A DNA stretch of 64,000 nt from Mycolicibacter hiberniae (GTDB taxonomy: Bacteria; Actinomycetota; Actinomycetes; Mycobacteriales; Mycobacteriaceae), in contig NZ_AP022609.1 in the NCBI RefSeq assembly GCF_010729485.1, forward strand, positions 186,001-250,000, in the 5' to 3' direction. The notes under the pieces are model-generated. The model had not been told where the DNA came from and did no database searches. It worked only from the letters and a program-made list of their open reading frames with translations. A program made the translations under genes and the position numbers. Below, one piece after another: positions 1-64,000 of this stretch (its first letter is position 1; each line of letters starts with the position of its first letter).

Positions 1-210
1 GGCACCTGGGAGTGGGCCGGGCCCCCGGCGGTCGGTGCCGTGGTGCCGGCCGGGGGGTGCGTGGAGCTGGGCTTCGATATCGCTCCGCCGGCGTGGACCC
101 AGCCGGGTGCCTGGTGGGCGTTGGTCCGGGTCGCCGGGGCGGGTGCGCTGGCCTATTCGAACGCTGTGCCGATAGCGGTGCTGGCGCCGAGCCGGGTGAC
201 GGTCGACTGA
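1..210 (+). CDS. 3' end of an upstream gene, possibly alpha-mannosidase C-terminus
   Basis: An open frame runs from the window edge to a TGA at 208-210 and encodes the last 69 residues of a protein. The segment is rich in Gly, Ala, Pro and Trp with short beta-like stretches (for example ELGFDIAPPAW and GALAYSNAVPIAVL), as expected for a beta-sandwich C-terminus. In M. tuberculosis the gene block before the ROK kinase starts with a family 38 alpha-mannosidase, so that identity is inferred from position. The segment itself has no catalytic motif. The stop overlaps the next start by one base (TGATG), which suggests translational coupling with the sugar kinase. Confidence 0.45.
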   Translation, partial: GTWEWAGPPAVGAVVPAGGCVELGFDIAPPAWTQPGAWWALVRVAGAGALAYSNAVPIAVLAPSRVTVD

Positions 211-1124
211 TGGGCGCCACCCTGGCGCTGGACGTCGGCGGAACCAAGGTCGCCGTGGGCCTGGTCGATTCCGGCGGGGCGCTGACCTACACCGCCACCC
301 TGCCCACCCCGGCCGATCAGGGCACCGAGGTGGTGTGGTCGGTGGTGGCCGAGCTGATCGCCGGCGCCCTCGACGCCGCCGGCGGACGGGTGGACGCGGT
401 CGGCATCGGCTCGGCCGGGCCCGTCGACGTCGGCATCGGTACGGTCAGCCCGCTCAATATCGCGGGCTGGCGCGGCTTCGCCCTGCGTGACCGGGTGGCT
501 GCCGCGGTGCCCGGCGTGCCGGTCCGCCTGGGCGGCGACGGGGTCTGCATGGCGCTCGGCGAGTACCGGTACGGCGCCGGACGCGGCAGGCGATCCATGC
601 TCGGGATGGTGGTGTCGACCGGGGTGGGCGGGGGCCTGGTGCTCGACGGCGCCCCCCTGCACGGCCGTACCGGCAATGCGGGGCACGTCGGGCATGTCGT
701 GGTCGATCCGCAGGGCGAGGTGTGCCGCTGTGGCGGGCGCGGTTGCGTGGAGACCATCGCGTCCGGCCCGGCGATGGTGCGCTGGGCGCTGAGCAACGGC
801 TGGGTCCCGCAAGCCCCGGTGGCCGACGCCAAGGCGCTGTCCGCGGCGGCGCAAGCCGGTGACCCGGTGGCCGTGCAGGCGTTCCGGCGTGGCACCGACG
901 CACTGGCGGTGATGATCACCTCGGTGGCGGCGGTGTGCGATCTGGATCTGGTGGTCATCGGTGGGGGAGTCGCCAAGTCCGGGGCCGTGCTGTTCGGGCC
1001 GCTGCGGACTGCGCTGGGGCAGCGGGCCCGGCTCGATTTCCTGAGCGGGTTGCAGGTGGTGCCCGCAGAACTCGGCGGCGACGCCGGGTTGGTGGGCGCC
1101 GCGGTCCTGGCCACCTTGGATTGA
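210..1124 (+). CDS. ROK-family sugar kinase
   Basis: This 304-residue protein is an ATP-dependent sugar kinase or glucokinase-like protein of the ROK family, acting in the cytoplasm. The N-terminal phosphate-binding motif DVGGTK lies at residues 8-13. The ROK zinc motif CxCGxxGCxE lies at about 172-181 and is preceded by the GHVGHV sugar-binding motif. The start is the ATG at 210, which overlaps the preceding stop; an upstream in-frame extension has no family similarity. Position just before rplJ matches Rv0650 of M. tuberculosis. The last four codons lie inside the left arm of a 28-bp inverted repeat, so the gene ends within its own putative terminator. The substrate is not visible from sequence; glucose is the default for the family. 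Confidence 0.85.
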   Translation: MGATLALDVGGTKVAVGLVDSGGALTYTATLPTPADQGTEVVWSVVAELIAGALDAAGGRVDAVGIGSAGPVDVGIGTVSPLNIAGWRGFALRDRVAAAVPGVPVRLGGDGVCMALGEYRYGAGRGRRSMLGMVVSTGVGGGLVLDGAPLHGRTGNAGHVGHVVVDPQGEVCRCGGRGCVETIASGPAMVRWALSNGWVPQAPVADAKALSAAAQAGDPVAVQAFRRGTDALAVMITSVAAVCDLDLVVIGGGVAKSGAVLFGPLRTALGQRARLDFLSGLQVVPAELGGDAGLVGAAVLATLD

Positions 1125-1190
1125 CTCTGCGCCCACCACGGCAAAGTGCGAGAAGGCCCCGCGGTGGGCGCAGAGTCAATCCAAGGTGGC
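1110..1190. terminator. 28-bp perfect inverted repeat at the end of the ROK kinase gene
   Basis: The arms at 1110-1137 and 1163-1190 are perfect reverse complements of 28 bases. After one mismatch, three more pairs bring the loop to about 17 bases. The left arm contains the last codons and stop of the kinase gene. No T-run follows, so it would act as a T-less mycobacterial terminator, or it may be a dispersed palindromic element that landed at the gene end. Confidence 0.7.
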
Positions 1191-1203
1191 TGTGGACCCC
1201 GTT

Positions 1204-1233
1204 TTGGCCAAACAGCACTTGACGGGCTATGGT
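1204..1233 (+). promoter_or_regulatory. Candidate rplJ-rplL promoter
   Basis: TATGGT at 1228-1233 fits the mycobacterial TANNNT -10 pattern. TTGGCC at 1204-1209, 18 bases upstream, is a weak -35. Transcription would start near 1240, just before the L10 leader. TTGACG at 1219-1224 is a better -35 sequence but has no -10 at the right distance. Confidence 0.35.
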
Positions 1234-1245
1234 CAGTGGCGATCC

Positions 1246-1388
1246 ACCGAAGACCGTCGGTCACCGAGCAATCGGTTGAAGGTCCGGGAAGTATCCCGGC
1301 GGCCCACGCAGGAGGACGAGGCACCGGCGCAGCCGGCACGTTTCTGTGACGCCCCGACCGCATCCTGCGTCGGGGCGTTCGTTATTTC
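1246..1388 (+). promoter_or_regulatory. Ribosomal protein L10 leader with attenuator hairpin
   Basis: The rplJ 5' leader carries the conserved blocks of the L10 leader family: CCGAAGACCG at 1246-1255, an ACCGA/TCGGT stem-loop, and a downstream GCAGGAGGACGAGG block. A GC-rich hairpin follows, with arms 1349-1358 and 1369-1378 and a T-rich tail (TTCGTTATTT). In this family, excess L10-L12 complex binds the leader and lowers expression of its own operon. The terminal hairpin suggests regulation by premature termination. Confidence 0.7.
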
Positions 1389-1450
1389 CCGGGTGGGTCA
1401 CCGAGACAAGAGTGACTTGAGACAAGCACAGCGACCCCGAGGAGGTATGC

Positions 1451-2077
1451 ATGGCGCGGGCTGACAAGACCGCCGCCGTCGCGGACATCGTCGAGCAGTT
1501 CAACGAGTCGGCCGCCACCCTGATCACCGAGTATCGCGGTCTGACGGTGGCGAACCTGGCGGAGCTGCGGCGATCACTTGCCGGTTCTGCCACCTACACG
1601 GTGGCGAAGAACACGCTGGTCAAGCGGGCTGCTGCCGAGGCCGGGCTGGAGGGCCTCGAGGAGCTGTTCGCCGGTCCGACGGCGATCGCTTTCGTTCGGG
1701 GTGAGCCCGTCGACGCCGCCAAGGCCATCAAGAAGTTCGCCAAGGACCACAAGGCGCTGGTCATCAAGGGCGGCTACATGGACGGTCGGGCACTGACCGT
1801 CGCCGAGGTGGAGCGCATCGCCGACCTGGAGTCGCGCGAGGTGCTGCTGGCCAAGATGGCCGGTGCCATGAAGGCCAACCTGTCCAAGGCTGCCGGACTG
1901 TTTGCTGCCCCGGCATCGCAGATGGCGCGCCTGGCAGCGGCGCTGCAGGAGAAGAAGCCCGCCGAGGCTGCTCCTGCCGCCGAGGCCCCGGCTGCCGAGG
2001 CGCCGGCCGAGGCCGAGGCTCCCGCCGAGACCGACGCTCCGGCGGAGGCCGCCGAGGCTGCGGCCGAGACCGAATAA
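1451..2077 (+). CDS. rplJ: 50S ribosomal protein L10 with long acidic tail
   Basis: L10 anchors the L7/L12 stalk to 23S rRNA in the large subunit. The body (residues 1 to about 172) has the typical start [17 protein letters not shown], the EYRGLTV block and the KNTLVKRA helix. The ATG at 1451 has a strong Shine-Dalgarno sequence, GAGGAGGT, ending five bases upstream. At 208 residues it is about 30 longer than the M. tuberculosis protein (178, recalled). The extra part is a low-complexity Ala-Glu-Pro tail built from repeats such as [16 protein letters not shown]. It heads the rplJ-rplL operon and is probably autoregulated through the L10 leader. Confidence 0.97.
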
Positions 2078-2122
2078 CCCCCATCCCAACTTCCCTAACC
2101 GGAATCAGAAAGGACCGAAATC

Positions 2123-2509
<387 letters not shown>

Positions 2510-2523
2510 TAGCGCTACGCAGC

Positions 2524-2558
2524 AAAGCCCCCGGGCCCGCAAGGGTCCGGGGGCTTTT
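2524..2558 (+). terminator. Rho-independent terminator of rplJ-rplL
   Basis: A 15-bp stem with one G-T pair joins 2524-2538 to 2543-2557, with a GCAA tetraloop, and a T-run ends the right arm. It lies only a few bases from the end of the convergent tetR gene (stop at 2564), so it may serve both directions. Confidence 0.9.
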
Positions 2559-2563
2559 GCCGT

Positions 2564-3271
2564 TCAGCCCTGGTGGCGCGCCGCGGCCAGCGACTGCGCC
2601 GCCCGCTCGGGCGTATCGCCGAGGGCGACCAGCAGGCTGATCGTCATCGGACTCAGGACCTGGGTTGCCGCGTGGACCTCGTCGTCGGCGCCGCCGAAGT
2701 AGCCGGCCAGTTCCAGCATCATGAAGCCGTGCATCACCGTCCAGAACTGCGCGGCGGCGGCCACCACCGCCGCGTCGGTCTGCTCGGCCGACGCGTTCGG
2801 CACCACCCGCAGGCGGCCGGCCTGTATCGATCGGTGCACGCCCCGGACCAGGTGGGCGAAGCTTGGCACCGCGGCATCGATTTCGGCGGTGCCGAACGCC
2901 AGCATGTTGTGGGCGGGCGCATTGATGCCGTGTGCGCTGGTGCTGCCGAACATCAGCCGGTACAGGTGGGGCCGATCGCGGGCGAACCTGCGGTAGACGA
3001 TCCCGGTGGCGAGCAGGTCGGCGACGGGATCGTCGGTGGCGGGCAGCGTCAGTGCCACGTCGAACTGGCGCAGGCCCTCGTCGGTGATCGCGGCGATCAG
3101 CTGCGGCATCCCGCCGAAGTGGGTGTAGACCGCCATGGTGGAGGTTCCGGCGGCGGCGGCGATCTTGCGGGTCTGCAGCGCCTCGGGACCGTGTTCGTCA
3201 AGCAGGGCGAGGGCTGCGGTCAGCAAGTCCGCGCGCACCGTCCGCTCGGGCTGCGAAGTCACGCTTGCCAT
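2564..3271 (-). CDS. TetR-family regulator next to carotenoid oxygenase
   Basis: This 235-residue repressor has an N-terminal TetR helix-turn-helix at about residues 10-55 (RADLLTAALALLDEHG, then TRKIAAAAGTSTMAVYTHFGG) and a larger C-terminal ligand-binding domain. The ATG at 3271 is chosen because the HTH begins about ten residues later; the frame stays open far upstream only as antisense to the oxygenase gene. It is transcribed divergently from the carotenoid oxygenase with a 60-bp spacer holding a 13-bp palindrome, so it probably controls that gene and itself. Its position matches Rv0653c. The ligand is unknown; an apocarotenoid or fatty compound is a guess. Confidence 0.88.
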   Translation of the reverse strand: MASVTSQPERTVRADLLTAALALLDEHGPEALQTRKIAAAAGTSTMAVYTHFGGMPQLIAAITDEGLRQFDVALTLPATDDPVADLLATGIVYRRFARDRPHLYRLMFGSTSAHGINAPAHNMLAFGTAEIDAAVPSFAHLVRGVHRSIQAGRLRVVPNASAEQTDAAVVAAAAQFWTVMHGFMMLELAGYFGGADDEVHAATQVLSPMTISLLVALGDTPERAAQSLAAARHQG

Positions 3272-3308
3272 CGTCGCACAGGGGGCGTACGGTTCCAATA
3301 ACACGGAA

Positions 3309-3321
3309 ATAACAATGTTAT
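3309..3321. promoter_or_regulatory. Palindromic operator between tetR and oxygenase gene
   Basis: ATAACA-A-TGTTAT is a perfect 13-bp palindrome, with a further ATAAC half-site at 3298-3302. It sits just before the Shine-Dalgarno sequence of the oxygenase gene and in the promoter zone of the divergent tetR, as expected for a TetR operator. Confidence 0.6.
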
Positions 3322-3331
3322 GGAGGCTTCC

Positions 3332-4840
3332 ATGTCGATCGAAACGCCACGTTCGGCGCGGACGCCGAACCCCTACCTCGACGACGTCCTGGCTCCGGTC
3401 GACACCGAGTTGACGGTGACCGACCTGCGCGTCAGCGGCCAGATCCCGGACTACCTCGACGGACGCTACCTGCGCAACGGACCCAATCCGGTCGCCGACG
3501 TCGATCCGGCGACCTACCACTGGTTCACCGGCGACCCGATGGTGCACGGCGTGGCGTTGCGTGACGGCCGGGCCCGCTGGTACCGCAACCGCTGGGTGCG
3601 CACCCCGGCGGTCTGTGCCGCGCTGGGCGAACCGCTGCCGGGCCGCATCGACGTGCGGGCCGGGATGAAGTCCGTCGGACCCAACACCAACGTGGTCGAG
3701 CACGCCGGCAAGACGCTGGCGCTGGTGGAGGGGGGAGTGGCCAGCTACGAGCTGACCGAGGATCTGGACACGATCGGCACCTGCGACTTCGACGGCACCC
3801 TGTACGGGGGCTACACCGCGCACCCGCATCGTGACCCGCGCACCGGCGAGTTGCACGCCGTGTCCTATTCCTTCGCCCGCGGCAGTTCCGTGCAGTACTC
3901 GGTGATCGACACCGCCGGGCGCATGCGCCGCTCCGTCGACATCGCGGTGACCGGAGCGCCGATGATGCACGACTTCTCGCTGACCGAGAAGTACGTGGTG
4001 GTCTACGACCTGCCGGTCACCTTCGATTCGGCCGACGTGCTGCCGGTGCGCATGCCCCGCTGGCTCAAGGCACCGGCCCGCATGGTGCTCAGCAGTCTGA
4101 TCGGAAAGGTCCGGCTGCCCAGCCCGGTCACCGCGCTGGTCAACCGCGACACCAGGCCCCCGACCGGGATGCCCTACTCGTGGAATGCCGACTACCCCGC
4201 GCGCATCGGGGTGATGCCGCGCGAGGGCGCGCCGAAGGTGCGCTGGTTCGAGGTGGAATCCTGCTATGTCTTCCACCCGGTCAACGCCTACACCGAGGTC
4301 TCGCCGGCCGGACACGAGTTGCTGGTCCTCGACGTGGTGCGCTACACGAAGATGTTCGAGGTCGACCGGCACGGCCCGGGTGACGTTGCGCCCACGCTGG
4401 ACCGCTGGACCATCGACCTGGACACCGGGGCGGTGAGCACCGAGGCGCGCGATGACCGGCCGCAGGAGTTCCCGCGGATCAACGAGGCGCTGACGGGGGC
4501 CAAACACCGTTTCGGCTACACCATGGGCATCCAGGGCGGTTTCGTCGGCGGCGCGGGGGCGCCGATGTCGACCGCGCTCTACAAGCACGACTACCTGAAC
4601 GGAACGAGCCTGACCGCGCCGCTGGACCCGGCGCTGGTGATCGGCGAGATGTCGTTCGTGCCCCGGCCCGGCGGCCGCGAGGAGGACGACGGCGTGCTGA
4701 TCGGCATGGCACACCACCGGGGCGACGACGAGGGGCGATTGCTGATCCTCGACGCCGCCTCCTGTGAGCCGGTGGCCACCGTGCACCTGCCCCAACGGGT
4801 TCCGATGGGCTTCCACGGCAACTGGACACCTGTCGACTGA
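3332..4840 (+). CDS. Carotenoid cleavage oxygenase
   Basis: This 502-residue non-haem iron dioxygenase cleaves double bonds in carotenoids or related polyenes (retinal pigment epithelium/carotenoid oxygenase family). The four iron-binding histidine blocks of the seven-bladed propeller are present in order: the AHPHRDP region at about residue 165, MMHDFSLTEKY at about 212, CYVFHPVNAYTE at about 312, and the C-terminal GFHGNW at about 494. The N-terminal DYLDGRYLRNGPNP block is also typical. The ATG at 3332 follows GGAGG with correct spacing; an ATG 12 bases upstream lacks one. It matches Rv0654 in position and length. The divergent TetR probably controls it. Confidence 0.93.
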   Translation: MSIETPRSARTPNPYLDDVLAPVDTELTVTDLRVSGQIPDYLDGRYLRNGPNPVADVDPATYHWFTGDPMVHGVALRDGRARWYRNRWVRTPAVCAALGEPLPGRIDVRAGMKSVGPNTNVVEHAGKTLALVEGGVASYELTEDLDTIGTCDFDGTLYGGYTAHPHRDPRTGELHAVSYSFARGSSVQYSVIDTAGRMRRSVDIAVTGAPMMHDFSLTEKYVVVYDLPVTFDSADVLPVRMPRWLKAPARMVLSSLIGKVRLPSPVTALVNRDTRPPTGMPYSWNADYPARIGVMPREGAPKVRWFEVESCYVFHPVNAYTEVSPAGHELLVLDVVRYTKMFEVDRHGPGDVAPTLDRWTIDLDTGAVSTEARDDRPQEFPRINEALTGAKHRFGYTMGIQGGFVGGAGAPMSTALYKHDYLNGTSLTAPLDPALVIGEMSFVPRPGGREEDDGVLIGMAHHRGDDEGRLLILDAASCEPVATVHLPQRVPMGFHGNWTPVD

Positions 4841-4873
4841 GGCGGACCGCCGATAACGGTCGCACGGGTGCGC

Positions 4874-4879
4874 TACAGT
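4874..4879 (+). promoter_or_regulatory. Candidate -10 element upstream of mkl
   Basis: TACAGT fits TANNNT and lies about 57 bases before the mkl start. No convincing -35 sequence is seen at the right distance. Confidence 0.3.
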
Positions 4880-4935
4880 GGCCCAAGCCACAAGCCAGTC
4901 GTGGCACGACCAGACGTTGCGGAAGGACCTCACTA

Positions 4936-5988
4936 ATGGGTGTCGCCATCGAGGTACAGGGGCTTACCAAGTCCTTCGGATCGGCCCGGATTTGGGAAGA
5001 CGTCTCTATGACCATTCCCGAGGGAGAGGTCAGCGTTCTGCTCGGACCCTCCGGTACCGGCAAGTCCGTGTTCTTGAAGTCCCTGATCGGCCTGCTGCGC
5101 CCCGAGCGCGGGTCGATCACCATCGACGGCACCGACATCCTGCAGTGTTCGGCCAAGGAGCTCTACGAGATCCGCACGCTGTTCGGCGTGCTGTTCCAGG
5201 ACGGCGCGCTGTTCGGGTCGATGAACATCTACGACAACACCGCCTTCCCGCTGCGTGAGCACACCAAGAAGTCCGAGAAGGAAATCCGTGACATCGTCAT
5301 GGAGAAGCTCGAGATGGTCGGTATGCCCAACGACGGCTACAAGTTCCCCGGCGAGATCTCCGGTGGTATGCGCAAGCGTGCCGGCCTGGCCCGGGCCCTG
5401 GTGCTCGACCCGCAGATCATCCTCTGCGACGAGCCCGACTCCGGCCTGGACCCGGTCCGCACGGCCTACCTGAGCCAGCTGCTGATCGACATCAACGCCC
5501 AGATCGACGCCACCATCCTCATCGTCACGCACAACATCAACATCGCGCGCACGGTGCCGGACAACATCGGCATGCTGTTCCGCAAGGAGCTGGTGATGTT
5601 CGGGCCCCGCGAGGTGCTGCTGACCTCCGACGAGCCGGTGGTGCGCCAGTTCCTCAACGGCCGGCGTATCGGCCCCATCGGCATGTCCGAGGAGAAGGAC
5701 CAGGCGACCGCGGCGGCCGAGGAGGCCATGATGGCCGCCGGCCAGAGCGACGGCGGCGTCGAAGAGATCGAGGGCGTGCCGCCCCAGCTCAGCGCGACCC
5801 CCGGCCTGCCGGAGCGCAAGGGGGTGGCGCGCCGCCGGGCTCGGGTGCGCGAGATTCTGCACACCCTGCCCGCCAACGCCCAGGCGGCCATCCGTGACGA
5901 GCTCGACGGCGCTCACCACTACGCCGTCCACGAGTTCCCGGCGGACGAAGACGCTCCCACTGCGTCGATCCCGACCCCGCCTGGCTGA
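4936..5988 (+). CDS. mkl: Mce-system ATPase MceG
   Basis: This 350-residue cytoplasmic ABC ATPase powers lipid import by Mce complexes together with YrbE permeases. Walker A GPSGTGKS is at about residues 37-44, the signature SGGMRKR at about 140-146, and Walker B with ILCDEPDSGLDP at about 162-173. An H-loop (VTHN) follows. The long C-terminal tail (about residues 245-350, with GRRIGPIGMSEEKD) is characteristic of MceG rather than generic ABC proteins. The ATG at 4936 has GGAAGGA eight bases upstream. It is Rv0655-like in position. In H37Rv about eleven genes separate it from rpoB; here rpoB is next. It could also serve the orphan YrbE pair at 38.7-40.4 kb. Confidence 0.95.
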   Translation: MGVAIEVQGLTKSFGSARIWEDVSMTIPEGEVSVLLGPSGTGKSVFLKSLIGLLRPERGSITIDGTDILQCSAKELYEIRTLFGVLFQDGALFGSMNIYDNTAFPLREHTKKSEKEIRDIVMEKLEMVGMPNDGYKFPGEISGGMRKRAGLARALVLDPQIILCDEPDSGLDPVRTAYLSQLLIDINAQIDATILIVTHNINIARTVPDNIGMLFRKELVMFGPREVLLTSDEPVVRQFLNGRRIGPIGMSEEKDQATAAAEEAMMAAGQSDGGVEEIEGVPPQLSATPGLPERKGVARRRARVREILHTLPANAQAAIRDELDGAHHYAVHEFPADEDAPTASIPTPPG

Positions 5989-6370
5989 GTCCGGCCAGGC
6001 TCGCCGATCGCAGCTCTTGACGGACGGACCTCGACGGTCCAATCTGTTCACCAGCACACTTGCGGGAGTCCGGCGGAGGCCAGCCAGCACCGATAGGGCT
6101 CCGGGACGGCGCAGTTGAGGATTGCGTCAGCCTGCGCTATTGTTGGACGTTGCGCTGGCTTCCTCCTGCCCATCCCTTACCCGCACCCGAACACCGCAGT
6201 ACAGCCTGAGCCAGATCTTTCGGCTCGATTCAGGACTGTCACCTCGTGGTTGGGCTGTGCGTGAGCCGGACAGAGCGTTCGCCAGCCCAACCAACGGTCG
6301 ATATTCGCAGCGAACGGGCCCGGTGAGAACCGGGGTCCGCTGGCCGCATTAGGTGCTGGAAGGATGCATC
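5989..6370 (+). promoter_or_regulatory. Intergenic region holding rpoB promoter(s) and structured leader
   Basis: This 382-bp stretch between mkl and rpoB has no convincing gene. It holds the main rpoB promoter (6115-6143), a possible upstream promoter (TTGACG at 6017-6022, 17 bases, CAATCT at 6040-6045) and a leader of about 220 nucleotides. The leader contains an 11-bp stem with arms 6247-6257 and 6283-6293 and a 25-base internal region. A 76-codon open frame inside it has no ribosome-binding site and is rejected. Confidence 0.7.
6115..6143 (+). promoter_or_regulatory. rpoB-rpoC promoter
   Basis: TTGAGG at 6115-6120, a 17-base spacer and TATTGT at 6138-6143 form a strong mycobacterial SigA-type promoter. 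The predicted transcription start is near 6150, about 220 bases before the rpoB start codon. Confidence 0.8.
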
Positions 6371-9300
6371 TTGGCAGTCTCGCGCCAGAGCAAAAAGAAC
6401 GCCTCAGGTACTACCCACAATTCTCCCAACAGCTCCGTGCCCGGGGCCCCCAACCGGGTGTCCTTCGCCAAGCTGCGTGAACCTCTCGAGGTTCCGGGTC
6501 TGCTCGACGTGCAGACGGACTCGTTCCAGTGGCTGATCGGGGCGCCGCAGTGGCGCGAGAAGATGGCCCAGCAGACCGGTGCTGCGCCCAAGGGTGGCCT
6601 TGAAGACGTGCTCGAAGAGCTGTCCCCGATTGAGGACTTCTCCGGCTCCATGTCGCTGTCGTTCTCCGACCCGCGGTTCGACGAGGTCAAGGCGCCGGTC
6701 GACGAGTGCCGCGACAAGGACATGACGTATGCCGCCCCGCTGTTCGTCACCGCGGAGTTCATCAACAACAACACCGGCGAGATCAAGAGCCAGACGGTGT
6801 TCATGGGTGACTTCCCGATGATGACCGAGAAGGGCACGTTCATCATCAACGGCACCGAGCGCGTGGTGGTGTCCCAGCTGGTGCGTTCGCCGGGCGTGTA
6901 CTTCGACGCCAACATCGACAAGTCCACCGAGAAGACGCTGCACTCGGTGAAGGTGATCCCGGGCCGCGGCGCCTGGCTGGAGTTCGACGTCGATAAGCGC
7001 GACCTGGTCGGCGTCCGTATCGACCGCAAGCGCCGTCAGCCGGTCACCATCCTGCTCAAGGCGCTGGGCTGGACCTCCGAGGCGATCCGGGAGCGGTTCG
7101 GCTTCTCCGAGATCATGATGTCGACGCTGGAGAAAGACAGCGCCGCCAGCCCCGACGAGGCGCTGCTGGACATCTACCGCAAGCTGCGGCCGGGCGAGCC
7201 GCCCACCAAGGAGTCCGCGCAGGCGTTACTGGAGAACCTGTTCTTCAAGGAGAAGCGCTACGACCTGGCGCGGGTGGGTCGCTACAAGATCAACAAGAAG
7301 CTCGGTCTGACCGCCAACCCGGGCGAGGCGCAGGCGACCACCCTGACCGAAGAGGACATCGTGGCCACCATCGAGTACCTGGTGCGCCTGCACCAGGCCG
7401 CTCAGGACGGCGTCTCGGCCACCATGACGGTGCCGGGCGGTGTCGAGGTTCCCGTCGAGGTCGACGACATCGACCACTTCGGCAACCGGCGGCTGCGCAC
7501 CGTGGGTGAGCTGATCCAGAACCAGATCCGGGTCGGCCTGTCCCGGATGGAGCGGGTGGTCCGTGAGCGGATGACGACGCAGGATGTCGAGGCCATCACG
7601 CCGCAGACCCTGATCAACATCCGCCCGGTGGTCGCCGCGATCAAGGAGTTCTTCGGCACCAGCCAGCTCTCCCAGTTCATGGACCAGAACAACCCGCTGT
7701 CGGGCCTGACCCACAAGCGCCGCCTGTCGGCGCTGGGCCCGGGTGGTCTGTCCCGGGAGCGGGCCGGCCTGGAAGTTCGTGACGTGCACCCGTCCCACTA
7801 CGGCCGGATGTGTCCGATCGAGACCCCGGAAGGCCCCAACATCGGCCTGATCGGGTCGCTGTCGGTGTACGCACGGGTCAACCCGTTCGGCTTCATCGAG
7901 ACGCCCTACCGCAAGGTGGTCGACGGTGTGGTCACCGACGAGATCCACTACCTGACCGCCGACGAGGAGGACCGCCACGTCGTGGCGCAGGCCAACTCGC
8001 CGCTGGAGGACGACGGCCACTTCGCCGAGGAGCGCGTGCTGGTGCGCCGTAAGGGCGGCGAGGTCGAGTACGTGTCTTCGGCCGAGGTCGACTACATGGA
8101 CGTCTCCCCGCGCCAGATGGTGTCGGTGGCCACGGCCATGATCCCGTTCCTCGAGCACGACGACGCCAACCGTGCCCTGATGGGTGCCAACATGCAGCGT
8201 CAGGCGGTTCCGCTGGTGCGCAGCGAGGCGCCGCTGGTGGGCACCGGCATGGAGTTGCGCGCCGCGATCGACGCCGGCGACGTGATCGTCGCCGACAAGA
8301 CCGGTGTCATCGAGGAGGTGTCCGCCGACTACGTCACGGTGATGGCCGACGACGGCACCCGCCAGACCTACCGGATGCGCAAGTTCAACCGGTCCAACCA
8401 CGGCACCTGCGCCAACCAGCGTCCGATCGTCGACGCCGGCCAGCGCGTGGAGGCCGGTCAGGTGATCGCGGACGGCCCGTGCACCGACAACGGTGAGATG
8501 GCCCTGGGCAAGAACCTGCTCGTGGCGATCATGCCGTGGGAAGGGCACAACTACGAGGACGCGATCATCCTGTCCAACAGGCTGGTCGAGGAGGACACGC
8601 TGACCTCGATCCACATCGAGGAGCACGAGATCGACGCCCGCGACACCAAGCTGGGCGCCGAGGAGATCACCCGGGACATCCCGAACGTCTCCGATGAGGT
8701 GCTGGCCGACCTCGACGAGCGCGGCATCGTGCGTATCGGTGCCGAGGTCCGCGACGGCGACATCCTGGTCGGCAAGGTCACCCCCAAGGGTGAGACCGAG
8801 CTGACGCCCGAAGAGCGGCTGCTGCGTGCGATCTTCGGCGAGAAGGCTCGCGAGGTCCGCGACACCTCACTGAAGGTGCCGCACGGTGAGTCCGGCAAGG
8901 TCATCGGCATCCGGGTGTTCTCCCGCGAGGACGACGACGAGCTGCCCGCCGGTGTCAACGAGCTGGTGCGTGTCTACGTCGCGCAGAAGCGCAAGATCTC
9001 CGACGGTGACAAGCTGGCCGGCCGCCACGGCAACAAGGGCGTCATCGGCAAGATCCTGCCGGCGGAGGACATGCCGTTCCTGCCGGACGGCACGCCGGTC
9101 GACATCATCTTGAACACCCACGGTGTGCCGCGGCGTATGAACATCGGTCAGATCCTGGAGACCCACCTGGGCTGGATCGCCAAGACCGGCTGGAACATCG
9201 ATGTGGCGGCCGGTACGCCGGATTGGGCGGATCAGCTCCCCGAGGAGCTCTACTCCGCCGGACCCGACACCCGCACCGCGACCCCGGTGTTCGACGGCGC

Positions 9301-9898
9301 GAAGGAGGCCGAGCTGCAGGGCCTGCTGTCCTCGACGTTGGCCAACCGCGACGGTGAAGTCATGGTCAACGGCGACGGCAAGGCGCAGCTGTTCGACGGC
9401 CGCTCCGGTGAGCCGTTCCCGTACCCGGTGACCGTCGGCTACATGTACATCATGAAGCTGCACCACCTGGTGGACGACAAGATTCACGCGCGTTCCACCG
9501 GTCCGTACTCGATGATCACCCAGCAGCCGCTGGGTGGTAAGGCGCAGTTCGGTGGCCAGCGGTTCGGTGAGATGGAGTGCTGGGCCATGCAGGCCTACGG
9601 TGCGGCGTACACGCTGCAGGAGCTGCTGACGATCAAGTCCGACGACACCGTCGGCCGGGTCAAGGTCTACGAGGCGATCGTCAAGGGCGAGAACATCCCC
9701 GAGCCGGGCATCCCGGAGTCCTTCAAGGTGCTGCTCAAAGAGCTGCAGTCCCTGTGCCTCAACGTCGAGGTGCTCGCGAAGGACGGTGCGGCGATCGAGC
9801 TGCGCGAAGGCGAGGACGAAGACCTGGAGCGGGCAGCCGCCAACCTGGGAATCAACCTGTCCCGCAACGAATCCGCTTCTGTGGAAGACCTGGCCTAG
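6371..9898 (+). CDS. rpoB: RNA polymerase beta subunit
   Basis: The beta subunit forms the catalytic core of RNA polymerase with RpoC. The product is 1175 residues from the TTG at 6371, which has GGAAGGA seven bases upstream. An in-frame GTG at 6353 would add six residues but lacks a Shine-Dalgarno sequence. The sequence is nearly collinear with the M. tuberculosis protein. The rifampicin region at 7655-7735 encodes the susceptible residues: Asp435, His445 and Ser450 (M. tuberculosis numbering) at 7682, 7712 and 7727. The C-terminal [22 protein letters not shown] block is present, with Cys for Val as in mycobacteria. rpoC follows after 38 bases. Confidence 0.99.
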
Positions 9899-9912
9899 TT
9901 ACTAGTTACTAA

Positions 9913-13887
<3,975 letters not shown>

Positions 13888-13895
13888 TCGGCAAC

Positions 13896-13932
13896 GAGAA
13901 GAGCCCCGGAGCAGCGCTCCGGGGCTCTTCTC
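13896..13932 (+). terminator. Terminator of rpoB-rpoC
   Basis: A perfect 17-bp stem joins 13896-13912 to 13916-13932, with a three-base AGC loop. The right arm ends in CTCTTCTC and no long T-run follows, a form common in mycobacteria. Confidence 0.85.
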
Positions 13933-13978
13933 ATTGGCTCGCAGGCCGAAACAGCGGCGCTGCGCCCGTCGTGAGCAC

Positions 13979-14011
13979 GCAAGGTTGCGGCCCGGCAGCC
14001 GGCAAGGTTGC
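13979..14011. repeat. Two copies of GCAAGGTTGC before the GCS2-like gene
   Basis: GCAAGGTTGC occurs at 13979-13988 and again at 14002-14011, 23 bases apart. Each copy is itself a short palindrome (GCAA/TTGC). The second ends nine bases before the start codon at 14021, so they may be operator sites. Confidence 0.45.
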
Positions 14012-14020
14012 ATCGTTGGC

Positions 14021-15502
14021 ATGGGGGACGAACTCAAGGACACCACCTTTTCCCGCACCCAGCGCCGCCAGTACCGGCACAAGATCCAGCAATGCCTGGA
14101 TGTCTTCGAGACGATGCTGGCTCAGGCCAGCTTCGACTGCGATCCGCCGTTGACCGGCATGGAGATCGAGGGCAACCTGATCGGCGCCGACTACCTGCCG
14201 ACCATGGCCAACGCCGGTGTCCTGTCATCGATCGACGATCCGGCATTTCAGCGGGAATTGGGTTCCTACAACATCGAGTTCAACGTGCCGCCCCGGCAGT
14301 TCACGGCGCTGTCCGCGCTGGATCTCGAAGCTGAGGTGCGGGCCCGGCTCAATGCCGCCGAGGCCAAGGCCCGCGCCCACGACGCGCGGATCGTGATGAT
14401 CGGGATTCTGCCGACGCTGATGCCCGATCATCTGTCCGGGGACTGGATGAGTGACTCGGCGCGGTATGTGGCGCTCAATGACTCGATCTTCGCCGCCCGC
14501 GGCGAAGACATCGACATCGACATCGACGGCCCGGAGCCGCTGAACCTGCACGTCGGAGACATCGCGCCGGAATCGGCTTGCACCAGTACACAATTGCACC
14601 TGCAAGTCTCGCCGTCAGACTTCGCCAGCCACTGGAATGCCGCGCAGGTGGTGGCCGGCCCGCAACTGGCGATCGGCGCCAATTCGCCCTACTTCTTCGG
14701 CCATCGGCTCTGGGCGGAGACCCGGGTGGAGTTGTTCGCCCAATCCACCGACACCCGCCCCGACGAACTGAAGAACCAGGGCGTGCGGCCCCGGGTCTGG
14801 TTCGGTGAACGGTGGATCACCTCGATTTTCGACCTGTTCGAGGAGAACGTGCGCTACTTTCCGTCGCTGCTTCCCGAGATCTCCGATGAGGACCCGGCCG
14901 ACGAACTCGCGCAGGGCCGCACCCCGCAGCTGGCCGAGCTGCGTCTGCACAACGGCACCGTCTACCGCTGGAATCGACCGGTCTACGACGTCGTGGACGG
15001 CCGGCCGCACCTGCGGGTGGAGAACCGCGTCCTGCCTTCGGGTCCTACGGTCGCCGATATGGTGGCCAACGCGGTCTTCTACTACGGCCTGCTGCACCGC
15101 CTGGCCCGTGAGCAGCGTCCGCTGTGGACCCAGTTGGGTTTTGCGGTGGCCCACGACAACTTTCGGCGGGCGGCGCGCCACGGCATGGCGGCCCGGCTGT
15201 TCTGGCCGGGTCTGGGCGAGGTGAGTGCGGCGGAGTTGACGCGGCGCGTGCTGCTGCCGTTGGCCCGGCAGGGTCTGGAGGAATGGGGCGTGGCAGCCGA
15301 GGTGGTCGACCACTACCTGGGGATCATCGCCGATCGGGTGACGACCGGACGCAACGGCGCCACCTGGCAGGTGGCGACGGTTCGGGCGTTGCAGGAGCGG
15401 GGCGCCAGCCGGACTGCCGCACTGTCGGAGATGCTGCGCCGCTACTGCACGCACATGCACACCAACCAGCCGGTGCACACCTGGCCGATCGATCTGGACT
15501 GA
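14021..15502 (+). CDS. Glutamate-cysteine ligase family (GCS2-like) protein
   Basis: This 493-residue protein resembles ATP-dependent carboxylate-amine ligases of the glutamate-cysteine ligase family, which join an amine to a glutamyl carboxylate. Supporting segments are the acidic block [16 protein letters not shown] near residue 42 and [14 protein letters not shown] near 350, the latter like the ANAAFYYGL block of the family. The start is the ATG at 14021; no clear Shine-Dalgarno sequence precedes it, so a leaderless or GTG start upstream is possible. Mycobacteria use mycothiol and ergothioneine rather than glutathione, so the true product is uncertain. It sits between rpoC and endonuclease IV without an obvious operon partner. 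Confidence 0.6.
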
Positions 15503-15536
15503 CCGTCGGCGTCGCGGCGCCGGTAGGCTGGCCGCC

Positions 15537-16295
15537 GTGTTGATCGGATCCCATGTGCGCCCGCAGAATCCGCTGGCAGCCGCCGAGGCCGAGGGGGCCG
15601 AGGTGGTGCAGATATTCCTCGGCAACCCGCAGAGCTGGAAGCCTCCCAAGCCCCGCGACGACGCGGCGCAACTGCGCGCGGCGGCGCTGCCGATCTATGT
15701 CCACGCGCCCTACCTGATCAACGTCGCCTCGCCGAACAACCGGGTGCGCATCCCGTCGCGCACCGTCTTGCAGCAGACCTGCGACGCCGCCGCCGACGTC
15801 GGCGCGGTCGCGGTGATCGTGCACGGCGGCCACGTCACCGCCGACGACGACGATCCGCAGGCGGGTTTCGTCCGATGGCGCAAGGCGCTGGACCGCCTGG
15901 AGACCACGGTCCCGGTGTACCTGGAGAACACCGCCGGGGGCGAGTACGCGATGGCGCGGCACTTCGACACCATCGCCAAGCTGTGGGACCACATCGGCGA
16001 TACCGGCGTCGGGTTCTGCCTGGACACCTGCCACACCTGGGCGGCCGGGGAATCCCTGCCCGACGCCGCGGAGCGCATCAAGGCGATCACCGGACGCATC
16101 GATCTGGTGCACTGCAACGACTCCAAGGACGCCCCGGGTTCCGGGCGCGACCGGCACGCCAACTTCGGCACCGGGCAGATCGATCCGGACCTGCTGGTCG
16201 CGGTGGTCAAGGCTGCCGGTGCGCCGGTGATCTGCGAAACCGCGGAGGAGGGCCGCAAGGCCGACATCGCGTTCCTGCGGGACAGAGTGGGCTGA
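15537..16295 (+). CDS. nfo: Endonuclease IV (AP endonuclease)
   Basis: This enzyme cleaves DNA at abasic sites in base-excision repair, using a three-metal centre in a TIM barrel. The 252 residues match the length recalled for M. tuberculosis End (Rv0670). Metal-site motifs appear in order: HGGHVT at about residue 86, YLENTAGG at about 127, DTCHTWAAG at about 163, [20 protein letters not shown] at about 195-214, and CETAEEG at about 232. The start is GTG at 15537 because the barrel's first strand (LIGSHV) begins at residue 2. It follows the GCS2-like gene by 34 bases. Confidence 0.96.
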
Positions 16296-16346
16296 TACTG
16301 CTGACGCCCTAAAACCATTCCTTATGGCTGATTCATGTCAAACGGC

Positions 16347-16375
16347 GTGACATCTGGTTGGTTCTGTGCTACAAC
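16347..16375 (+). promoter_or_regulatory. Promoter of the small transcript unit upstream of fadE8
   Basis: GTGACA at 16347-16352, a 17-base spacer and TACAAC at 16370-16375 predict a start near 16382. A small hairpin (CGCCGT/ACGGCG, 16386-16401) would lie at the very 5' end of the RNA. Confidence 0.5.
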
Positions 16376-16441
16376 TGTTTGTAGGCGCCGTGACTACGGC
16401 GGCTGCGCACACTCGTCGTCTCAGCACTGGAGGGGGTCCAC

Positions 16442-16483
16442 ATGTCTGAGCAGCATGGCGTAGGGGGAATGCGCAGCGCCTAG
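16442..16483 (+). CDS. 13-codon small ORF
   Basis: ATG to TAG encodes MSEQHGVGGMRSA. GGAGGGGG at 16429-16436 is an almost ideal ribosome-binding site five bases before the ATG, which is unlikely by chance in a gap without other genes. The peptide has no recognisable motif. Its stop lies 19 bases before the terminator hairpin, so translation could affect folding of that hairpin. Confidence 0.45.
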   Translation: MSEQHGVGGMRSA

Positions 16484-16501
16484 TCCGGCGCCTCAAAATC
16501 G

Positions 16502-16552
16502 ACGGCGGTCACGGCCTGAACTCCCGAATTCAGGTTGTGACCGCCGTTTATT
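16502..16552 (+). terminator. Strong hairpin terminator upstream of fadE8
   Basis: A 19-bp stem including two G-T pairs joins 16502-16520 to 16529-16547, with an 8-base loop, followed by TTATT. It closes the small transcript unit. Confidence 0.8.
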
Positions 16553-16591
16553 GCGTCTGGCTCCCTGCGGTTACAGCCATTGTGCATGCGT

Positions 16592-16610
16592 GGAATAACA
16601 GTAATATTCC
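16592..16610 (+). promoter_or_regulatory. fadE8 promoter with overlapping palindrome
   Basis: TAATAT at 16602-16607 is a good -10 whose predicted start falls on or next to the ATG at 16615, so the transcript would be leaderless. The imperfect palindrome GGAATA-N7-TATTCC (16592-16610) overlaps the -10 and could be an operator. Confidence 0.5.
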
Positions 16611-16614
16611 GGTT

Positions 16615-18255
16615 ATGGCCGACACGCATATCGTCACCAACCAGGTACTTCCGCTGGAGGGGTTCAACCCCGCGTCGTCCCCGGTCCTGATCGAGGCACT
16701 GATCCGCGAGGGCGGCCAGTGGGGCGTCGACGCGGTCACCGAACTCGGAGCCCTGTCCGCATCCCAGCAGGTGCAACGCTGGGGCCAGCTGGCCGACCGC
16801 AACCGCCCGGTGCTGCACACCCACGACGTGGTCGGCAACCGGATCGACGAGGTCGAATACGACCCGGCCTACCACGAGTTGATGCGCGCCGCGATAGCGC
16901 ACGGCCTGCACGCAGCCCCGTGGGCCGACCCGCGGCCCGGCGCGCACGTCGTCCGCGGCGCGCAGACCGGCGTGTGGACCGCCGAGCCGGGCCACATGTG
17001 TCCGATCTCGATGACGTACGCGGTCGTGCCCGCACTACGCAACAACGCCGAACTCGCCAAGACCTACGAGCCGCTGCTGACCAGCCGCGTCTACGACCCC
17101 GAGCTGAAGGTGCCGGCAGCCAAAGCCGGAATCACCGCGGGCATGTCGATGACCGAGAAGCAGGGCGGCTCCGATGTGCGCGCCGGAACCACCCAGGCGG
17201 TGCCCAACGCCGATGGCAGCTACGCGCTGACCGGCCACAAGTGGTTCACCTCGGCGCCGATGTGCGACGTGTTCCTGGTGCTGGCGCAGGCGCCCGGTGG
17301 GCTGAGCTGCTTCTTCCTGCCCCGCATCCTGCCCGACGGCACCCGCAACCGGATGCGGCTGCAGCGGCTCAAGGACAAACTGGGCAACCACGCCAACGCC
17401 TCCAGCGAGGTCGAATACGACGGCGCCACCGCGTGGCTGGTGGGACAGGAGGGCCGCGGCGTCTCGGTCATCATCGAGATGGTCAACCTCACCCGGCTGG
17501 ACTGCGCGCTGGGCAGCGCGACCAGCATGCGGATGGGGCTGGCACGCGCCACCTACCACGCTGCGCACCGCAAGGCGTTCGGCGCGTACCTGATCGATCA
17601 ACCGCTGATGCGCAACGTGCTGGCGGACCTGGCCGTGGAGGCTGAGGCGGCCACCATGGTCGCGATGCGGATGGCCGGCGCCACGGACAAGGCGGTGCGC
17701 GGCGACGAGCGCGAGGGCCTGCTGCGCCGGCTCGGCCTGGCGGCCACCAAGTACTGGGTCTGCAAACGCGCCACGCCGCACGCCGCCGAGGCGATGGAGT
17801 GCCTGGGCGGCAACGGCTACATCGAGGACTCGCTGATGCCGCGGTTGTATCGGGAGGCGCCGCTGATGGGCATCTGGGAGGGGTCGGGCAACGTCAGCGC
17901 CCTGGACACGCTGCGCGCGCTGGCCACCGCCCCGCAATCGGTCGACGTGCTCTTCGACGAGCTCGCCGGCGCCGCCGGGCAGGATCAGCGCCTCGACTCC
18001 CACGTCGCAGCGTTGCAGACCCAACTTGCCGGCCTCGGATCCGACCTCGTCGCCGCCCAGATCCAGGCCCGCAAAGTCGCCGAGGACATCTGCCTGGCGC
18101 TGCAGGGTGCGCTGCTGGTGCGCCACGGCCACCCGGCTGTCGCCGAGGCCTTCCTGGCGACCCGGCTCGCGCACCAGTGGGGCGGTGCATTCGGCACCCT
18201 GCCGGCCGGTCTGGACCTCGGACCGATCATCGAGCGCGCGCTGGTCAAGGGCTGA
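16615..18255 (+). CDS. fadE8: Acyl-CoA dehydrogenase FadE8
   Basis: This FAD-dependent acyl-CoA dehydrogenase of the AidB-like subgroup has 546 residues. The FAD and substrate segments are visible: GMSMTEKQGGSDVRAGTT at about residues 177-194, then HKWFTSAP. The catalytic Glu is probably in IWEGSGNV at about residue 422. The ATG at 16615 gives an N-terminus matching the recalled start of M. tuberculosis FadE8 (DTH[IV]VTNQV). There is no Shine-Dalgarno sequence, consistent with the leaderless promoter. It heads fadE8-echA4-paaX-echA5, all on the same strand with short spacers. The physiological acyl-CoA is unknown. Confidence 0.93.
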   Translation: MADTHIVTNQVLPLEGFNPASSPVLIEALIREGGQWGVDAVTELGALSASQQVQRWGQLADRNRPVLHTHDVVGNRIDEVEYDPAYHELMRAAIAHGLHAAPWADPRPGAHVVRGAQTGVWTAEPGHMCPISMTYAVVPALRNNAELAKTYEPLLTSRVYDPELKVPAAKAGITAGMSMTEKQGGSDVRAGTTQAVPNADGSYALTGHKWFTSAPMCDVFLVLAQAPGGLSCFFLPRILPDGTRNRMRLQRLKDKLGNHANASSEVEYDGATAWLVGQEGRGVSVIIEMVNLTRLDCALGSATSMRMGLARATYHAAHRKAFGAYLIDQPLMRNVLADLAVEAEAATMVAMRMAGATDKAVRGDEREGLLRRLGLAATKYWVCKRATPHAAEAMECLGGNGYIEDSLMPRLYREAPLMGIWEGSGNVSALDTLRALATAPQSVDVLFDELAGAAGQDQRLDSHVAALQTQLAGLGSDLVAAQIQARKVAEDICLALQGALLVRHGHPAVAEAFLATRLAHQWGGAFGTLPAGLDLGPIIERALVKG

Positions 18256-18267
18256 GGCCGGCACGCC

Positions 18268-19203
18268 ATGCGGCACCACATCGCCCCGGTCGAATTCGAC
18301 AACCTGCGGACCATGACCTACGAGGTCACCGACCGCGTCGCCCGGATCACCTTCGACCGCCCCGAGCACGGCAACGCGATCACCGCCGACACTCCACGGG
18401 AACTGTCGGCACTGGTCGAGCGAGCCGATCTGGACCCAAATGTGCACGTGATCCTGGTATCGGGCCGCGGCGAGGGATTCTGCGCGGGCTTCGACCTGGG
18501 CGCCTACGCCGACGGGTCCGCATCGGCGGGCGGGGAGGACTACCGCGGCACCGTGCTCGACGGCAAGACCCAAGCCGCCAACCATCGCCCGGACAAGCCG
18601 TGGGACCCGATGACCGACTACCAGATGATGAGCCGTTTCGTTCGGGGCTTTGCGTCGCTGATGTACGCCGACAAGCCGACCGTGGTCAAAATCCACGGCT
18701 ACTGCGTGGCCGGCGGCACCGATATCGCACTGCACGCCGATCAGGTGATCGCGGCATCCGACGCAAAGATCGGGTATCCGCCGGCCCGGGTGTGGGGAGT
18801 GCCGGCGGCGGGACTGTGGGCGCACCGGCTCGGCGACCAGCGCGCCAAACGCCTCCTGCTGACCGGCGACTGCATCACCGGCGCGCAGGCCGCCGAATGG
18901 GGGCTGGCGATCGAGGCTCCCGATCCGGCCGACCTCGATGAGCGCACGGAGCGCCTGGTGGCCCGCATCGCCGCGATGCCGGTCAACCAGCTGATCATGG
19001 CCAAGCTCGCGCTCAACACTGCGCTGCTGCAACAGGGCGTGGCCACCAGCCGGATGGTCAGCACCGTGTTCGACGGGGTGGCACGGCACACGCCCGAAGG
19101 CCACGCCTTCGTCGCCGACGCGGTGGCGCATGGGTTCCGCGACGCCGTGCGGCACCGCGACGAGCCGTTCGGGGACTACGGCCGGCAGGCCTCCGGGGTT
19201 TAG
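18268..19203 (+). CDS. echA4: Enoyl-CoA hydratase/isomerase-family protein EchA4
   Basis: This 311-residue crotonase-fold protein acts on CoA thioesters. The oxyanion-hole regions are GEGFCAGFDLGAYA at about residue 70 and GYCVAGGTDIALHAD at about 144. The two catalytic glutamates of classical hydratases are not conserved: the first position is Asp (GGTDIA) and the second falls in IGYPPARVW without Glu. It is therefore unlikely to be a standard hydratase. The ATG at 18268 is used, 12 bases after fadE8; an in-frame ATG lies 15 codons later. Length and place match Rv0673. Confidence 0.9.
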   Translation: MRHHIAPVEFDNLRTMTYEVTDRVARITFDRPEHGNAITADTPRELSALVERADLDPNVHVILVSGRGEGFCAGFDLGAYADGSASAGGEDYRGTVLDGKTQAANHRPDKPWDPMTDYQMMSRFVRGFASLMYADKPTVVKIHGYCVAGGTDIALHADQVIAASDAKIGYPPARVWGVPAAGLWAHRLGDQRAKRLLLTGDCITGAQAAEWGLAIEAPDPADLDERTERLVARIAAMPVNQLIMAKLALNTALLQQGVATSRMVSTVFDGVARHTPEGHAFVADAVAHGFRDAVRHRDEPFGDYGRQASGV

Positions 19204-19213
19204 GACGCCACGC

Positions 19214-19936
19214 ATGCCGGTACGGATGACAGCGCGCTCGGTAGTCCTGTCGGTGCTCCTGGGGGCGCACCCGGCCTCGGCTACCGCGGGTGAATTGTTG
19301 CGCCTCACCGCTGGTTTCGGCATCAAGGAGACCGCCTTGCGAGTGGCGCTGACCCGGCTGGTCGCCGCCGGCGACCTGGTGCGCTCCGCCGAGGGCTACG
19401 GACTGTCCGAGCGTCTGCTCGAGCGCCAGCGCCGACAGGACGCCGCCCTGGACCCGCAGACCACCGCCTGGGGCGGCGACTGGCTGGCCGTGGTGATCAC
19501 CAGCGTCGGCTGCGACGCGCGAACCCGGGCGGGCCTGCGGGCGGGGCTGTCCGAGCGGCGGTTCGCCGAACTGCGCGAGGGGTTCTGGATGCGCCCGGAC
19601 AATATCGCCGCCGAGCTCGACGGCCTGAAACAGCACACCCGGCTGCTCATCGCGCGCGACGACAATCCGGACGAACTGGCTGCCACGCTGTGGGACCTGA
19701 CCGGGTGGGCCCAGACCGGCCACGAGCTGCTCGCCGCCATGGCCGAGGCGCCGGACATACCGGCCCGCTTCGTCGTCGCCGCAGCCATGGTCCGTCACCT
19801 GCGCCGGGACCCGGTGCTGCCCACCGAACTGCTTCCGGCGGACTGGCCGGGGGCGCGAATCCGCAGTCGCTACGCGGAGTTCGCGGACGAACTGGTCTCG
19901 CGCCGCGACGCGAGCCGAGAGGCGGTCTTGCAATGA
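19214..19936 (+). CDS. PaaX-family transcriptional regulator
   Basis: This 240-residue regulator has an N-terminal winged helix (residues 1 to about 65, with KETALRVALTRLVAAGDLVRS) and a PaaX-like C-terminal part. PaaX repressors typically sense aryl-CoA or related CoA thioesters. The ATG at 19214 follows echA4 by ten bases; the open frame extends upstream into echA4 but the HTH starts here. Its stop overlaps the echA5 start (ATGA). It corresponds to Rv0674 and probably controls the fadE8-echA5 cluster, perhaps at the palindrome over the fadE8 -10. Confidence 0.85.
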   Translation: MPVRMTARSVVLSVLLGAHPASATAGELLRLTAGFGIKETALRVALTRLVAAGDLVRSAEGYGLSERLLERQRRQDAALDPQTTAWGGDWLAVVITSVGCDARTRAGLRAGLSERRFAELREGFWMRPDNIAAELDGLKQHTRLLIARDDNPDELAATLWDLTGWAQTGHELLAAMAEAPDIPARFVVAAAMVRHLRRDPVLPTELLPADWPGARIRSRYAEFADELVSRRDASREAVLQ

Positions 19937-20697
19937 ACGATGCGGTACGTGTGGAGCGCAGCGGCCCGGTCACCACGGTGATCCTCAACCGGCCACAGGC
20001 GCGCAACGCCGTCGACGGCCCGACCGCCGCCGCGCTGTATCAGGCCTTCGACGAGTTCGAGCGCGACCAGGCGGCGTCGGTGGCGGTGTTGTGGGGAGAC
20101 CACGGAACCTTTTGCGCAGGGGCCGATCTCAAAGCATTCGGCACCCCCGCCGCCAATCAGACCCACCGCAGCGGTCCCGGTCCCATGGGGCCCACCCGAA
20201 TGATGTTGTCCAAACCGGTGATCGCCGCCGTGAGCGGCCACGCGGTGGCCGGGGGCCTGGAACTGGCGCTGTGGTGCGACCTGCGGGTGGTCGAGGCCGA
20301 CGCGGTGTTCGGGGTCTTCTGCCGGCGATGGGGGGTGCCGCTCATCGACGGCGGCACCGTGCGACTGCCTCGGCTGATCGGGCACAGCCGCGCTATGGAC
20401 ATGATCCTCACCGGCCGGGCGGTGAACGCCGAGGAGGCGCTGGCAATCGGCCTGGCCAATCGGGTGGTCCCCCCCGGCCACGCCCGCCGGGCGGCAGAGC
20501 GGTTGGCCCTCGACCTGGCCGAACTGCCGCAGGGCTGCCTGCGTTCGGACCGGTTGTCGGCGTTGCGGCAGTGGGGCTTGACCGAATCCCACGCGCTGGA
20601 TCAGGAATTCGACAGCATCGCGCGGGTGGCCGATGAGGCGCTGCGCGGGGCGGACCGGTTCGCCGGCGGTGCCGGCCGCCACGGCGCCAAAGCGTGA
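19933..20697 (+). CDS. echA5: Enoyl-CoA hydratase-family protein EchA5
   Basis: This 254-residue crotonase-fold protein starts with the common VERSGPVTTVILNRPQARNA block. GTFCAGADLKAF (about residue 58) and AVAGGLELALWCD (about 105) supply the oxyanion hole. The first catalytic Glu (GGLELA) is present, while the second position (FGVFCRRWGVP) has none, so isomerase or another activity is possible. The ATG at 19933 overlaps the paaX stop by four bases, indicating coupling. It ends convergently with the DUF3060 lipoprotein gene. It matches Rv0675; in H37Rv the next genes would be mmpL5-mmpS5. Confidence 0.9.
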   Translation: MNDAVRVERSGPVTTVILNRPQARNAVDGPTAAALYQAFDEFERDQAASVAVLWGDHGTFCAGADLKAFGTPAANQTHRSGPGPMGPTRMMLSKPVIAAVSGHAVAGGLELALWCDLRVVEADAVFGVFCRRWGVPLIDGGTVRLPRLIGHSRAMDMILTGRAVNAEEALAIGLANRVVPPGHARRAAERLALDLAELPQGCLRSDRLSALRQWGLTESHALDQEFDSIARVADEALRGADRFAGGAGRHGAKA

Positions 20698-20730
20698 GCG
20701 CGGGCCCGGGTGCCCAGCGGGCGGTGCCCG

Positions 20731-21138
20731 TCAGCGTCGCGCGGTGACGGTGTTGCCCGACCCGCGATCGTCGACCTTGGGCTCCCCGTTGCGATAGGTG
20801 ACCGAATTGTTGAGCCCGGTCAGCGTCAGCGTCTTGCCGATGCGCTCGATGGTGATGCGGTTGTCGGCACCGCTGACGTCGACCGCCTCACAGCTGCCCC
20901 GGACCGTCAGCGTGTTGTTGGAACCGGCCACGGTGAGCGACTTGCCATCAGCGCAGTCCAGGGCCGACGTCGCGCCGAACGACGCGTAGCTGAGCATGTC
21001 GGAGAACTGCCCGCCGTAGCTCTTGGCGATCCGCGCGGATTTCGGCGCCGGCGACCCGCAGCCGGTGAGCACGACCGCCAGCAGCGCGATCCCGCCGGCC
21101 ACCAGCGGGCAGCGGTAGAGCCGGCGAACGCCGGTCAC
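20731..21138 (-). CDS. DUF3060 lipoprotein
   Basis: This 135-residue exported protein has a signal peptide with a lipobox LLAVVLTGCG (Cys at about residue 27), so it is probably attached to the membrane by a lipid. The mature part has DUF3060 beta-repeat motifs: ALDCADGKSLTVAGSNNTLTVRGSC, then ADNRITIE and LNNSVTYRNGEP. Function is unknown. The GTG start at 21138 overlaps the stop of the upstream DUF3060 gene (GTGA). It corresponds to Rv0679c, although the H37Rv protein is recalled as somewhat longer. Confidence 0.85.
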   Translation of the reverse strand: MTGVRRLYRCPLVAGGIALLAVVLTGCGSPAPKSARIAKSYGGQFSDMLSYASFGATSALDCADGKSLTVAGSNNTLTVRGSCEAVDVSGADNRITIERIGKTLTLTGLNNSVTYRNGEPKVDDRGSGNTVTARR

Positions 21139-21503
21139 GCCGCCGGTACGCGTTGGAGCCGGTTGGTCATCCCCAGCTCGCGTCCGCGGTCGAACAGCAG
21201 TGGATCACCGTTGTGGTAGTAGACGGTCTGGTCGTAGCCGTACACGGTGACGTCGTTGACGATGTTCTCGGCGATCACGGTGTTCTGCGAACCCTGCATG
21301 GTCACCGCCCAGCAACTGCCCATCGCGTGGACGGTCACATTGACACCGTTGACGAACAGCGTGCCGCCGTCGCAGTCCAGAACGCGCGTCTCGTGCACCC
21401 CGTAGATGTGGATGTCACCGGGCACCGCGTGCGTGCTCGCGGCGCCGCCCAGGCAACCGGCTGCCAGAGCCAGCAGCGCGCCGGCACACGCGGTCCATTT
21501 CAT
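21135..21503 (-). CDS. Secreted DUF3060 protein
   Basis: This 122-residue protein has an N-terminal signal peptide (residues 1 to about 26, ending near THAVPGD) and one DUF3060 domain with the Asn-rich beta motifs NGVNVTVHAMGSCWAV and SQNTVIAENIVNDVTVYG. The CD...C spacing resembles the partner lipoprotein, so the two may be paralogues acting together at the cell envelope. The ATG is at 21503. It is the first gene of a two-gene operon and matches Rv0680c. Confidence 0.82.
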   Translation of the reverse strand: MKWTACAGALLALAAGCLGGAASTHAVPGDIHIYGVHETRVLDCDGGTLFVNGVNVTVHAMGSCWAVTMQGSQNTVIAENIVNDVTVYGYDQTVYYHNGDPLLFDRGRELGMTNRLQRVPAA

Positions 21504-21637
21504 CGACGGTTACCTCTCACCAGACGCAATTCGGCACAGCTTACGTCGGACGCGCTGGCGCGTACTCGGGTTCCCCTCTGATCGGTCGATTAGAGTTCTG
21601 TGCTGACCTCCTCCGGCCAATGTGAAGGGCGTACTCC

Positions 21638-22267
21638 ATGTCAGCTCGACCCGACCCGCCCGCCACGGGGGGTCGCTCGCGCGCCAACGGCAAATCGGGG
21701 GCGCGCCCGGTCAAGCTGAGCCGCGACGGCATCGTCAACGCTGCCCTGAACTTCCTGGACCGGGAGGGCTGGGATGCCCTGACTATCAACGCATTGGCCA
21801 CGCAGCTGGGCACCAAGGGGCCGTCGCTGTACAACCACGTGCACAGCCTGGGCGACCTGCGGCGCGCCATGCGCATGCGTGTCATCGACGACATCCTCGA
21901 GATGCTGACCCAGGTCGGCCAGGGCCGCGCCCGCGATGACGCGGTGTTGGCGATGGCCGGCGCCTACCGCAGCTATGCCCACCATCACCCGGGCCGGTAT
22001 TCGGCGTTCACCCGGATGCCGCTGGGCGGCGAGGACCCGGAGTACACCGCCGCCGCCACTCGCGCTGCCGCCCCGGTCATCGAGGTGTTGATGTCCTATG
22101 GCCTCGAAGGGGAGCGGGCTTTTCACGCGGCCCTGGAGTTCTGGGCGGCCATGCACGGATTTGTGCTGCTGGAGATGACCGGAGTCATGGACGACGTCGA
22201 CACCGACGCCGTCTTCGCCGATATGGTGCGCCGGCTGGCTTCGGCGATGGACAGCCGCACCGAGTAG
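21638..22267 (+). CDS. TetR-family regulator upstream of rpsL
   Basis: This 209-residue regulator has a basic, Pro-rich N-terminus (about 25 residues), a TetR helix-turn-helix at about 27-75 (SRDGIVNAALNFLDREG, then INALATQLGTKGPSLYNHV), and a C-terminal domain with the AMHGFVLLE helix of the TetR_C_33 type. The ATG at 21638 has only a weak ribosome-binding site (GTGAAGGG). It matches Rv0681, which is likewise next to rpsL. Target and ligand are unknown. Confidence 0.85.
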   Translation: MSARPDPPATGGRSRANGKSGARPVKLSRDGIVNAALNFLDREGWDALTINALATQLGTKGPSLYNHVHSLGDLRRAMRMRVIDDILEMLTQVGQGRARDDAVLAMAGAYRSYAHHHPGRYSAFTRMPLGGEDPEYTAAATRAAAPVIEVLMSYGLEGERAFHAALEFWAAMHGFVLLEMTGVMDDVDTDAVFADMVRRLASAMDSRTE

Positions 22268-22304
22268 CCGCGGGGCCGGTGCAGCAGGCCGGCGTCGACG
22301 CGCT

Positions 22305-22334
22305 TTGACCTGCCAGAGTGTTGGCGGGTAATGT
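22305..22334 (+). promoter_or_regulatory. str operon (rpsL) promoter
   Basis: TTGACC at 22305-22310, an 18-base spacer and TAATGT at 22329-22334 give a strong promoter. The predicted start is near 22341, leaving a leader of about 180 bases before rpsL. Confidence 0.7.
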
Positions 22335-22522
22335 GGTAGCTCGTGCCTGGCCACCGAGGCGCGTTTGGTGACATAACGCGCGCGCCTGGCCCAATTCGCA
22401 TGTCCATTATGCAGCGGAGTAATCCGCGGCGGTCCATGCGACACGCCCGACCGCGGGGTAGCGGTGGGGCACAGACTGCAGGTTTTACGAGAGTTTTGAA
22501 CAGCGATACAGGAAGCCGGTAG

Positions 22523-22897
22523 ATGCCAACCATTCAGCAGCTGGTCCGTAAGGGCCGCCGCGACAAGGTCGCCAAGGTGAAGACTGCGGCCCTCAAGGGC
22601 AGCCCGCAGCGTCGGGGCGTGTGCACCCGCGTGTACACCACCACCCCCAAGAAGCCGAACTCGGCACTTCGCAAGGTGGCGCGTGTCAAGCTGACCAGCC
22701 AGGTGGAGGTGACCGCCTACATCCCGGGTGAGGGTCACAACCTGCAGGAGCACTCGATGGTGCTGGTGCGTGGCGGGCGTGTGAAGGACCTGCCGGGTGT
22801 GCGCTACAAGATCATTCGCGGCTCGCTGGACACCCAGGGAGTCAAGAACCGCAAGCAGGCCCGCAGCCGCTATGGCGCGAAGAAGGAGAAGAGCTGA
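22523..22897 (+). CDS. rpsL: 30S ribosomal protein S12
   Basis: S12 is a small-subunit protein at the decoding centre. It has 124 residues, the same as in M. tuberculosis. Lys43 (in TTPKKPNS) and Lys88 (in GGRVKDLPG) are both present, which is the streptomycin-susceptible state. The ATG at 22523 follows GGAAG. Its stop shares a base with the rpsG start (TGATG). It is the first gene of the str operon. Confidence 0.99.
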
Positions 22898-23367
22898 TGC
22901 CGCGCAAGGGCCCCGCACCCAAGCGTCCGCTGGTCAACGACCCGGTCTACGGATCGCAGCTGGTCACCCAGCTGGTCAACAAGGTGCTGCTCGACGGCAA
23001 GAAGTCGCTGGCCGAGCGCATCGTCTACGGCGCTCTCGAGCAGGCTCGGGAGAAGACCGGTACCGACCCGGTTGTGACGCTCAAGCGTGCGATGGACAAC
23101 GTCAAGCCGGCGCTGGAGGTCCGCAGCCGCCGCGTCGGTGGTGCCACCTACCAGGTGCCGGTCGAGGTGCGTGCCGAGCGCTCCACCACGCTGGCGCTGC
23201 GCTGGCTGGTCAGCTTCTCGCGGGCTCGCCGGGAGAAGACCATGATCGAGCGGCTGGCCAACGAGATCCTGGACGCCAGCAATGGCCTGGGCGCTGCGGT
23301 CAAGCGGCGTGAAGACACCCACAAGATGGCCGAGGCCAACCGGGCGTTCGCGCACTACCGCTGGTGA
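22897..23367 (+). CDS. rpsG: 30S ribosomal protein S7
   Basis: S7 (156 residues) starts assembly of the 30S head and contacts tRNA in the E site. It begins [12 protein letters not shown] and ends with the RAFAHYRW block typical of bacterial S7. It overlaps rpsL by one base and is co-translated with it. A 9-bp stem (23371-23379 with 23385-23393) follows the stop before fusA. That stem has no T-run and probably processes or modulates the transcript rather than ending it. Confidence 0.99.
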
Positions 23368-23370
23368 TCA

Positions 23371-23393
23371 CGTCGGCGGCCTGACCGCCGACG
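23371..23393 (+). promoter_or_regulatory. Intercistronic hairpin between rpsG and fusA
   Basis: CGTCGGCGG at 23371-23379 pairs perfectly with 23385-23393 around a five-base loop. No T-run follows, so partial attenuation or RNA processing is more likely than full termination. Confidence 0.5.
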
Positions 23394-23443
23394 CGCCTGC
23401 GACAACAAGCAATTGAAGTAACCGAAAGAGTGGGAAGACTGCT

Positions 23444-25546
23444 GTGGCACAGGATGTGCTGACTGACCTGAACAAGGTCCGCAATATCGGCATCATGGCG
23501 CACATCGATGCGGGTAAGACGACGACGACCGAGCGGATCCTGTACTACACCGGCGTCAACTACAAGATCGGTGAGACGCACGACGGTGCCTCCACGACCG
23601 ACTGGATGGAGCAGGAGCAGGAGCGCGGCATCACCATCACCTCCGCCGCGGTGACCTGCTTCTGGAACAAAAACCAGATCAACATCATCGACACCCCGGG
23701 CCACGTCGACTTCACCGTCGAGGTGGAGCGCTCCCTGCGTGTCCTTGATGGCGCCGTTGCCGTGTTCGACGGCAAGGAGGGCGTGGAGCCGCAGTCTGAG
23801 CAGGTGTGGCGGCAGGCCGACAAGTACGACGTGCCCCGGATCTGCTTCGTCAACAAGATGGACAAGCTCGGTGCGGACTTCTACTTCACCGTGCGCACCA
23901 TCGAAGAGCGCCTCGGTGCCCGGCCCCTGGTGATCCAGTTGCCCATCGGTGCGGAGAACGACTTCGAGGGCATCGTCGACCTGGTCGAGATGAACGCCAA
24001 GGTGTGGCGCGGCGAGACCAAGCTCGGTGAGACCTACGAGACCATCGAGATCCCGGCCGATCTGGCGGACAAGGCGGACGAGTACCGGACGGCTCTGCTG
24101 GAAGCCGTCGCCGAGACCGATGAGGCTCTGCTGGAGAAGTACCTCGGGGGCGAGGAGCTCTCGACCGAGGAGATCAAGGGCGGCATCCGCAAGCTGACGG
24201 TCTCTTCGGAGCTCTACCCGGTGCTGTGCGGCAGCGCGTTCAAGAACAAGGGTGTCCAGCCGATGCTGGACGCGGTGATCGACTACCTGCCGTCGCCGCT
24301 GGACGTCGAGTCGGTGCAGGGCCACGTGCCCGGCAAGGAAGACGAGATCATCAGCCGCAAGCCCAGCATCGACGAGCCGTTCTCGGCGCTGGCGTTCAAG
24401 ATCGCGGTGCACCCGTTCTTCGGCAAGCTCACCTACGTTCGGGTGTACTCGGGCAAGGTGGAGTCCGGCACGCAGGTGGTCAACTCGACCAAGGGCAAGA
24501 AGGAGCGGCTGGGCAAGCTGTTCCAGATGCACTCCAACAAGGAGAACCCGGTCGACTCGGCGTTTGCCGGCCACATCTACGCGATGATTGGCCTCAAGGA
24601 CACCACCACCGGCGACACCTTGTGCGACCCGAACAACCAGATCGTGCTGGAGTCGATGACGTTCCCGGCTCCGGTCATCGAGGTGGCCATCGAGCCCAAG
24701 ACCAAGAGCGACCAGGAGAAGCTGAGCCTGGCGATCCAGAAGCTGGCCGAAGAGGACCCGACGTTCAAGGTGCACCTGGACCAGGAGACCGGCCAGACCG
24801 TGATCGGCGGCATGGGCGAGCTGCACCTGGACATCCTGGTGGACCGCATGCGCCGCGAGTTCAAGGTCGAGGCCAACGTCGGCAAGCCGCAGGTGGCCTA
24901 CAAGGAGACCATCCGCCGCAAGGTGGAGAAGGTCGAATACACCCACAAGAAGCAGACGGGTGGCTCGGGCCAGTTCGCGAAGGTCCTCATCGACATTGAA
25001 CCGTTCACCGGTGAAGACGGTGCGACCTACGAGTTCGAGAACAAGGTCACCGGTGGCCGCGTGCCCCGCGAGTACATCCCCGCGGTGGACGCCGGGGCCC
25101 AGGACGCCATGCAGTACGGCGTGCTGGCCGGCTACCCGCTGGTCAACATCAAGGTCACCCTGACCGACGGTCAGTACCACGACGTCGACTCCTCCGAGAT
25201 GGCATTCAAGGTTGCCGGCTCGCAGGCGCTGAAGAAGGCTGCCGCTGCCGCGCAGCCGGTGATCCTGGAACCGATCATGGCCGTTGAGGTCACCACGCCC
25301 GAGGACTACATGGGCGACGTGATCGGCGACCTGAACTCCCGCCGTGGTCAGATCCAGGCCATGGAGGAGCGCAGCGGTGCGCGTGTCGTCAAGGCGCTGG
25401 TGCCGCTGTCGGAGATGTTCGGCTACGTCGGAGACCTCCGGTCGAAGACCCAGGGCCGGGCGAACTACTCCATGGTTTTCGACTCCTACGCCGAAGTGCC
25501 GGCGCAGGTGTCGAAGGAGATTATCGCGAAGGCAACGGGCGAGTAA
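23444..25546 (+). CDS. fusA: Elongation factor G
   Basis: EF-G is the ribosomal translocase GTPase. The 700 residues carry G1 AHIDAGKTT at about residues 19-27, G3 DTPGHVDFT at about 84-92 and G4 NKMDK at about 138-142. These are followed by domains II to V ending in [17 protein letters not shown]. The start is GTG at 23444. It belongs to the str operon, 76 bases after rpsG. The gene is intact, with no sign of being the paralogous fusA2. Confidence 0.99.
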
Positions 25547-25637
25547 CTAACTTCGCGCCCGTGCCGCTACGGTGGCACAAACCAAAAAAGATCAATCCTG
25601 CTGTAACCCAGCACCAACAAGTCCAGGAGGACAAGAA

Positions 25638-26828
25638 GTGGCGAAGGCGAAGTTCGAGCGGACGAAGCCGCACGTCAACATCGGGACCATCGGTCACGTT
25701 GACCACGGCAAGACCACGCTGACCGCGGCTATCACCAAGGTTCTGCACGACAAGTACCCGGCCCTCAACGAGTCGCGTGCGTTCGACCAGATCGACAACG
25801 CTCCCGAAGAGCGTCAGCGCGGTATCACGATCAACATCTCCCACGTTGAGTACCAGACCGAGAAGCGGCACTACGCCCACGTCGACGCGCCGGGCCACGC
25901 CGACTACATCAAGAACATGATCACCGGTGCCGCCCAGATGGACGGCGCGATTCTGGTGGTCGCGGCCACCGACGGCCCGATGCCGCAGACCCGCGAGCAC
26001 GTGCTGCTGGCCCGTCAGGTCGGTGTGCCCTACATCCTGGTGGCGCTGAACAAGTCCGACATGGTCGACGACGAGGAGCTGCTCGAGCTCGTCGAGCTGG
26101 AGGTCCGCGAACTGCTGGGTGCCCAGGAGTTCGACGAGGAGGCCCCGGTGGTCCGGGTGTCGGCTCTCAAGGCCCTCGAGGGCGACGAGAAGTGGGTCAA
26201 GTCCGTCGAGGACCTGATGGACGCCGTCGACGAGTCCATCCCGGACCCGGTCCGCGAGACCGACAAGCCGTTCCTGATGCCCGTTGAGGACGTGTTCACG
26301 ATCACCGGTCGTGGCACCGTGGTCACCGGACGTGTCGAGCGTGGCGTGATCAACGTCAACGAGGACGTCGAGATCGTCGGCATCAAGCCCACCGTCACCA
26401 AGACCACCGTCACCGGTGTCGAGATGTTCCGCAAGCTGCTGGACCAGGGTCAGGCCGGTGACAACGTCGGTCTGCTGATCCGTGGTATCAAGCGTGAGGA
26501 CGTCGAGCGCGGCCAGGTTGTGGTCAAGCCCGGCACCACCACCCCGCACACCGAGTTCGAGGGTCAGGCCTACATCCTGTCCAAGGACGAGGGTGGTCGC
26601 CACACGCCGTTCTTCAACAACTACCGTCCGCAGTTCTACTTCCGGACCACGGACGTGACCGGTGTCGTGACGCTGCCGGAGGGCACCGAGATGGTGATGC
26701 CCGGTGACAACACCGAGATGACCGTCAAGCTGATCCAGCCCGTCGCCATGGACGAGGGTCTGCGGTTCGCCATCCGCGAGGGTGGTCGTACCGTCGGCGC
26801 CGGCCGGGTCGTCAAGATCATCAAGTAG
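25638..26828 (+). CDS. tuf: Elongation factor Tu
   Basis: EF-Tu delivers aminoacyl-tRNA to the ribosome. The product has 396 residues from the GTG at 25638, which follows AGGAGG at 25625-25630; a longer in-frame extension upstream is Cys/Pro-rich and unlike EF-Tu. Motifs are GHVDHGKTT at about residues 19-27, RGITIN at about 60, DAPGHADY at about 82-89 and NKSDM at about 137. Domains II and III end in [11 protein letters not shown] 91-bp spacer after fusA could hold an internal promoter. A 16-bp terminator follows. Confidence 0.99.
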
Positions 26829-26851
26829 TTCTCTTTCTGCGACAGCAGAGG

Positions 26852-26894
26852 CGAAAGCCCCCTTCCCCGCGCGGGAAGGGGGCTTTCGTATTTG
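26852..26894 (+). terminator. Terminator of the str operon
   Basis: A perfect 16-bp stem joins 26852-26867 to 26873-26888 around a five-base loop, followed by TATTT. It closes the rpsL-rpsG-fusA-tuf transcript. Confidence 0.9.
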
Positions 26895-26930
26895 CCGGCG
26901 AGAACCCGGCGCGGCGATATTCTGTGGCAC

Positions 26931-27737
26931 ATGGTATGGCGCTACCTGAAAGCCCAGTTCATGGTTCTGTTGTTCGGCGGGCTGGTGGGGCCCATCTTCC
27001 TGATCTGCTACCTGGGCTTCGGCCGGCTGGCGGGACTGGAATGGATGCTCTACTGGGGCATTGCGGTCACCTGTGCTGACGTGGTGGCCGCGGTGCTGTG
27101 GACCGGCTACGGAGCGAAGGCCGCGAGCCGGCAGCAGTACCTCGAACAGCACGGCGTGCTGGCCCTGGCGCAGGTGGTCGCCATTCACGAGACCTCGACC
27201 CGGGTCAACAACCAGCCGCTGGTCAAACTCGACCTGCACATCGAAGGGCCGGGTCTGGCGCCGTTCGACACCCAGGACCGTGTGTTGGCCACCCTGAACC
27301 GGTTGCCGGTGATCACCGCGCGCCGGCTTGCCGTCCTGGTCGACCCCACCACCAACGACTTCTACGTCGATTGGCAGCGCAGCGCGCTGCTGGGCGGCAC
27401 GGTCCCGGCACGGTTCACCCTCGCCGAGGACAACAAGACCTACGATCTGACCGGCCACACCGGCCCGGTGATGAAGCTTCTGCAGATCCTGCGGGCGCAC
27501 GGCATCCCGGTGCAGGGCCAGATCGACATCCGCTCCGACCCGGCGGTGCGTCAGCAGGTGGCCGCGGTGGTCCGTCAGGCCGCCGAGCAGAGCACCGAGG
27601 CGGCGGCGGGCCGGGACGCCGTCGAGCCGAGATCGGCGGGAGAGCGCCTGCAGGAATTGGAGGTTCTGCGCCAGGAAGGAGTCGTCACCGACGACGAGTA
27701 CCACCAGAAGCGCCAGCAGATCATCGCCGAGCTATGA
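26931..27737 (+). CDS. SHOCT-domain membrane protein
   Basis: This 268-residue protein has two N-terminal transmembrane helices (about residues 8-30 and 38-62), a soluble middle domain of unknown function, and a C-terminal SHOCT motif (ERLQELEVLRQEGVVTDDEY, about residues 234-253). SHOCT often caps membrane or oligomeric proteins. The ATG at 26931 lies seven bases after TATTCT (26918-26923), so the mRNA is probably leaderless. It corresponds to Rv0686. Function is unknown. Confidence 0.82.
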   Translation: MVWRYLKAQFMVLLFGGLVGPIFLICYLGFGRLAGLEWMLYWGIAVTCADVVAAVLWTGYGAKAASRQQYLEQHGVLALAQVVAIHETSTRVNNQPLVKLDLHIEGPGLAPFDTQDRVLATLNRLPVITARRLAVLVDPTTNDFYVDWQRSALLGGTVPARFTLAEDNKTYDLTGHTGPVMKLLQILRAHGIPVQGQIDIRSDPAVRQQVAAVVRQAAEQSTEAAAGRDAVEPRSAGERLQELEVLRQEGVVTDDEYHQKRQQIIAEL

Positions 27738-27751
27738 CGGTCCCCGATCGG

Positions 27752-27765
27752 TAGAACACGTTCTA
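27752..27765. promoter_or_regulatory. KstR-type operator
   Basis: TAGAACACGTTCTA fits the TNNAACNNGTTNNA palindrome recognised by KstR, the TetR-family repressor of the mycobacterial cholesterol-catabolism regulon. It lies 24 bases before the GTG of the SDR gene at 27789. Confidence 0.8.
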
Positions 27766-27779
27766 TATCGAGCTGTTAG

Positions 27780-28619
<840 letters not shown>

Positions 28620-28651
28620 TCGCCTCTGGTCGGCAGAACAGGGGGATAGTG

Positions 28652-29830
28652 GTGCCCGACAACGGGATCGTCATCGTCGGCGGCGGACTGGCGGCCGTGC
28701 GCACAGCCGAGGAACTGCGGCGCGCGGAATACGCGGGCCCGATCACGATCGTCTCCGACGAGACCCGCCCGCCGTACGACCGGCCGCCGCTGACCAAAGA
28801 GGTGCTGCGCGGCGAGCGTGACGACACCACGCTGGAGCCCCCCGAGTTCTACGCCCAGCACGACATCAGCCTGCGGTTGGGCTGCGGTGCCCGCAGCGTC
28901 GACACCGCGGCGCAGGAAGTGACCCTGGCCGACGGCACCGTGCTCGGCTACGACCACCTGGTGATCGCCACCGGGCTGGTGCCGCGGCGCATCCCGAGCC
29001 TGCCCGACCTCGACGGAATCCGGGTGATCCGGTCCTTCCAGGACAGCCTGGCGGTGCGCGACGACGCGGCCGGGGCCGGCCGGGCGGTGGTGATCGGGGC
29101 CGGCTTCATCGGTTGTGAGGCGGCGGCCAGTCTGCGCAAGCTGGGCTTGGAGGTGGTCCTGGTCGAGCCGCAGCCGGCGCCGCTGGCCGCTGTGCTCGGT
29201 GAGCAGATCGGCGAACTGGTGGCGCGGCTGCACCGGGCCAACGGGGTCGATGTGCGCAGCGGCGTCGGGGTGGCCGAAGTTCGCGGCGCGGGACGCGTAG
29301 AGACCGTGGTGCTCACCGATGGGACCGAACTGGCGGCCGACGTGGTGGTGCTCGGAGTCGGCTCGCGGCCGGCGACCGAATGGCTGGAGGGCTCCGGTGT
29401 GGAGCTGGACAACGGGGTGGTGTGCGACGCGACCGGGCGCACCAGCGCGCCCCGGGTGTGGGCGGTCGGCGACGTCGCCTTCTGGCGGGGCCGCGAGGGG
29501 CATCAGGTGCGGGTGGAGCACTGGAGCAACGTCGTCGCCCAGGCCCGCGCCATGGTCCCGAACATGCTGGGCCGGGAGTCGCTGCACGACGTGGCGGTGC
29601 CGGCGTATTTCTGGAGCGACCAGTACGACGTGAAGATCCAGTGCCTGGGCGAGCCGGAGGCCACCGACACCGTGCACCTGGTCGAGGACGACGGCCACAA
29701 GTTCCTGGCCTACTACGAGCGCAACGGCGTGCTGGCCGGGGTGGTGGGCGCCGGACGGCCCGGCAAGGTGATGGGGGCGCGGGGCAAGATCGCCGCGGGA
29801 GCCCCGATCTCCGAGGTGCTCAGCCCGTAG
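28652..29830 (+). CDS. FAD-dependent ferredoxin reductase
   Basis: This 392-residue flavoprotein passes electrons from NAD(P)H to a ferredoxin, typically supplying P450s or Rieske oxygenases. The FAD motif GGGLAAV is at about residues 10-16, the TRPPYDRPPLTKEVLRG block at about 42-58, the NAD motif VVIGAGFIGCEAA at about 147-159, and the second FAD motif VWAVGDVA at about 270. The C-terminal reductase domain is present. Start: GTG at 28652, six bases after AGGGGG; an adjacent GTG at 28649 is closer to that site. It corresponds to Rv0688, the last gene of the conserved core. It could serve the P450 at 48 kb. Confidence 0.9.
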   Translation: MPDNGIVIVGGGLAAVRTAEELRRAEYAGPITIVSDETRPPYDRPPLTKEVLRGERDDTTLEPPEFYAQHDISLRLGCGARSVDTAAQEVTLADGTVLGYDHLVIATGLVPRRIPSLPDLDGIRVIRSFQDSLAVRDDAAGAGRAVVIGAGFIGCEAAASLRKLGLEVVLVEPQPAPLAAVLGEQIGELVARLHRANGVDVRSGVGVAEVRGAGRVETVVLTDGTELAADVVVLGVGSRPATEWLEGSGVELDNGVVCDATGRTSAPRVWAVGDVAFWRGREGHQVRVEHWSNVVAQARAMVPNMLGRESLHDVAVPAYFWSDQYDVKIQCLGEPEATDTVHLVEDDGHKFLAYYERNGVLAGVVGAGRPGKVMGARGKIAAGAPISEVLSP

Positions 29831-29855
29831 GCCGATCGGCCCACGCACTCCGGCG

Positions 29856-29870
29856 GAGAACGCTATTCTC
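29856..29870. promoter_or_regulatory. GAGAA-N5-TTCTC palindrome at APH promoter
   Basis: GAGAACGCTATTCTC overlaps the -10 TATTCT (29864-29869) of the gene starting at 29895. The same palindrome with a different centre recurs at 47042 and 63761. Confidence 0.55.
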
Positions 29871-29894
29871 TGTTCGGAGATTGCGAGGTGCGCG

Positions 29895-30938
29895 ATGGCG
29901 GAGGGCCAGCGGTCCCGGCTCGACGGCGGCCGGCTGGGGCGATGGCTCGACGCCCACGGTGCACCCGGCCACGGCGAGTACCCCCGGCTTGAACCGCTGA
30001 CCGGAGGCTCGCAGAACACGCTCTACCGGGTGCGCCGGGGCGAGGCCACCCTGGTGCTGAGGATGCCCGGCCTGCGCGCCGACGCCGCCCGTATCGACGG
30101 GCTGCGGCGCGAGATCCGCCTGGTGCGGGCGTTGTCGGACACCGACGTACCGCATGCGCGGCTGATCGCCGCTGACGACGGTGAGCTGCTCGGCACCCCG
30201 TTCTACGTCATGGCTGAGGTGACCGGCTGGAATTCGACCGGCAACGCCTGGCCGGCCCCGTTCGACTCGGACCGAAATGCCCGCCGCGGCCTGGCTTTCG
30301 AGCTGGTCGGGGGCGCCGCCCGGCTCGGCCGGGTGGACTGGCGGGCGCAGGGCCTCGACGGGTTCGGCCGCCCGGACGGATTCCACGAGCGCCAGGTGGA
30401 CCGCTGGCTGGCATTCCTGGACCGCTACCGGGTGCGGGAGCTGCCAGGTCTCGACGAGGCCGCGGACTGGCTGCGCCGCAACCGGCCGCAGCACTACACC
30501 CCGGGCATCATGCACGGCGACTACCAGTTCGCCAACGTGATGTACGCCCACGGGGCACCCGCGAAACTGGTCGCCATCATCGACTGGGAGATGACGACCG
30601 TCGGGGATCCGCTGCTGGACCTGGCCTGGGCTTTGCTGGGCTATGACGGCGAGAACCCGCGCACCGACGGGTATTACGCCGACCTCGCCGGGATGCCGGC
30701 CCGATCCGAGCTGCTGGCGCACTACGAGCGGCTCAGCGGCCTGTCCACCGAGAACATCGACTACTACCTGGTGCTGGCCAACTGGAAGCTGGGGATCGTG
30801 TTGGAGAAGACCTACGCCGCCTCGGTCACCGGCGCAGCGGTCGACCCGCAGATCGCCGCCGCCATGGGACCGATGATCCCGCAGTTGATCGGTGCCGCAG
30901 CCGAACTCGCCCGTTCCCTTCCGTCGAAGCGAGCTTGA
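29895..30938 (+). CDS. Aminoglycoside-phosphotransferase-fold kinase (ACAD10-like)
   Basis: This 347-residue kinase-fold protein has the APH catalytic loop HGDYQFANVM at about residue 213 and the metal-binding IIDWEMTTVGDPLLDLAW at about 232-249. Proteins of this branch often sit beside ACAD10/11-type acyl-CoA dehydrogenases and may phosphorylate 4-hydroxyacyl-CoA to set up dehydration. That fits here, as an ACAD10-like dehydrogenase lies two genes downstream. The ATG at 29895 follows GCGAGG. It begins the accessory block and is probably co-transcribed with the next four genes. It is not expected to be a drug-resistance gene. Confidence 0.8.
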   Translation: MAEGQRSRLDGGRLGRWLDAHGAPGHGEYPRLEPLTGGSQNTLYRVRRGEATLVLRMPGLRADAARIDGLRREIRLVRALSDTDVPHARLIAADDGELLGTPFYVMAEVTGWNSTGNAWPAPFDSDRNARRGLAFELVGGAARLGRVDWRAQGLDGFGRPDGFHERQVDRWLAFLDRYRVRELPGLDEAADWLRRNRPQHYTPGIMHGDYQFANVMYAHGAPAKLVAIIDWEMTTVGDPLLDLAWALLGYDGENPRTDGYYADLAGMPARSELLAHYERLSGLSTENIDYYLVLANWKLGIVLEKTYAASVTGAAVDPQIAAAMGPMIPQLIGAAAELARSLPSKRA

Positions 30939-30939
30939 C

Positions 30940-31701
30940 ATGGGTTACGCCGACGCGCTCTTCGACCTGACCGACCGCGTGGTCCTGGTCACCGGCGGCA
31001 GTCGCGGCCTGGGCCGCGAGATGGCGATGGCCGCCGCCCGGTGCGGCGCGGACGTGCTGATCGCCAGCCGCAAATATCAGGCCTGCCAGCTGGCCGCTGC
31101 CGAGATCGAGGCCGCCACCGGACGCTCGGTGATGCCCTATGCCGTGCACGTCGGGCACTGGGATGAGCTCGACGGATTGGTCGATGCGGCCTATCAGCGG
31201 TTCGGCCGGGTCGACGTGTTGGTCAACAACGCCGGCATGTCGCCGGTCTACGACAAGCAGACCGACGTCACCGAGAAGATGTTCGACGCCGTGGTCAACC
31301 TCAACCTCAAAGGGCCCTTTAGGTTGTCGGCGTTGATCGGTGAACGGATGGTGGCAGCCGGCCGGGGATCGATCATCAATGTCAGCACCCACGGGTCGCT
31401 GCGCCCGCACCCGTCCTTCATTCCCTACGCTGCGGCCAAGGCCGGCCTCAACGTCATGACCGAGGCGCTGGCCCAGGCTTTCGGGCCGACGGTGCGGGTT
31501 AACACCTTGATGCCCGGCCCCTTTCTCACCGATATCTCCAAGGCCTGGGACTTCGGCCAAGCCGACAACCCCTTCGGCGCCGCGGCATTGCAGCGCGCCG
31601 GAAATCCGCCCGAGATCGTCGGCGCGGCACTGTTTCTGATGTCGGATGCCTCCAGTTTCACCACCGGCTCGATCCTGCGGGCCGACGGCGGCAGTGCCTG
31701 A
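30940..31701 (+). CDS. Short-chain dehydrogenase/reductase
   Basis: This 253-residue classical SDR has the TGGSRGLG cofactor motif at about residues 17-24, NNAG at about 94, the catalytic Ser in INVSTHGS at about 148 and Tyr-x3-Lys in YAAAK at about 163. It probably oxidises a hydroxyacyl-CoA or another hydroxyl intermediate with NAD(P). The ATG at 30940 lies one base after the upstream stop; a longer open frame reaches back into the kinase gene and is rejected. It sits between the APH kinase and an acyl-CoA dehydrogenase in one operon. Confidence 0.85.
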   Translation: MGYADALFDLTDRVVLVTGGSRGLGREMAMAAARCGADVLIASRKYQACQLAAAEIEAATGRSVMPYAVHVGHWDELDGLVDAAYQRFGRVDVLVNNAGMSPVYDKQTDVTEKMFDAVVNLNLKGPFRLSALIGERMVAAGRGSIINVSTHGSLRPHPSFIPYAAAKAGLNVMTEALAQAFGPTVRVNTLMPGPFLTDISKAWDFGQADNPFGAAALQRAGNPPEIVGAALFLMSDASSFTTGSILRADGGSA

Positions 31702-31725
31702 GGCACAGGCGAAAGGATTGAAGCG

Positions 31726-33042
31726 ATGGCGTGGGACTTCTCCACCGAACCGGAGTTCGAGGCCAAGCTCGACTGGATCCGTTCCTTCGTGCACGACGAG
31801 GTCGAACCATTGGAGGTGCTGTTTCCCGGCTGCGAATATCTGCCGCTGACCGAGGAACGCCGCCGTATCGTCGGCCCCCTCAAGGACCGGGTGCGCGAGC
31901 AGGGGCTGTGGGCTCCGCACCTGGGTCCCGAGCTGGGCGGTCAGGGATTCGGGGCGGTCAAACTGACCCTGATCAACGAGATCCTCGGCCGGTCCAGCTG
32001 GGCGCCGATCGTGTTCGGCACCCAGGCCCCCGACACCGGCAACGCCGAGATCCTGGCCCGCTTCGGCACGCAAGAGCAAAAAGACCGCTACCTGGCCGGC
32101 CTGCTGTCGGGGGAGATCTTCTCCTGCTTCTCGATGACCGAGCCGCAGGGCGGCGCCGACCCGCGGGTGTTCACCACCAGGGCCCGGCGCGCCGGCCCCG
32201 AAGACGATGCCGACTGGGTGATCACCGGACGCAAGTACTTCTCCTCCAACGCCTCGGTGGCGTCGTTCTTCATCGTGGTGGCCATCACCGACCCCGATGT
32301 ACCCGTGCACCGCGGGGCGTCGACCTTCCTGGTTCCGGCCGGCACCCCCGGCCTGGTCATCGAAGCCACCCATCACCTGGTCGGCTCGCATCCCCACGAG
32401 GCCGGGCATTCGCTGGTGCGCTACGACGACGTCCGGGTGCCGGCCGACGCGATCCTGGGGGAACCGGGGCAAGGATTCCTGATCCTGCAGAGCCGGCTGG
32501 CCGGCGGGCGCCTGCATCACGCCATGCGCGCGATCGGCGTGGCGCAGCGCGCCATCGACATGATGGCCCGCCGCGCCAAAAGCCGCTTCACCCAGGGCAG
32601 TTCGCTGGCCGACAAGCAGCTCGTGCAGGCCTTCATCGCCGACTCCTACGCCGAACTGATCCCGTTCCGGCTCACGGTGCTGCACGCCGCGTGGCTGATC
32701 GACTCCGGCGACGAGAAGGCGGCCCGCGCCGAGATCGGGGTCTGCAAGATCCTGGCCTCGCAGATACTCAAGTCGATCGGGTTGCGCGCCATCCAGGTAC
32801 ACGGCGCCATGGGGCTGACCGAACAGCTGCCCCTGACGAATGTGCTGCTGGGCGGCGTGGCGCTGGGCCTGGCCGACGGCCCCACCGAGGCGCACAAGGT
32901 GAACCTGGCCCGGCTGCTGCTCAAGGACTACGAGGCCGAGGATCCGGAGTGGCCCAGCGAGTTCCTGGACAACCGCATCGCGGCCGCCCGCGCGAAGTAC
33001 GGCCACCTGCTCGACGAGATCCCCGCGGTGCCCAGACCATGA
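31726..33042 (+). CDS. Acyl-CoA dehydrogenase (ACAD10/11-like)
   Basis: This 438-residue FAD enzyme introduces a 2,3-double bond in an acyl-CoA. Visible blocks are SCFSMTEPQGGADP (about residue 131), GRKYFSSNASVASFF (about 170), RARFTQG-like AKSRFTQGSSLADKQ (about 285) and IQVHGAMGLTEQLPL (about 352). The closing LADGPTEAHKVNLAR segment is the form found in the ACAD10/11 branch, where the usual C-terminal Glu is absent. The ATG at 31726 has GAAAGGA nine bases upstream. Its stop overlaps the TetR start by four bases. The upstream APH-fold kinase fits the 4-hydroxyacyl-CoA route known for this branch. Confidence 0.9.
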   Translation: MAWDFSTEPEFEAKLDWIRSFVHDEVEPLEVLFPGCEYLPLTEERRRIVGPLKDRVREQGLWAPHLGPELGGQGFGAVKLTLINEILGRSSWAPIVFGTQAPDTGNAEILARFGTQEQKDRYLAGLLSGEIFSCFSMTEPQGGADPRVFTTRARRAGPEDDADWVITGRKYFSSNASVASFFIVVAITDPDVPVHRGASTFLVPAGTPGLVIEATHHLVGSHPHEAGHSLVRYDDVRVPADAILGEPGQGFLILQSRLAGGRLHHAMRAIGVAQRAIDMMARRAKSRFTQGSSLADKQLVQAFIADSYAELIPFRLTVLHAAWLIDSGDEKAARAEIGVCKILASQILKSIGLRAIQVHGAMGLTEQLPLTNVLLGGVALGLADGPTEAHKVNLARLLLKDYEAEDPEWPSEFLDNRIAAARAKYGHLLDEIPAVPRP

Positions 33043-33647
33043 GCCGGGTCGAGGCGGCGGTGCACCGCGCGCTCGACGACCGGCAGCGCGAGGCCACCGC
33101 CGAGGTGGAGCGCATCCTGGCCGCTGCGGTCACGGTGTTGCAGCGCAGCGCGCCCGAACCGCCCCGGGTCTGCGACATCGTCGCCGAGGCGGGCTCGTCG
33201 AACAAGGCGTTCTACCGCTACTTCGCCGGCAAGGACGACGTGATCCTGGCGGTGATGGAACGCGGCGTCGCGATCGTGGTGTCCTACCTGGAACACCAGA
33301 TGGCCAAGGACCGCGCGCTGGCGGCCCAGGTCGCGCGGTGGATTCGCGGCGCCCTGGCGCAGCTCTCCGACCCGCACCTGCTGAGCCTGAGCCGCACCGC
33401 CAGCACCCAGCTGGAGGCGGGCGGGCAGCGGCGGTTATCCGATCAGGAGATCCTGGCGCCGTTGCGCGATCTGCTCACCGCGCCGGTCGGCGCACTCGGT
33501 GGCGACGACCCCCGCCGGGATGCCGACCTGGTCTTTGGCGCTACCTTGTCGACCATGCGTGGCTACCTCAATACGGGTCGCCGGCCTGCGCCGGCCGATG
33601 TGGATCACCTGGTGTCGTTCTGCCTGCGTGGGTTGGGGGCCCACTGA
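33039..33647 (+). CDS. TetR-family regulator
   Basis: This 202-residue regulator has an N-terminal TetR HTH at about residues 18-65 (ATAEVERILAAAVTVLQ, then CDIVAEAGSSNKAFYRYFAGK) and a short C-terminal sensing domain. The ATG at 33039 overlaps the preceding dehydrogenase stop (ATGA), and the TGA shares a base with the next ATG (TGATG), so it is embedded in and co-translated with the operon. It is a good candidate for local control of the 29.9-34.6 kb genes. The ligand is unknown, probably an acyl-CoA. Confidence 0.88.
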   Translation: MSRVEAAVHRALDDRQREATAEVERILAAAVTVLQRSAPEPPRVCDIVAEAGSSNKAFYRYFAGKDDVILAVMERGVAIVVSYLEHQMAKDRALAAQVARWIRGALAQLSDPHLLSLSRTASTQLEAGGQRRLSDQEILAPLRDLLTAPVGALGGDDPRRDADLVFGATLSTMRGYLNTGRRPAPADVDHLVSFCLRGLGAH

Positions 33648-34615
33648 TGCGCGCGATCGTCTGCGAGCGCTACGGGCCGCCCGAAGACCTGGTGCTGCGG
33701 GAGCTGCCGGATCCGGAGCCCGGGCCCGGCACCATGGTGGTCCGGGTGCGCGCGGCGGCGGTCAACTTCCCCGACGTGCTGATGATCGACGGCAAGTACC
33801 AGCTCAAGATCCCGGTGCCGTTCACCCCCGGCAGCGAGCTGGCCGGTGACGTGCTGGCCGTCGGGGAGGGCGTGGCCTTCGCGCCCGGCGACCGGGTGGT
33901 CGGCACGTCGTTCGTGGGCGGCTTCGCCGAGCAGGCGTTGGTGCCCGCCGCGGTCGCAACACCGATCCCCGAGGGCATCGACTACGCGGCCGCGGCCGGT
34001 TTCGGCGTCACCTACCGCACCGCCTATCACGCCCTGCGCTCGGTGGCCCGCGTCGGTGAAGGCGACTGGGTGGTGGTGCTGGGCGCGGCCGGTGGTGTCG
34101 GGCTGGCCGCCGTCGACCTCGGCGTGGCGATGGGCGCCAAAGTACTCGCGGCGGCCTCAAGCCCGGAGAAGCTGGAGGTGTGCCGGCAACGCGGCGCGGC
34201 GGCGACCGTGGACTACGACCGCGAGGACCTCAAGACGCGCATCCGCGAGATCACCGGCGCGGGCGCGCAGGCGGTGCTGGATCCGGTCGGCGGGCCCTAC
34301 GCCGAGCCGGCGCTGCGCAGTCTGGCCCGCGGCGGGCGCTTCGTCACGCTCGGCTACGCCTCCGGCGTCATTCCCGCGATCCCGCTGAACCTGGTGATGC
34401 TCAAGGGCATCACCGTGCAGGGCATGGAGATCCGCACCTTCGCCACCGACTTTCCGGCGGAGAACGAGCGCGATCTGGCCGAGCTGCAGCGGCTGTTCGC
34501 CGAGGGCACGGTCAGCCCCTACATCGGTGCCCGTTTCCCATTGGCCGACACCGCGGCCGCGCTGCGCTACGTCGCCGACCGCAAGGCGGTCGGCAAGGTG
34601 ATCATCGACGTCTGA
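33647..34615 (+). CDS. NADPH:quinone reductase-like medium-chain oxidoreductase
   Basis: This 322-residue MDR-superfamily protein resembles quinone oxidoreductase or acryloyl/enoyl-CoA reductases. It has VRAAAVNFPDVLMIDGKYQ at about residues 35-53, GSELAGDV at about 64, and the nucleotide motif GAAGGVGLAAVDLG at about 145-158. Zinc-binding Cys/His residues of alcohol dehydrogenases are absent, favouring an NADPH-dependent enone or enoyl reductase. The ATG at 33647 overlaps the TetR stop. Its last 14 bases overlap the convergent lipocalin-like gene. Confidence 0.87.
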   Translation: MRAIVCERYGPPEDLVLRELPDPEPGPGTMVVRVRAAAVNFPDVLMIDGKYQLKIPVPFTPGSELAGDVLAVGEGVAFAPGDRVVGTSFVGGFAEQALVPAAVATPIPEGIDYAAAAGFGVTYRTAYHALRSVARVGEGDWVVVLGAAGGVGLAAVDLGVAMGAKVLAAASSPEKLEVCRQRGAAATVDYDREDLKTRIREITGAGAQAVLDPVGGPYAEPALRSLARGGRFVTLGYASGVIPAIPLNLVMLKGITVQGMEIRTFATDFPAENERDLAELQRLFAEGTVSPYIGARFPLADTAAALRYVADRKAVGKVIIDV

Positions 34616-35006
34616 CCCAGACCAGGGTGTGCCGGCCCGTGACCCCGCCGCTGGTGGTCGTCGCCGACAGGGTCAGCCGGTCGCCGTCGACCCGCGCCTG
34701 CCGCACCTGCGGTGCCGCCAGCAGCTGCGGCAGCATCGACACACTGACCTCGTGGCGTACCGTCGCGGTGTCTTCGTCGACGTGGAAGCGGCCGCCGTAG
34801 GCGATATAGGAGGGCGACATGTCGTCGCGCGCAGCCTCCTCGGCGCTCCCGGTCAGCTGCGCGGACATGTAGCCGTCGCCGGTGTAGAGGATCAAGCCGC
34901 GCGGCTGCGTGCCCAGGGGATGCGACACCGCGCCGGTGGCGATGTCGACGGAGTCGAACGATGCCAGCTTCCAGCCGCCGAGCATGGCCTCGCGCAGGGT
35001 GCTCAT
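34602..35006 (-). CDS. Lipocalin-like domain protein
   Basis: This 134-residue single-domain protein starts LREAMLGGWKLASFDSVD, followed by beta strands such as RGLILYTGDGYMSAQL and GGRFHVDEDTATVRHEV. This matches the Lipocalin_5-type beta-barrel fold, which binds small hydrophobic ligands. It has no signal peptide, so it is probably cytoplasmic. The ATG at 35006 shares a base with the stop of the upstream carboxyltransferase gene (TGATG), so the two are co-translated. A carrier or accessory role for the acyl substrate is possible but not shown. Confidence 0.7.
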   Translation of the reverse strand: MSTLREAMLGGWKLASFDSVDIATGAVSHPLGTQPRGLILYTGDGYMSAQLTGSAEEAARDDMSPSYIAYGGRFHVDEDTATVRHEVSVSMLPQLLAAPQVRQARVDGDRLTLSATTTSGGVTGRHTLVWVRRR

Positions 35007-36502
35007 CAGGGCATGATGACGGTTCGGGCCACCGGCTCGGCGGCGGCCTGGCGGCTGTGCAGGCCACGCTGCAGGGCGCACAGCAGCGCGTCGCGGGTCT
35101 CGCGGGGGTCGATGAGCTCGTCGAAGCCGAGCTGCTGGGCGGAGTGATAGGACGCCTGCAGTTCGGTGTCGCGCAGCTTGGCCGCCAGATCCTCCCCGGC
35201 GTGCGAGGCCGCGCTGAGCGCCGCGGCGCTCATCGCGCCCATCGTCGCCCCGGGATAGGCGAAGGTCGCCACCTGCGCGTCGAAACCCAGCAGCGACATC
35301 ACCATGGAACCGAACCCGTAGGCCTTGCGCAGGGTCAGATGCAGCTTCAAGGTGGTGGCCGCGGTCTGGGCGGCGAACATCCGGGCACCGGCCCGCAGCA
35401 CCCCCGCGCGCTCCGAGCGGCTGCCGGGCAACATGCCGGGATTGTCGGCCAGGAACACGATCGGCAGGTGGAACGAGTCGGCCACCATGATGAAGTGCGC
35501 CGCCTTGTCCGCGGCGTCGGTGTCGATGGAACCGGCCAGCACCTGCGGCTGGTTGGCCACCACCGCAACCGGATGGCCGCCCAGATGCGCCAGGGCGCAG
35601 ACGATCGCGCGGCCGAACCGCGGTTGGACCTCGAACCAGTCGGGCCGGTCGAAGACGACGTCGAGCACCGAGCGCATGTCGTAGACGCGGCGGTTGTCGC
35701 GCGACACGATGTCGAGCAGTTCGGGCGTGGCCCGTGATTCGGCGGCGGAATCCGGTGCCAGTGACACCGGATAGGACCAGGCGCTGGACGGAAAGTAGGA
35801 CAGGTAGCGGCGGATGTCGTCGAGCACCGCCGCGTCGTCGGCGCCGAAGTTGTGCACCACACCGCTGGTCAGCGCCACGTCGGGGCCGCCCAGGTCTTCT
35901 TTGGAGATCACCTCGCCGGTGGACTCTTTGACCACCGGCGGGCCGGCCGTGAAGATCGCGCCGTGCGGGCTCATGATCCGGAAATCGCAGACCGGGCCGA
36001 CCAGGGCGCCGTGCCCGGCCGACGGGCCGAGTACCGCGGCCACTGTCGGCACCTTGCCCGAGCACTGCGCCTGGGCCAGCAAGTCGGTGGGGGTGCGGCC
36101 GTAGTGTTCCCCGGTGGGCCGGAACCCGGCGCCCTCGAGCAGCATCACCAGCGGGATCTTGTCGCGCAGCGCCAGTTCGGCGATGCGGTAGCGCTTGGCG
36201 TTGCCGCCGGGGCCGATACTGCCCGCCAGCGTGGTGAAGTCCTCGGCGCCCACCATCACAGGCGAGCCGTTGATGAGCCCCGATCCGACCACGATGCCGT
36301 CGGCAGCGATCTGGCCGCCGACCATGGAGCCCAGCTCACGGAAGCTTCCGGGATCGAGCAGGTGACCGATGCGTGCGCGCGCGTCGAGTTTGCCGGCAGC
36401 CCGGTGTTTGGCCACCCGCTCGGGGCCGCCCATGGCCCGGGTGTGCTGTCGCCGACGGTCGAGGTCCTCCAGAGTTTCCTGCCAGTCCCGGGCATTCGTC
36501 AT
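35006..36502 (-). CDS. Acyl-CoA carboxylase carboxyltransferase subunit
   Basis: This 498-residue beta subunit moves CO2 from biotin to an acyl-CoA (AccD family). It has the N-terminal domain block GPERVAKHRAAGKLDARARI (about residues 26-45), the first oxyanion region with GPSAGHGALVGPVCDF (about 160), and the C-terminal half with LADNPGMLPGSRSERAGVLRAG (about 355) and AYPGATMGAMSAAA (about 424). No biotin-carboxylase subunit is in the window, so it would borrow an AccA encoded elsewhere. The substrate is unknown; methylcrotonyl/geranyl-type or saturated branched acyl-CoA are options. The ATG at 36502 faces a divergent promoter region. Confidence 0.88.
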   Translation of the reverse strand: MTNARDWQETLEDLDRRRQHTRAMGGPERVAKHRAAGKLDARARIGHLLDPGSFRELGSMVGGQIAADGIVVGSGLINGSPVMVGAEDFTTLAGSIGPGGNAKRYRIAELALRDKIPLVMLLEGAGFRPTGEHYGRTPTDLLAQAQCSGKVPTVAAVLGPSAGHGALVGPVCDFRIMSPHGAIFTAGPPVVKESTGEVISKEDLGGPDVALTSGVVHNFGADDAAVLDDIRRYLSYFPSSAWSYPVSLAPDSAAESRATPELLDIVSRDNRRVYDMRSVLDVVFDRPDWFEVQPRFGRAIVCALAHLGGHPVAVVANQPQVLAGSIDTDAADKAAHFIMVADSFHLPIVFLADNPGMLPGSRSERAGVLRAGARMFAAQTAATTLKLHLTLRKAYGFGSMVMSLLGFDAQVATFAYPGATMGAMSAAALSAASHAGEDLAAKLRDTELQASYHSAQQLGFDELIDPRETRDALLCALQRGLHSRQAAAEPVARTVIMP

Positions 36503-36520
36503 CTGCGGCGTCCTCTTTCG

Positions 36521-36547
36521 TTGACCATACTGAAATTCTTACTGTAG
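36521..36547. promoter_or_regulatory. Divergent promoter region between carboxyltransferase and kinase genes
   Basis: The region holds TATGGT (minus strand, 36528-36523) as a -10 for the leftward gene and TACTGT (plus, 36540-36545) for the rightward one. TACTG repeats 12 bases apart at 36528 and 36540 in an AT-rich stretch, a possible regulator site. Confidence 0.4.
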
Positions 36548-36558
36548 CGTCTGCGAGC

Positions 36559-36657
36559 ATGGCTGGAAGCGGCTTGCGGGCGCTCGCCCAGTATTCGCGT
36601 CGGCCTGAGCGTTCGGCTGAGCTCGGTTGGGCCGCAGCCGAGTTGGTGAAGCCGTGA
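36559..36657 (+). CDS. Possible 32-codon leader ORF
   Basis: The ORF starts 13 bases after the candidate -10 at 36540-36545 and ends in a TGA that overlaps the start of the kinase gene (GTGA at 36654-36657). It encodes a basic peptide, MAGSGLRALAQYSRRPERSA and so on, without known motifs. The position suggests a short upstream ORF coupled to the kinase gene, but coding potential alone is weak. Confidence 0.3.
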   Translation: MAGSGLRALAQYSRRPERSAELGWAAAELVKP

Positions 36658-37745
36658 ACGCGCGGACCGCGATACCCCGGCATCCGCGCGACGTCACGAG
36701 CCAGTGGTTGTCGACGGTGTTGAGTGCCCGCGGCGAACCGGTCGAGGTGGCCTCGGTCGATGTCGTCGCCGTCGGTACCGGGCAGACCGGCGCCACCTAT
36801 CGGGTGCTGGCCGACTACCGCGACAACCCCGCCGGGCTGCCGGGCAGTTTCGTGATCAAGCTACCGGCCGCCGATGACGCCGTGCGGGATCGCGTCGTCC
36901 TGGGCTATCGCAGTGAGTGCGCCTTCTATCAGGAGGTTGCCGCGCGGGTGAAGGTACCGATACCGCAGTGCTTCCATTGCGACATCAACGAGGATGCAAC
37001 CGAGTACGCACTGCTGCTCGCCGATCGGTCGCCCGCGGTTCAGGGCGATCAGATCGCCGGCTGCGACCCGCACCAGGCCCGGCTGGCGGTGACCGCTCTG
37101 GCCGGTCTGCACGCGCCGACCTGGTGCGATCAGCGCTGGCTGACCTTCTCCGGCCTGGCCATGTCCCAGCTGGACGCCGACGGCGCCAGGGGGATGGGCG
37201 ACATCGCCCGGATGTGCGCCGCCGTCACCGTGCAGCGACTCGGCGCCCAACTCGGCGACGCCGACTGCGAGACGCTGACCGCGGCCCTGGATCTCATCAC
37301 CCCGTGGCTGTCGGCACCGGTGGGTCGGTTCGCGCTGATCCACGGCGACTATCGGCTGGACAACATGCTGTTCAGTCCCGACGGCGAAGCGATCTGGGTG
37401 GTGGACTGGCAGACGCTGGGCGTTGGGCTGCCGGCCCGCGATCTGGCTTTTTTCACCGGCACCAGCGTGGAACCCGAGCTGCGCAACCGGATCGAAGCCG
37501 ATCTGGTCGCCGAGTACCACAGCGCGTTGCTGGGCCATGGTGTCACCGGCTATGACCGGGAAACCTGTTGGCAGGACTACCGTTTCGGCGCGCTGCAGGT
37601 GCCGCTGATCTGCGCGCTGGGCCTGGTTTTCGCGACCGGCACCGACCGCGGCGACGACATGTTCGTGACGATGCTGCGGCGGGGATGCCAGGCCATCCGT
37701 GATCTGGGCACGCTGGAGCTGGTGGTCGAGCTGGCCGGTCGTTGA
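36654..37745 (+). CDS. Phosphotransferase (APH/EcKinase-like)
   Basis: This 363-residue kinase-fold protein has the catalytic loop LIHGDYRLDNMLF at about residue 233 and the metal site VVDWQTLGVGLPARDLAFF at about 254-272, as in ecdysteroid-kinase-like and APH families. The upstream nucleotide-binding segment is GTGQTGATYRVLADY. The GTG at 36654 is chosen over an upstream TTG because it overlaps a small ORF and gives the usual family N-terminus. It leads a transcript with the enoyl-CoA hydratase gene 25 bases downstream. The substrate is probably a hydroxylated lipid or CoA intermediate, not an antibiotic. Confidence 0.78.
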   Translation: MNARTAIPRHPRDVTSQWLSTVLSARGEPVEVASVDVVAVGTGQTGATYRVLADYRDNPAGLPGSFVIKLPAADDAVRDRVVLGYRSECAFYQEVAARVKVPIPQCFHCDINEDATEYALLLADRSPAVQGDQIAGCDPHQARLAVTALAGLHAPTWCDQRWLTFSGLAMSQLDADGARGMGDIARMCAAVTVQRLGAQLGDADCETLTAALDLITPWLSAPVGRFALIHGDYRLDNMLFSPDGEAIWVVDWQTLGVGLPARDLAFFTGTSVEPELRNRIEADLVAEYHSALLGHGVTGYDRETCWQDYRFGALQVPLICALGLVFATGTDRGDDMFVTMLRRGCQAIRDLGTLELVVELAGR

Positions 37746-37770
37746 CGACGAAGAAGGAGAGGTCGCGCTG

Positions 37771-38604
37771 ATGGATGCTCAACCGCAGGGGTCCTCCCGG
37801 TCGGGGCCACCCGAGGGGGACTGGCTGGGGACGCCGTACCTGACGCTGCGGCGGGAGGGGCCCATCGCCGTCTGCACCATCGACCGGCCCCAGGCCCGCA
37901 ATGCGCTGACCCCCGCCATGTACTTCGGTCTGCGATACGCGGTGGGCCGGGTCAATCAGGATCCGGGGCTGGCCGGGCTGCTGATCACCGGTACCGGCGA
38001 CGTGTTCGCCCCCGGCGGCGACATGGGCGGCGGCGGCGCGGACGACTGGATCACCTTCGGTGCCGCGCTGGGCATGGACATCACCCCGTTCGACACCCTG
38101 CGCAGTTCGGTCAAGCCGGTTGTCTGCGCCGTCAACGGACTGTGCCAGGGCGGCGGACTGCAGATCGCCCTGTGCAGTGATGTGGCGGTGGTCAGCGACC
38201 GGGCCACCTTCCGGGTGCCGGAGCTGTTCCGCGGGATCGCCGACACCTACTACAGCCAGATGCTGGCGCGGGTGATCGGGCCGGTCCGCACGCGGGACCT
38301 GATGTTCACCGGCCGCACCGTCGATGCGCACGAGGCCCTCGACTGGGGCCTGGTGGCCCGGGTGGTTGCGCACGACGACCTGCTCGACACCGCGCGCGAG
38401 GTGCTGGCGCAGTGCTGTCGCACCGCCCCGGCGGCGCGCGGGGTGGTCAAGGCCAGCCTGGACTCCTACCTCGGCCTGTTCGACCGGATCGGGATGAACA
38501 CCAGCCTGGGCGCCCCGGAGGCCGTCGAGGGTTTCCGGGCGTTCAAGGAACGCAGATCACCGCAGTGGGTCCACCCCGATCTGCAGGTCGACGGCCGGCT
38601 CTGA
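37771..38604 (+). CDS. Enoyl-CoA hydratase/isomerase-family protein
   Basis: This 277-residue crotonase-fold protein has VCTIDRPQARNALTPAMY at about residues 32-49 and the oxyanion segments GDVFAPGGDMGGGG at about 76 and NGLCQGGGLQIALCSD at about 123. The first catalytic Glu position is Gln (GGLQIA), while the second keeps Glu (VPELFRG), as in some isomerases. The ATG at 37771 has AAGGAGA ten bases upstream. It follows the kinase gene in one transcript, and the YrbE pair begins 121 bases later. Confidence 0.87.
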   Translation: MDAQPQGSSRSGPPEGDWLGTPYLTLRREGPIAVCTIDRPQARNALTPAMYFGLRYAVGRVNQDPGLAGLLITGTGDVFAPGGDMGGGGADDWITFGAALGMDITPFDTLRSSVKPVVCAVNGLCQGGGLQIALCSDVAVVSDRATFRVPELFRGIADTYYSQMLARVIGPVRTRDLMFTGRTVDAHEALDWGLVARVVAHDDLLDTAREVLAQCCRTAPAARGVVKASLDSYLGLFDRIGMNTSLGAPEAVEGFRAFKERRSPQWVHPDLQVDGRL

Positions 38605-38679
38605 AGTGCACCCGCTGTGTTTACGCAATACGAGAATCTGTGTGCAATAAAAGCAGAACCGGGTATCCCAAAATTCTCA

Positions 38680-38693
38680 AATCCGATAGGATT
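38680..38693. promoter_or_regulatory. Palindrome over candidate -10 of the yrbE pair
   Basis: AATCC-GATA-GGATT is a 14-bp palindrome containing TAGGAT (38687-38692), a possible -10. The yrbE start is 33 bases downstream, preceded by GGGAGGAG. The -35 is weak. Confidence 0.4.
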
Positions 38694-38725
38694 CCACACG
38701 CAGTGACGCGGGAGGAGCCGGCCTG

Positions 38726-39532
38726 ATGGGGATGAAAGACCTGATCCGGTGGTCCCCGGGGGCCGCGGCAGCCCGCCTGGCCGGCCCCATGGAGGCGGTC
38801 GGTGGACTCTTCACGATGTCGGTGGACGCGGTCAGGTTCGCGTTCCGGCGGCCGTTCCAGGCCCGTGAATTCATCGAACAGTGCTGGTTCGTCGCCCGGG
38901 TCTCGCTGATGCCCACCCTGCTGGTGGCCATTCCCTTCACGGTCCTGGTCAGCTTCATCCTCAATATCCTGCTGCGTGAGCTCGGGGCCGCGGATCTGTC
39001 CGGTGCCGGGGCCGCCTTCGGCGCCGTCACCCAGGTGGGACCGATGGTGACCGTGTTGATCGTGGCCGGGGCCGGTGCCACCGCGATGTGCGCCGACCTG
39101 GGCTCGCGCACCATCCGGGAAGAGATCGACGCCATGGAGGTGCTGGGCATCAACCCGGTGCAACGGCTGGTGACACCGCGCATGCTTGCCGCCGGCCTGG
39201 TGGCGCTGCTGCTCAACAGCCTGGTGGTGATCATCGGCATCCTCGGCGGTTATGCCTTCTCGGTCTTCGTCCAAGACGTCAACCCGGGCGCATTCGCGGC
39301 AGGCATCACCTTGCTGACCGGTGTTCCCGAACTGGTCATCTCCTGCGTCAAGGCCGCGCTGTTCGGTCTGATCGCGGGAATGGTGGCCTGCTACCGGGGT
39401 CTGACCATCTCCGGCGGCGGCGCCAAAGCCGTGGGCAACGCGGTCAACGAAACCGTCGTCTATGCCTTCATGTCACTGTTCGTGGTCAATGTCGTCGTCA
39501 CCGCCATCGGCATCAAGATGACGGCACGCTGA
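38726..39532 (+). CDS. YrbEA-type Mce permease (MlaE family)
   Basis: This 268-residue integral membrane permease belongs to the MlaE/YrbE family, the channel-side partner of MceG and Mce proteins in lipid import. About five to six hydrophobic segments are visible (from about residues 60-85, 105-130, 155-185, 205-225 and 240-262). The family signature GSRTIREEIDAMEVLGINP at about residues 128-146 contacts the ATPase. The ATG at 38726 has GGGAGGAG upstream. Three bases separate it from its partner yrbE. No mceA-F genes follow. Confidence 0.92.
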   Translation: MGMKDLIRWSPGAAAARLAGPMEAVGGLFTMSVDAVRFAFRRPFQAREFIEQCWFVARVSLMPTLLVAIPFTVLVSFILNILLRELGAADLSGAGAAFGAVTQVGPMVTVLIVAGAGATAMCADLGSRTIREEIDAMEVLGINPVQRLVTPRMLAAGLVALLLNSLVVIIGILGGYAFSVFVQDVNPGAFAAGITLLTGVPELVISCVKAALFGLIAGMVACYRGLTISGGGAKAVGNAVNETVVYAFMSLFVVNVVVTAIGIKMTAR

Positions 39533-39535
39533 GGC

Positions 39536-40390
39536 ATGGCAGTGCGCAGTCTGCAGGCCGTCTACCCGCGCCTGACGCGGCAGCTCCGGCGCCCGATCAC
39601 GGCGCTGAGCCAGGTGGGCGATCACACCCTGTTCTACGGCAGGGCGATCGCCACCACGCCGTTCGCCTTCGCCCGCTACCGCCGCGAGGTCATCCGGCTG
39701 ATCGCCGAGATCAGCATGGGCACCGGCACCCTGGCGATGATCGGCGGCACCGTGGTGATCGTCGGCTTCCTGACCCTGGCGGCCGGCGGCACGCTGGCGG
39801 TGCAGGGCTACAGCTCGCTGGGCAACATCGGCATCGAGGCCCTGACCGGATTTCTGGCGGCGTTCATCAATGTGCGTATCTCGGCTCCGGTGGTCGCCGG
39901 CATCGGCTTGGCCGCCACCTTCGGTGCCGGGGTCACGGCGCAGCTGGGGGCGATGCGGATCAACGAGGAGATCGACGCGCTGGAAGCGATGGCCATCCGC
40001 CCGATCGCCTACCTGGTCAGCACCCGCATCGTCGCCGGACTGGTGGCGATCGTTCCGCTGTATGCCATCGCGGTGATCCTGTCCTTTATGGCCAGCCGCT
40101 TCACCACGGTGTTCCTGTTCGGGCAGTCGGCCGGGCTCTACGACCACTATTTCCGCACGTTTCTCAACCCCATCGACCTGTTGTGGTCGTTTCTGCAGGC
40201 GTTCCTGATGGCGATCACGATCCTGCTGATCCACACCTACTTCGGCTACTTCGCCGCCGGCGGCCCGGCCGGGGTCGGGGTCGCGGTCGGCAACGCGGTG
40301 CGGACCTCGCTGATCGTGGTGGTCTCGGTGACCCTGTTGGTCTCGCTGGCGGTCTACGGGGCCAGCGGCAACTTCAACCTGGCGGGGTAG
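39536..40390 (+). CDS. YrbEB-type Mce permease (MlaE family)
   Basis: This is the second permease of the pair, 284 residues, with the same topology and the ATPase-contact segment AMRINEEIDALEAMAIRP at about residues 140-157. It would form a heterodimer with the preceding YrbEA. In complete mce operons six mce genes follow directly; here the next gene is a B12-dependent mutase. The ATG at 39536 is three bases after the yrbEA stop. The MceG encoded by mkl at 4.9 kb is the likely energy source if the pair is functional. Confidence 0.92.
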   Translation: MAVRSLQAVYPRLTRQLRRPITALSQVGDHTLFYGRAIATTPFAFARYRREVIRLIAEISMGTGTLAMIGGTVVIVGFLTLAAGGTLAVQGYSSLGNIGIEALTGFLAAFINVRISAPVVAGIGLAATFGAGVTAQLGAMRINEEIDALEAMAIRPIAYLVSTRIVAGLVAIVPLYAIAVILSFMASRFTTVFLFGQSAGLYDHYFRTFLNPIDLLWSFLQAFLMAITILLIHTYFGYFAAGGPAGVGVAVGNAVRTSLIVVVSVTLLVSLAVYGASGNFNLAG

Positions 40391-40453
40391 CGGGCAGGCG
40401 TTTTCATCTGACGGTATTGGCATTCTCATTTCGTGCCAGTACCGTATCCATCG

Positions 40454-42031
40454 ATGAGCGACCCAGTGCAGACCTCCTCCGGGATCCCGCTGAAACCGGT
40501 ATACGGCCCGGAAGACCGGCGCGAAGAACCGCCGCCACCCGGGACCTATCCCTTCACCCGCGGCAACTTCGAGTCCGGATACCGCGGCCGGCTGTGGACC
40601 TTCCGCCAGTACTCCGGGTTCGGCACCGCCGAAGAGTCCAACCGGCGCTACCAGTACCTGCTGAGCCAGGGCGGCACCGGGCTGTCGGTGGCACTGGACC
40701 TGCCGACGCAGTGCGGGTACGACTCCGACGACCCCGAGGTCATGGAAGAGGTCGGCCGGGTCGGGGTGGCGGTGGACACCCTGGCCGACGCCGAGATCCT
40801 GTTCGACTCGATCCCGCTGGACAAGATCAGCACCAGCTTCACCATCAACGGCACCGCCGCGATCCTGCTGGCGTTCTACGTGGCCGCGGCTGAGCGGGCC
40901 GGGGTACCCCGGGCCAAACTCACCGGCACCATCCAGAACGACATCCTCAAGGAATACGCCTCCCGGGGCACCTGGATCTGGCCTCCCGAGCCATCACTGC
41001 GGCTGATCGCCGACACCATCGAGTTCTGCGCCGCCGAAGTACCCCGCTTCAACGCGATCTCGGTCGCCGGTGCGCACTTCCGCGACGCCGGTGCCAACGC
41101 GGTGCAGGAGATGGCGTTCACGCTGGCCGACGGCGTCACCTACTGCGACACCGTCGTCGAGCGTGGCCGCATGAGCATCGAGCAGTTCGCCCCGCAGGTC
41201 TCGTTCTTCTTCTACACCCACGGCGACTTCTTCGAAGAGATCGCCAAATACCGGGCCGGCCGACGCCGGTGGGCCACGATCGTGCGGGAACGCTACGGCG
41301 CCAGCAGCGACAAGGCATCGATGTTCCGGTTCGGCTGCGTGGCAGGCGGGGCATCCCTGTTCGCCCCGCAGGCGCAGAACAACCTGGTGCGAGTGGCCTA
41401 CGAGTCGATGGCCGCGGTGCTCGGCGGGGTTCAGTCGATGTTCACCGCCGCCTGGGACGAGCCCTTCGCCCTGCCCAGCGAGGAATCGGCGACCCTGGCG
41501 CTGCGCACCCAGCAGATCCTCGCCTATGAGACCGGGGTGACCCGGGTGGCCGATCCGCTCGGCGGCTCCTACTTCGTCGAGGCGCTCACCGACGCCACCG
41601 AGGAACGCATCATCGAGATCATGGCCGACCTGGAGAACCACGGCGGCATGGTGCGTGCCATCGAGGACGGCTATCTGCAGGGTCTGATCGCCGACGAGGC
41701 GTTCACGATCCACCACGAGATAGAGTCCGGCAGCCGACCCGTCGTCGGCGTCAACAAGTTCACCAGTGACGAGCCGCCACCGGAGATCGCCACCTACGAG
41801 CTCGATGCCGAAGGCCGCGAGGTCCAGCTCAAGCGGCTGGCGCGGGTCAAGGCCGAGCGCAACGCCGACGACGTCGCCGCCAAACTGGCGGCGCTGTCGC
41901 GCGCCGCCGAGGGCGACGCCAACCTCATGCATCCCCTGATCGACTGCGCTAACGCCTACTGCACGGTGGGCGAGATGGTCTCGGCGCTCAAGAACATCTG
42001 GGGCGAATTCCAGCAACCGGTGGTGTTCTGA
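40454..42031 (+). CDS. Acyl-CoA mutase large subunit (methylmalonyl-CoA mutase-like, split type)
   Basis: This is the catalytic TIM-barrel subunit of a B12-dependent acyl-CoA mutase, 525 residues, lacking the C-terminal cobalamin domain, which is encoded by the next gene. The substrate-side Tyr of methylmalonyl-CoA mutase (Tyr89, in RQYSGFGTAEESN, about residue 53) and Arg (Arg207, in LKEYASRGTW, about 172) both appear conserved, favouring a carboxylated acyl-CoA. Isobutyryl-type enzymes have Phe/Gln and hydroxyisobutyryl-type Ile/Gln there. The Tyr243 position is Ala (VAGAHFRDAG), which may enlarge the pocket. The ATG at 40454 is chosen; a leaderless GTG at 40433 is an alternative. It overlaps the small subunit gene by one base. 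Confidence 0.9.
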   Translation: MSDPVQTSSGIPLKPVYGPEDRREEPPPPGTYPFTRGNFESGYRGRLWTFRQYSGFGTAEESNRRYQYLLSQGGTGLSVALDLPTQCGYDSDDPEVMEEVGRVGVAVDTLADAEILFDSIPLDKISTSFTINGTAAILLAFYVAAAERAGVPRAKLTGTIQNDILKEYASRGTWIWPPEPSLRLIADTIEFCAAEVPRFNAISVAGAHFRDAGANAVQEMAFTLADGVTYCDTVVERGRMSIEQFAPQVSFFFYTHGDFFEEIAKYRAGRRRWATIVRERYGASSDKASMFRFGCVAGGASLFAPQAQNNLVRVAYESMAAVLGGVQSMFTAAWDEPFALPSEESATLALRTQQILAYETGVTRVADPLGGSYFVEALTDATEERIIEIMADLENHGGMVRAIEDGYLQGLIADEAFTIHHEIESGSRPVVGVNKFTSDEPPPEIATYELDAEGREVQLKRLARVKAERNADDVAAKLAALSRAAEGDANLMHPLIDCANAYCTVGEMVSALKNIWGEFQQPVVF

Positions 42032-42462
42032 TGACTACTTCGCCTTCCACCTCCGCAGGTGTCCCGGCCCGCGTCCTGGTGGCCAAACCGGGGCTCGACG
42101 GTCACGATCGCGGAGCCAAGATCGTCGCCCGCACGCTGCGTGACGCCGGTTTCGAGGTCATCTACACCGGCATCCGCCAGCGCGTCGAGGACATCGTCGC
42201 CACCGCCCTGCAGGAGGACGTGGCGGTGGTGGGCCTGAGCATCCTGTCCGGCGCGCACGTCGCATTGACCGGTCGCGTCGTGGATGCCCTGCGTGCCGCC
42301 GACGCCGGCGACATCGGGGTGGTGGTCGGCGGAACCATTCCGCAAGGCGATGTGCCCAAGTTGCTGGCGGCAGGCGCCGCGGCGGTGTTCCCCACCGGAA
42401 CGTCCCTGGAGGAATTGGTGACCGGAGTGCGTCAGGTGGTCGAAAGGGCGGAGGCGCAGTAG
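42031..42462 (+). CDS. Acyl-CoA mutase small (cobalamin-binding) subunit
   Basis: This 143-residue B12-binding domain protein has the base-off/His-on motif DGHDRG at about residues 23-28 (His is the lower cobalt ligand), SILSGAH at about 69-75 and VVGGTIP at about 92-98. It starts at the ATG at 42031, sharing a base with the large-subunit stop, so the two subunits are made together. It pairs with the upstream protein as in isobutyryl- and hydroxyisobutyryl-CoA mutases. A dedicated mutase chaperone GTPase (MeaB/IcmF type) is not in the window. Confidence 0.94.
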   Translation: MTTSPSTSAGVPARVLVAKPGLDGHDRGAKIVARTLRDAGFEVIYTGIRQRVEDIVATALQEDVAVVGLSILSGAHVALTGRVVDALRAADAGDIGVVVGGTIPQGDVPKLLAAGAAAVFPTGTSLEELVTGVRQVVERAEAQ

Positions 42463-42464
42463 GT

Positions 42465-43418
42465 ATGCGACTTGGGGTGATGATCGGAGCCGAACGCGGC
42501 GACATGGCGCGCAAAGTCGCCAAGCTGATCTCCGACATCGAATGGGCCGATGAGGCGGGCCTGGCCACCGCGTGGATGCCGCAGGTGCCCGACGATTTCG
42601 ATCTGCTGAGCATGGTGGCGCTGATGGCCGCGCACAGCACGCGGATCGAACTGGGCACCGCCGTGGTGCCGCTGCAGGCCCAGCACCCGATAGCTCTTGC
42701 CCGACAAGCGCTGTCGGTGCACGCGATCTCCGGGGGGCGGCTGGCCCTGGGCGTCGGGCCGTCGCATCACTGGATCATCCGGGACATGCTCGGCCTGCCC
42801 TACGACAAGCCCGCCGCCTACACCCGCGACTACCTGCAGGTGCTGGGCGCCGCCATCGCCGGCCCCGGCCCGGTGGATGTTGAGAACGAGCACTTCACCG
42901 TGCACAACCCCACCGCGCTGGGCGCCGAGACGAAGATGCCGGTGCTGGTGGCTGCGCTGGGTCCGGTGATGCTGCAGATCGCCGGCGAGTACGCCGACGG
43001 CACGTCGCTGTGGATGGCCGACGAGAAGGCGATCGCCGAGCACATCGCGCCGCGGATCAACAAAGCCGCGGCCGCAGCGGGCAAGCCCGCGCCCCGCATC
43101 GTCGCCGGCATTCCGGTCACGCTGTGCGCCAACTCCGAGATCGAGACCGCCAAAGAGCGGGCCAACCGGATCTTGGCGGAGGCCGAGACCTCGCCCAACT
43201 ATCAGCGACTGCTCGACCGCGGTGCGGCCCGTGACGTGGGCGACCTGTGCGCCGCCGGCGACGAGGAGTCGATACTCAAGCGGTTCAAGCAGTTCGCCGA
43301 CGCCGGAGTGACCGACCTGTCGGTGCGACTGCTGCCGATCGGTGACACCCGCGATGAGCTGATCGCCTCGAAGTACCGCACCCGCGACGTGATCGCCGAG
43401 CTCGCCAAGGCGGTCTAG
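42465..43418 (+). CDS. LLM-class (F420-dependent-type) oxidoreductase
   Basis: This 317-residue TIM-barrel protein is of the luciferase-like family; in mycobacteria most use F420 rather than FMN. Typical segments are EWADEAGLATAWMPQVPD at about residues 26-43, ELGTAVVPLQAQHPIALARQ at about 62-81 and GGRLALGVGPSHHWIIRDM at about 90-108. The ATG at 42465 lies two bases after the mutase small-subunit stop, and the CoA-transferase GTG follows its own stop directly. It probably reduces or oxidises a CoA-bound intermediate of the same pathway. The substrate cannot be read from sequence. Confidence 0.85.
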   Translation: MRLGVMIGAERGDMARKVAKLISDIEWADEAGLATAWMPQVPDDFDLLSMVALMAAHSTRIELGTAVVPLQAQHPIALARQALSVHAISGGRLALGVGPSHHWIIRDMLGLPYDKPAAYTRDYLQVLGAAIAGPGPVDVENEHFTVHNPTALGAETKMPVLVAALGPVMLQIAGEYADGTSLWMADEKAIAEHIAPRINKAAAAAGKPAPRIVAGIPVTLCANSEIETAKERANRILAEAETSPNYQRLLDRGAARDVGDLCAAGDEESILKRFKQFADAGVTDLSVRLLPIGDTRDELIASKYRTRDVIAELAKAV

Positions 43419-44444
43419 GTGAGCGGACCGCTTGCCGGGATCCGCATCCTCGAGGTGGGGGTGATGCTGGCCGGCCCATACGCCACCATGCTGCTGGCCG
43501 ATCTCGGCGCCGAGGTCATCAAGATCGAACCGCCGGGCGGGGAGATCTCGCGCCAGGTCGGCCCGAGCTACTTCGCCAGCCTCAACCGCAACAAGACCAG
43601 CATCCAGCTGGACCTGACGTCGCCGGCCGGCCAGGCGAAACTGGGACAGCTGGTCACCGAGTCCCATGCGCTGCTGGTGAACATGAAGCCCTCGGTGATC
43701 AAGCGCCTCGGCCTCACCTATGACGCCCTGCGCCGGCACAACGAGCGGATCGTCTGTGTCGCCCTCACCGGATTCGGCCTGCAGGGCGGCGACGAACCGG
43801 CGTTCGACTACGTGATCCAGGCCGCCACCGGGGTGGCCGCGATGACCGGGGATCCGGACGCGCCGCCGACGCTGCCGGGCTACTCCTCGGCGGACAACTC
43901 CACCGGACTGACCGCGGCGTTGGGTCTGCTGGCCCAGATCGTCAGCGGGCGCGGCGGGCAGGTGGAGGTGTCGCTGCTGGACGTGATGCTCTCGCAACTG
44001 AACTACCGAGCGTCGGCCTACCTCAACGACGGTGTCGAGCCCCAGCGCTATCCCCATGGAGCGCATTCGTATTACGTTCCCGCGCAGCTTTTCCCGACCG
44101 CACAGGGATATCTGGCACTGTTCGTCACCCACGACGGCTTCTGGAAGGCGTTCGCCGCAGAGGCCGGCATCGAGGGCTTCGCGACGATGGCGCAGCGGGT
44201 GGCGCGCCGTGACGAGGTGCTCGCGGTCGTCACCACCGCGCTTGCCGCCGACACCGCTGCGGGGTGGGAGGCGCGGCTTCGCCCGTTGGGCATCCCCGCG
44301 GCAGCGGTGCGGACCTTGCCCGAAGCACTCAAGGAGCACCCGGAAATGATCGTCAGAGCAGGCGATTTCCGGCTGGTGGGCAGCCCGATCCGGGTCGCCG
44401 GGTACGAGCCGTCCTACCGGCCGCCGCCGGAATTGGGCGACTGA
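43419..44444 (+). CDS. Family III CoA transferase (CaiB/BaiF)
   Basis: This 341-residue family III CoA transferase moves CoA between carboxylic acids. N-terminal GIRILEVGVMLAGPYATMLLADLGAEVIKIE is diagnostic of the family (shown here in part: LADLGAEVIKIEPP at about residues 27-40). The catalytic Asp is probably in SADNSTGL at about 165. At 341 residues it is shorter than the usual 390-400; racemases of the same fold are near this length, so alpha-methylacyl-CoA racemase is an alternative. The GTG at 43419 directly abuts the upstream stop. It is the last gene of the yrbE-mutase operon. Confidence 0.85.
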   Translation: MSGPLAGIRILEVGVMLAGPYATMLLADLGAEVIKIEPPGGEISRQVGPSYFASLNRNKTSIQLDLTSPAGQAKLGQLVTESHALLVNMKPSVIKRLGLTYDALRRHNERIVCVALTGFGLQGGDEPAFDYVIQAATGVAAMTGDPDAPPTLPGYSSADNSTGLTAALGLLAQIVSGRGGQVEVSLLDVMLSQLNYRASAYLNDGVEPQRYPHGAHSYYVPAQLFPTAQGYLALFVTHDGFWKAFAAEAGIEGFATMAQRVARRDEVLAVVTTALAADTAAGWEARLRPLGIPAAAVRTLPEALKEHPEMIVRAGDFRLVGSPIRVAGYEPSYRPPPELGD

Positions 44445-44470
44445 CGCGGCGGGCGGGGAGCGACCGCGCC

Positions 44471-45625
44471 CTAGACGGTGAGGATCGATGCAGAGGCGGT
44501 GCCCGGCGCGCCGTAGACCTGGGCGAAGCCCACTTTCGGGCCGCCGGGCACTTGGCGGTCGCCGGCCTCGCCGCGCAATTGGCGCACCAGTTCGTGGATC
44601 TGGCGCAACCCCGAGGCACCGATCGGTTCGCCGTTGGCGATCAGCCCGCCGTCGGTGTTGACCGGCAGTGACCCACTGATCTCGGTCGCGCCGTCGGCGA
44701 GCAGCTTCTCCTGGTCGCCGTCGGCGCAGAAGCCGCACTCGGCCATGTGGATGATCTCGGCCCCGGCGTCGGTGTCCTGCAATTGGATGACATCGACATC
44801 TTCGGGTGCCACACCGGCCTTGTCGAAGGCGGCGCGCGCGGCGTAGACCGTCGGTGCCACGTCCTCTTCGATCGGGGCGGAGGTGGCGTGCACCTCGTAG
44901 GCGCCGTAGCGGCGGGTGCGGATCTCGGTGGCCTGCAGGTAGACGGGCTTGCCGCTGAAGCGGTGCGCGATGTCGGCGCGGCACATCACCACCGCGGCTG
45001 CGCCCTCGTCGGGGGCGCAGAACATGAACTGGGTGAGCGGGTAGTTCAGCGCCGGCGAGTCGAGGATGGCGTCCTCGGACATCGGCTTGCGGCGAAATGC
45101 GTTCGGGTTCAACGCTCCGTTGCGGAAGTTCTTGGCGGCGACCTTGGCCAGCGTCCGCTGGGAGATGCCGTGATCATGCAGGTAGCGGTTGGCTTTCATG
45201 CCGAAGAATTTGGTGGTGACGAACTGCCCGTTCTCGGCGTACCAGGCGGGCAGCGCCAGCTTGGCCGGGTCGTCGGTGAACGCGCCGCGGGGGTGCTTGT
45301 CCATGCCGATCGCGATGCCGATGTCGTACTTGCCCGAACGGATGTTGTCGGCGCAGACCTGGGTGGCGGTGGCCGCGGTGGCGCAGGCGTTGAACACATT
45401 GGTGAACGGGATGCCGGTGAGACCGACCAGTCGCGTCACCGCATCGGGATTGGAGATCTCATAGCTGCCGCCGACTCCGAACTGGATGTCCTTCCATTCG
45501 GCCCCGGCGTCGGCCAGGGCCAGGTGGATGGCCTCGGCGCCCATCTGCATCGCGGACTTGTCGAATCGGCCGAAGGGGTGCAGTCCGACGCCGATGATCG
45601 CCACATCGTTGTTCGCTACCGTCAT
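44471..45625 (-). CDS. Lipid-transfer-type thiolase (SCP2/Ltp family)
   Basis: This 384-residue thiolase-fold protein resembles Ltp proteins of steroid side-chain degradation. The nucleophilic Cys is present in VFNACATAATA (about residue 82). The C-terminal motif reads NTDGGLIANGEPIGASG, with Glu where true thiolases have His in the GHPxGA motif. This suggests an altered or aldolase-type activity. The ATG at 45625 has AAGGAGA upstream on the minus strand. The DUF35 partner gene ends 13 bases before it, as in Ltp2-ChsH2-like pairs. Confidence 0.88.
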   Translation of the reverse strand: MTVANNDVAIIGVGLHPFGRFDKSAMQMGAEAIHLALADAGAEWKDIQFGVGGSYEISNPDAVTRLVGLTGIPFTNVFNACATAATATQVCADNIRSGKYDIGIAIGMDKHPRGAFTDDPAKLALPAWYAENGQFVTTKFFGMKANRYLHDHGISQRTLAKVAAKNFRNGALNPNAFRRKPMSEDAILDSPALNYPLTQFMFCAPDEGAAAVVMCRADIAHRFSGKPVYLQATEIRTRRYGAYEVHATSAPIEEDVAPTVYAARAAFDKAGVAPEDVDVIQLQDTDAGAEIIHMAECGFCADGDQEKLLADGATEISGSLPVNTDGGLIANGEPIGASGLRQIHELVRQLRGEAGDRQVPGGPKVGFAQVYGAPGTASASILTV

Positions 45626-45638
45626 TGTCCAGGTCTCC

Positions 45639-46064
45639 TTAGACGGGCTGGAACGCCCAGGTGAGAATCTCGGTCCCGTCGTCGTCGACATAGAACGGCA
45701 CCATGGTCAATTCGACGTCCATGCCGAATTGCAGCTTGGCGGGATCGGATTCGGTCAGACGGGCCTCGACCTGAACCACGTCGCCGAGTCGGACCAGCCC
45801 GACCCCGTACGGGGTGAAGCCCTCGGCGGTCTCGCCACCGGCGTAGGGCAGCTTCGGCACGAAGCCCTGGGTGGTCCAGGCCTCCAGGGTGCCCTGGCGG
45901 GGCAGCAGCACATCGCGCATCTGCGGGCCGCTGCATCGTGGGCAGTGGTCTTGGCGGGGCCAGACAGTCGCCTCGCACTCCGCGCACCGGCTGCCGATCA
46001 GGGCCAGATTCTCGTCCGGCCAGTTGGTGACGTCGGGGGCAAGCGGCTTACGCACCGCTGCCAC
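45639..46064 (-). CDS. DUF35 zinc-ribbon/OB-fold acyl-CoA-binding protein
   Basis: This 141-residue protein has an N-terminal zinc ribbon with CAEC at about residues 27-30 and CPRC at about 41-44, followed by an OB-fold DUF35 domain (GTLEAWTTQGFVP, then GVGLVRLGDVVQVEARL). Such proteins bind next to Ltp-type thiolases and present the CoA thioester. It is the first gene of the pair with the downstream thiolase. The GTG at 46064 is the only plausible start, as an in-frame stop lies upstream. A GGAAA-N5-TTCTC half-palindrome lies just upstream at 46093-46107. Confidence 0.85.
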   Translation of the reverse strand: MAAVRKPLAPDVTNWPDENLALIGSRCAECEATVWPRQDHCPRCSGPQMRDVLLPRQGTLEAWTTQGFVPKLPYAGGETAEGFTPYGVGLVRLGDVVQVEARLTESDPAKLQFGMDVELTMVPFYVDDDGTEILTWAFQPV

Positions 46065-46265
46065 CGGGCCGCTGACCAGTCGCCCATCCGAGGGAAATCA
46101 CATTCTCGATTAGAGCATACGTGCCTACTGCGGGGGAAGGCGAACGCCGCGAGTTGCGTGGGTGGCGGGCGGTCCGCCGGGGGTATCGCCGGGATCGGCC
46201 CGGCGTGTCAGTGCCTGCCGCGGGTGCGCGCGGCCGCCGCGGCGAGGGCGGCTACCGGCCGGGGG

Positions 46266-46916
46266 CTACTTGGCGATGCCGTGGGCGCAGAAGTCCCAGA
46301 CTTCTTCGGCGGTGATCGGGTGGGCCGCCGGGTCGTCGGATTCGGCGCTGGACTGGGCGACGAACATGACGGTCTGCATGGTCATCGCCGCCATGCGCCG
46401 GGCGTCGACGCCCTCGCGCAGTTCACCGGCCGCCTCGGCAGCTTCCATCAGCTCGGTGAGCAGTGCCAGCAGTGGGGTGAAGGCGACGCGCACCTCGGTG
46501 GGGTGCGAGACCAGCAGGCGCGGCGCGAAGTCGGTGAACAGGGGCCGCTTGGCCGCGGGGTCCGGCCGGGACAGTTCGAAGAGCAGCTCGACTGCCACTT
46601 TCAGCTGCTCCAGCGGTTTGGCCTGACCTTCGGTGGCGGCCCGGATCTGGTCGGAGGTGCGCACCAGGGCGTCTTCGAACAGCGCCAGCAGCAGCTCGTG
46701 CTTGCCGTTGAACTGCAGATAGAAACTGCGCAGCGACTGCCGCGAGCGCTCGACGACTTCCTGCACGGTGAAGTCGGTGCTGCCCTTTTCGATGATGATG
46801 GCCTGGGCCGCGTCCAGGAAGCGCTGAACGCGCTGGGCGGCCCGCAACCGTGCGGTCTTGATCGACCGCTCGACCGCCCGCTGCTTCCAGACGGGCTCTT
46901 CTTCCGGGTTACTCAC
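46266..46916 (-). CDS. TetR-family regulator divergent from enoyl-CoA hydratase
   Basis: This 216-residue regulator has a TetR HTH at about residues 20-70 (AAQRVQRFLDAAQAIIIEKG, then TVQEVVERSRQSLRSFYLQF) and a C-terminal helical domain. The GTG at 46916 gives a normal N-terminus (SNPEEEPVW); the open frame continues upstream without family similarity. The gene diverges from the hydratase at 47153, and the 236-bp spacer holds two nested inverted repeats (47028-47049 and 47042-47056). It is a strong candidate to bind the GAGAA-N5-TTCTC palindrome found at three promoters in the block. Confidence 0.85.
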   Translation of the reverse strand: MSNPEEEPVWKQRAVERSIKTARLRAAQRVQRFLDAAQAIIIEKGSTDFTVQEVVERSRQSLRSFYLQFNGKHELLLALFEDALVRTSDQIRAATEGQAKPLEQLKVAVELLFELSRPDPAAKRPLFTDFAPRLLVSHPTEVRVAFTPLLALLTELMEAAEAAGELREGVDARRMAAMTMQTVMFVAQSSAESDDPAAHPITAEEVWDFCAHGIAK

Positions 46917-47027
46917 CAGCGGCTCCAGCTGTTGCCTTTTTGGGAGAACACGAATGCACCCTACCGGAGAATCGTGGCGCAGCGTTGTCGGCCGTCGGAG
47001 CGCTGCCATGGCGATAAATAAGATGGT

Positions 47028-47056
47028 AACTTTCCTAAAAGGAGAAGTTGCTTCTC
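47028..47056. promoter_or_regulatory. Nested operators between tetR and enoyl-CoA hydratase
   Basis: AACTT-TCCTAAAAGGA-GAAGTT (47028-47049) is an inverted repeat with one bulge, and GAGAA-GTTGC-TTCTC (47042-47056) is a perfect palindrome of the type also seen at 29856 and 63761. The overlapping placement suggests control of both divergent genes. Confidence 0.6.
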
Positions 47057-47152
47057 ATCCGGGGTTTCCGCACCGCGGGCCGGCGCGTGACCCGGTGACA
47101 GCCCACCGCTCCGCCGGCGACCGCCGTCCCGGCCCGCTGACGAAGGACGCCG

Positions 47153-47935
47153 ATGTACATCGACTACGAGGTCGCCGACCGGATCGCGACCATCACCCTG
47201 AACCGGCCCGACGCGGCCAACGCCCAGAACACCGAGCTGCTCGACGAACTCGACGCGGCATGGACCCGGGCCGCCGACGACGACGAGGTTGCCGTCATCG
47301 TCCTGCGCGCCAACGGCAAGCACTTCTCGGCCGGCCATGACATCAAGGGCGGCGGCCCGGTCCCGGACAAGATCACCCTGGAGTTCATCTACAAGCACGA
47401 GTGCAAGCGCTACCTGGAGTACACCCTGCGGTGGCGTAATGTGCCCAAACCGTCGATCGCCGCGGTGCAGGGCCGCTGCATCTCCGGGGGCCTGATGCTG
47501 TGCTGGCCGTGCGATCTGATCATCGCCGCCGACGACGCACAGTTCTCCGACCCGGTGGTGCTCATGGGTATCGGCGGCGTCGAATACCACGGCCACACCT
47601 GGGAACTGGGAGCCCGCAAGGCCAAGGAAATGCTGTTCACCGGGCGCGCGATGACCGCGCAGGAAGCCGAACGGACCGGCATGGTCAACCGGGTGGTGCC
47701 GCGCGAGCAACTGGATGCCCAGACCCGCCAACTCGCCGAGCACATCGCCACCATGCCGTCGTTCGCGCTGCGCCAGGCCAAACGTGCGGTCAACCAGACC
47801 CTGGACGTGCAGGGCTTCCATTCGGCGATCCAGTCCGCGTTCGACATCCACGAAACCGGTCATGGCAATGCGCTCTCGGTGTGCGGTTGGCCGATTCTGG
47901 TGAACCTTGACCAAATGAAGTCGCAGGTCACGTAG
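47153..47935 (+). CDS. Enoyl-CoA hydratase/isomerase-family protein
   Basis: This 260-residue crotonase-fold protein begins with VADRIATITLNRPDAANAQN and has GKHFSAGHDIKGGG at about residue 60 and GRCISGGLMLCWPCDLI at about 107. Neither catalytic Glu of classical hydratases is kept (GGLMLC and FSDPVVLMG). It may therefore act on another CoA thioester reaction, such as hydrolysis, isomerisation or ring chemistry. The ATG at 47153 has a modest GAAGGA upstream. It is monocistronic and divergent from a TetR gene that probably controls it. Confidence 0.86.
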   Translation: MYIDYEVADRIATITLNRPDAANAQNTELLDELDAAWTRAADDDEVAVIVLRANGKHFSAGHDIKGGGPVPDKITLEFIYKHECKRYLEYTLRWRNVPKPSIAAVQGRCISGGLMLCWPCDLIIAADDAQFSDPVVLMGIGGVEYHGHTWELGARKAKEMLFTGRAMTAQEAERTGMVNRVVPREQLDAQTRQLAEHIATMPSFALRQAKRAVNQTLDVQGFHSAIQSAFDIHETGHGNALSVCGWPILVNLDQMKSQVT

Positions 47936-48054
47936 TGAGACGGCCGGGCGTGGCCTGGCGCTTTTGTTCTCGGGGAATCTAAGGGTTGAGCTGGCCGGTG
48001 CCATAGGGCAGCGTGGTACGCGCATGTACCGCGGGGTGTTCGAAAGGTGTTGGC

Positions 48055-49407
48055 GTGGCCGAGAAGACTAGTGATCCGGTGCTGCTGCCACCGGTGGTGC
48101 CGATCCCGGCACTGTTGACGGCGCTGCTCTTCCTTTTCGGCCGCAAGGGCGCCTTTCGGGCGGTGCAACGCCGCTACGGCGGCGCGTTCACGGTGCGCTT
48201 GCCGGTCGTCGGACAAGCGGTGGTGATCAGCGACCCGGTGTTGGCGAAGAATCTGTTCACCACCAGCAGCGACCTGGTGGCCCGGGCCAACAATCTGGGG
48301 GCGGTGCTGGGACCCGGATCAACGTTCAGCTTGGCGGGCGCCGAGCACCTGCGCCGGCGCAAGCTGCTGGTGCCGCCGTTCCACGGCAAACGGATGGCCG
48401 GATATGAGTCGATAGTCGAGCAGGAGGCGCTACGCGAGGTCGCGGCCTGGCCCGAAGGGCGTGAGTTCGCCACCCAGCCGTCGATGATGCGCATCACCCT
48501 CAACGTGGTCCTGCGGGCGGTCTTCGGTGCTGAGGGAGCCGAGTTCGACGAACTGCGCCAGATCCTGCCCGCACTGGTGGAACTGGGGTCCCGACTGGCG
48601 GTACTGCCGCCACGGGTCCGCCGCGACTACGGTCCGCTCAGCCCCGGGGGGCGCTACGCCTTCTACCGGCGGCGATACGACGCATCGATCGCGAGACTGA
48701 TCGCCAGAGCACGCCAGGACCCCGATTTCGCGGAGCGCACCGACGTGCTGTCGCTGCTGTTGGCGGCGCGCTACGACGATGGTCAGCCCATCAGCGACGC
48801 GCACATCGCCGACGAGTTGCTGACCCTGCTGGCTGCGGGCCACGAAACGACGGCGACCACTCTGGCGTGGGCGGTGGAGCGCATTCGCCGCCATCCGGAC
48901 CTGTTGGAGCGCCTGGCGGCAGAGGTCGACGCCGGCGGTTCGGAGCTGTTGCAGGCCGCGGTGTGGGAAGTGCAGCGGACCCGTCCGGTGGTCGAGGGAA
49001 CCGGGCGCCTTACCCACGCACGGATCAGACTGGGGCCGTGGGTGATCCCCGACGGACGCATGGTGGTGGTTCCCTTCCGGATGCTGCACCGCTCTGCGCA
49101 GCATTACGAGGATCCCGAGCTGTTCAACCCGGACCGGTTCGTGGGCAACCCGCCCGACACCACCTTCTGGGTTCCTTACGGCGGCGGGGTGAACCGTTGT
49201 GTGGGAGCGGCATTCGCCAACATGGAGATGTTGGTGACGCTGCGCACCCTGTTGCGCGAGTTCGAATTCGTCAGCACCACCGCGCGAGGAGAACGCAACC
49301 GCTCCCGAGGAGTGACCACCGCGGCAGCACGCGGAGGCCGAGCGGTGGTGCGGCGGCGGCACAAAGACGCCCGCCTCACCCCAGTCGGCAGCGCAGCTGG
49401 CGTTTGA
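48055..49407 (+). CDS. Cytochrome P450
   Basis: This 450-residue haem monooxygenase has the I-helix oxygen motif AAGHETTATTLAW at about residues 261-273, the ExxR core EVQRTRP at about 302-308 and the haem Cys in PYGGGVNRCVGAA at about 375-387. The closest families in memory are CYP135/136/138 of mycobacteria. The start is GTG at 48055 after GAAAGG. It probably hydroxylates a hydrophobic substrate and would take electrons from a ferredoxin and a reductase such as the one at 28.7 kb. Its last 32 bases overlap the convergent FadD gene, so it may be antisense-coupled. Confidence 0.93.
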   Translation: MAEKTSDPVLLPPVVPIPALLTALLFLFGRKGAFRAVQRRYGGAFTVRLPVVGQAVVISDPVLAKNLFTTSSDLVARANNLGAVLGPGSTFSLAGAEHLRRRKLLVPPFHGKRMAGYESIVEQEALREVAAWPEGREFATQPSMMRITLNVVLRAVFGAEGAEFDELRQILPALVELGSRLAVLPPRVRRDYGPLSPGGRYAFYRRRYDASIARLIARARQDPDFAERTDVLSLLLAARYDDGQPISDAHIADELLTLLAAGHETTATTLAWAVERIRRHPDLLERLAAEVDAGGSELLQAAVWEVQRTRPVVEGTGRLTHARIRLGPWVIPDGRMVVVPFRMLHRSAQHYEDPELFNPDRFVGNPPDTTFWVPYGGGVNRCVGAAFANMEMLVTLRTLLREFEFVSTTARGERNRSRGVTTAAARGGRAVVRRRHKDARLTPVGSAAGV

Positions 49408-50842
49408 GCACCTTGCCGTAGCTGTTCTTGGGCAGCGTGTCGACGAACTCGTAGCGCTTGGGGCGCTTGAACCGCGCGATGCGCTCCAGCAGATGGCTGT
49501 CCAGCTCGGTGGCCGACACGCCTCCCACGATGAAGGCCACCACTGTCTCGCCCCACTGCGCGTCGGGTGCGCCCACCACCGCGGCCTCGACGACGCCGGG
49601 ATGACTCAGCAGCGCCTCCTCGACTTCACGCGGATAAATATTGCTGCCGCCGCTGATCACCACGTCCTTGGAGCGGTCCCGCAGGGTCAGGAAGCCGCGG
49701 GCGTCGAACGAGCCCCGGTCCCCGGTGAACAACCAGCCGTCCCGGAGCGCCTCGGCGGTGGCGTCGGGGTTGTTCCAATAGCCGGCCATGACGACGTCGC
49801 CGCGGCAGACGATCTCGCCGACCTCGCCGGCCGGGGCCCGGGAGCCGTCGTCGCGCAGCACCGCCACCTCGACACCCGACCGCGGCCAGCCGACCGAGCC
49901 CAGGATCGCCTCGTCGCCGAGGTGATCGGCTCGCGCCAGCCCGGTGATGGTCATGGGCGCCTCGCCCTGGCCGTAGAGCTGGGCGAACACCGGCCCGAAG
50001 GCGGTCATCGCCCGTTTGATGTCCCCGAGGTACATCGGCCCGCCGCCGTAGACGATGCTGCGCAGGTTGGCCGGCCGGTCCCGGCCGGTGGCCACCAGGC
50101 GGGCCACCATGGTCGGCGCCAGGAACGCGGTGGCGCCCGGATGGTGGTCGCACAGATCGAGGAACTCGCCGGTGTCGAACGAGCTCGACGCCGGCACCAC
50201 CTGGCGCGCGCCGCGCAGCACGTAGGGGGCGATGTAGAGCCCCGATCCGTGCGACATCGGCGCACCGTGGATCAGGCTGCAGCCGGCGTCCGGGTCGTCC
50301 AGGTCGGCCAGATGCGCCACCGTCATCGCCATCAGGTTGCGGTGGGTCAACATGGCGCCCTTGGAGCGTCCCGTGGTGCCGCTGGTGTAGAACAACCACG
50401 CCAGCCGGGAGGGATCCGGGTCGGCGGTGTCAGCGGGCGGGCAGGTGAATCGGTCCCGATAGGCGGCGCCGCCGATGGTCTCCACGGGGGCCCTGACCGC
50501 CGCCGTGAGTTCCGGGGCGAGTTTCGGTGACGCGAAGACCAGCGCGGCACCGGCGTCGGCGATGATCTGCGCCATTTCCTTCGGATGCAGCTTGTAGTTG
50601 AGTGGCACGACGACCAGACCGGCCGCCCAGGTGGCGAACATCAGCTCGATGATCTCCGGACGGTTCTCACTGGCGATCGCGATCCGCGCGCCGGGGTCGG
50701 CGCCCCGGCCCAGCGAGGTCGCCAACCGGCGCGCGCGATCGGCCAGCCCGCTCCAGGTGTGCAGCAGCCGTTCACCGTGATACACCGCGCCCCGATCGCC
50801 GAACCGGGCCGCTGCCTGATCCAGCACCGTGAACAGGTTCAC
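49376..50842 (-). CDS. Acyl-CoA synthetase (FadD-type)
   Basis: This 488-residue adenylate-forming CoA ligase activates a carboxylic acid with ATP and CoA. The AMP-binding P-loop is YTSGTTGRSKGAMLTH at about residues 157-172. The hinge motif GDRGSFDARGFLTLRDRSKD lies at about 378-397. The catalytic Lys is probably in LPKNSYGKVLKRQ near the C-terminus. The GTG at 50842 overlaps the SDR stop by four bases (GTGA). It is the last gene of a five-gene leftward operon (SMP-30, GntR, FadD, SDR, FadD). Its 3' end overlaps the convergent P450 gene by 32 bp. Confidence 0.92.
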   Translation of the reverse strand: MNLFTVLDQAAARFGDRGAVYHGERLLHTWSGLADRARRLATSLGRGADPGARIAIASENRPEIIELMFATWAAGLVVVPLNYKLHPKEMAQIIADAGAALVFASPKLAPELTAAVRAPVETIGGAAYRDRFTCPPADTADPDPSRLAWLFYTSGTTGRSKGAMLTHRNLMAMTVAHLADLDDPDAGCSLIHGAPMSHGSGLYIAPYVLRGARQVVPASSSFDTGEFLDLCDHHPGATAFLAPTMVARLVATGRDRPANLRSIVYGGGPMYLGDIKRAMTAFGPVFAQLYGQGEAPMTITGLARADHLGDEAILGSVGWPRSGVEVAVLRDDGSRAPAGEVGEIVCRGDVVMAGYWNNPDATAEALRDGWLFTGDRGSFDARGFLTLRDRSKDVVISGGSNIYPREVEEALLSHPGVVEAAVVGAPDAQWGETVVAFIVGGVSATELDSHLLERIARFKRPKRYEFVDTLPKNSYGKVLKRQLRCRLG

Positions 50843-51624
50843 GGTGTCACCCAGTCGGAGTCCAGTCCGAAGTCCGAGAGGTATTTGGTCGAGCTCCAGC
50901 CGCCGTCGACCACGATGGTCTGGCCGTTGATGAACGAGCCCGCCTCCGAGCACAGGAACGCCACGGTGCCGGCGATGTCGTCCACCCGGCCCAGTCGCGG
51001 GTACGGCGTCATCTCGGTGTTCAGCTTGCGAAAGCGGTTGTCGGTCAGGCGTTGTTCGACCATCGGTGTCACGGTGACACCGGGGGCAACCGCGTTGCAC
51101 CGGATGCCCTGGGGCCCGTACTGGCAGGCGATGTGGGTGGTCAGCGCGGTCAGCCCGCCCTTGGCGGCGGAGTAGGCCCCGCCCCGCAATCCGCCCACCA
51201 CGGCAAAGGTCGAGGTGATGTTGATGATCGCCGAACCGGGTCCCAGATGGGGCAGCACTTGGCGCGTCAGGCGGAAGGGCGCTCGCAGCATCAGATCGAG
51301 GAAGTGGTCCAGGGTCTCGTCGTCGGTCTCGTGCAGCGGCTTGGGGCTGCCGATGCCGGCATTATTGATCAGATAGTCCACCCGCCCCCACCGGGACAGG
51401 GCGGCGTCGACGATCTGCTGAGGTGCGGTGTCGGTGGTCAGGTCGACGGCCAGGGTGGCGATCCGGTCGGGATCGGCGCCCGCGGCACCCAGTGTCTCCG
51501 CCAAGCCGGCCAGGCGCCCCGCATCGCGGCCGGTTGCCAGCACCGCCATCCCGGACTCGGCAAGCCTGGTCGCACAGCCGAATCCGATTCCGCTGCTGGC
51601 CCCGGTCACGATCGCCACCTGCAT
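50839..51624 (-). CDS. Short-chain dehydrogenase/reductase
   Basis: This 261-residue classical SDR has TGASSGIG at about residues 7-14, NNAG at about 91, the catalytic Ser in NITSTFAVVGG at about 139, and Tyr-x3-Lys in YSAAK at about 155. It probably oxidises a hydroxyacyl-CoA or alcohol. The ATG at 51624 is three bases after the upstream FadD stop, and its own stop overlaps the next FadD gene. It lies between two CoA ligases in the GntR operon. Confidence 0.9.
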   Translation of the reverse strand: MQVAIVTGASSGIGFGCATRLAESGMAVLATGRDAGRLAGLAETLGAAGADPDRIATLAVDLTTDTAPQQIVDAALSRWGRVDYLINNAGIGSPKPLHETDDETLDHFLDLMLRAPFRLTRQVLPHLGPGSAIINITSTFAVVGGLRGGAYSAAKGGLTALTTHIACQYGPQGIRCNAVAPGVTVTPMVEQRLTDNRFRKLNTEMTPYPRLGRVDDIAGTVAFLCSEAGSFINGQTIVVDGGWSSTKYLSDFGLDSDWVTP

Positions 51625-51627
51625 GAT

Positions 51628-53229
51628 CTATTCACCTACCTCTGCCTGGGTCAGCTTCGCCCGGATCTGCTGCTTGAGAACCTTGCCGGCGTCGTTCTTG
51701 GGCAGCGCATCCCAGAACGCCACCTGCTCGGGGGCTTTGAACGGCGCAACCCCGCGCTGAGCCAGCATGGCGCGCAACTCGGCCACGCCGGGAGGGGTCG
51801 GTCCGGCCGGCACGATCACCGCGCAGGCGCGCTCACCGGTACGCGGGTCGGGGATTCCGACCACAGCGACTTCGCCGATCTGCGGGTGCCCGGCGAGAAT
51901 GTCCTCCACCTCGCGCGCGGAGATGTTCTCCCCATTGCGGATGATCACGTCCTTGAGTCGGCCGGTGACGAGCAGGTAATCCTCATCGACCCACCGGCCG
52001 AGATCGCCGGTGGCGAAATAGCCCTGCGCGTCGAAGCAGTCACGTTCGTCCTCGGGGTGCTGGTAGCCCACCAGCATCTGCGGGCCGCGAACACAGATCT
52101 CGCCCTCGCCCGGCGGTGCATCGGGGCGGGGGACCAGCTTGATATCGGCTATCCCGGCCCGGCCGTCGGTTTCCGCGGCGTGGGAAAGATCGTGGGGCCC
52201 CAGCGATCCAACGGTGGCGACCGGTACCTCGCTGGATCCGTAGACCCGGGTGACGGTCGCGGTGTGAAAGTACTCGGCCGCCTCGCGGATCAGTGCTGCC
52301 GGAACCGACGCACCGCCGCAGACGAACAGCTTGAGGTCGGGAAGTCGGGTACCGGAGTCGCGGGCGGCGGCGAGCAGTTGGCGCAGAAACGGCGTCGCCC
52401 CGGCCACATGGGTGCAGCGTTCGGCGAGCATGAGTCCCACCGCCGCCTCCGGGTTCCAGATGTCCATCAGCACGGCGGTGCAGCCGAGCAGCAGCGGGGC
52501 CTCGAACGCATAGATCGAGCCACCGATGTGGGCGATGGGCGACGGCACCAGAAAGGTGGCCCCGCTCTGCATCCTCCAGTGCCGACCCAGCTGGTGCATC
52601 AGGGCGTTGATCGAATTATGGCTGTGCAGGACGCCTTTCGGGCGGCCGGTGGTGCCCGAGGTGTAGAGCAGAAGTCGTGTCGCGTCGGGATCCAGGGTCG
52701 GCAGCGTGACGGGATGCCGGGGGGTGTTCAACAGGCTGGGATAGGCGGTGTGGTCGGAGGAAGAGCCGCGCACCAGCACCACTTCGGGTGGCTCGGAAAG
52801 TGCGGCGGTCACCCGGGTCAGCATCGCGGGGTAGTCGTGGCCGCGGAACTGCGCTGGCGCGAAGAGCATACGAGCGCCCGAGTCGGCGAGAATAAACCGC
52901 AGCTCCGCGTCGCGCAGCGACGGCAGGATCGGATTGACGACCATCCCGGCCATCGTGGCGGCCAGATACACCACGGCCGCCTCGTGCCAGTTCGGCAGCA
53001 TGAACGACACGACACTGCCCCCGGGCATCCGCGCCCGCATCGCCGCGGCCAACGCCGTCGCCCGGCTGTGCAGCTGCTCGCAGTTCAGCCTGGTGGCGCC
53101 GTCGACCAGCAGAACCCGCTGCGGGGTCTGCTGCGCGGCGGTCTGCAGACTGTCGGCCAGGGTGGTCGAGACCCACAGGCCCGCAGCGTATGCGGCGGCG
53201 GCCCGGTCGGCGGTGATGTGCGCGGTCAC
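51628..53229 (-). CDS. Acyl-CoA synthetase (cyclohexanecarboxylate/benzoate-CoA ligase-like)
   Basis: This 533-residue adenylate-forming ligase has the P-loop YTSGTTGRPKGVLHSH at about residues 182-197, YGSSEVP at about 320, GDLGRWVDEDYLLVTGRLKD at about 416-435 and the Lys segment LPKNDAGKVLKQQI near the C-terminus. Together with LPNWHEAAVVYLA it resembles ligases for cyclic or aromatic acids, but specificity is inferred weakly. The GTG at 53229 overlaps the GntR stop (GTGA), so the regulator and enzyme are co-translated. It is probably the activating enzyme of the pathway. Confidence 0.9.
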   Translation of the reverse strand: MTAHITADRAAAAYAAGLWVSTTLADSLQTAAQQTPQRVLLVDGATRLNCEQLHSRATALAAAMRARMPGGSVVSFMLPNWHEAAVVYLAATMAGMVVNPILPSLRDAELRFILADSGARMLFAPAQFRGHDYPAMLTRVTAALSEPPEVVLVRGSSSDHTAYPSLLNTPRHPVTLPTLDPDATRLLLYTSGTTGRPKGVLHSHNSINALMHQLGRHWRMQSGATFLVPSPIAHIGGSIYAFEAPLLLGCTAVLMDIWNPEAAVGLMLAERCTHVAGATPFLRQLLAAARDSGTRLPDLKLFVCGGASVPAALIREAAEYFHTATVTRVYGSSEVPVATVGSLGPHDLSHAAETDGRAGIADIKLVPRPDAPPGEGEICVRGPQMLVGYQHPEDERDCFDAQGYFATGDLGRWVDEDYLLVTGRLKDVIIRNGENISAREVEDILAGHPQIGEVAVVGIPDPRTGERACAVIVPAGPTPPGVAELRAMLAQRGVAPFKAPEQVAFWDALPKNDAGKVLKQQIRAKLTQAEVGE

Positions 53230-53963
53230 GGGCCGCTCGGCTCGGTCACCCGGTGCAGCGTCATCGAGTACCGGTAGTCGTCGCCGGCATGGGTGTTCAC
53301 CGTCACCTGCGCGATCTCGCCCTCGGAGGTGGTGTAGCGACGCTGCATCTGCAGCCCGGCGGTACCGGGTGCGGCGGCCAGCGCCGTCGCGAGCTCGGGG
53401 CTGATGATCACCGCGCGGATGTGTTGGCGTACTTCGACGACGCTGACCCCGAACACATCTTCGATCAGGGGGAAGATCGGCCCGGAATGCCGCTGCAGCA
53501 GTCGGCCGACTCCGGCGAAGGTCCGGTTGATGTAGTACTCGGTGCGGCAGATCGGTGCGGCATGCCCCGCGGTACGGCGGTTGCCGCGCACGGCCAGCCA
53601 CTCGGTGCCCGCGGGCAGACCGGTGCGCGCGGCGGTCTCGGCATCCAGGGTGAGCATCGCATTGGAGTCGATCTCGAATTCCGCACCGGCGGCGAAGGCC
53701 ACCAGGTCGTCGATCGACACCACGTCTTGGGCATAGCGGTTGGTGGCGGCGCGGGGGATGACCACCGTGCCCGCGCGCGGACGGGAGATCACGAGGTTGT
53801 CCTCCCGCAGCCGGCGCAGCGCTTCACGGACGGTGTAGCGGCTGACGGAGAACCGTTCGCACAGCTCGTGTTCGGTGGGAAGTTGCGAGCCGATCGGATA
53901 GACCCCGTCGGCGATCTCCTTGCGCAACACCCGCGCGACGCGCAGGTAGCGGTGGTCGGTCAC
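53226..53963 (-). CDS. GntR-family regulator (HutC/UTRA type)
   Basis: This 245-residue regulator has an N-terminal GntR winged helix at about residues 5-70 (LRKEIADGVYPIGSQLPTE, then FSVSRYTVREALRRLREDN) and a UTRA effector domain from about 95 to 235 with TEYYINRTFAG. HutC-type regulators bind small organic acids or their derivatives. The GTG at 53963 overlaps the SMP-30 stop. A GTC-CA-GAC operator-like site at 55593-55606 overlaps the operon's own -10, so it is probably autoregulated and controls the divergent gene set as well. Confidence 0.9.
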   Translation of the reverse strand: MTDHRYLRVARVLRKEIADGVYPIGSQLPTEHELCERFSVSRYTVREALRRLREDNLVISRPRAGTVVIPRAATNRYAQDVVSIDDLVAFAAGAEFEIDSNAMLTLDAETAARTGLPAGTEWLAVRGNRRTAGHAAPICRTEYYINRTFAGVGRLLQRHSGPIFPLIEDVFGVSVVEVRQHIRAVIISPELATALAAAPGTAGLQMQRRYTTSEGEIAQVTVNTHAGDDYRYSMTLHRVTEPSGP

Positions 53964-55567
53964 GGACCGACCGGTTGCAGGGCCAGCACGCTGCCGTCGC
54001 CGTCGGCCGAGACGAACAGGGTGCCGTCGGCTGTCCGGGTGATGCCGGCGAATGGGCCCTGCGGGCCGGAGAACGGCGGCATGCCATTGAGCGGCTTGGG
54101 CGCCACGCCCGGTGGTGGGCCGACCGGCAGCCCGTCGGCGAGCGCCTGCCGCGCCCCGGTGTCGAGATCGACGGCCAGTACCTGGCGGGTTCCGGCGTCG
54201 ACGACGTAGAGGGTGCGGCCGGCCAGCGCGATGCCTTGCGGTCGAACGAGTCCGTCGACCACCGTGTGGACCGCTGACCCGCTGACCCGCACCACCCGAC
54301 CCGCGCCGGATTCGGCCACCAGGCAGGTTCCGTCATCGGCGATCTCCACCCCGACCGGCCCGGACAATCCCTGCGCCACCACCTCGACCGCGCCGGAGCG
54401 CACGCCCAGCACCCGGCCGGTGCCGAACTCGGTGATCACCACGCCGCGGGGATCCGCCGCCACGCCGTAGAGCTGGTCGAGACCGTCGACCAGCACCTCG
54501 CTGGATGACTGCGCCGGCCGGTAGCGACTGACCTGCCCGCCGGAGGTGGTGACCACGAACTCGTCGGGGCCGATCGCCGTCACGCCGCGCACGAAGCCCG
54601 GATAGCCCGGGCTGAACAGCATGCCGAGGGTTTCCAGGCGGCCGCCTTCGCCGACGGCGTAGAAGTAGGTGCCGTCGGCCACGTAGAGCCTGCCGGTGCC
54701 GTCCACGGTGAGATCCAGCGGCCAGTTCAGTCCGCCGGGAAGCACCGTCGACACTTCTCCGCTCGAACTGATCGCACTGATCTCGCCGCTGAAGTTGGAG
54801 ACGAACAGCCGGCCGTCCGCGAACGTGCAGTTGTCCAGGCCGGGGCGTAGCTGGGCCAGCACGGTGCGCTCACCGGTGCGCGGATCGATGCGCAAGACCT
54901 GCCCACTGGCGGCCTGGGTGGACACGATGAAACCGTCGGCGTCGAACTTCACCGAGTCCGGCACGCCCAGCTCTGCGGCGACCCGTTGCGGGGCGGCGTC
55001 GGCGGCGAAGGGGTCGATCCGCCAGATCTCGTTGGCGGTCATCACCGGGAAGTACAGCAGCCCGTCGGGCCCGACCTCCATGGCGTTGGGTGACGGCAGG
55101 TTCTCGGCGATGATGCGGGCGGCGCCGGTGGCCCGGTCGAGTTCCATCAGCCGGCCGCCGTCACGGCACTCGCCGACGAACAACCGGTCGTGATGCACCG
55201 TGATGCCGTTGGCGCAGGGCAGGTCGTCGCGCAGTGTGCGGCTTCGCCCCGCGGCGTCGAGCGCACTGACCCGGGCGTCCATCACCTCGGTGGCGTACAG
55301 CGTGCCGTAGGAGTCGAACGCGACATCGTCGGGCGCGACAAGGTCTCCGCCGCGTGCGCTCACGACCCCCAACTCGCCGGTGGACACGTTCAGGGCGCTG
55401 ACCTGGCTGCCGGTCACCTGCGCGACATAGACCCGCCCGTCGGGGCCGGTCCGCAGCCCGTTGGCGCCGAACAGCCGACTCGGTTCGGTGACCCGCTGCA
55501 GCTGCCAGCCCGGAGCGACCGAGGGGGCCCCGGCCGCCTCGCGAGCCAGTGGCACGACATCCGTCAT
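53960..55567 (-). CDS. SMP-30/gluconolactonase-like beta-propeller protein
   Basis: This 535-residue protein is built of repeated NHL/SMP-30-type blades, each near 40-45 residues, with segments such as LYATEVMDARVSAL, LYVADGTYFYAV and LYVVDAGTRQVLAV. Conserved metal or catalytic positions of true lactonases (Glu, Asn, Asp) cannot be assigned with confidence. No signal peptide is visible after the start MTDVVPLAREA (ATG at 55567). As first gene of the GntR operon it may hydrolyse a lactone or sense the substrate. It is longer than usual SMP-30 proteins (about 300), so it may contain two propellers. Confidence 0.72.
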   Translation of the reverse strand: MTDVVPLAREAAGAPSVAPGWQLQRVTEPSRLFGANGLRTGPDGRVYVAQVTGSQVSALNVSTGELGVVSARGGDLVAPDDVAFDSYGTLYATEVMDARVSALDAAGRSRTLRDDLPCANGITVHHDRLFVGECRDGGRLMELDRATGAARIIAENLPSPNAMEVGPDGLLYFPVMTANEIWRIDPFAADAAPQRVAAELGVPDSVKFDADGFIVSTQAASGQVLRIDPRTGERTVLAQLRPGLDNCTFADGRLFVSNFSGEISAISSSGEVSTVLPGGLNWPLDLTVDGTGRLYVADGTYFYAVGEGGRLETLGMLFSPGYPGFVRGVTAIGPDEFVVTTSGGQVSRYRPAQSSSEVLVDGLDQLYGVAADPRGVVITEFGTGRVLGVRSGAVEVVAQGLSGPVGVEIADDGTCLVAESGAGRVVRVSGSAVHTVVDGLVRPQGIALAGRTLYVVDAGTRQVLAVDLDTGARQALADGLPVGPPPGVAPKPLNGMPPFSGPQGPFAGITRTADGTLFVSADGDGSVLALQPVGP

Positions 55568-55592
55568 GACACCGGACGCTATCAAGCCCCGT

Positions 55593-55606
55593 TAGTCCAG
55601 ACAATA
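55593..55606. promoter_or_regulatory. Candidate GntR operator and leftward promoter
   Basis: The site reads TAGTCCAGACAATA, with GTC-CA-GAC as the inverted core typical of UTRA-type GntR sites. TATTGT on the minus strand (55606-55601) is the likely -10 of the SMP-30 operon, so the operator overlaps it. Confidence 0.5.
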
Positions 55607-55632
55607 GTCGGCGATGGCGGCCCGATGCGGCC

Positions 55633-55681
55633 TTGACGCACGAATAACCGCTGCGGAATAGTGTTCTGAAATACGCAGAAC
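55633..55681 (+). promoter_or_regulatory. Rightward promoter with inverted repeat
   Basis: TTGACG at 55633-55638 and AATAGT at 55657-55662 (18-base spacer) give a promoter for the CoA-transferase operon. The inverted repeat GTTCTG-N7-CAGAAC (55663-55681) covers the predicted start site and could be bound by a repressor. Confidence 0.55.
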
Positions 55682-55689
55682 GGAGTATT

Positions 55690-56880
55690 TTGTCCGAACA
55701 AATCACGTCTGGTGGTAGCGGGGAAGCCCCGGCGCGCGGGCCGCTGAGCGGGGTGCGTGTAGTCGATCTGACGACCATGGTGATGGGCCCGTACTGCACG
55801 CAGATCATGGCGGACATGGGCGCCGACGTCATCAAGGTCGAACCGCCCGAAGGCGACCCCACCCGCTACATCTCGGCTGGTCCCGCCCCCGACATGAGTG
55901 GGGTCTTCGTCAACGTCAACCGCGGAAAACGCAGCGTTGTGCTGGATCTGCGCAGCGCGCCCGGACAGGCCGCGATCACCGCACTGATCGGCCGGGCGGA
56001 CGTGTTCATCCATTCGATGCGGGCCAAGGCCGTGGCGAAGCTGGGCCTGGGCTACGCCGAGGTCGCCGCGGTCAACCCGGGGATCGTCTACACCAACTGC
56101 TACGGCTACGGTCGCCGCGGCCCGGCTGCGGATCGCCCGGCCTACGACGACACCATTCAGGCCCAGTGCGGACTGCCTGCCGTCCAAGAGCAACTGACCG
56201 GCCGGGCCGACTACGTCGGCACCATCATGGCCGACAAGATCGCCGGGCTGACCGCCCTGTACGCCACCATGATGGCGCTGTTCCACCGGGAACGGACCGG
56301 GCAGGGCCAGGAAGTCGAAGTCGCCATGTTCGAGACCATGGCCTCCTTCATGCTCGTCGAACACGCCAACGGCGCGATGTTCGACCCGCCGCTGGGCCCG
56401 GCCGTCTACCCCCGCACGGTCGCGCCCAACCGACGCCCGTACGCCACCAGCGACGGCCAGATCTCGGCGCTGATCTACAACGACAAACACTGGAACGCCT
56501 TCATCGGCGCGGTGCGGCCGCCCTGGGCCGGCGAGCAGTACGCCACCCTGGCGCAGCGGGCCCGCCAGATCGACACCATCTACGGCCTGGTGGCGCAGAC
56601 CATGAAGGAGCGCACCACCGCCCAATGGCTGGCGCTGTTCGAGGAGTTGGAGATCCCCGCCGCCCCGTTGAACTCCCCGGGGGCACTGTTCGACGATCCG
56701 CACCTCAACGCGGTGGGCCTGTTCGAGACGGTGGACACCCCCAACGGCCCGGTCCGCTTCCCCGGCGTGCCGACCTGGCTGTCGCGGACCCCCGGCCGGG
56801 TCACCGGTGCCGCACCGGAACTCGGTGCGCACACCGAGGCGGTCTTCGCCGAACTCGGCATCGGGGGGGAGTCGGCATGA
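55690..56880 (+). CDS. Family III CoA transferase (CaiB/BaiF)
   Basis: This 396-residue family III CoA transferase has full family length. It has GVRVVDLTTMVMGPYC at about residues 21-36, ADMGADVIKVEPPEGDP at about 41-57 and the catalytic Asp in IMADKIAGLTA at about 181. The TTG at 55690 has CGGAG four bases upstream; no better start gives the usual PLSGVRVVDL context. Its stop overlaps the next dehydrogenase start (ATGA). It is the first gene of the large rightward operon and may load CoA onto the substrate as an alternative to the FadD enzymes. Confidence 0.93.
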   Translation: MSEQITSGGSGEAPARGPLSGVRVVDLTTMVMGPYCTQIMADMGADVIKVEPPEGDPTRYISAGPAPDMSGVFVNVNRGKRSVVLDLRSAPGQAAITALIGRADVFIHSMRAKAVAKLGLGYAEVAAVNPGIVYTNCYGYGRRGPAADRPAYDDTIQAQCGLPAVQEQLTGRADYVGTIMADKIAGLTALYATMMALFHRERTGQGQEVEVAMFETMASFMLVEHANGAMFDPPLGPAVYPRTVAPNRRPYATSDGQISALIYNDKHWNAFIGAVRPPWAGEQYATLAQRARQIDTIYGLVAQTMKERTTAQWLALFEELEIPAAPLNSPGALFDDPHLNAVGLFETVDTPNGPVRFPGVPTWLSRTPGRVTGAAPELGAHTEAVFAELGIGGESA

Positions 56881-58046
56881 CCCTGGACTTCGACATGGGG
56901 CCGCGCGCCGCCGAGCTGCGGAGCCAGCTGCGTGAGCTGATCGAACGGGAGCTGCCCCCGCGGTTCCCGGGCGCATTCACCGACGACCCCGCTGACCTCG
57001 CTGCGGCGCAACGGTTCTGCCGGGCGTTGGCGGAGCAGGAGCTGCTGTGCCTGTCCTGGCCGCAGGAGTTCGGCGGGGCGGGCGCCTCGGTGTGGGAGCA
57101 GACCGTGGTGCGTGAGGAGATGTGGGCGCACCACGAGCCGCGCGGCGCGCAGTACATGGGGGTGAACTGGGTCGGCCCGATCCTCATGCGGCATGGCACC
57201 CCCGAACAACAGCACCGGCACCTGCCGCCGATCGCGGCCGGTGAGGTGATCTGGTGCCAGGGGTTCTCCGAGCCCGAAGCCGGTTCCGATCTGGCTTCGC
57301 TGCGCACGTACGCCCGCCGCGACGGTGACGGCTGGCTGATCAACGGCCAGAAGATCTGGACCTCGTACGCGACCATGGCGCAGTGGTGTTTCCTGCTGGT
57401 GCGCACCACCCGCGTCGGGGAAGGGTCCGTCACCAAAAAGCAGCAGGGCCTGACCGTGTTCCTGGTCCCGATGGACGACCCCGCCATCACCGTGCGCCCG
57501 CTGGGCACCATGATGGGCCCGCACCACCTCAACGAGGTCTTCTTCGATGACCTGCGCGTCACCGATGCCGACGTCCTCGGTGAGGTCGACGCGGGCTGGT
57601 CCATCGTGGCCGACGTGATGGCGTTCGAACGGGTCGGAATCGCCCGCTACGCGCGCTGCGAACGCCTGCTGGCCGCGGCGCCGCACGCGCTCGGGCAGCG
57701 TTGGGATGCCCTGCCGGCAGAGCTGATCGCCCGGTGGGTGCGGATGTTCACGCACTGCCGACGTGCCCGGCTGATGGCGTATCGGGTGGTGTCCCTGCAA
57801 GCCGGTGGCCGGGTTGCTCCCGGCGATGCGGCCGCCTACCGGATCGCCGTCACCCGGCTGGACCACGAGAGCGCGGAGGTGCTGATGGAGATCACCGCCG
57901 AAGCGCCCGCCACTCCGCTGGCCCAATGGTTTCGCCAAGAGGTCGAAGACCACTGGCGCTACTCGCAGGCCGCCACGGTGTCCTCGGGAAGCATTGAGAT
58001 GCAGCGCATCCTGCTCTCACGTGCCCTGCTGGCGGCGCCGCGATGA
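56877..58046 (+). CDS. Acyl-CoA dehydrogenase, alpha-type subunit
   Basis: This 389-residue acyl-CoA dehydrogenase has CQGFSEPEAGSDLASLRT at about residues 126-143 and NGQKIWTSYATMAQW at about 156-170. The usual C-terminal catalytic Glu is replaced (VSSGSIEMQR), but a Glu in MAFERVGIARY (about 245-255) is placed like the base of isovaleryl-CoA- and ChsE-type enzymes. The following gene encodes a shorter ACAD-like chain, so the enzyme is probably an alpha2beta2 heterotetramer as in mycobacterial steroid degradation. The ATG at 56877 overlaps the CoA-transferase stop. Confidence 0.92.
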   Translation: MTLDFDMGPRAAELRSQLRELIERELPPRFPGAFTDDPADLAAAQRFCRALAEQELLCLSWPQEFGGAGASVWEQTVVREEMWAHHEPRGAQYMGVNWVGPILMRHGTPEQQHRHLPPIAAGEVIWCQGFSEPEAGSDLASLRTYARRDGDGWLINGQKIWTSYATMAQWCFLLVRTTRVGEGSVTKKQQGLTVFLVPMDDPAITVRPLGTMMGPHHLNEVFFDDLRVTDADVLGEVDAGWSIVADVMAFERVGIARYARCERLLAAAPHALGQRWDALPAELIARWVRMFTHCRRARLMAYRVVSLQAGGRVAPGDAAAYRIAVTRLDHESAEVLMEITAEAPATPLAQWFRQEVEDHWRYSQAATVSSGSIEMQRILLSRALLAAPR

Positions 58047-58960
58047 ACCTCGAGCTGGGCAGCGAAGCGCAAGAGTACGGGCGGGCGGCGCGCCGCGCCT
58101 TCGAAGCCGCCGGCGGCGACGAGCTGGTGCTGCGTGCCGACGCCGACCCGGGACTGCGGGAGCACCTGGTGGGGCCGGTCCTGCGGGAGTTGGGCGCCTT
58201 GGAACTCCACCCCCGCGCCGATGCCGCCGAACTGGAGGCGGCCGCCGCCCTGTGCCGCAGCGCCGGGTACTGGGCGCTGCCCTACCCGGTGGCCGAATGT
58301 CTTTCCGCGCCGGCTGATCTCGACGTCGACGGATTGATCGTGGTGGCCGAGCACGCCCCTGCCGGGGCGGTTGCCGGACTGACCAAGCGCTGGGCGACCG
58401 TCACCCTGGCCGGCGTGCGCAGCACCGTGGTGGCACAGTCGCCGCCCCGGCCGGCCCTGGTGGCGGAGCTGACGCTGGCCGACCTCGACAGCGCCGGCGC
58501 CGGCGACATCGCCCTGGCACTGGCCCTGCCCTGCTGGACGCTGCTGGGGATGCTGGACCGGGCCATGGATCTGACCGTCTCGCATGTACGGCTGCGGGAA
58601 CAGTTCGGTCAGGCACTGTCGACGTTCCAGGGCGTGCAGTTCCAACTCACCGACGCCGAGGTGGAGCGCGCCGGGCTGGACATGCTGGCCAAATACGCGC
58701 TGTGGAGTATCGCGACCGGGCGCCCTGAAGCCGTCGATGACGCACTGGCGCTGCGATCGGTGGCGCTGGAGGCCGCCGAGGTGGTGTTCCGCGTCTGCCA
58801 CCAGCTGCACGGCGCAGTGGGGTTCTGCGACGAGACCGCGCTGTCGTGGCTGTCGCGCTACAGCCAGCCCCTGCGGCGCCTGCCCTGGGGACTCACGGCC
58901 ACCCGCGACCGGCTGGTCCGCCGCGCCCCGCGTACCGGGCTGACGGGAATCTACGCATGA
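58043..58960 (+). CDS. Acyl-CoA dehydrogenase, beta-type subunit
   Basis: This 305-residue ACAD-fold chain is shorter than a normal dehydrogenase (about 380). It keeps VRLREQFGQALSTFQGVQFQ at about residues 187-206 and the C-terminal CHQLHGAVGFCDETALSW at about 253-270. It lacks a clear SEPxxGSD flavin block, so it cannot work alone. The ATG at 58043 overlaps the alpha-type stop by four bases (ATGA), typical of alpha-beta FadE pairs such as FadE26-FadE27. It probably completes the active site of the upstream chain. Confidence 0.88.
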   Translation: MNLELGSEAQEYGRAARRAFEAAGGDELVLRADADPGLREHLVGPVLRELGALELHPRADAAELEAAAALCRSAGYWALPYPVAECLSAPADLDVDGLIVVAEHAPAGAVAGLTKRWATVTLAGVRSTVVAQSPPRPALVAELTLADLDSAGAGDIALALALPCWTLLGMLDRAMDLTVSHVRLREQFGQALSTFQGVQFQLTDAEVERAGLDMLAKYALWSIATGRPEAVDDALALRSVALEAAEVVFRVCHQLHGAVGFCDETALSWLSRYSQPLRRLPWGLTATRDRLVRRAPRTGLTGIYA

Positions 58961-59739
58961 GATACCAGCTGCCGCAGGAGATCACCGTCAGCGGTGACGG
59001 GCCGGTCCGCACCGTCACGATCAACCGGCCAGACGAGCTGAACAGTGTCAACGCCGACCTGTACTGGGGCTTGGCCAACGTCTGGCGCCAACTGGCCGCC
59101 GACAAGACGATCCGCGTCGTGGTGCTGACCGGAGCCGGGCGCGCATTCTCCGCCGGCGGTGACCTCAACTGGATCACCACGTTCCTCGACGACGAATCCG
59201 CCCGCGACGAGAGCATCCGCGAAGGGGCGCAGATCATCGAAGAGATGCTGCGGTTCCCCCTGCCGATCATCGCCGCCGTCAACGGCCCCGCCGTCGGGTT
59301 GGGCTGCAGCGTGGCGGTGCTCTGCGACATCGTGTTGATCGCGCAGACGGCGTATCTGGCCGATCCGCACGTGGCGGTCGGACTGGTCGCCGGCGACGGC
59401 GGGGCCGCGCTGTGGCCGCTGATCACCCCGATCCTGCGGTCCCGCGAATACCTCTACACCGGGGACCGCATCGACGCCGCCACCGCCGTCGAACTCGGAC
59501 TGGCCAGCCGTGCGGTGGCGCCTGAGGAACTGCTGCCGCAAGCCCATCAGCTGGCCGCCCGGCTGGCCGCCCAGCCGCCCGAGGCGTTGCAGGGCACCAA
59601 GCGCGTGGTCAACATGTATCTGTCGCAGGTGCTGGCCGGGCCGCTGCAGGCGGGCTTCGCCGCGGAAGTGGCCACCATGAAGACCGCCGAACACCGGCAG
59701 CGCCTGCTCGCCTTCGCAGAGCGGGCGGCCCGGCGATGA
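58957..59739 (+). CDS. Enoyl-CoA hydratase/isomerase-family protein
   Basis: This 260-residue crotonase-fold protein has VRTVTINRPDELNSVNADL at about residues 16-34, GRAFSAGGDLNWIT at about 62 and NGPAVGLGCSVAVLCDI at about 109. Both classical catalytic Glu positions are changed (GLGCSVA and LADPHVAVG), so hydration by the standard mechanism is doubtful. The ATG at 58957 overlaps the upstream stop, and its own stop overlaps the next start. A hydratase for the double bond made by the heterotetrameric dehydrogenase is the natural reading, but this needs testing. Confidence 0.88.
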   Translation: MRYQLPQEITVSGDGPVRTVTINRPDELNSVNADLYWGLANVWRQLAADKTIRVVVLTGAGRAFSAGGDLNWITTFLDDESARDESIREGAQIIEEMLRFPLPIIAAVNGPAVGLGCSVAVLCDIVLIAQTAYLADPHVAVGLVAGDGGAALWPLITPILRSREYLYTGDRIDAATAVELGLASRAVAPEELLPQAHQLAARLAAQPPEALQGTKRVVNMYLSQVLAGPLQAGFAAEVATMKTAEHRQRLLAFAERAARR

Positions 59740-61007
59740 CCGGCGGTTCAGCGAGGCTCGACGCAGGAGAGGCGAAGCTGGGAACGCCGCATGGGCCCGG
59801 CGGTTCAGCGAGGCTCGACGCAGGAGAGGCGAAGCTGGGAACGCCGCATGGCACCACCGAATTCCGGCTCCAGGTGCGGCAGTGGTGCCGCGACAACATC
59901 CCGGCCGACTGGCGGCGCGCCCAGACCGGGGTGAGTGAGCGTGAATTCGTCGACTTCCAGCGCAGCTGGTTCGCCACCCTGCACAGCGCCGGGTTCGCGG
60001 TCCCGCACTGGCCGGGCGAATGGGGCGGCGGGATGTCGGTGGCTGAGCAGGCCGTGCTGTACCAGGAGTTGGCCGCCCACGACGCCCCGCGGCTGGTGCT
60101 GGCTTTCGTCGGCATTCACCACGCCGCGGCGACGCTGCTGGCCGCCGGCACCGACGAGCAGCGCCGCCGGCACCTGCCGGCGATCCTGGACGGCGAGATC
60201 TGGGTGCAGGGCTTCTCCGAACCGGAGGCGGGCTCGGACCTGGCGTCGCTGCGGACCACCGCACGCCGCGTCGGTGAGAACTATGTGGTCAACGGCCAGA
60301 AGCTGTGGGCCAGCGGCGCCCGGCACGCCCAGTGGTGCCTGCTGTTGGCCCGCACCGACCCGCACGCCCCCAAGCGCAAGGGCATCTCCTACTTTCTGTT
60401 GGACATGGCCACCCCCGGGGTGCAGGTGCGGCCGATCCGCAACGCCGTCGGCGACAACCATTTCTGCGAGATCTTCCTCGACGACGTGGTCATCCCGGCG
60501 ACCAACCTGATCGGCGCGGAGAACACCGGATGGCAGGTGGCGCAGGCGACGCTGGGCGCCGAACGCGGCTTGACCATGCTTGAGCTGGCCGAACGGCTGG
60601 GGTGCGCCGGATTTCGCTGGCTGGCGCAGGCCGCGCCCGCCGGGGACCCGGTGGTGGCCGACCGGTTGGCCCAGCTGGAAACCGAGATCACCGGACTGCG
60701 CAGCATGTGCCGGGAACTGGTGCGCAACGCCGAAGCCGGCACCGCCGGACCGGCGGACGCCTCGATCGTCAAGCTCGTCTACAGCGAGCTGCTGCAACAG
60801 CTCACCGACTTCGGCGCCGAGATCGCCGGTCCGCAGGCCCACACGGTGCTCGACAAGCCGTTGTCCAGCGGCTGGGAATCGGGATCGTGGGTGCTGGACT
60901 TCATCGGCTCCTGGGAGTGGACCATCCCCGGCGGGTCCAGCGAGATCCAGCGCAGCATCATCGGCGAACGCGGCCTCGGCCTGCCCAGAGAGCCGAGCAT
61001 GCCGTGA
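59736..61007 (+). CDS. Acyl-CoA dehydrogenase, alpha-type, with N-terminal tandem repeat
   Basis: This 423-residue acyl-CoA dehydrogenase has QGFSEPEAGSDLASLRTTA at about residues 164-182, NGQKLWASGARHAQW at about 195-209 and IPGGSSEIQRSIIGERGLGL near the C-terminus. The Glu in LGAERGLTM may be the base. The ATG at 59736 overlaps the previous stop. Directly after codon 2 the protein has two copies of a 19-residue repeat starting GGSARLDAGEAKLGTPHG, which are not part of any ACAD fold. They come from a 57-bp DNA repeat. The fold itself starts near TTEFRLQVRQWC. The next gene is its beta partner. Confidence 0.92.
   Translation: MTGGSARLDAGEAKLGTPHGPGGSARLDAGEAKLGTPHGTTEFRLQVRQWCRDNIPADWRRAQTGVSEREFVDFQRSWFATLHSAGFAVPHWPGEWGGGMSVAEQAVLYQELAAHDAPRLVLAFVGIHHAAATLLAAGTDEQRRRHLPAILDGEIWVQGFSEPEAGSDLASLRTTARRVGENYVVNGQKLWASGARHAQWCLLLARTDPHAPKRKGISYFLLDMATPGVQVRPIRNAVGDNHFCEIFLDDVVIPATNLIGAENTGWQVAQATLGAERGLTMLELAERLGCAGFRWLAQAAPAGDPVVADRLAQLETEITGLRSMCRELVRNAEAGTAGPADASIVKLVYSELLQQLTDFGAEIAGPQAHTVLDKPLSSGWESGSWVLDFIGSWEWTIPGGSSEIQRSIIGERGLGLPREPSMP
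59740..59851 (+). repeat. 57-bp tandem direct repeat inside a dehydrogenase gene
   Basis: Two identical 55-base copies at 59740-59794 and 59797-59851 have a 57-base period, exactly 19 codons. They lie right after the second codon of the dehydrogenase gene and keep the frame. No third copy was noticed elsewhere in the window. Confidence 0.9.
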
Positions 61008-62020
61008 CCACAACCGATTTCGCTGAGCTGCACGACGACCTTCGTGCCGTCGCCGCCGATGTGGTGGGCCGTGGACGCGAGGTGGACTGGTCCACCATGG
61101 CTGATGCCGGGTGGCTGGGGCTGGAGGTCCCCGAAGCCCTCGGCGGGGCCGGAGCGACTTTCGCCGAGGCAGCGGTGATCTGCGAACAACTGGGCCGCGC
61201 CGCTGCGGCATCGCATTACCTGGGCGGCGCGGTGCTGACCGCAGGCGTGTTGAACAGCCTGCAGGACAGTGCGACTCGCGACGCGCTGCTGTCCGACCTC
61301 GCCGTCGGACGGAGCCGGATCGCCACCGTGCCCGGAGGCTCCTTCGTACTTGACGGTGCCGGACGGCTGACCGGGAGCGCCACCTTCGCACTCGACGCCG
61401 ACGGCGCCGACCGACTGGTGGTCCTGGCCACCGAAGAGTCCGGGGACCCGGTAGCCGTCCTCGCCGAGGGTTGCACCGTGACACCCCAAGCGGTGCTGGA
61501 CGAGACGCGCCGGATCGCCACGGTCACCGCCGAGGGGACCGCAGTCGCCGACTCGGCAGTGCTGCGGTTCGCCGATCCCCACGGGGCTCAGGCGGTGCGC
61601 CACCGGGCGGCGGCGGCAGTGGCCTGCGACAGCCTGGGACTGGCCGAGGCGATGCTCGCCGCAACCGTGACCTACGCGCAGACTCGAGAGCAGTTCGGGC
61701 GTCCGATCGGCTCCTTTCAGGCTGTCAAACACGCCTGCGCCGACATGCTGGTGAAAGTCACGATGGCGCGCACCCTGGTCCGCGACGCCGTCCGGGCGGT
61801 CGCGACGAACAGCCCCGAGGTGGATGTCGCGGTGGCCATGGCGAAGTCCTACACCTGCACTGCCGCAGTCGACGTCGTCGGCAAAGCGCTGCAACTGCAC
61901 GGTGGCATCGGCTACACGTGGGAGAGCGGGATCCACGTCTATCTCAAGCGCGCCACGTTCAACCGGTCGCTGTTCGGATCTCCGGCAGCGCACCGGCGTC
62001 GGCTGGCGCAACGGTACTGA
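61004..62020 (+). CDS. Acyl-CoA dehydrogenase, beta-type subunit
   Basis: This 338-residue ACAD-fold chain is shorter than the classical enzyme, with EVPEALGGAGATFAEAAVIC at about residues 38-57, TYAQTREQFGRPIGSFQAVK at about 223-242 and LQLHGGIGYTWESGIHVYLKR at about 290-310. The flavin SEP motif is missing. The GTG at 61004 overlaps the alpha-type stop by four bases (GTGA). It probably forms a heterotetramer with the upstream protein, making this the second alpha-beta pair in the operon. The product ends 35 bases before the ThDP-enzyme gene. Confidence 0.88.
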   Translation: MTTTDFAELHDDLRAVAADVVGRGREVDWSTMADAGWLGLEVPEALGGAGATFAEAAVICEQLGRAAAASHYLGGAVLTAGVLNSLQDSATRDALLSDLAVGRSRIATVPGGSFVLDGAGRLTGSATFALDADGADRLVVLATEESGDPVAVLAEGCTVTPQAVLDETRRIATVTAEGTAVADSAVLRFADPHGAQAVRHRAAAAVACDSLGLAEAMLAATVTYAQTREQFGRPIGSFQAVKHACADMLVKVTMARTLVRDAVRAVATNSPEVDVAVAMAKSYTCTAAVDVVGKALQLHGGIGYTWESGIHVYLKRATFNRSLFGSPAAHRRRLAQRY

Positions 62021-62055
62021 GTCAAAAAAATCAAGTGAATCAAGGAGTTTCGACT

Positions 62056-63762
62056 GTGGGTGTGCCCGTATATCGCCGGATTCTGGAGTTGTTCGAGGCC
62101 GAGGGCGTCAACACGCTGTTCGGCATCCCCGACCCCAACTTCGTGCACATGTTCGTCGAGGCCGAGCAACGCGGCTGGTCGGTGGTGGCGCCGCACCACG
62201 AGGAGAGTGCGGGATTCATGGCCGAGGCGGCCTCCCGGATGACCGGCCGGCCGGGTCTGTGCATCGGCACCCTGGGACCGGGAGTCGCCAATATCGCCGG
62301 GGCGATGATGTGCGCGAAGGTGGAGAACTCCCCGGTGGTGTTCCTGGGCGGCCAGCGCGCCCGCATCACCGAGCGCCGGGTGCGGCGCGGGCGGATCCAG
62401 TTCGTCCGCCAGGAAGAGCTCTTCACGCCGTCGGTCAAATACAGCGCGTCGATCGAATACGCCGACCAGACCGACGAGATCGTGCACGAGGCGATTCGCC
62501 GCGCGCTGTCCGGCACGCCCGGACCGGCCTACATCGAATACCCGTCCCACGTCATCCTCGAAGAACTCGACGTCGCCGCCCCGGCCGAGCCGCACCGCTA
62601 TCGGCTGGTCAACCAGCGCGCCGGCGGGCCCGAGGTCGCCGAGGCCGCCGAGATCATCCGCAACGCATCCAGCCCGATCCTGCTGGTGGGCCACGGGGTG
62701 CACACCTCACGCAGCGCGTCCGCGGTCGCCGAGCTGGCTCAGCTGATGGCCTGCCCGATCATCCAGACCTCCGGGGGCACCGCGTTCATCCCCGGCCTGG
62801 AAGAGCGCACCTTTCCCTACGGTTTCTCCACCGCGGCCGTCGAAGCCGTCGCCGGCTCCGATGTCTGCGTGGCGCTGGGCACCGAGTTGGGCGAGCCGGT
62901 GCACTACGGCACCACCCGGCACTGGGCGGACAAGAACGCCGAACGCAAGTGGATCTACGTCGAGCAGGACCCGATGGCGATCGGGGTGAACCGGCCGGTG
63001 GACGTGCCGCTGGTGGGCGACCTGCGCGGTATCGTGCCGCAACTTGTCGACGCGCTCAAAAACAGCCCCCGCACACCGTCGCCCGACCTGGCCAGGTGGA
63101 TCGAACAGGATGCCGACCAGCTCGCCGAGTTGGCCCAAACCGCACCCGCGGGGCGCAGTCCGGTGCACCCGGCGCGCTTTGTGGTCGAGGCCACGAAGGC
63201 TTTTCCGTCCGAGGGCATCATGGTCCGCGACGGCGGCGCGACGGTGATCTTCCAGTGGACCTACTCACAGGCCAAACCGCATGACGTGATGTGGAACCAG
63301 AACTTCGGACACCTGGGCACCGGACTGCCCTACGCCGTCGGGGCCTCGGTCGCCGAGGGCGGTAAACGGCCGGTGATGCTGCTGACCAGCGACTCGGCGT
63401 TCCTGTTCCACATCGCCGAGCTGGAGACCGCGGCCCGGCTGAACCTGCCGCTGGTCTGCGTGGTGGGCGTGGACCACCAATGGGGCCTGGAAGTGGGGGT
63501 CTACAAGCGGACGTTCGAACAGCCTTCCCCGCAGCCCGGCGTGCACTGGAGCAAGAACGTCCGGTTCGACAAGATTGCCGAGGGCATGGGCTGCCATGGG
63601 GAGTACGTCGACGACGAGGCCCAGATCGGACCGGCGATCGAGCGGGCCTACGCCACCGGCGGGACGGCGGTGATCCACGTCTGCATCGACCCGAAGGCGA
63701 ACTCCGAAGAGATGCCCAACTACGCCGAGTTCCGGACCTGGTATGCCGAGGGAACCCAGTGA
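62056..63762 (+). CDS. ThDP-dependent enzyme (acetolactate synthase/2-hydroxyacyl-CoA lyase superfamily)
   Basis: This 568-residue protein has the three-domain layout of pyruvate-oxidase-type ThDP enzymes. The Glu that activates the cofactor is in HHEESAGFMAEAAS (Glu49), followed by the conserved GTLGPGVANIAGA. The ThDP-binding motif is unusual: the GDG triad is Ser-Asp-Ser (TSDSAFLFH, residues 445-447), and the second Asn is replaced in VVGVDHQWG. The GTG at 62056 has AAGGAG nine bases upstream. In this operon a 2-hydroxyacyl-CoA lyase or a decarboxylase is plausible, but the reaction is not fixed by sequence. Confidence 0.85.
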   Translation: MGVPVYRRILELFEAEGVNTLFGIPDPNFVHMFVEAEQRGWSVVAPHHEESAGFMAEAASRMTGRPGLCIGTLGPGVANIAGAMMCAKVENSPVVFLGGQRARITERRVRRGRIQFVRQEELFTPSVKYSASIEYADQTDEIVHEAIRRALSGTPGPAYIEYPSHVILEELDVAAPAEPHRYRLVNQRAGGPEVAEAAEIIRNASSPILLVGHGVHTSRSASAVAELAQLMACPIIQTSGGTAFIPGLEERTFPYGFSTAAVEAVAGSDVCVALGTELGEPVHYGTTRHWADKNAERKWIYVEQDPMAIGVNRPVDVPLVGDLRGIVPQLVDALKNSPRTPSPDLARWIEQDADQLAELAQTAPAGRSPVHPARFVVEATKAFPSEGIMVRDGGATVIFQWTYSQAKPHDVMWNQNFGHLGTGLPYAVGASVAEGGKRPVMLLTSDSAFLFHIAELETAARLNLPLVCVVGVDHQWGLEVGVYKRTFEQPSPQPGVHWSKNVRFDKIAEGMGCHGEYVDDEAQIGPAIERAYATGGTAVIHVCIDPKANSEEMPNYAEFRTWYAEGTQ

Positions 63763-63775
63763 GAATATTTTTCTC
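63761..63775. promoter_or_regulatory. GAGAA-N5-TTCTC palindrome before the last dehydrogenase gene
   Basis: GAGAATATTTTTCTC starts within the stop codon of the ThDP-enzyme gene and lies about 45 bases before the next start. It has the same arms as the sites at 29856 and 47042. Confidence 0.55.
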
Positions 63776-63820
63776 GTTTAGGAATAACAACGTGCAGGCG
63801 CGGAGGGGCTGGAGGCGATC

Positions 63821-64000
63821 ATGTCCGGCGGAATGAGCTTCGAACTGACCGAGGACCAGCAGCTGATCCGCAAGTCGATCGCCGAACTCGCGGCGAAGTT
63901 CGACGACCACTACTGGATGACCAAAGACCTGGCGCACGAATTCCCCCAGGAGTTCTACGACGCCGTCGCCGGCGGCGGCTGGCTGGGCATGACCATCCCC
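63821..64000 (+). CDS. Acyl-CoA dehydrogenase, N-terminal part (runs off the window)
   Basis: The first 60 residues of an acyl-CoA dehydrogenase are visible: MSFELTEDQQLIRKSIAELA is the typical N-terminal helix, followed by EFPQEFYDAVAGGGWLGMTIP. The ATG at 63821 has GGAGG eight bases upstream; an ATG 12 bases later (MSFEL) is an alternative start. The preceding palindrome at 63761-63775 may control it. It may be the start of another alpha-beta pair. Confidence 0.88.
   Translation, partial: MSGGMSFELTEDQQLIRKSIAELAAKFDDHYWMTKDLAHEFPQEFYDAVAGGGWLGMTIP

Follow-up and report, generated by a model that had tools for sequence, protein, structure and literature searches.

A Mycolicibacter gene block for acyl-CoA catabolism that probably joins modules placed apart in other mycobacteria

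We found that a block of ~48 kb in Mycolicibacter hiberniae is probably a catabolic supercluster of the genus, joining acyl-CoA modules that form separate operons in other mycobacteria and would feed beta-oxidation from different sides, with a 4-hydroxy acid route as its best-resolved part. The analysis confirmed that the block is a real stretch of acyl-CoA catabolic genes. Within the window, a stretch of 64,000 nucleotides whose numbering is used here, the block begins at 29,895, following the str-operon region, and 32 genes (g26–g57) were called through 63,762, with a coding fraction of 95.8% across 29,895–63,762. A preliminary description had placed a 34-kb block at 29895..64000; its start held, and its end at 64,000 did not, as the block extends 13.7 kb beyond the window as g58–g71, to contig position 263,672. 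Genes were called with our own purpose-written caller, so that some start codons and the calls of g68/g69 may be inaccurate.

The ~30 genes with 1- and 4-base overlaps claimed earlier were recovered, with eight four-base and two one-base overlaps at the 31 junctions of g26–g57, as were the enzyme classes named there: two CoA ligases (g46, g48), two CaiB-type transferases (g40, g51), two dehydrogenase pairs (g52/53, g55/56), a carboxyltransferase (g32), a two-piece B12 mutase (g37/38), an Ltp-like thiolase with DUF35 (g41/42), a P450 (g45), a ThDP enzyme (g57) and a YrbE pair (g35/36). The wording that almost all genes encode CoA-ester enzymes was too strong, as a manual count gave 18 of 32, or 19 with the kinase g26. 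Upon counting Acyl-CoA_dh_1 matches, we obtained 7 in the ~48-kb block versus 0.92 expected from 85 genome-wide (Poisson 5e-5, a guide only, as such genes clump elsewhere in the genome as well), indicating an enrichment beyond chance. The coding strand changes six times and four regulators are present (g29, g43, g49, g63), so the extended block is not one operon. No near-perfect 16-base palindrome occurred in the intergenic gaps of the block, leaving nothing to compare between modules for a shared operator, and the idea of single-operon regulation was dropped. A search of the window for Rfam families such as the cobalamin riboswitch gave no match.

The modular make-up of the block and its conservation can be read from the sequence, as can the g26/g28 residues described below. 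The order of genes 27–44 is unchanged in all of the 12 Mycolicibacter-type loci, those of the nearest relatives, so that among these the term accessory does not fit; the exception is the cytochrome P450 g45 (48055..49407, plus strand; family match), which is variable among near relatives and was matched in 4 of the 12 loci at 40% identity over half its length. Outside Mycolicibacter, the pieces g26–30, g37–40, g46–57 and g58–64 are separately placed operons. Standing between or beside these pieces in the window are a lipocalin-5-like protein (g31, 34602..35006, minus; PF13924, 2.9e-25), a second APH/ecdysteroid-kinase-like protein (g33, 36717..37745, plus; family matches, HGDYRLDN motif), an enoyl-CoA hydratase family member (g34, 37771..38604, plus; family match), a TetR-type regulator (g43, 46266..46916, minus; family match) and a second enoyl-CoA hydratase family member (g44, 47153..47935, plus; PRK08290, 401 bits, above cut-off).

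The best-resolved module, g26–g28, is predicted to be a split ACAD11/LvaA-LvaC system that phosphorylates a 4-hydroxyacyl-CoA and then eliminates phosphate. The APH-like kinase g26 (29895..30938, plus; Pfam APH, 4e-30) resembles the ACAD11 kinase half and LvaA, aligning to ACAD11 45–326; it retains the HGD....N motif as HGDYQFAN and the acidic DWE within IIDWEMTT, and is a predicted 4-hydroxyacyl-CoA kinase. The acyl-CoA dehydrogenase-fold enzyme g28 (31726..33042, plus) corresponds to the ACAD11 dehydrogenase half (418–770) and LvaC, and its LADGP and SRLAGGRLHHAMR stretches retain the catalytic Asp (D753) and R626, H634 and R637, as read by eye with chain numbers shifted by one. This diagnostic Asp and R/H/R cluster, with the ACAD11 residues taken from PMC12440821, was missing in seven other acyl-CoA dehydrogenases aligned (g12 outside the block and six inside it), and was present in the loci of 21 of 21 relatives, in full in 19. 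Between the two lies the SDR g27 (30940..31701, plus; NCBIfam SDR matches), which adjoins g26/g28 in 20 of 20 loci retrieved and, from this position, is possibly an LvaD-like 4-keto reductase. Kinase and dehydrogenase genes thus stood together in all 20 retrieved loci and in one further locus, and g26–30 was complete in 17 of the 20, including the TetR-type regulator g29 (33039..33647, plus; family match and gene neighbourhood) and the medium-chain, quinone oxidoreductase-like dehydrogenase/reductase g30 (33647..34615, plus; TIGR02824, 234 bits, below the cut-off of 297).

Like ACAD10/ACAD11 and the Pseudomonas putida LvaA-LvaC pair, whose chemistry belongs to a levulinate system (PMC11342911, in its accessible part), the module combines a kinase with a dehydrogenase-fold enzyme carrying the diagnostic Asp and R/H/R residues (PMC12440821), and it shares with LvaA-LvaC-type systems an SDR next to these genes. 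It differs in that g26 and g28 are separate genes with g27 between them, that g29 and g30 are attached, and that the unit holds no ligase: an LvaE-like ligase is absent from g26–g30, and the closest one called, g46, lies about 15 kb further along. In the proposed route, the 4-hydroxyacyl-CoA would be formed or oxidised by g27, g26 would phosphorylate the 4-hydroxyl, g28 would eliminate the phosphate to give an enoyl-CoA, and g58–g62 would carry on beta-oxidation. The module matches 4-hydroxy acid catabolism, a pathway type already known; its substrate and reaction, like all those given for the block, are ones we infer.

The most open module is g37–g40, whose mutase subfamily has methylmalonyl-type carboxylate-binding residues and an altered pocket. 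It comprises a B12 acyl-CoA mutase catalytic subunit of a distinct subfamily (g37, 40454..42031, plus; TIGR00641, 649 bits, above cut-off), a B12-binding mutase subunit (g38, 42079..42462, plus; TIGR00640, 139 bits, above cut-off), an F420-dependent luciferase-like oxidoreductase (g39, 42465..43418, plus; TIGR03564, 343 bits, above the cut-off of 234) and a CaiB-type CoA transferase or racemase (g40, 43419..44444, plus; family match). Taking Tyr89, Arg207, His244 and Tyr243 of methylmalonyl-CoA mutase as reference positions, g37 keeps the equivalents of the first three and has Ala at that of Tyr243, and its B12 domain is separate (g38) rather than fused. It shares family, Tyr and Arg with methylmalonyl-CoA mutase (2xij, 8gju) but differs at the Tyr243 equivalent. 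With 2-hydroxyisobutyryl-CoA mutase (4r3u) it shares the family and the split into large and small subunits but lacks the hydroxyisobutyryl pattern: at what we take to be the specificity positions of that enzyme (Asp117, Ile90 and a Gln), g37 has Ala, Tyr and Arg, and because of these residues we rejected a role as the mutase of a 2-hydroxyisobutyrate pathway. Of 76 sequences, 73 agree with g37 in the four motif strings, and three are unmatched by one pattern. Among the matches listed (at least 120), g37 homologues are 86–98% identical across several Actinomycetota genera.

Beyond Mycolicibacter, 60 of 68 loci have the quartet g37–40, and its own partners there are a ligase, a dehydrogenase pair, a hydratase and a reductase that contains FAD, NAD and 2Fe-2S domains; the company of an F420 enzyme and CaiB sets g37/g38 apart from both known mutases. 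The mycobacterial 2-hydroxyisobutyryl-CoA mutase is ibcM/ibcP (PMC13188929), likened to g37/g38 by description only, and the accessible parts of that paper on an isobutylene plasmid pathway and of PMC5395668 on SAR202 genomes do not treat a g37-type mutase. A literature search, judged by titles and abstract starts, found no paper on the block or on this mutase type. In the module, g37/g38 would move the CoA-carbonyl group within a carboxylated acyl-CoA, g40 would act as a racemase or CoA transferase, and g39 would provide an F420-linked redox step. We tentatively suggest, at less than even odds, that g37–g40 and its conserved partners elsewhere form an undescribed B12- and F420-dependent Actinomycetota pathway, in which a new mutase type would rearrange a carboxylated acyl-CoA exceeding methylmalonyl-CoA in size (an alkylmalonyl- or alkylsuccinyl-type ester that remains when a branched or cyclic acid is degraded). 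Mycolicibacter would have rewired this pathway into the block.

Three further pieces, likewise placed separately outside Mycolicibacter, are the AccD/mmdA-like carboxyltransferase g32 (35006..36502, minus; PF01039, 2e-90), the YrbE (MlaE) permease pair g35–g36 (38726..40390, plus; family matches) and the Ltp-type thiolase g41 with its ChsH2/DUF35 OB-fold partner g42 (44471..46055, minus; family matches). Among 25 chosen genomes, g32 was found at a level of at least 78% in 23, and g41 was kept at at least 80% in the best match of 24; the families found in g26–g57 include no biotin carboxylase or carrier. The YrbE pair is orthologous to those heading mycobacterial mce operons in four loci checked but is an orphan here: Mce proteins do not adjoin g35/g36, and the arrangement with six Mce proteins after the YrbE pair was not found. 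Sterol and bile-acid catabolism typically involves dehydrogenase pairs, Ltp/DUF35 and YrbE, and in one genome an mce operon and P450-like genes occupy the same region as the orthologues of g58–64, g35/36 and g41/42. That the block is an outlying part of such catabolism nevertheless seems quite unlikely: steroid equivalog models scored below cut-off for the proteins scanned, and full KstR or KstR2 sites, in the operator consensus that we presume for them, were not found in the portion of the block that the window covers, a portion that holds three 8-base KstR-like cores. The HsaA gene of this genome lies elsewhere, at 3.267 Mb, which also speaks against an outlying part and led us to reject a sterol core cluster.

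The right-hand part of the block starts with a CoA ligase, an SDR, a second CoA ligase, a GntR regulator and an SMP-30/strictosidine-synthase-like propeller, possibly a lactonase (g46–g50, 49376..55567, minus; family matches), followed by CaiB g51, the dehydrogenase pairs g52/53 and g55/56, hydratase g54 and ThDP enzyme g57 (g51–g57, 55777..63762, plus; family matches). In 18 regions outside Mycolicibacter, g51 stood with g57 in 17, g49 and g50 were both upstream of g51 in 16, both dehydrogenase pairs were present in 10, and g54 in none. The pairing of g57 with a nearby CaiB recalls oxalyl-CoA decarboxylase or 2-hydroxyacyl-CoA lyase (8vzc, 7pt1) with CaiB-type formyl-CoA transferase. However, g57 fell below the curated cut-offs of the 2-hydroxyacyl-CoA lyase and oxalyl-CoA decarboxylase models (172 against 600 and 176 against 739 bits), its usual NN motif is DH, and the position of its catalytic Glu is uncertain: a Glu lies near, but not at, the place of E493 on the active-site helix of AcHACL (PMC8760513, in its accessible part), as read from separate data without direct alignment. 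A 2-hydroxyisobutyrate-pathway lyase was not supported for g57, whose scores lie far below the family cut-offs. The module may dehydrogenate its substrate before g57 cleaves a C–C bond, with g51 possibly recycling CoA. The block continues with g58 (63821..64000 in the window, plus) through g71, including dehydrogenases, CaiB, a hydratase, a thiolase, TetR g63 and ligase g67, among others. The first four kinds make up g58–g62 as a beta-oxidation unit, and g58–64 stands as its own unit in five genomes outside Mycolicibacter.

Linkage counts suggest that the separate placement of the modules may overstate their independence. For 21 other genomes, orthologues of g58, YrbE and g41 share a region of 50–107 kb in 17. 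In favour of the supercluster reading, the close form of g26/g28 lies 60 kb to >1 Mb from g58 in each of the 10 genomes having it, and a 54–58% form of g28 lies 8–13 kb from g58 in all 11 genomes (of 21) having it; in the one such locus examined, the kinase gene directly adjoins that of the dehydrogenase, and the same motifs are present. Among the matches listed, below which g28 fragments may be missed, the two forms are nearly exclusive (both in 1 genome versus 18.4 expected), and g57 co-occurs with one or the other in 57 of 58 genomes versus 45.7 expected, a count that ignores kinship. The close form alone showed no link with g57 among these matches (30 versus 26.1 expected, p 0.19), so that testing it by itself would have hidden a relation visible only with both forms counted.

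The regional linkage of three modules, the co-occurrence of g57 with an ACAD11-type form, the order kept in near relatives and the enzyme set that the mutase quartet carries elsewhere all favour the alternative put forward in the preliminary description, a single dedicated route, so far uncharacterised, that would degrade a branched or cyclic carboxylic acid, with the ligase, the dehydrogenase pairs, the mutase, the ThDP enzyme and the thiolases acting one after another. Set against it are the placement of the modules apart in other mycobacteria, the four regulators, and the known separate chemistry that fits g26–28, and we consider it unlikely. Acyl-CoA catabolism was well supported, and one dedicated pathway was not shown, because the pieces stand apart outside Mycolicibacter. 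A branched or cyclic acid is a possible substrate for the other modules, although nothing in the analysis shows it; g26–28 fits 4-hydroxy acids instead. Of the two outcomes that the earlier description had named as contradicting it, loss of gene order in all relatives did not occur, and the assignment of genes to separate known pathways appears to apply to at least one module, g26–28. The genus-wide order may, in turn, speak against a supercluster of modules, by pointing to joint use of the whole block, and the lack of an LvaE-type ligase in g26–30 also counts against our reading.

The left edge of the block is a rearrangement junction, the site where other mycobacteria carry the mycofactocin operon, which would suit a recently acquired island. 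An island is very improbable, as the G+C of the block (0.67–0.71) is within the range of its flanks, the window contains no tRNA, the modules have close mycobacterial relatives, and the same order in all 12 near relatives and presence across the genus speak against it.

The supercluster reading bears on mycobacterial metabolism in several ways. The g37-type family marks a conserved B12 reaction, for which we found no assigned substrate. Mycobacteria with either form of the g26–28 unit (93 of 118 genus genomes, among the matches listed) are predicted to use 4-hydroxy acids, by a phosphorylation chemistry described for mammals and Pseudomonas. Overall, the modules offer testable functions for mycobacterial gene runs that are now named only acyl-CoA dehydrogenase, phosphotransferase or mutase.

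The acyl-CoA block begins with g26 (genes are numbered in the order called) at position 29,895 of the window, which lies at 186,001-250,000 of the 4.40-Mb, single-contig host genome. The left part of the window holds rpoB-rpoC and the rpsL-rpsG-fusA-tuf region, and downstream of tuf follow, in order, g23, the mycofactocin-type SDR gene g24, and the ferredoxin reductase gene g25. The 32 called genes g26-g57 end at 63,762 with a coding fraction of 95.8%; their 31 junctions comprise eight four-base and two one-base overlaps as well as six strand switches, and the block extends beyond the window as far as g71, at genome position 263,672. While a preliminary description had taken almost all of these genes to encode CoA-ester enzymes, counting by family yields 18 of the 32 (g28, g32, g34, g37, g38, g40, g41, g42, g44, g46, g48, and g51-g57, with g57 uncertain), the remainder being SDRs, two kinase-like proteins, regulators, a lipocalin, permeases, an F420 enzyme, a P450, an MDR enzyme, and a propeller protein. 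The whole 4.4-Mb genome contains 85 Acyl-CoA_dh_1 matches and 54 Mce matches. Beyond the window, g68 and g69 (11245-13397 of fetched region L001) carry hydratase and CaiB domains in their second halves only, each profile being partly covered, and are nonetheless kept at 77-85% in relatives; they are either unusual proteins or gene-calling errors.

A scan with the mutase gene g37 returned 528 related places, the best 80 of which were compared. We refer to the 12 best loci (L005-L016; 11 named Mycolicibacter plus Mycobacterium sp. UM_WGJ) as Mycolicibacter-type. All 12 retained the gene order g27-g44, 11 matched g46-47 within the fetched stretch, and four matched the P450 gene g45. By sequence, M. 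engbaekii looks to be the closest relative over the block, with at least 96% identity for 16 of the 21 proteins matched in its locus L008 and 97% for g57. Given this shared order and the partial content of the other 68 loci, the complete block was observed solely in Mycolicibacter-type genomes among these best 80 of 528 places.

Outside this group, smaller modules persisted. The mutase genes g37-g38 were kept in 68/68 loci and the quartet g37-g40 in 60; the quartet is absent nearby in L064, L068, and L070, which are full-length, and in L083, which is probably long enough, while the other four loci (L048, L053, L058, and L066) end too early to judge it. Genes g26-g28 occurred together in all 20 loci fetched from among 47 non-Mycolicibacter genomes with g28 at ≥78%, and in an additional locus (L143), with g26-g30 complete in 17 of the 20. 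The order of the beta-oxidation unit g58-g64 was retained in five genomes, two of which had no match to g60. Of 25 selected genomes, including three of the Mycolicibacter-type group, g58 was found in 25, the thiolase gene g41 in 24, and the carboxyltransferase gene g32 in 23.

The ThDP enzyme gene g57 was found in 58 of 118 genus genomes. From the 20 regions fetched around it, two (L115 and L116) hold the entire run 45-61, and the other 18 were counted separately: g51 accompanies g57 in 17 (L134 has g57 alone), g49 and g50 occur together in 16, 10 carry both dehydrogenase pairs, and the hydratase gene g54 is missing from all 18. At 197 bits, g57 scored best against an entry for oxalyl-CoA decarboxylase/hydroxyacyl-CoA synthase, its listed NCBIfam scores lay far under the cut-off, and the stretch past the catalytic Asp reads SDSAF...DHQWG. 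As a CaiB protein (g51) combined with a ThDP enzyme recalls formyl-CoA transferase with oxalyl-CoA decarboxylase, it is possible that g51 and g57 would recycle CoA between them.

The best PDB match of g37 was 2-hydroxyisobutyryl-CoA mutase (496 bits), followed by methylmalonyl-CoA mutase (466). On the residue numbers that we take to apply, g37 has equivalents of Tyr89, Arg207, and His244 of methylmalonyl-CoA mutase but Ala in place of its Tyr243, and, unlike the hydroxyisobutyryl enzyme, Ala at the Asp117 position. Four motif strings spanning these residues agree in 73 of 76 sequences (the window and 75 of the 80 loci), one pattern being unmatched in three. We read g37 as a putative mutase whose wider pocket would accept a carboxylated acyl-CoA. 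The 120 homologues listed from 7,962 matches show 86-98% identity, with Streptomyces, Actinomadura, Parafrankia, and Gordonia among the genera represented. In an unbiased clustering of the mutase neighbours, covering 63 of the 68 loci outside the Mycolicibacter-type group, we found an SDR directly upstream in 51, a CoA ligase in 46, a dehydrogenase pair in 45 and 44, a hydratase in 43, and an FAD/NAD/2Fe-2S reductase in 40, with relatives of g67 and g66 in 22 and 21. These usual partners do not adjoin g37-g40 in the window genome, where g66/g67 lie ~27 kb from the quartet and, among the pieces compared, g54 alone is moderately related to the partner hydratase (45-48%). Orthologues of the TetR gene g43 (69-79%) lie within ~11 kb of the mutase in seven of the 68 outside loci (L017, L043, L051, L065, L067, L074, and L079), hinting that g43 is the mutase's regulator.

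The YrbE pair g35/g36 (38726-40390) stands alone, while the seven other pairs of the genome (16 MlaE matches, eight pairs) each precede an Mce set. Grouped by position, the Mce matches form nine sets of six, and those at 3.00 Mb (3,002-3,008 kb) and 4.35 Mb (4,353-4,359 kb) have no YrbE pair; the orphan pair and these two hexads are possibly a split Mce transporter. Three other genomes contain, at four loci in all, an mce operon that opens with orthologues of g35/g36. In one of these, G101, five of six Mce proteins find their best match within the window genome in the pairless 3.00-Mb set (61-65%), and genes upstream of the operon match neighbours of that set at 76-85%; hence g35/g36 may be the displaced permease of the 3.00-Mb set. 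A second pair of the host, at 2.55 Mb, is equally or more similar, which counts against a firm assignment.

At the left edge, a single gene in genome G060 separates the g25 orthologue from a downstream run of mftR, mftB, mftC, mftD, mftE, and mftF, which all score above the NCBIfam cut-off, and seven more genomes have matches to the same genes downstream of g25 with 1-4 genes between. In the window genome, mftC and its neighbours mftR, mftB, and mftD are found at 2.91 Mb, and the block stands after g25 instead; the g25-g28 match spacing in three other Mycolicibacter-type genomes agrees with this arrangement. With mycofactocin genes after g25 in all eight other mycobacteria examined, the g25/g26 junction (29831-29894) marks a rearrangement. 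Upstream of g24, the palindrome TAGAACACGTTCTA (27752-27765) fits what we take to be the KstR consensus, the one match in the window against 0.12 expected.

The split unit g26-g28 aligns to ACAD11, g26 to residues 45-326 and g28 to 418-770. PMC12440821 gives as family marks the kinase Asp D220 and the dehydrogenase residues D753, R626, H634, and R637. Our alignment's chain numbers appear shifted by one from that source, and, assuming this shift, g28 keeps all four dehydrogenase marks (SRLAGGRLHHAMR and LADGP); g26 keeps HGDYQFAN and DWE. The g28 pattern was absent in seven other aligned dehydrogenases (six of the block and g12), while HHAMR and LADGP occurred in all 21 relatives' loci and the full pattern in 19. 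According to PMC11342911, LvaA phosphorylates and LvaC eliminates, giving an enoyl-CoA. By analogy, g26 would phosphorylate as LvaA does, g28 would carry out the elimination to the enoyl-CoA as LvaC does, and g27, from its gene position, would be a 4-keto reductase. Unlike the Lva system, the unit has no LvaE-type ligase among g26-g28.

Across the 118 genomes, the close g28 form (53 genomes) and g57 (58) coincide in 30, with 26.1 expected (p 0.19). A second g28 form, 54-58% identical, is present in 41 genomes and co-occurs with the close form in one, against 18.4 expected (p 5e-13); these two ACAD11-type forms, which are ~55% alike, thus hardly ever share a genome among the 118. Either form is found in 57 of the 58 g57 genomes (45.7 expected, p 1e-7). 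Because this statistic ignores shared ancestry and genome incompleteness, the association may mark only catabolically rich lineages. Genes g58, g41, and the g35 orthologue lie within 50-107 kb in 17 of 21 non-Mycolicibacter genomes, counting G065 as a miss although it is possibly joined across the origin and leaving out G071, whose matches are scattered over several contigs. All 11 of these 21 genomes that have the second g28 form carry it 8-13 kb from g58, and near g58 of G101 a kinase with HGDYQFAN adjoins a dehydrogenase with HHAMR and LADGP; the close form lies at least 60 kb from g58 in 10/10 genomes (linear distance). The 34-kb acyl-CoA block of the preliminary description is real and well described, while its reading as one single pathway is not established, although partial links between modules exist. 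One module adds a new member to a known kind of system, and another is a variant of unassigned type. The modules are separately placed, yet a link of the putative 4-hydroxy-acid unit (g26-g28) with g58-64 is likely, and links between further modules are possible.
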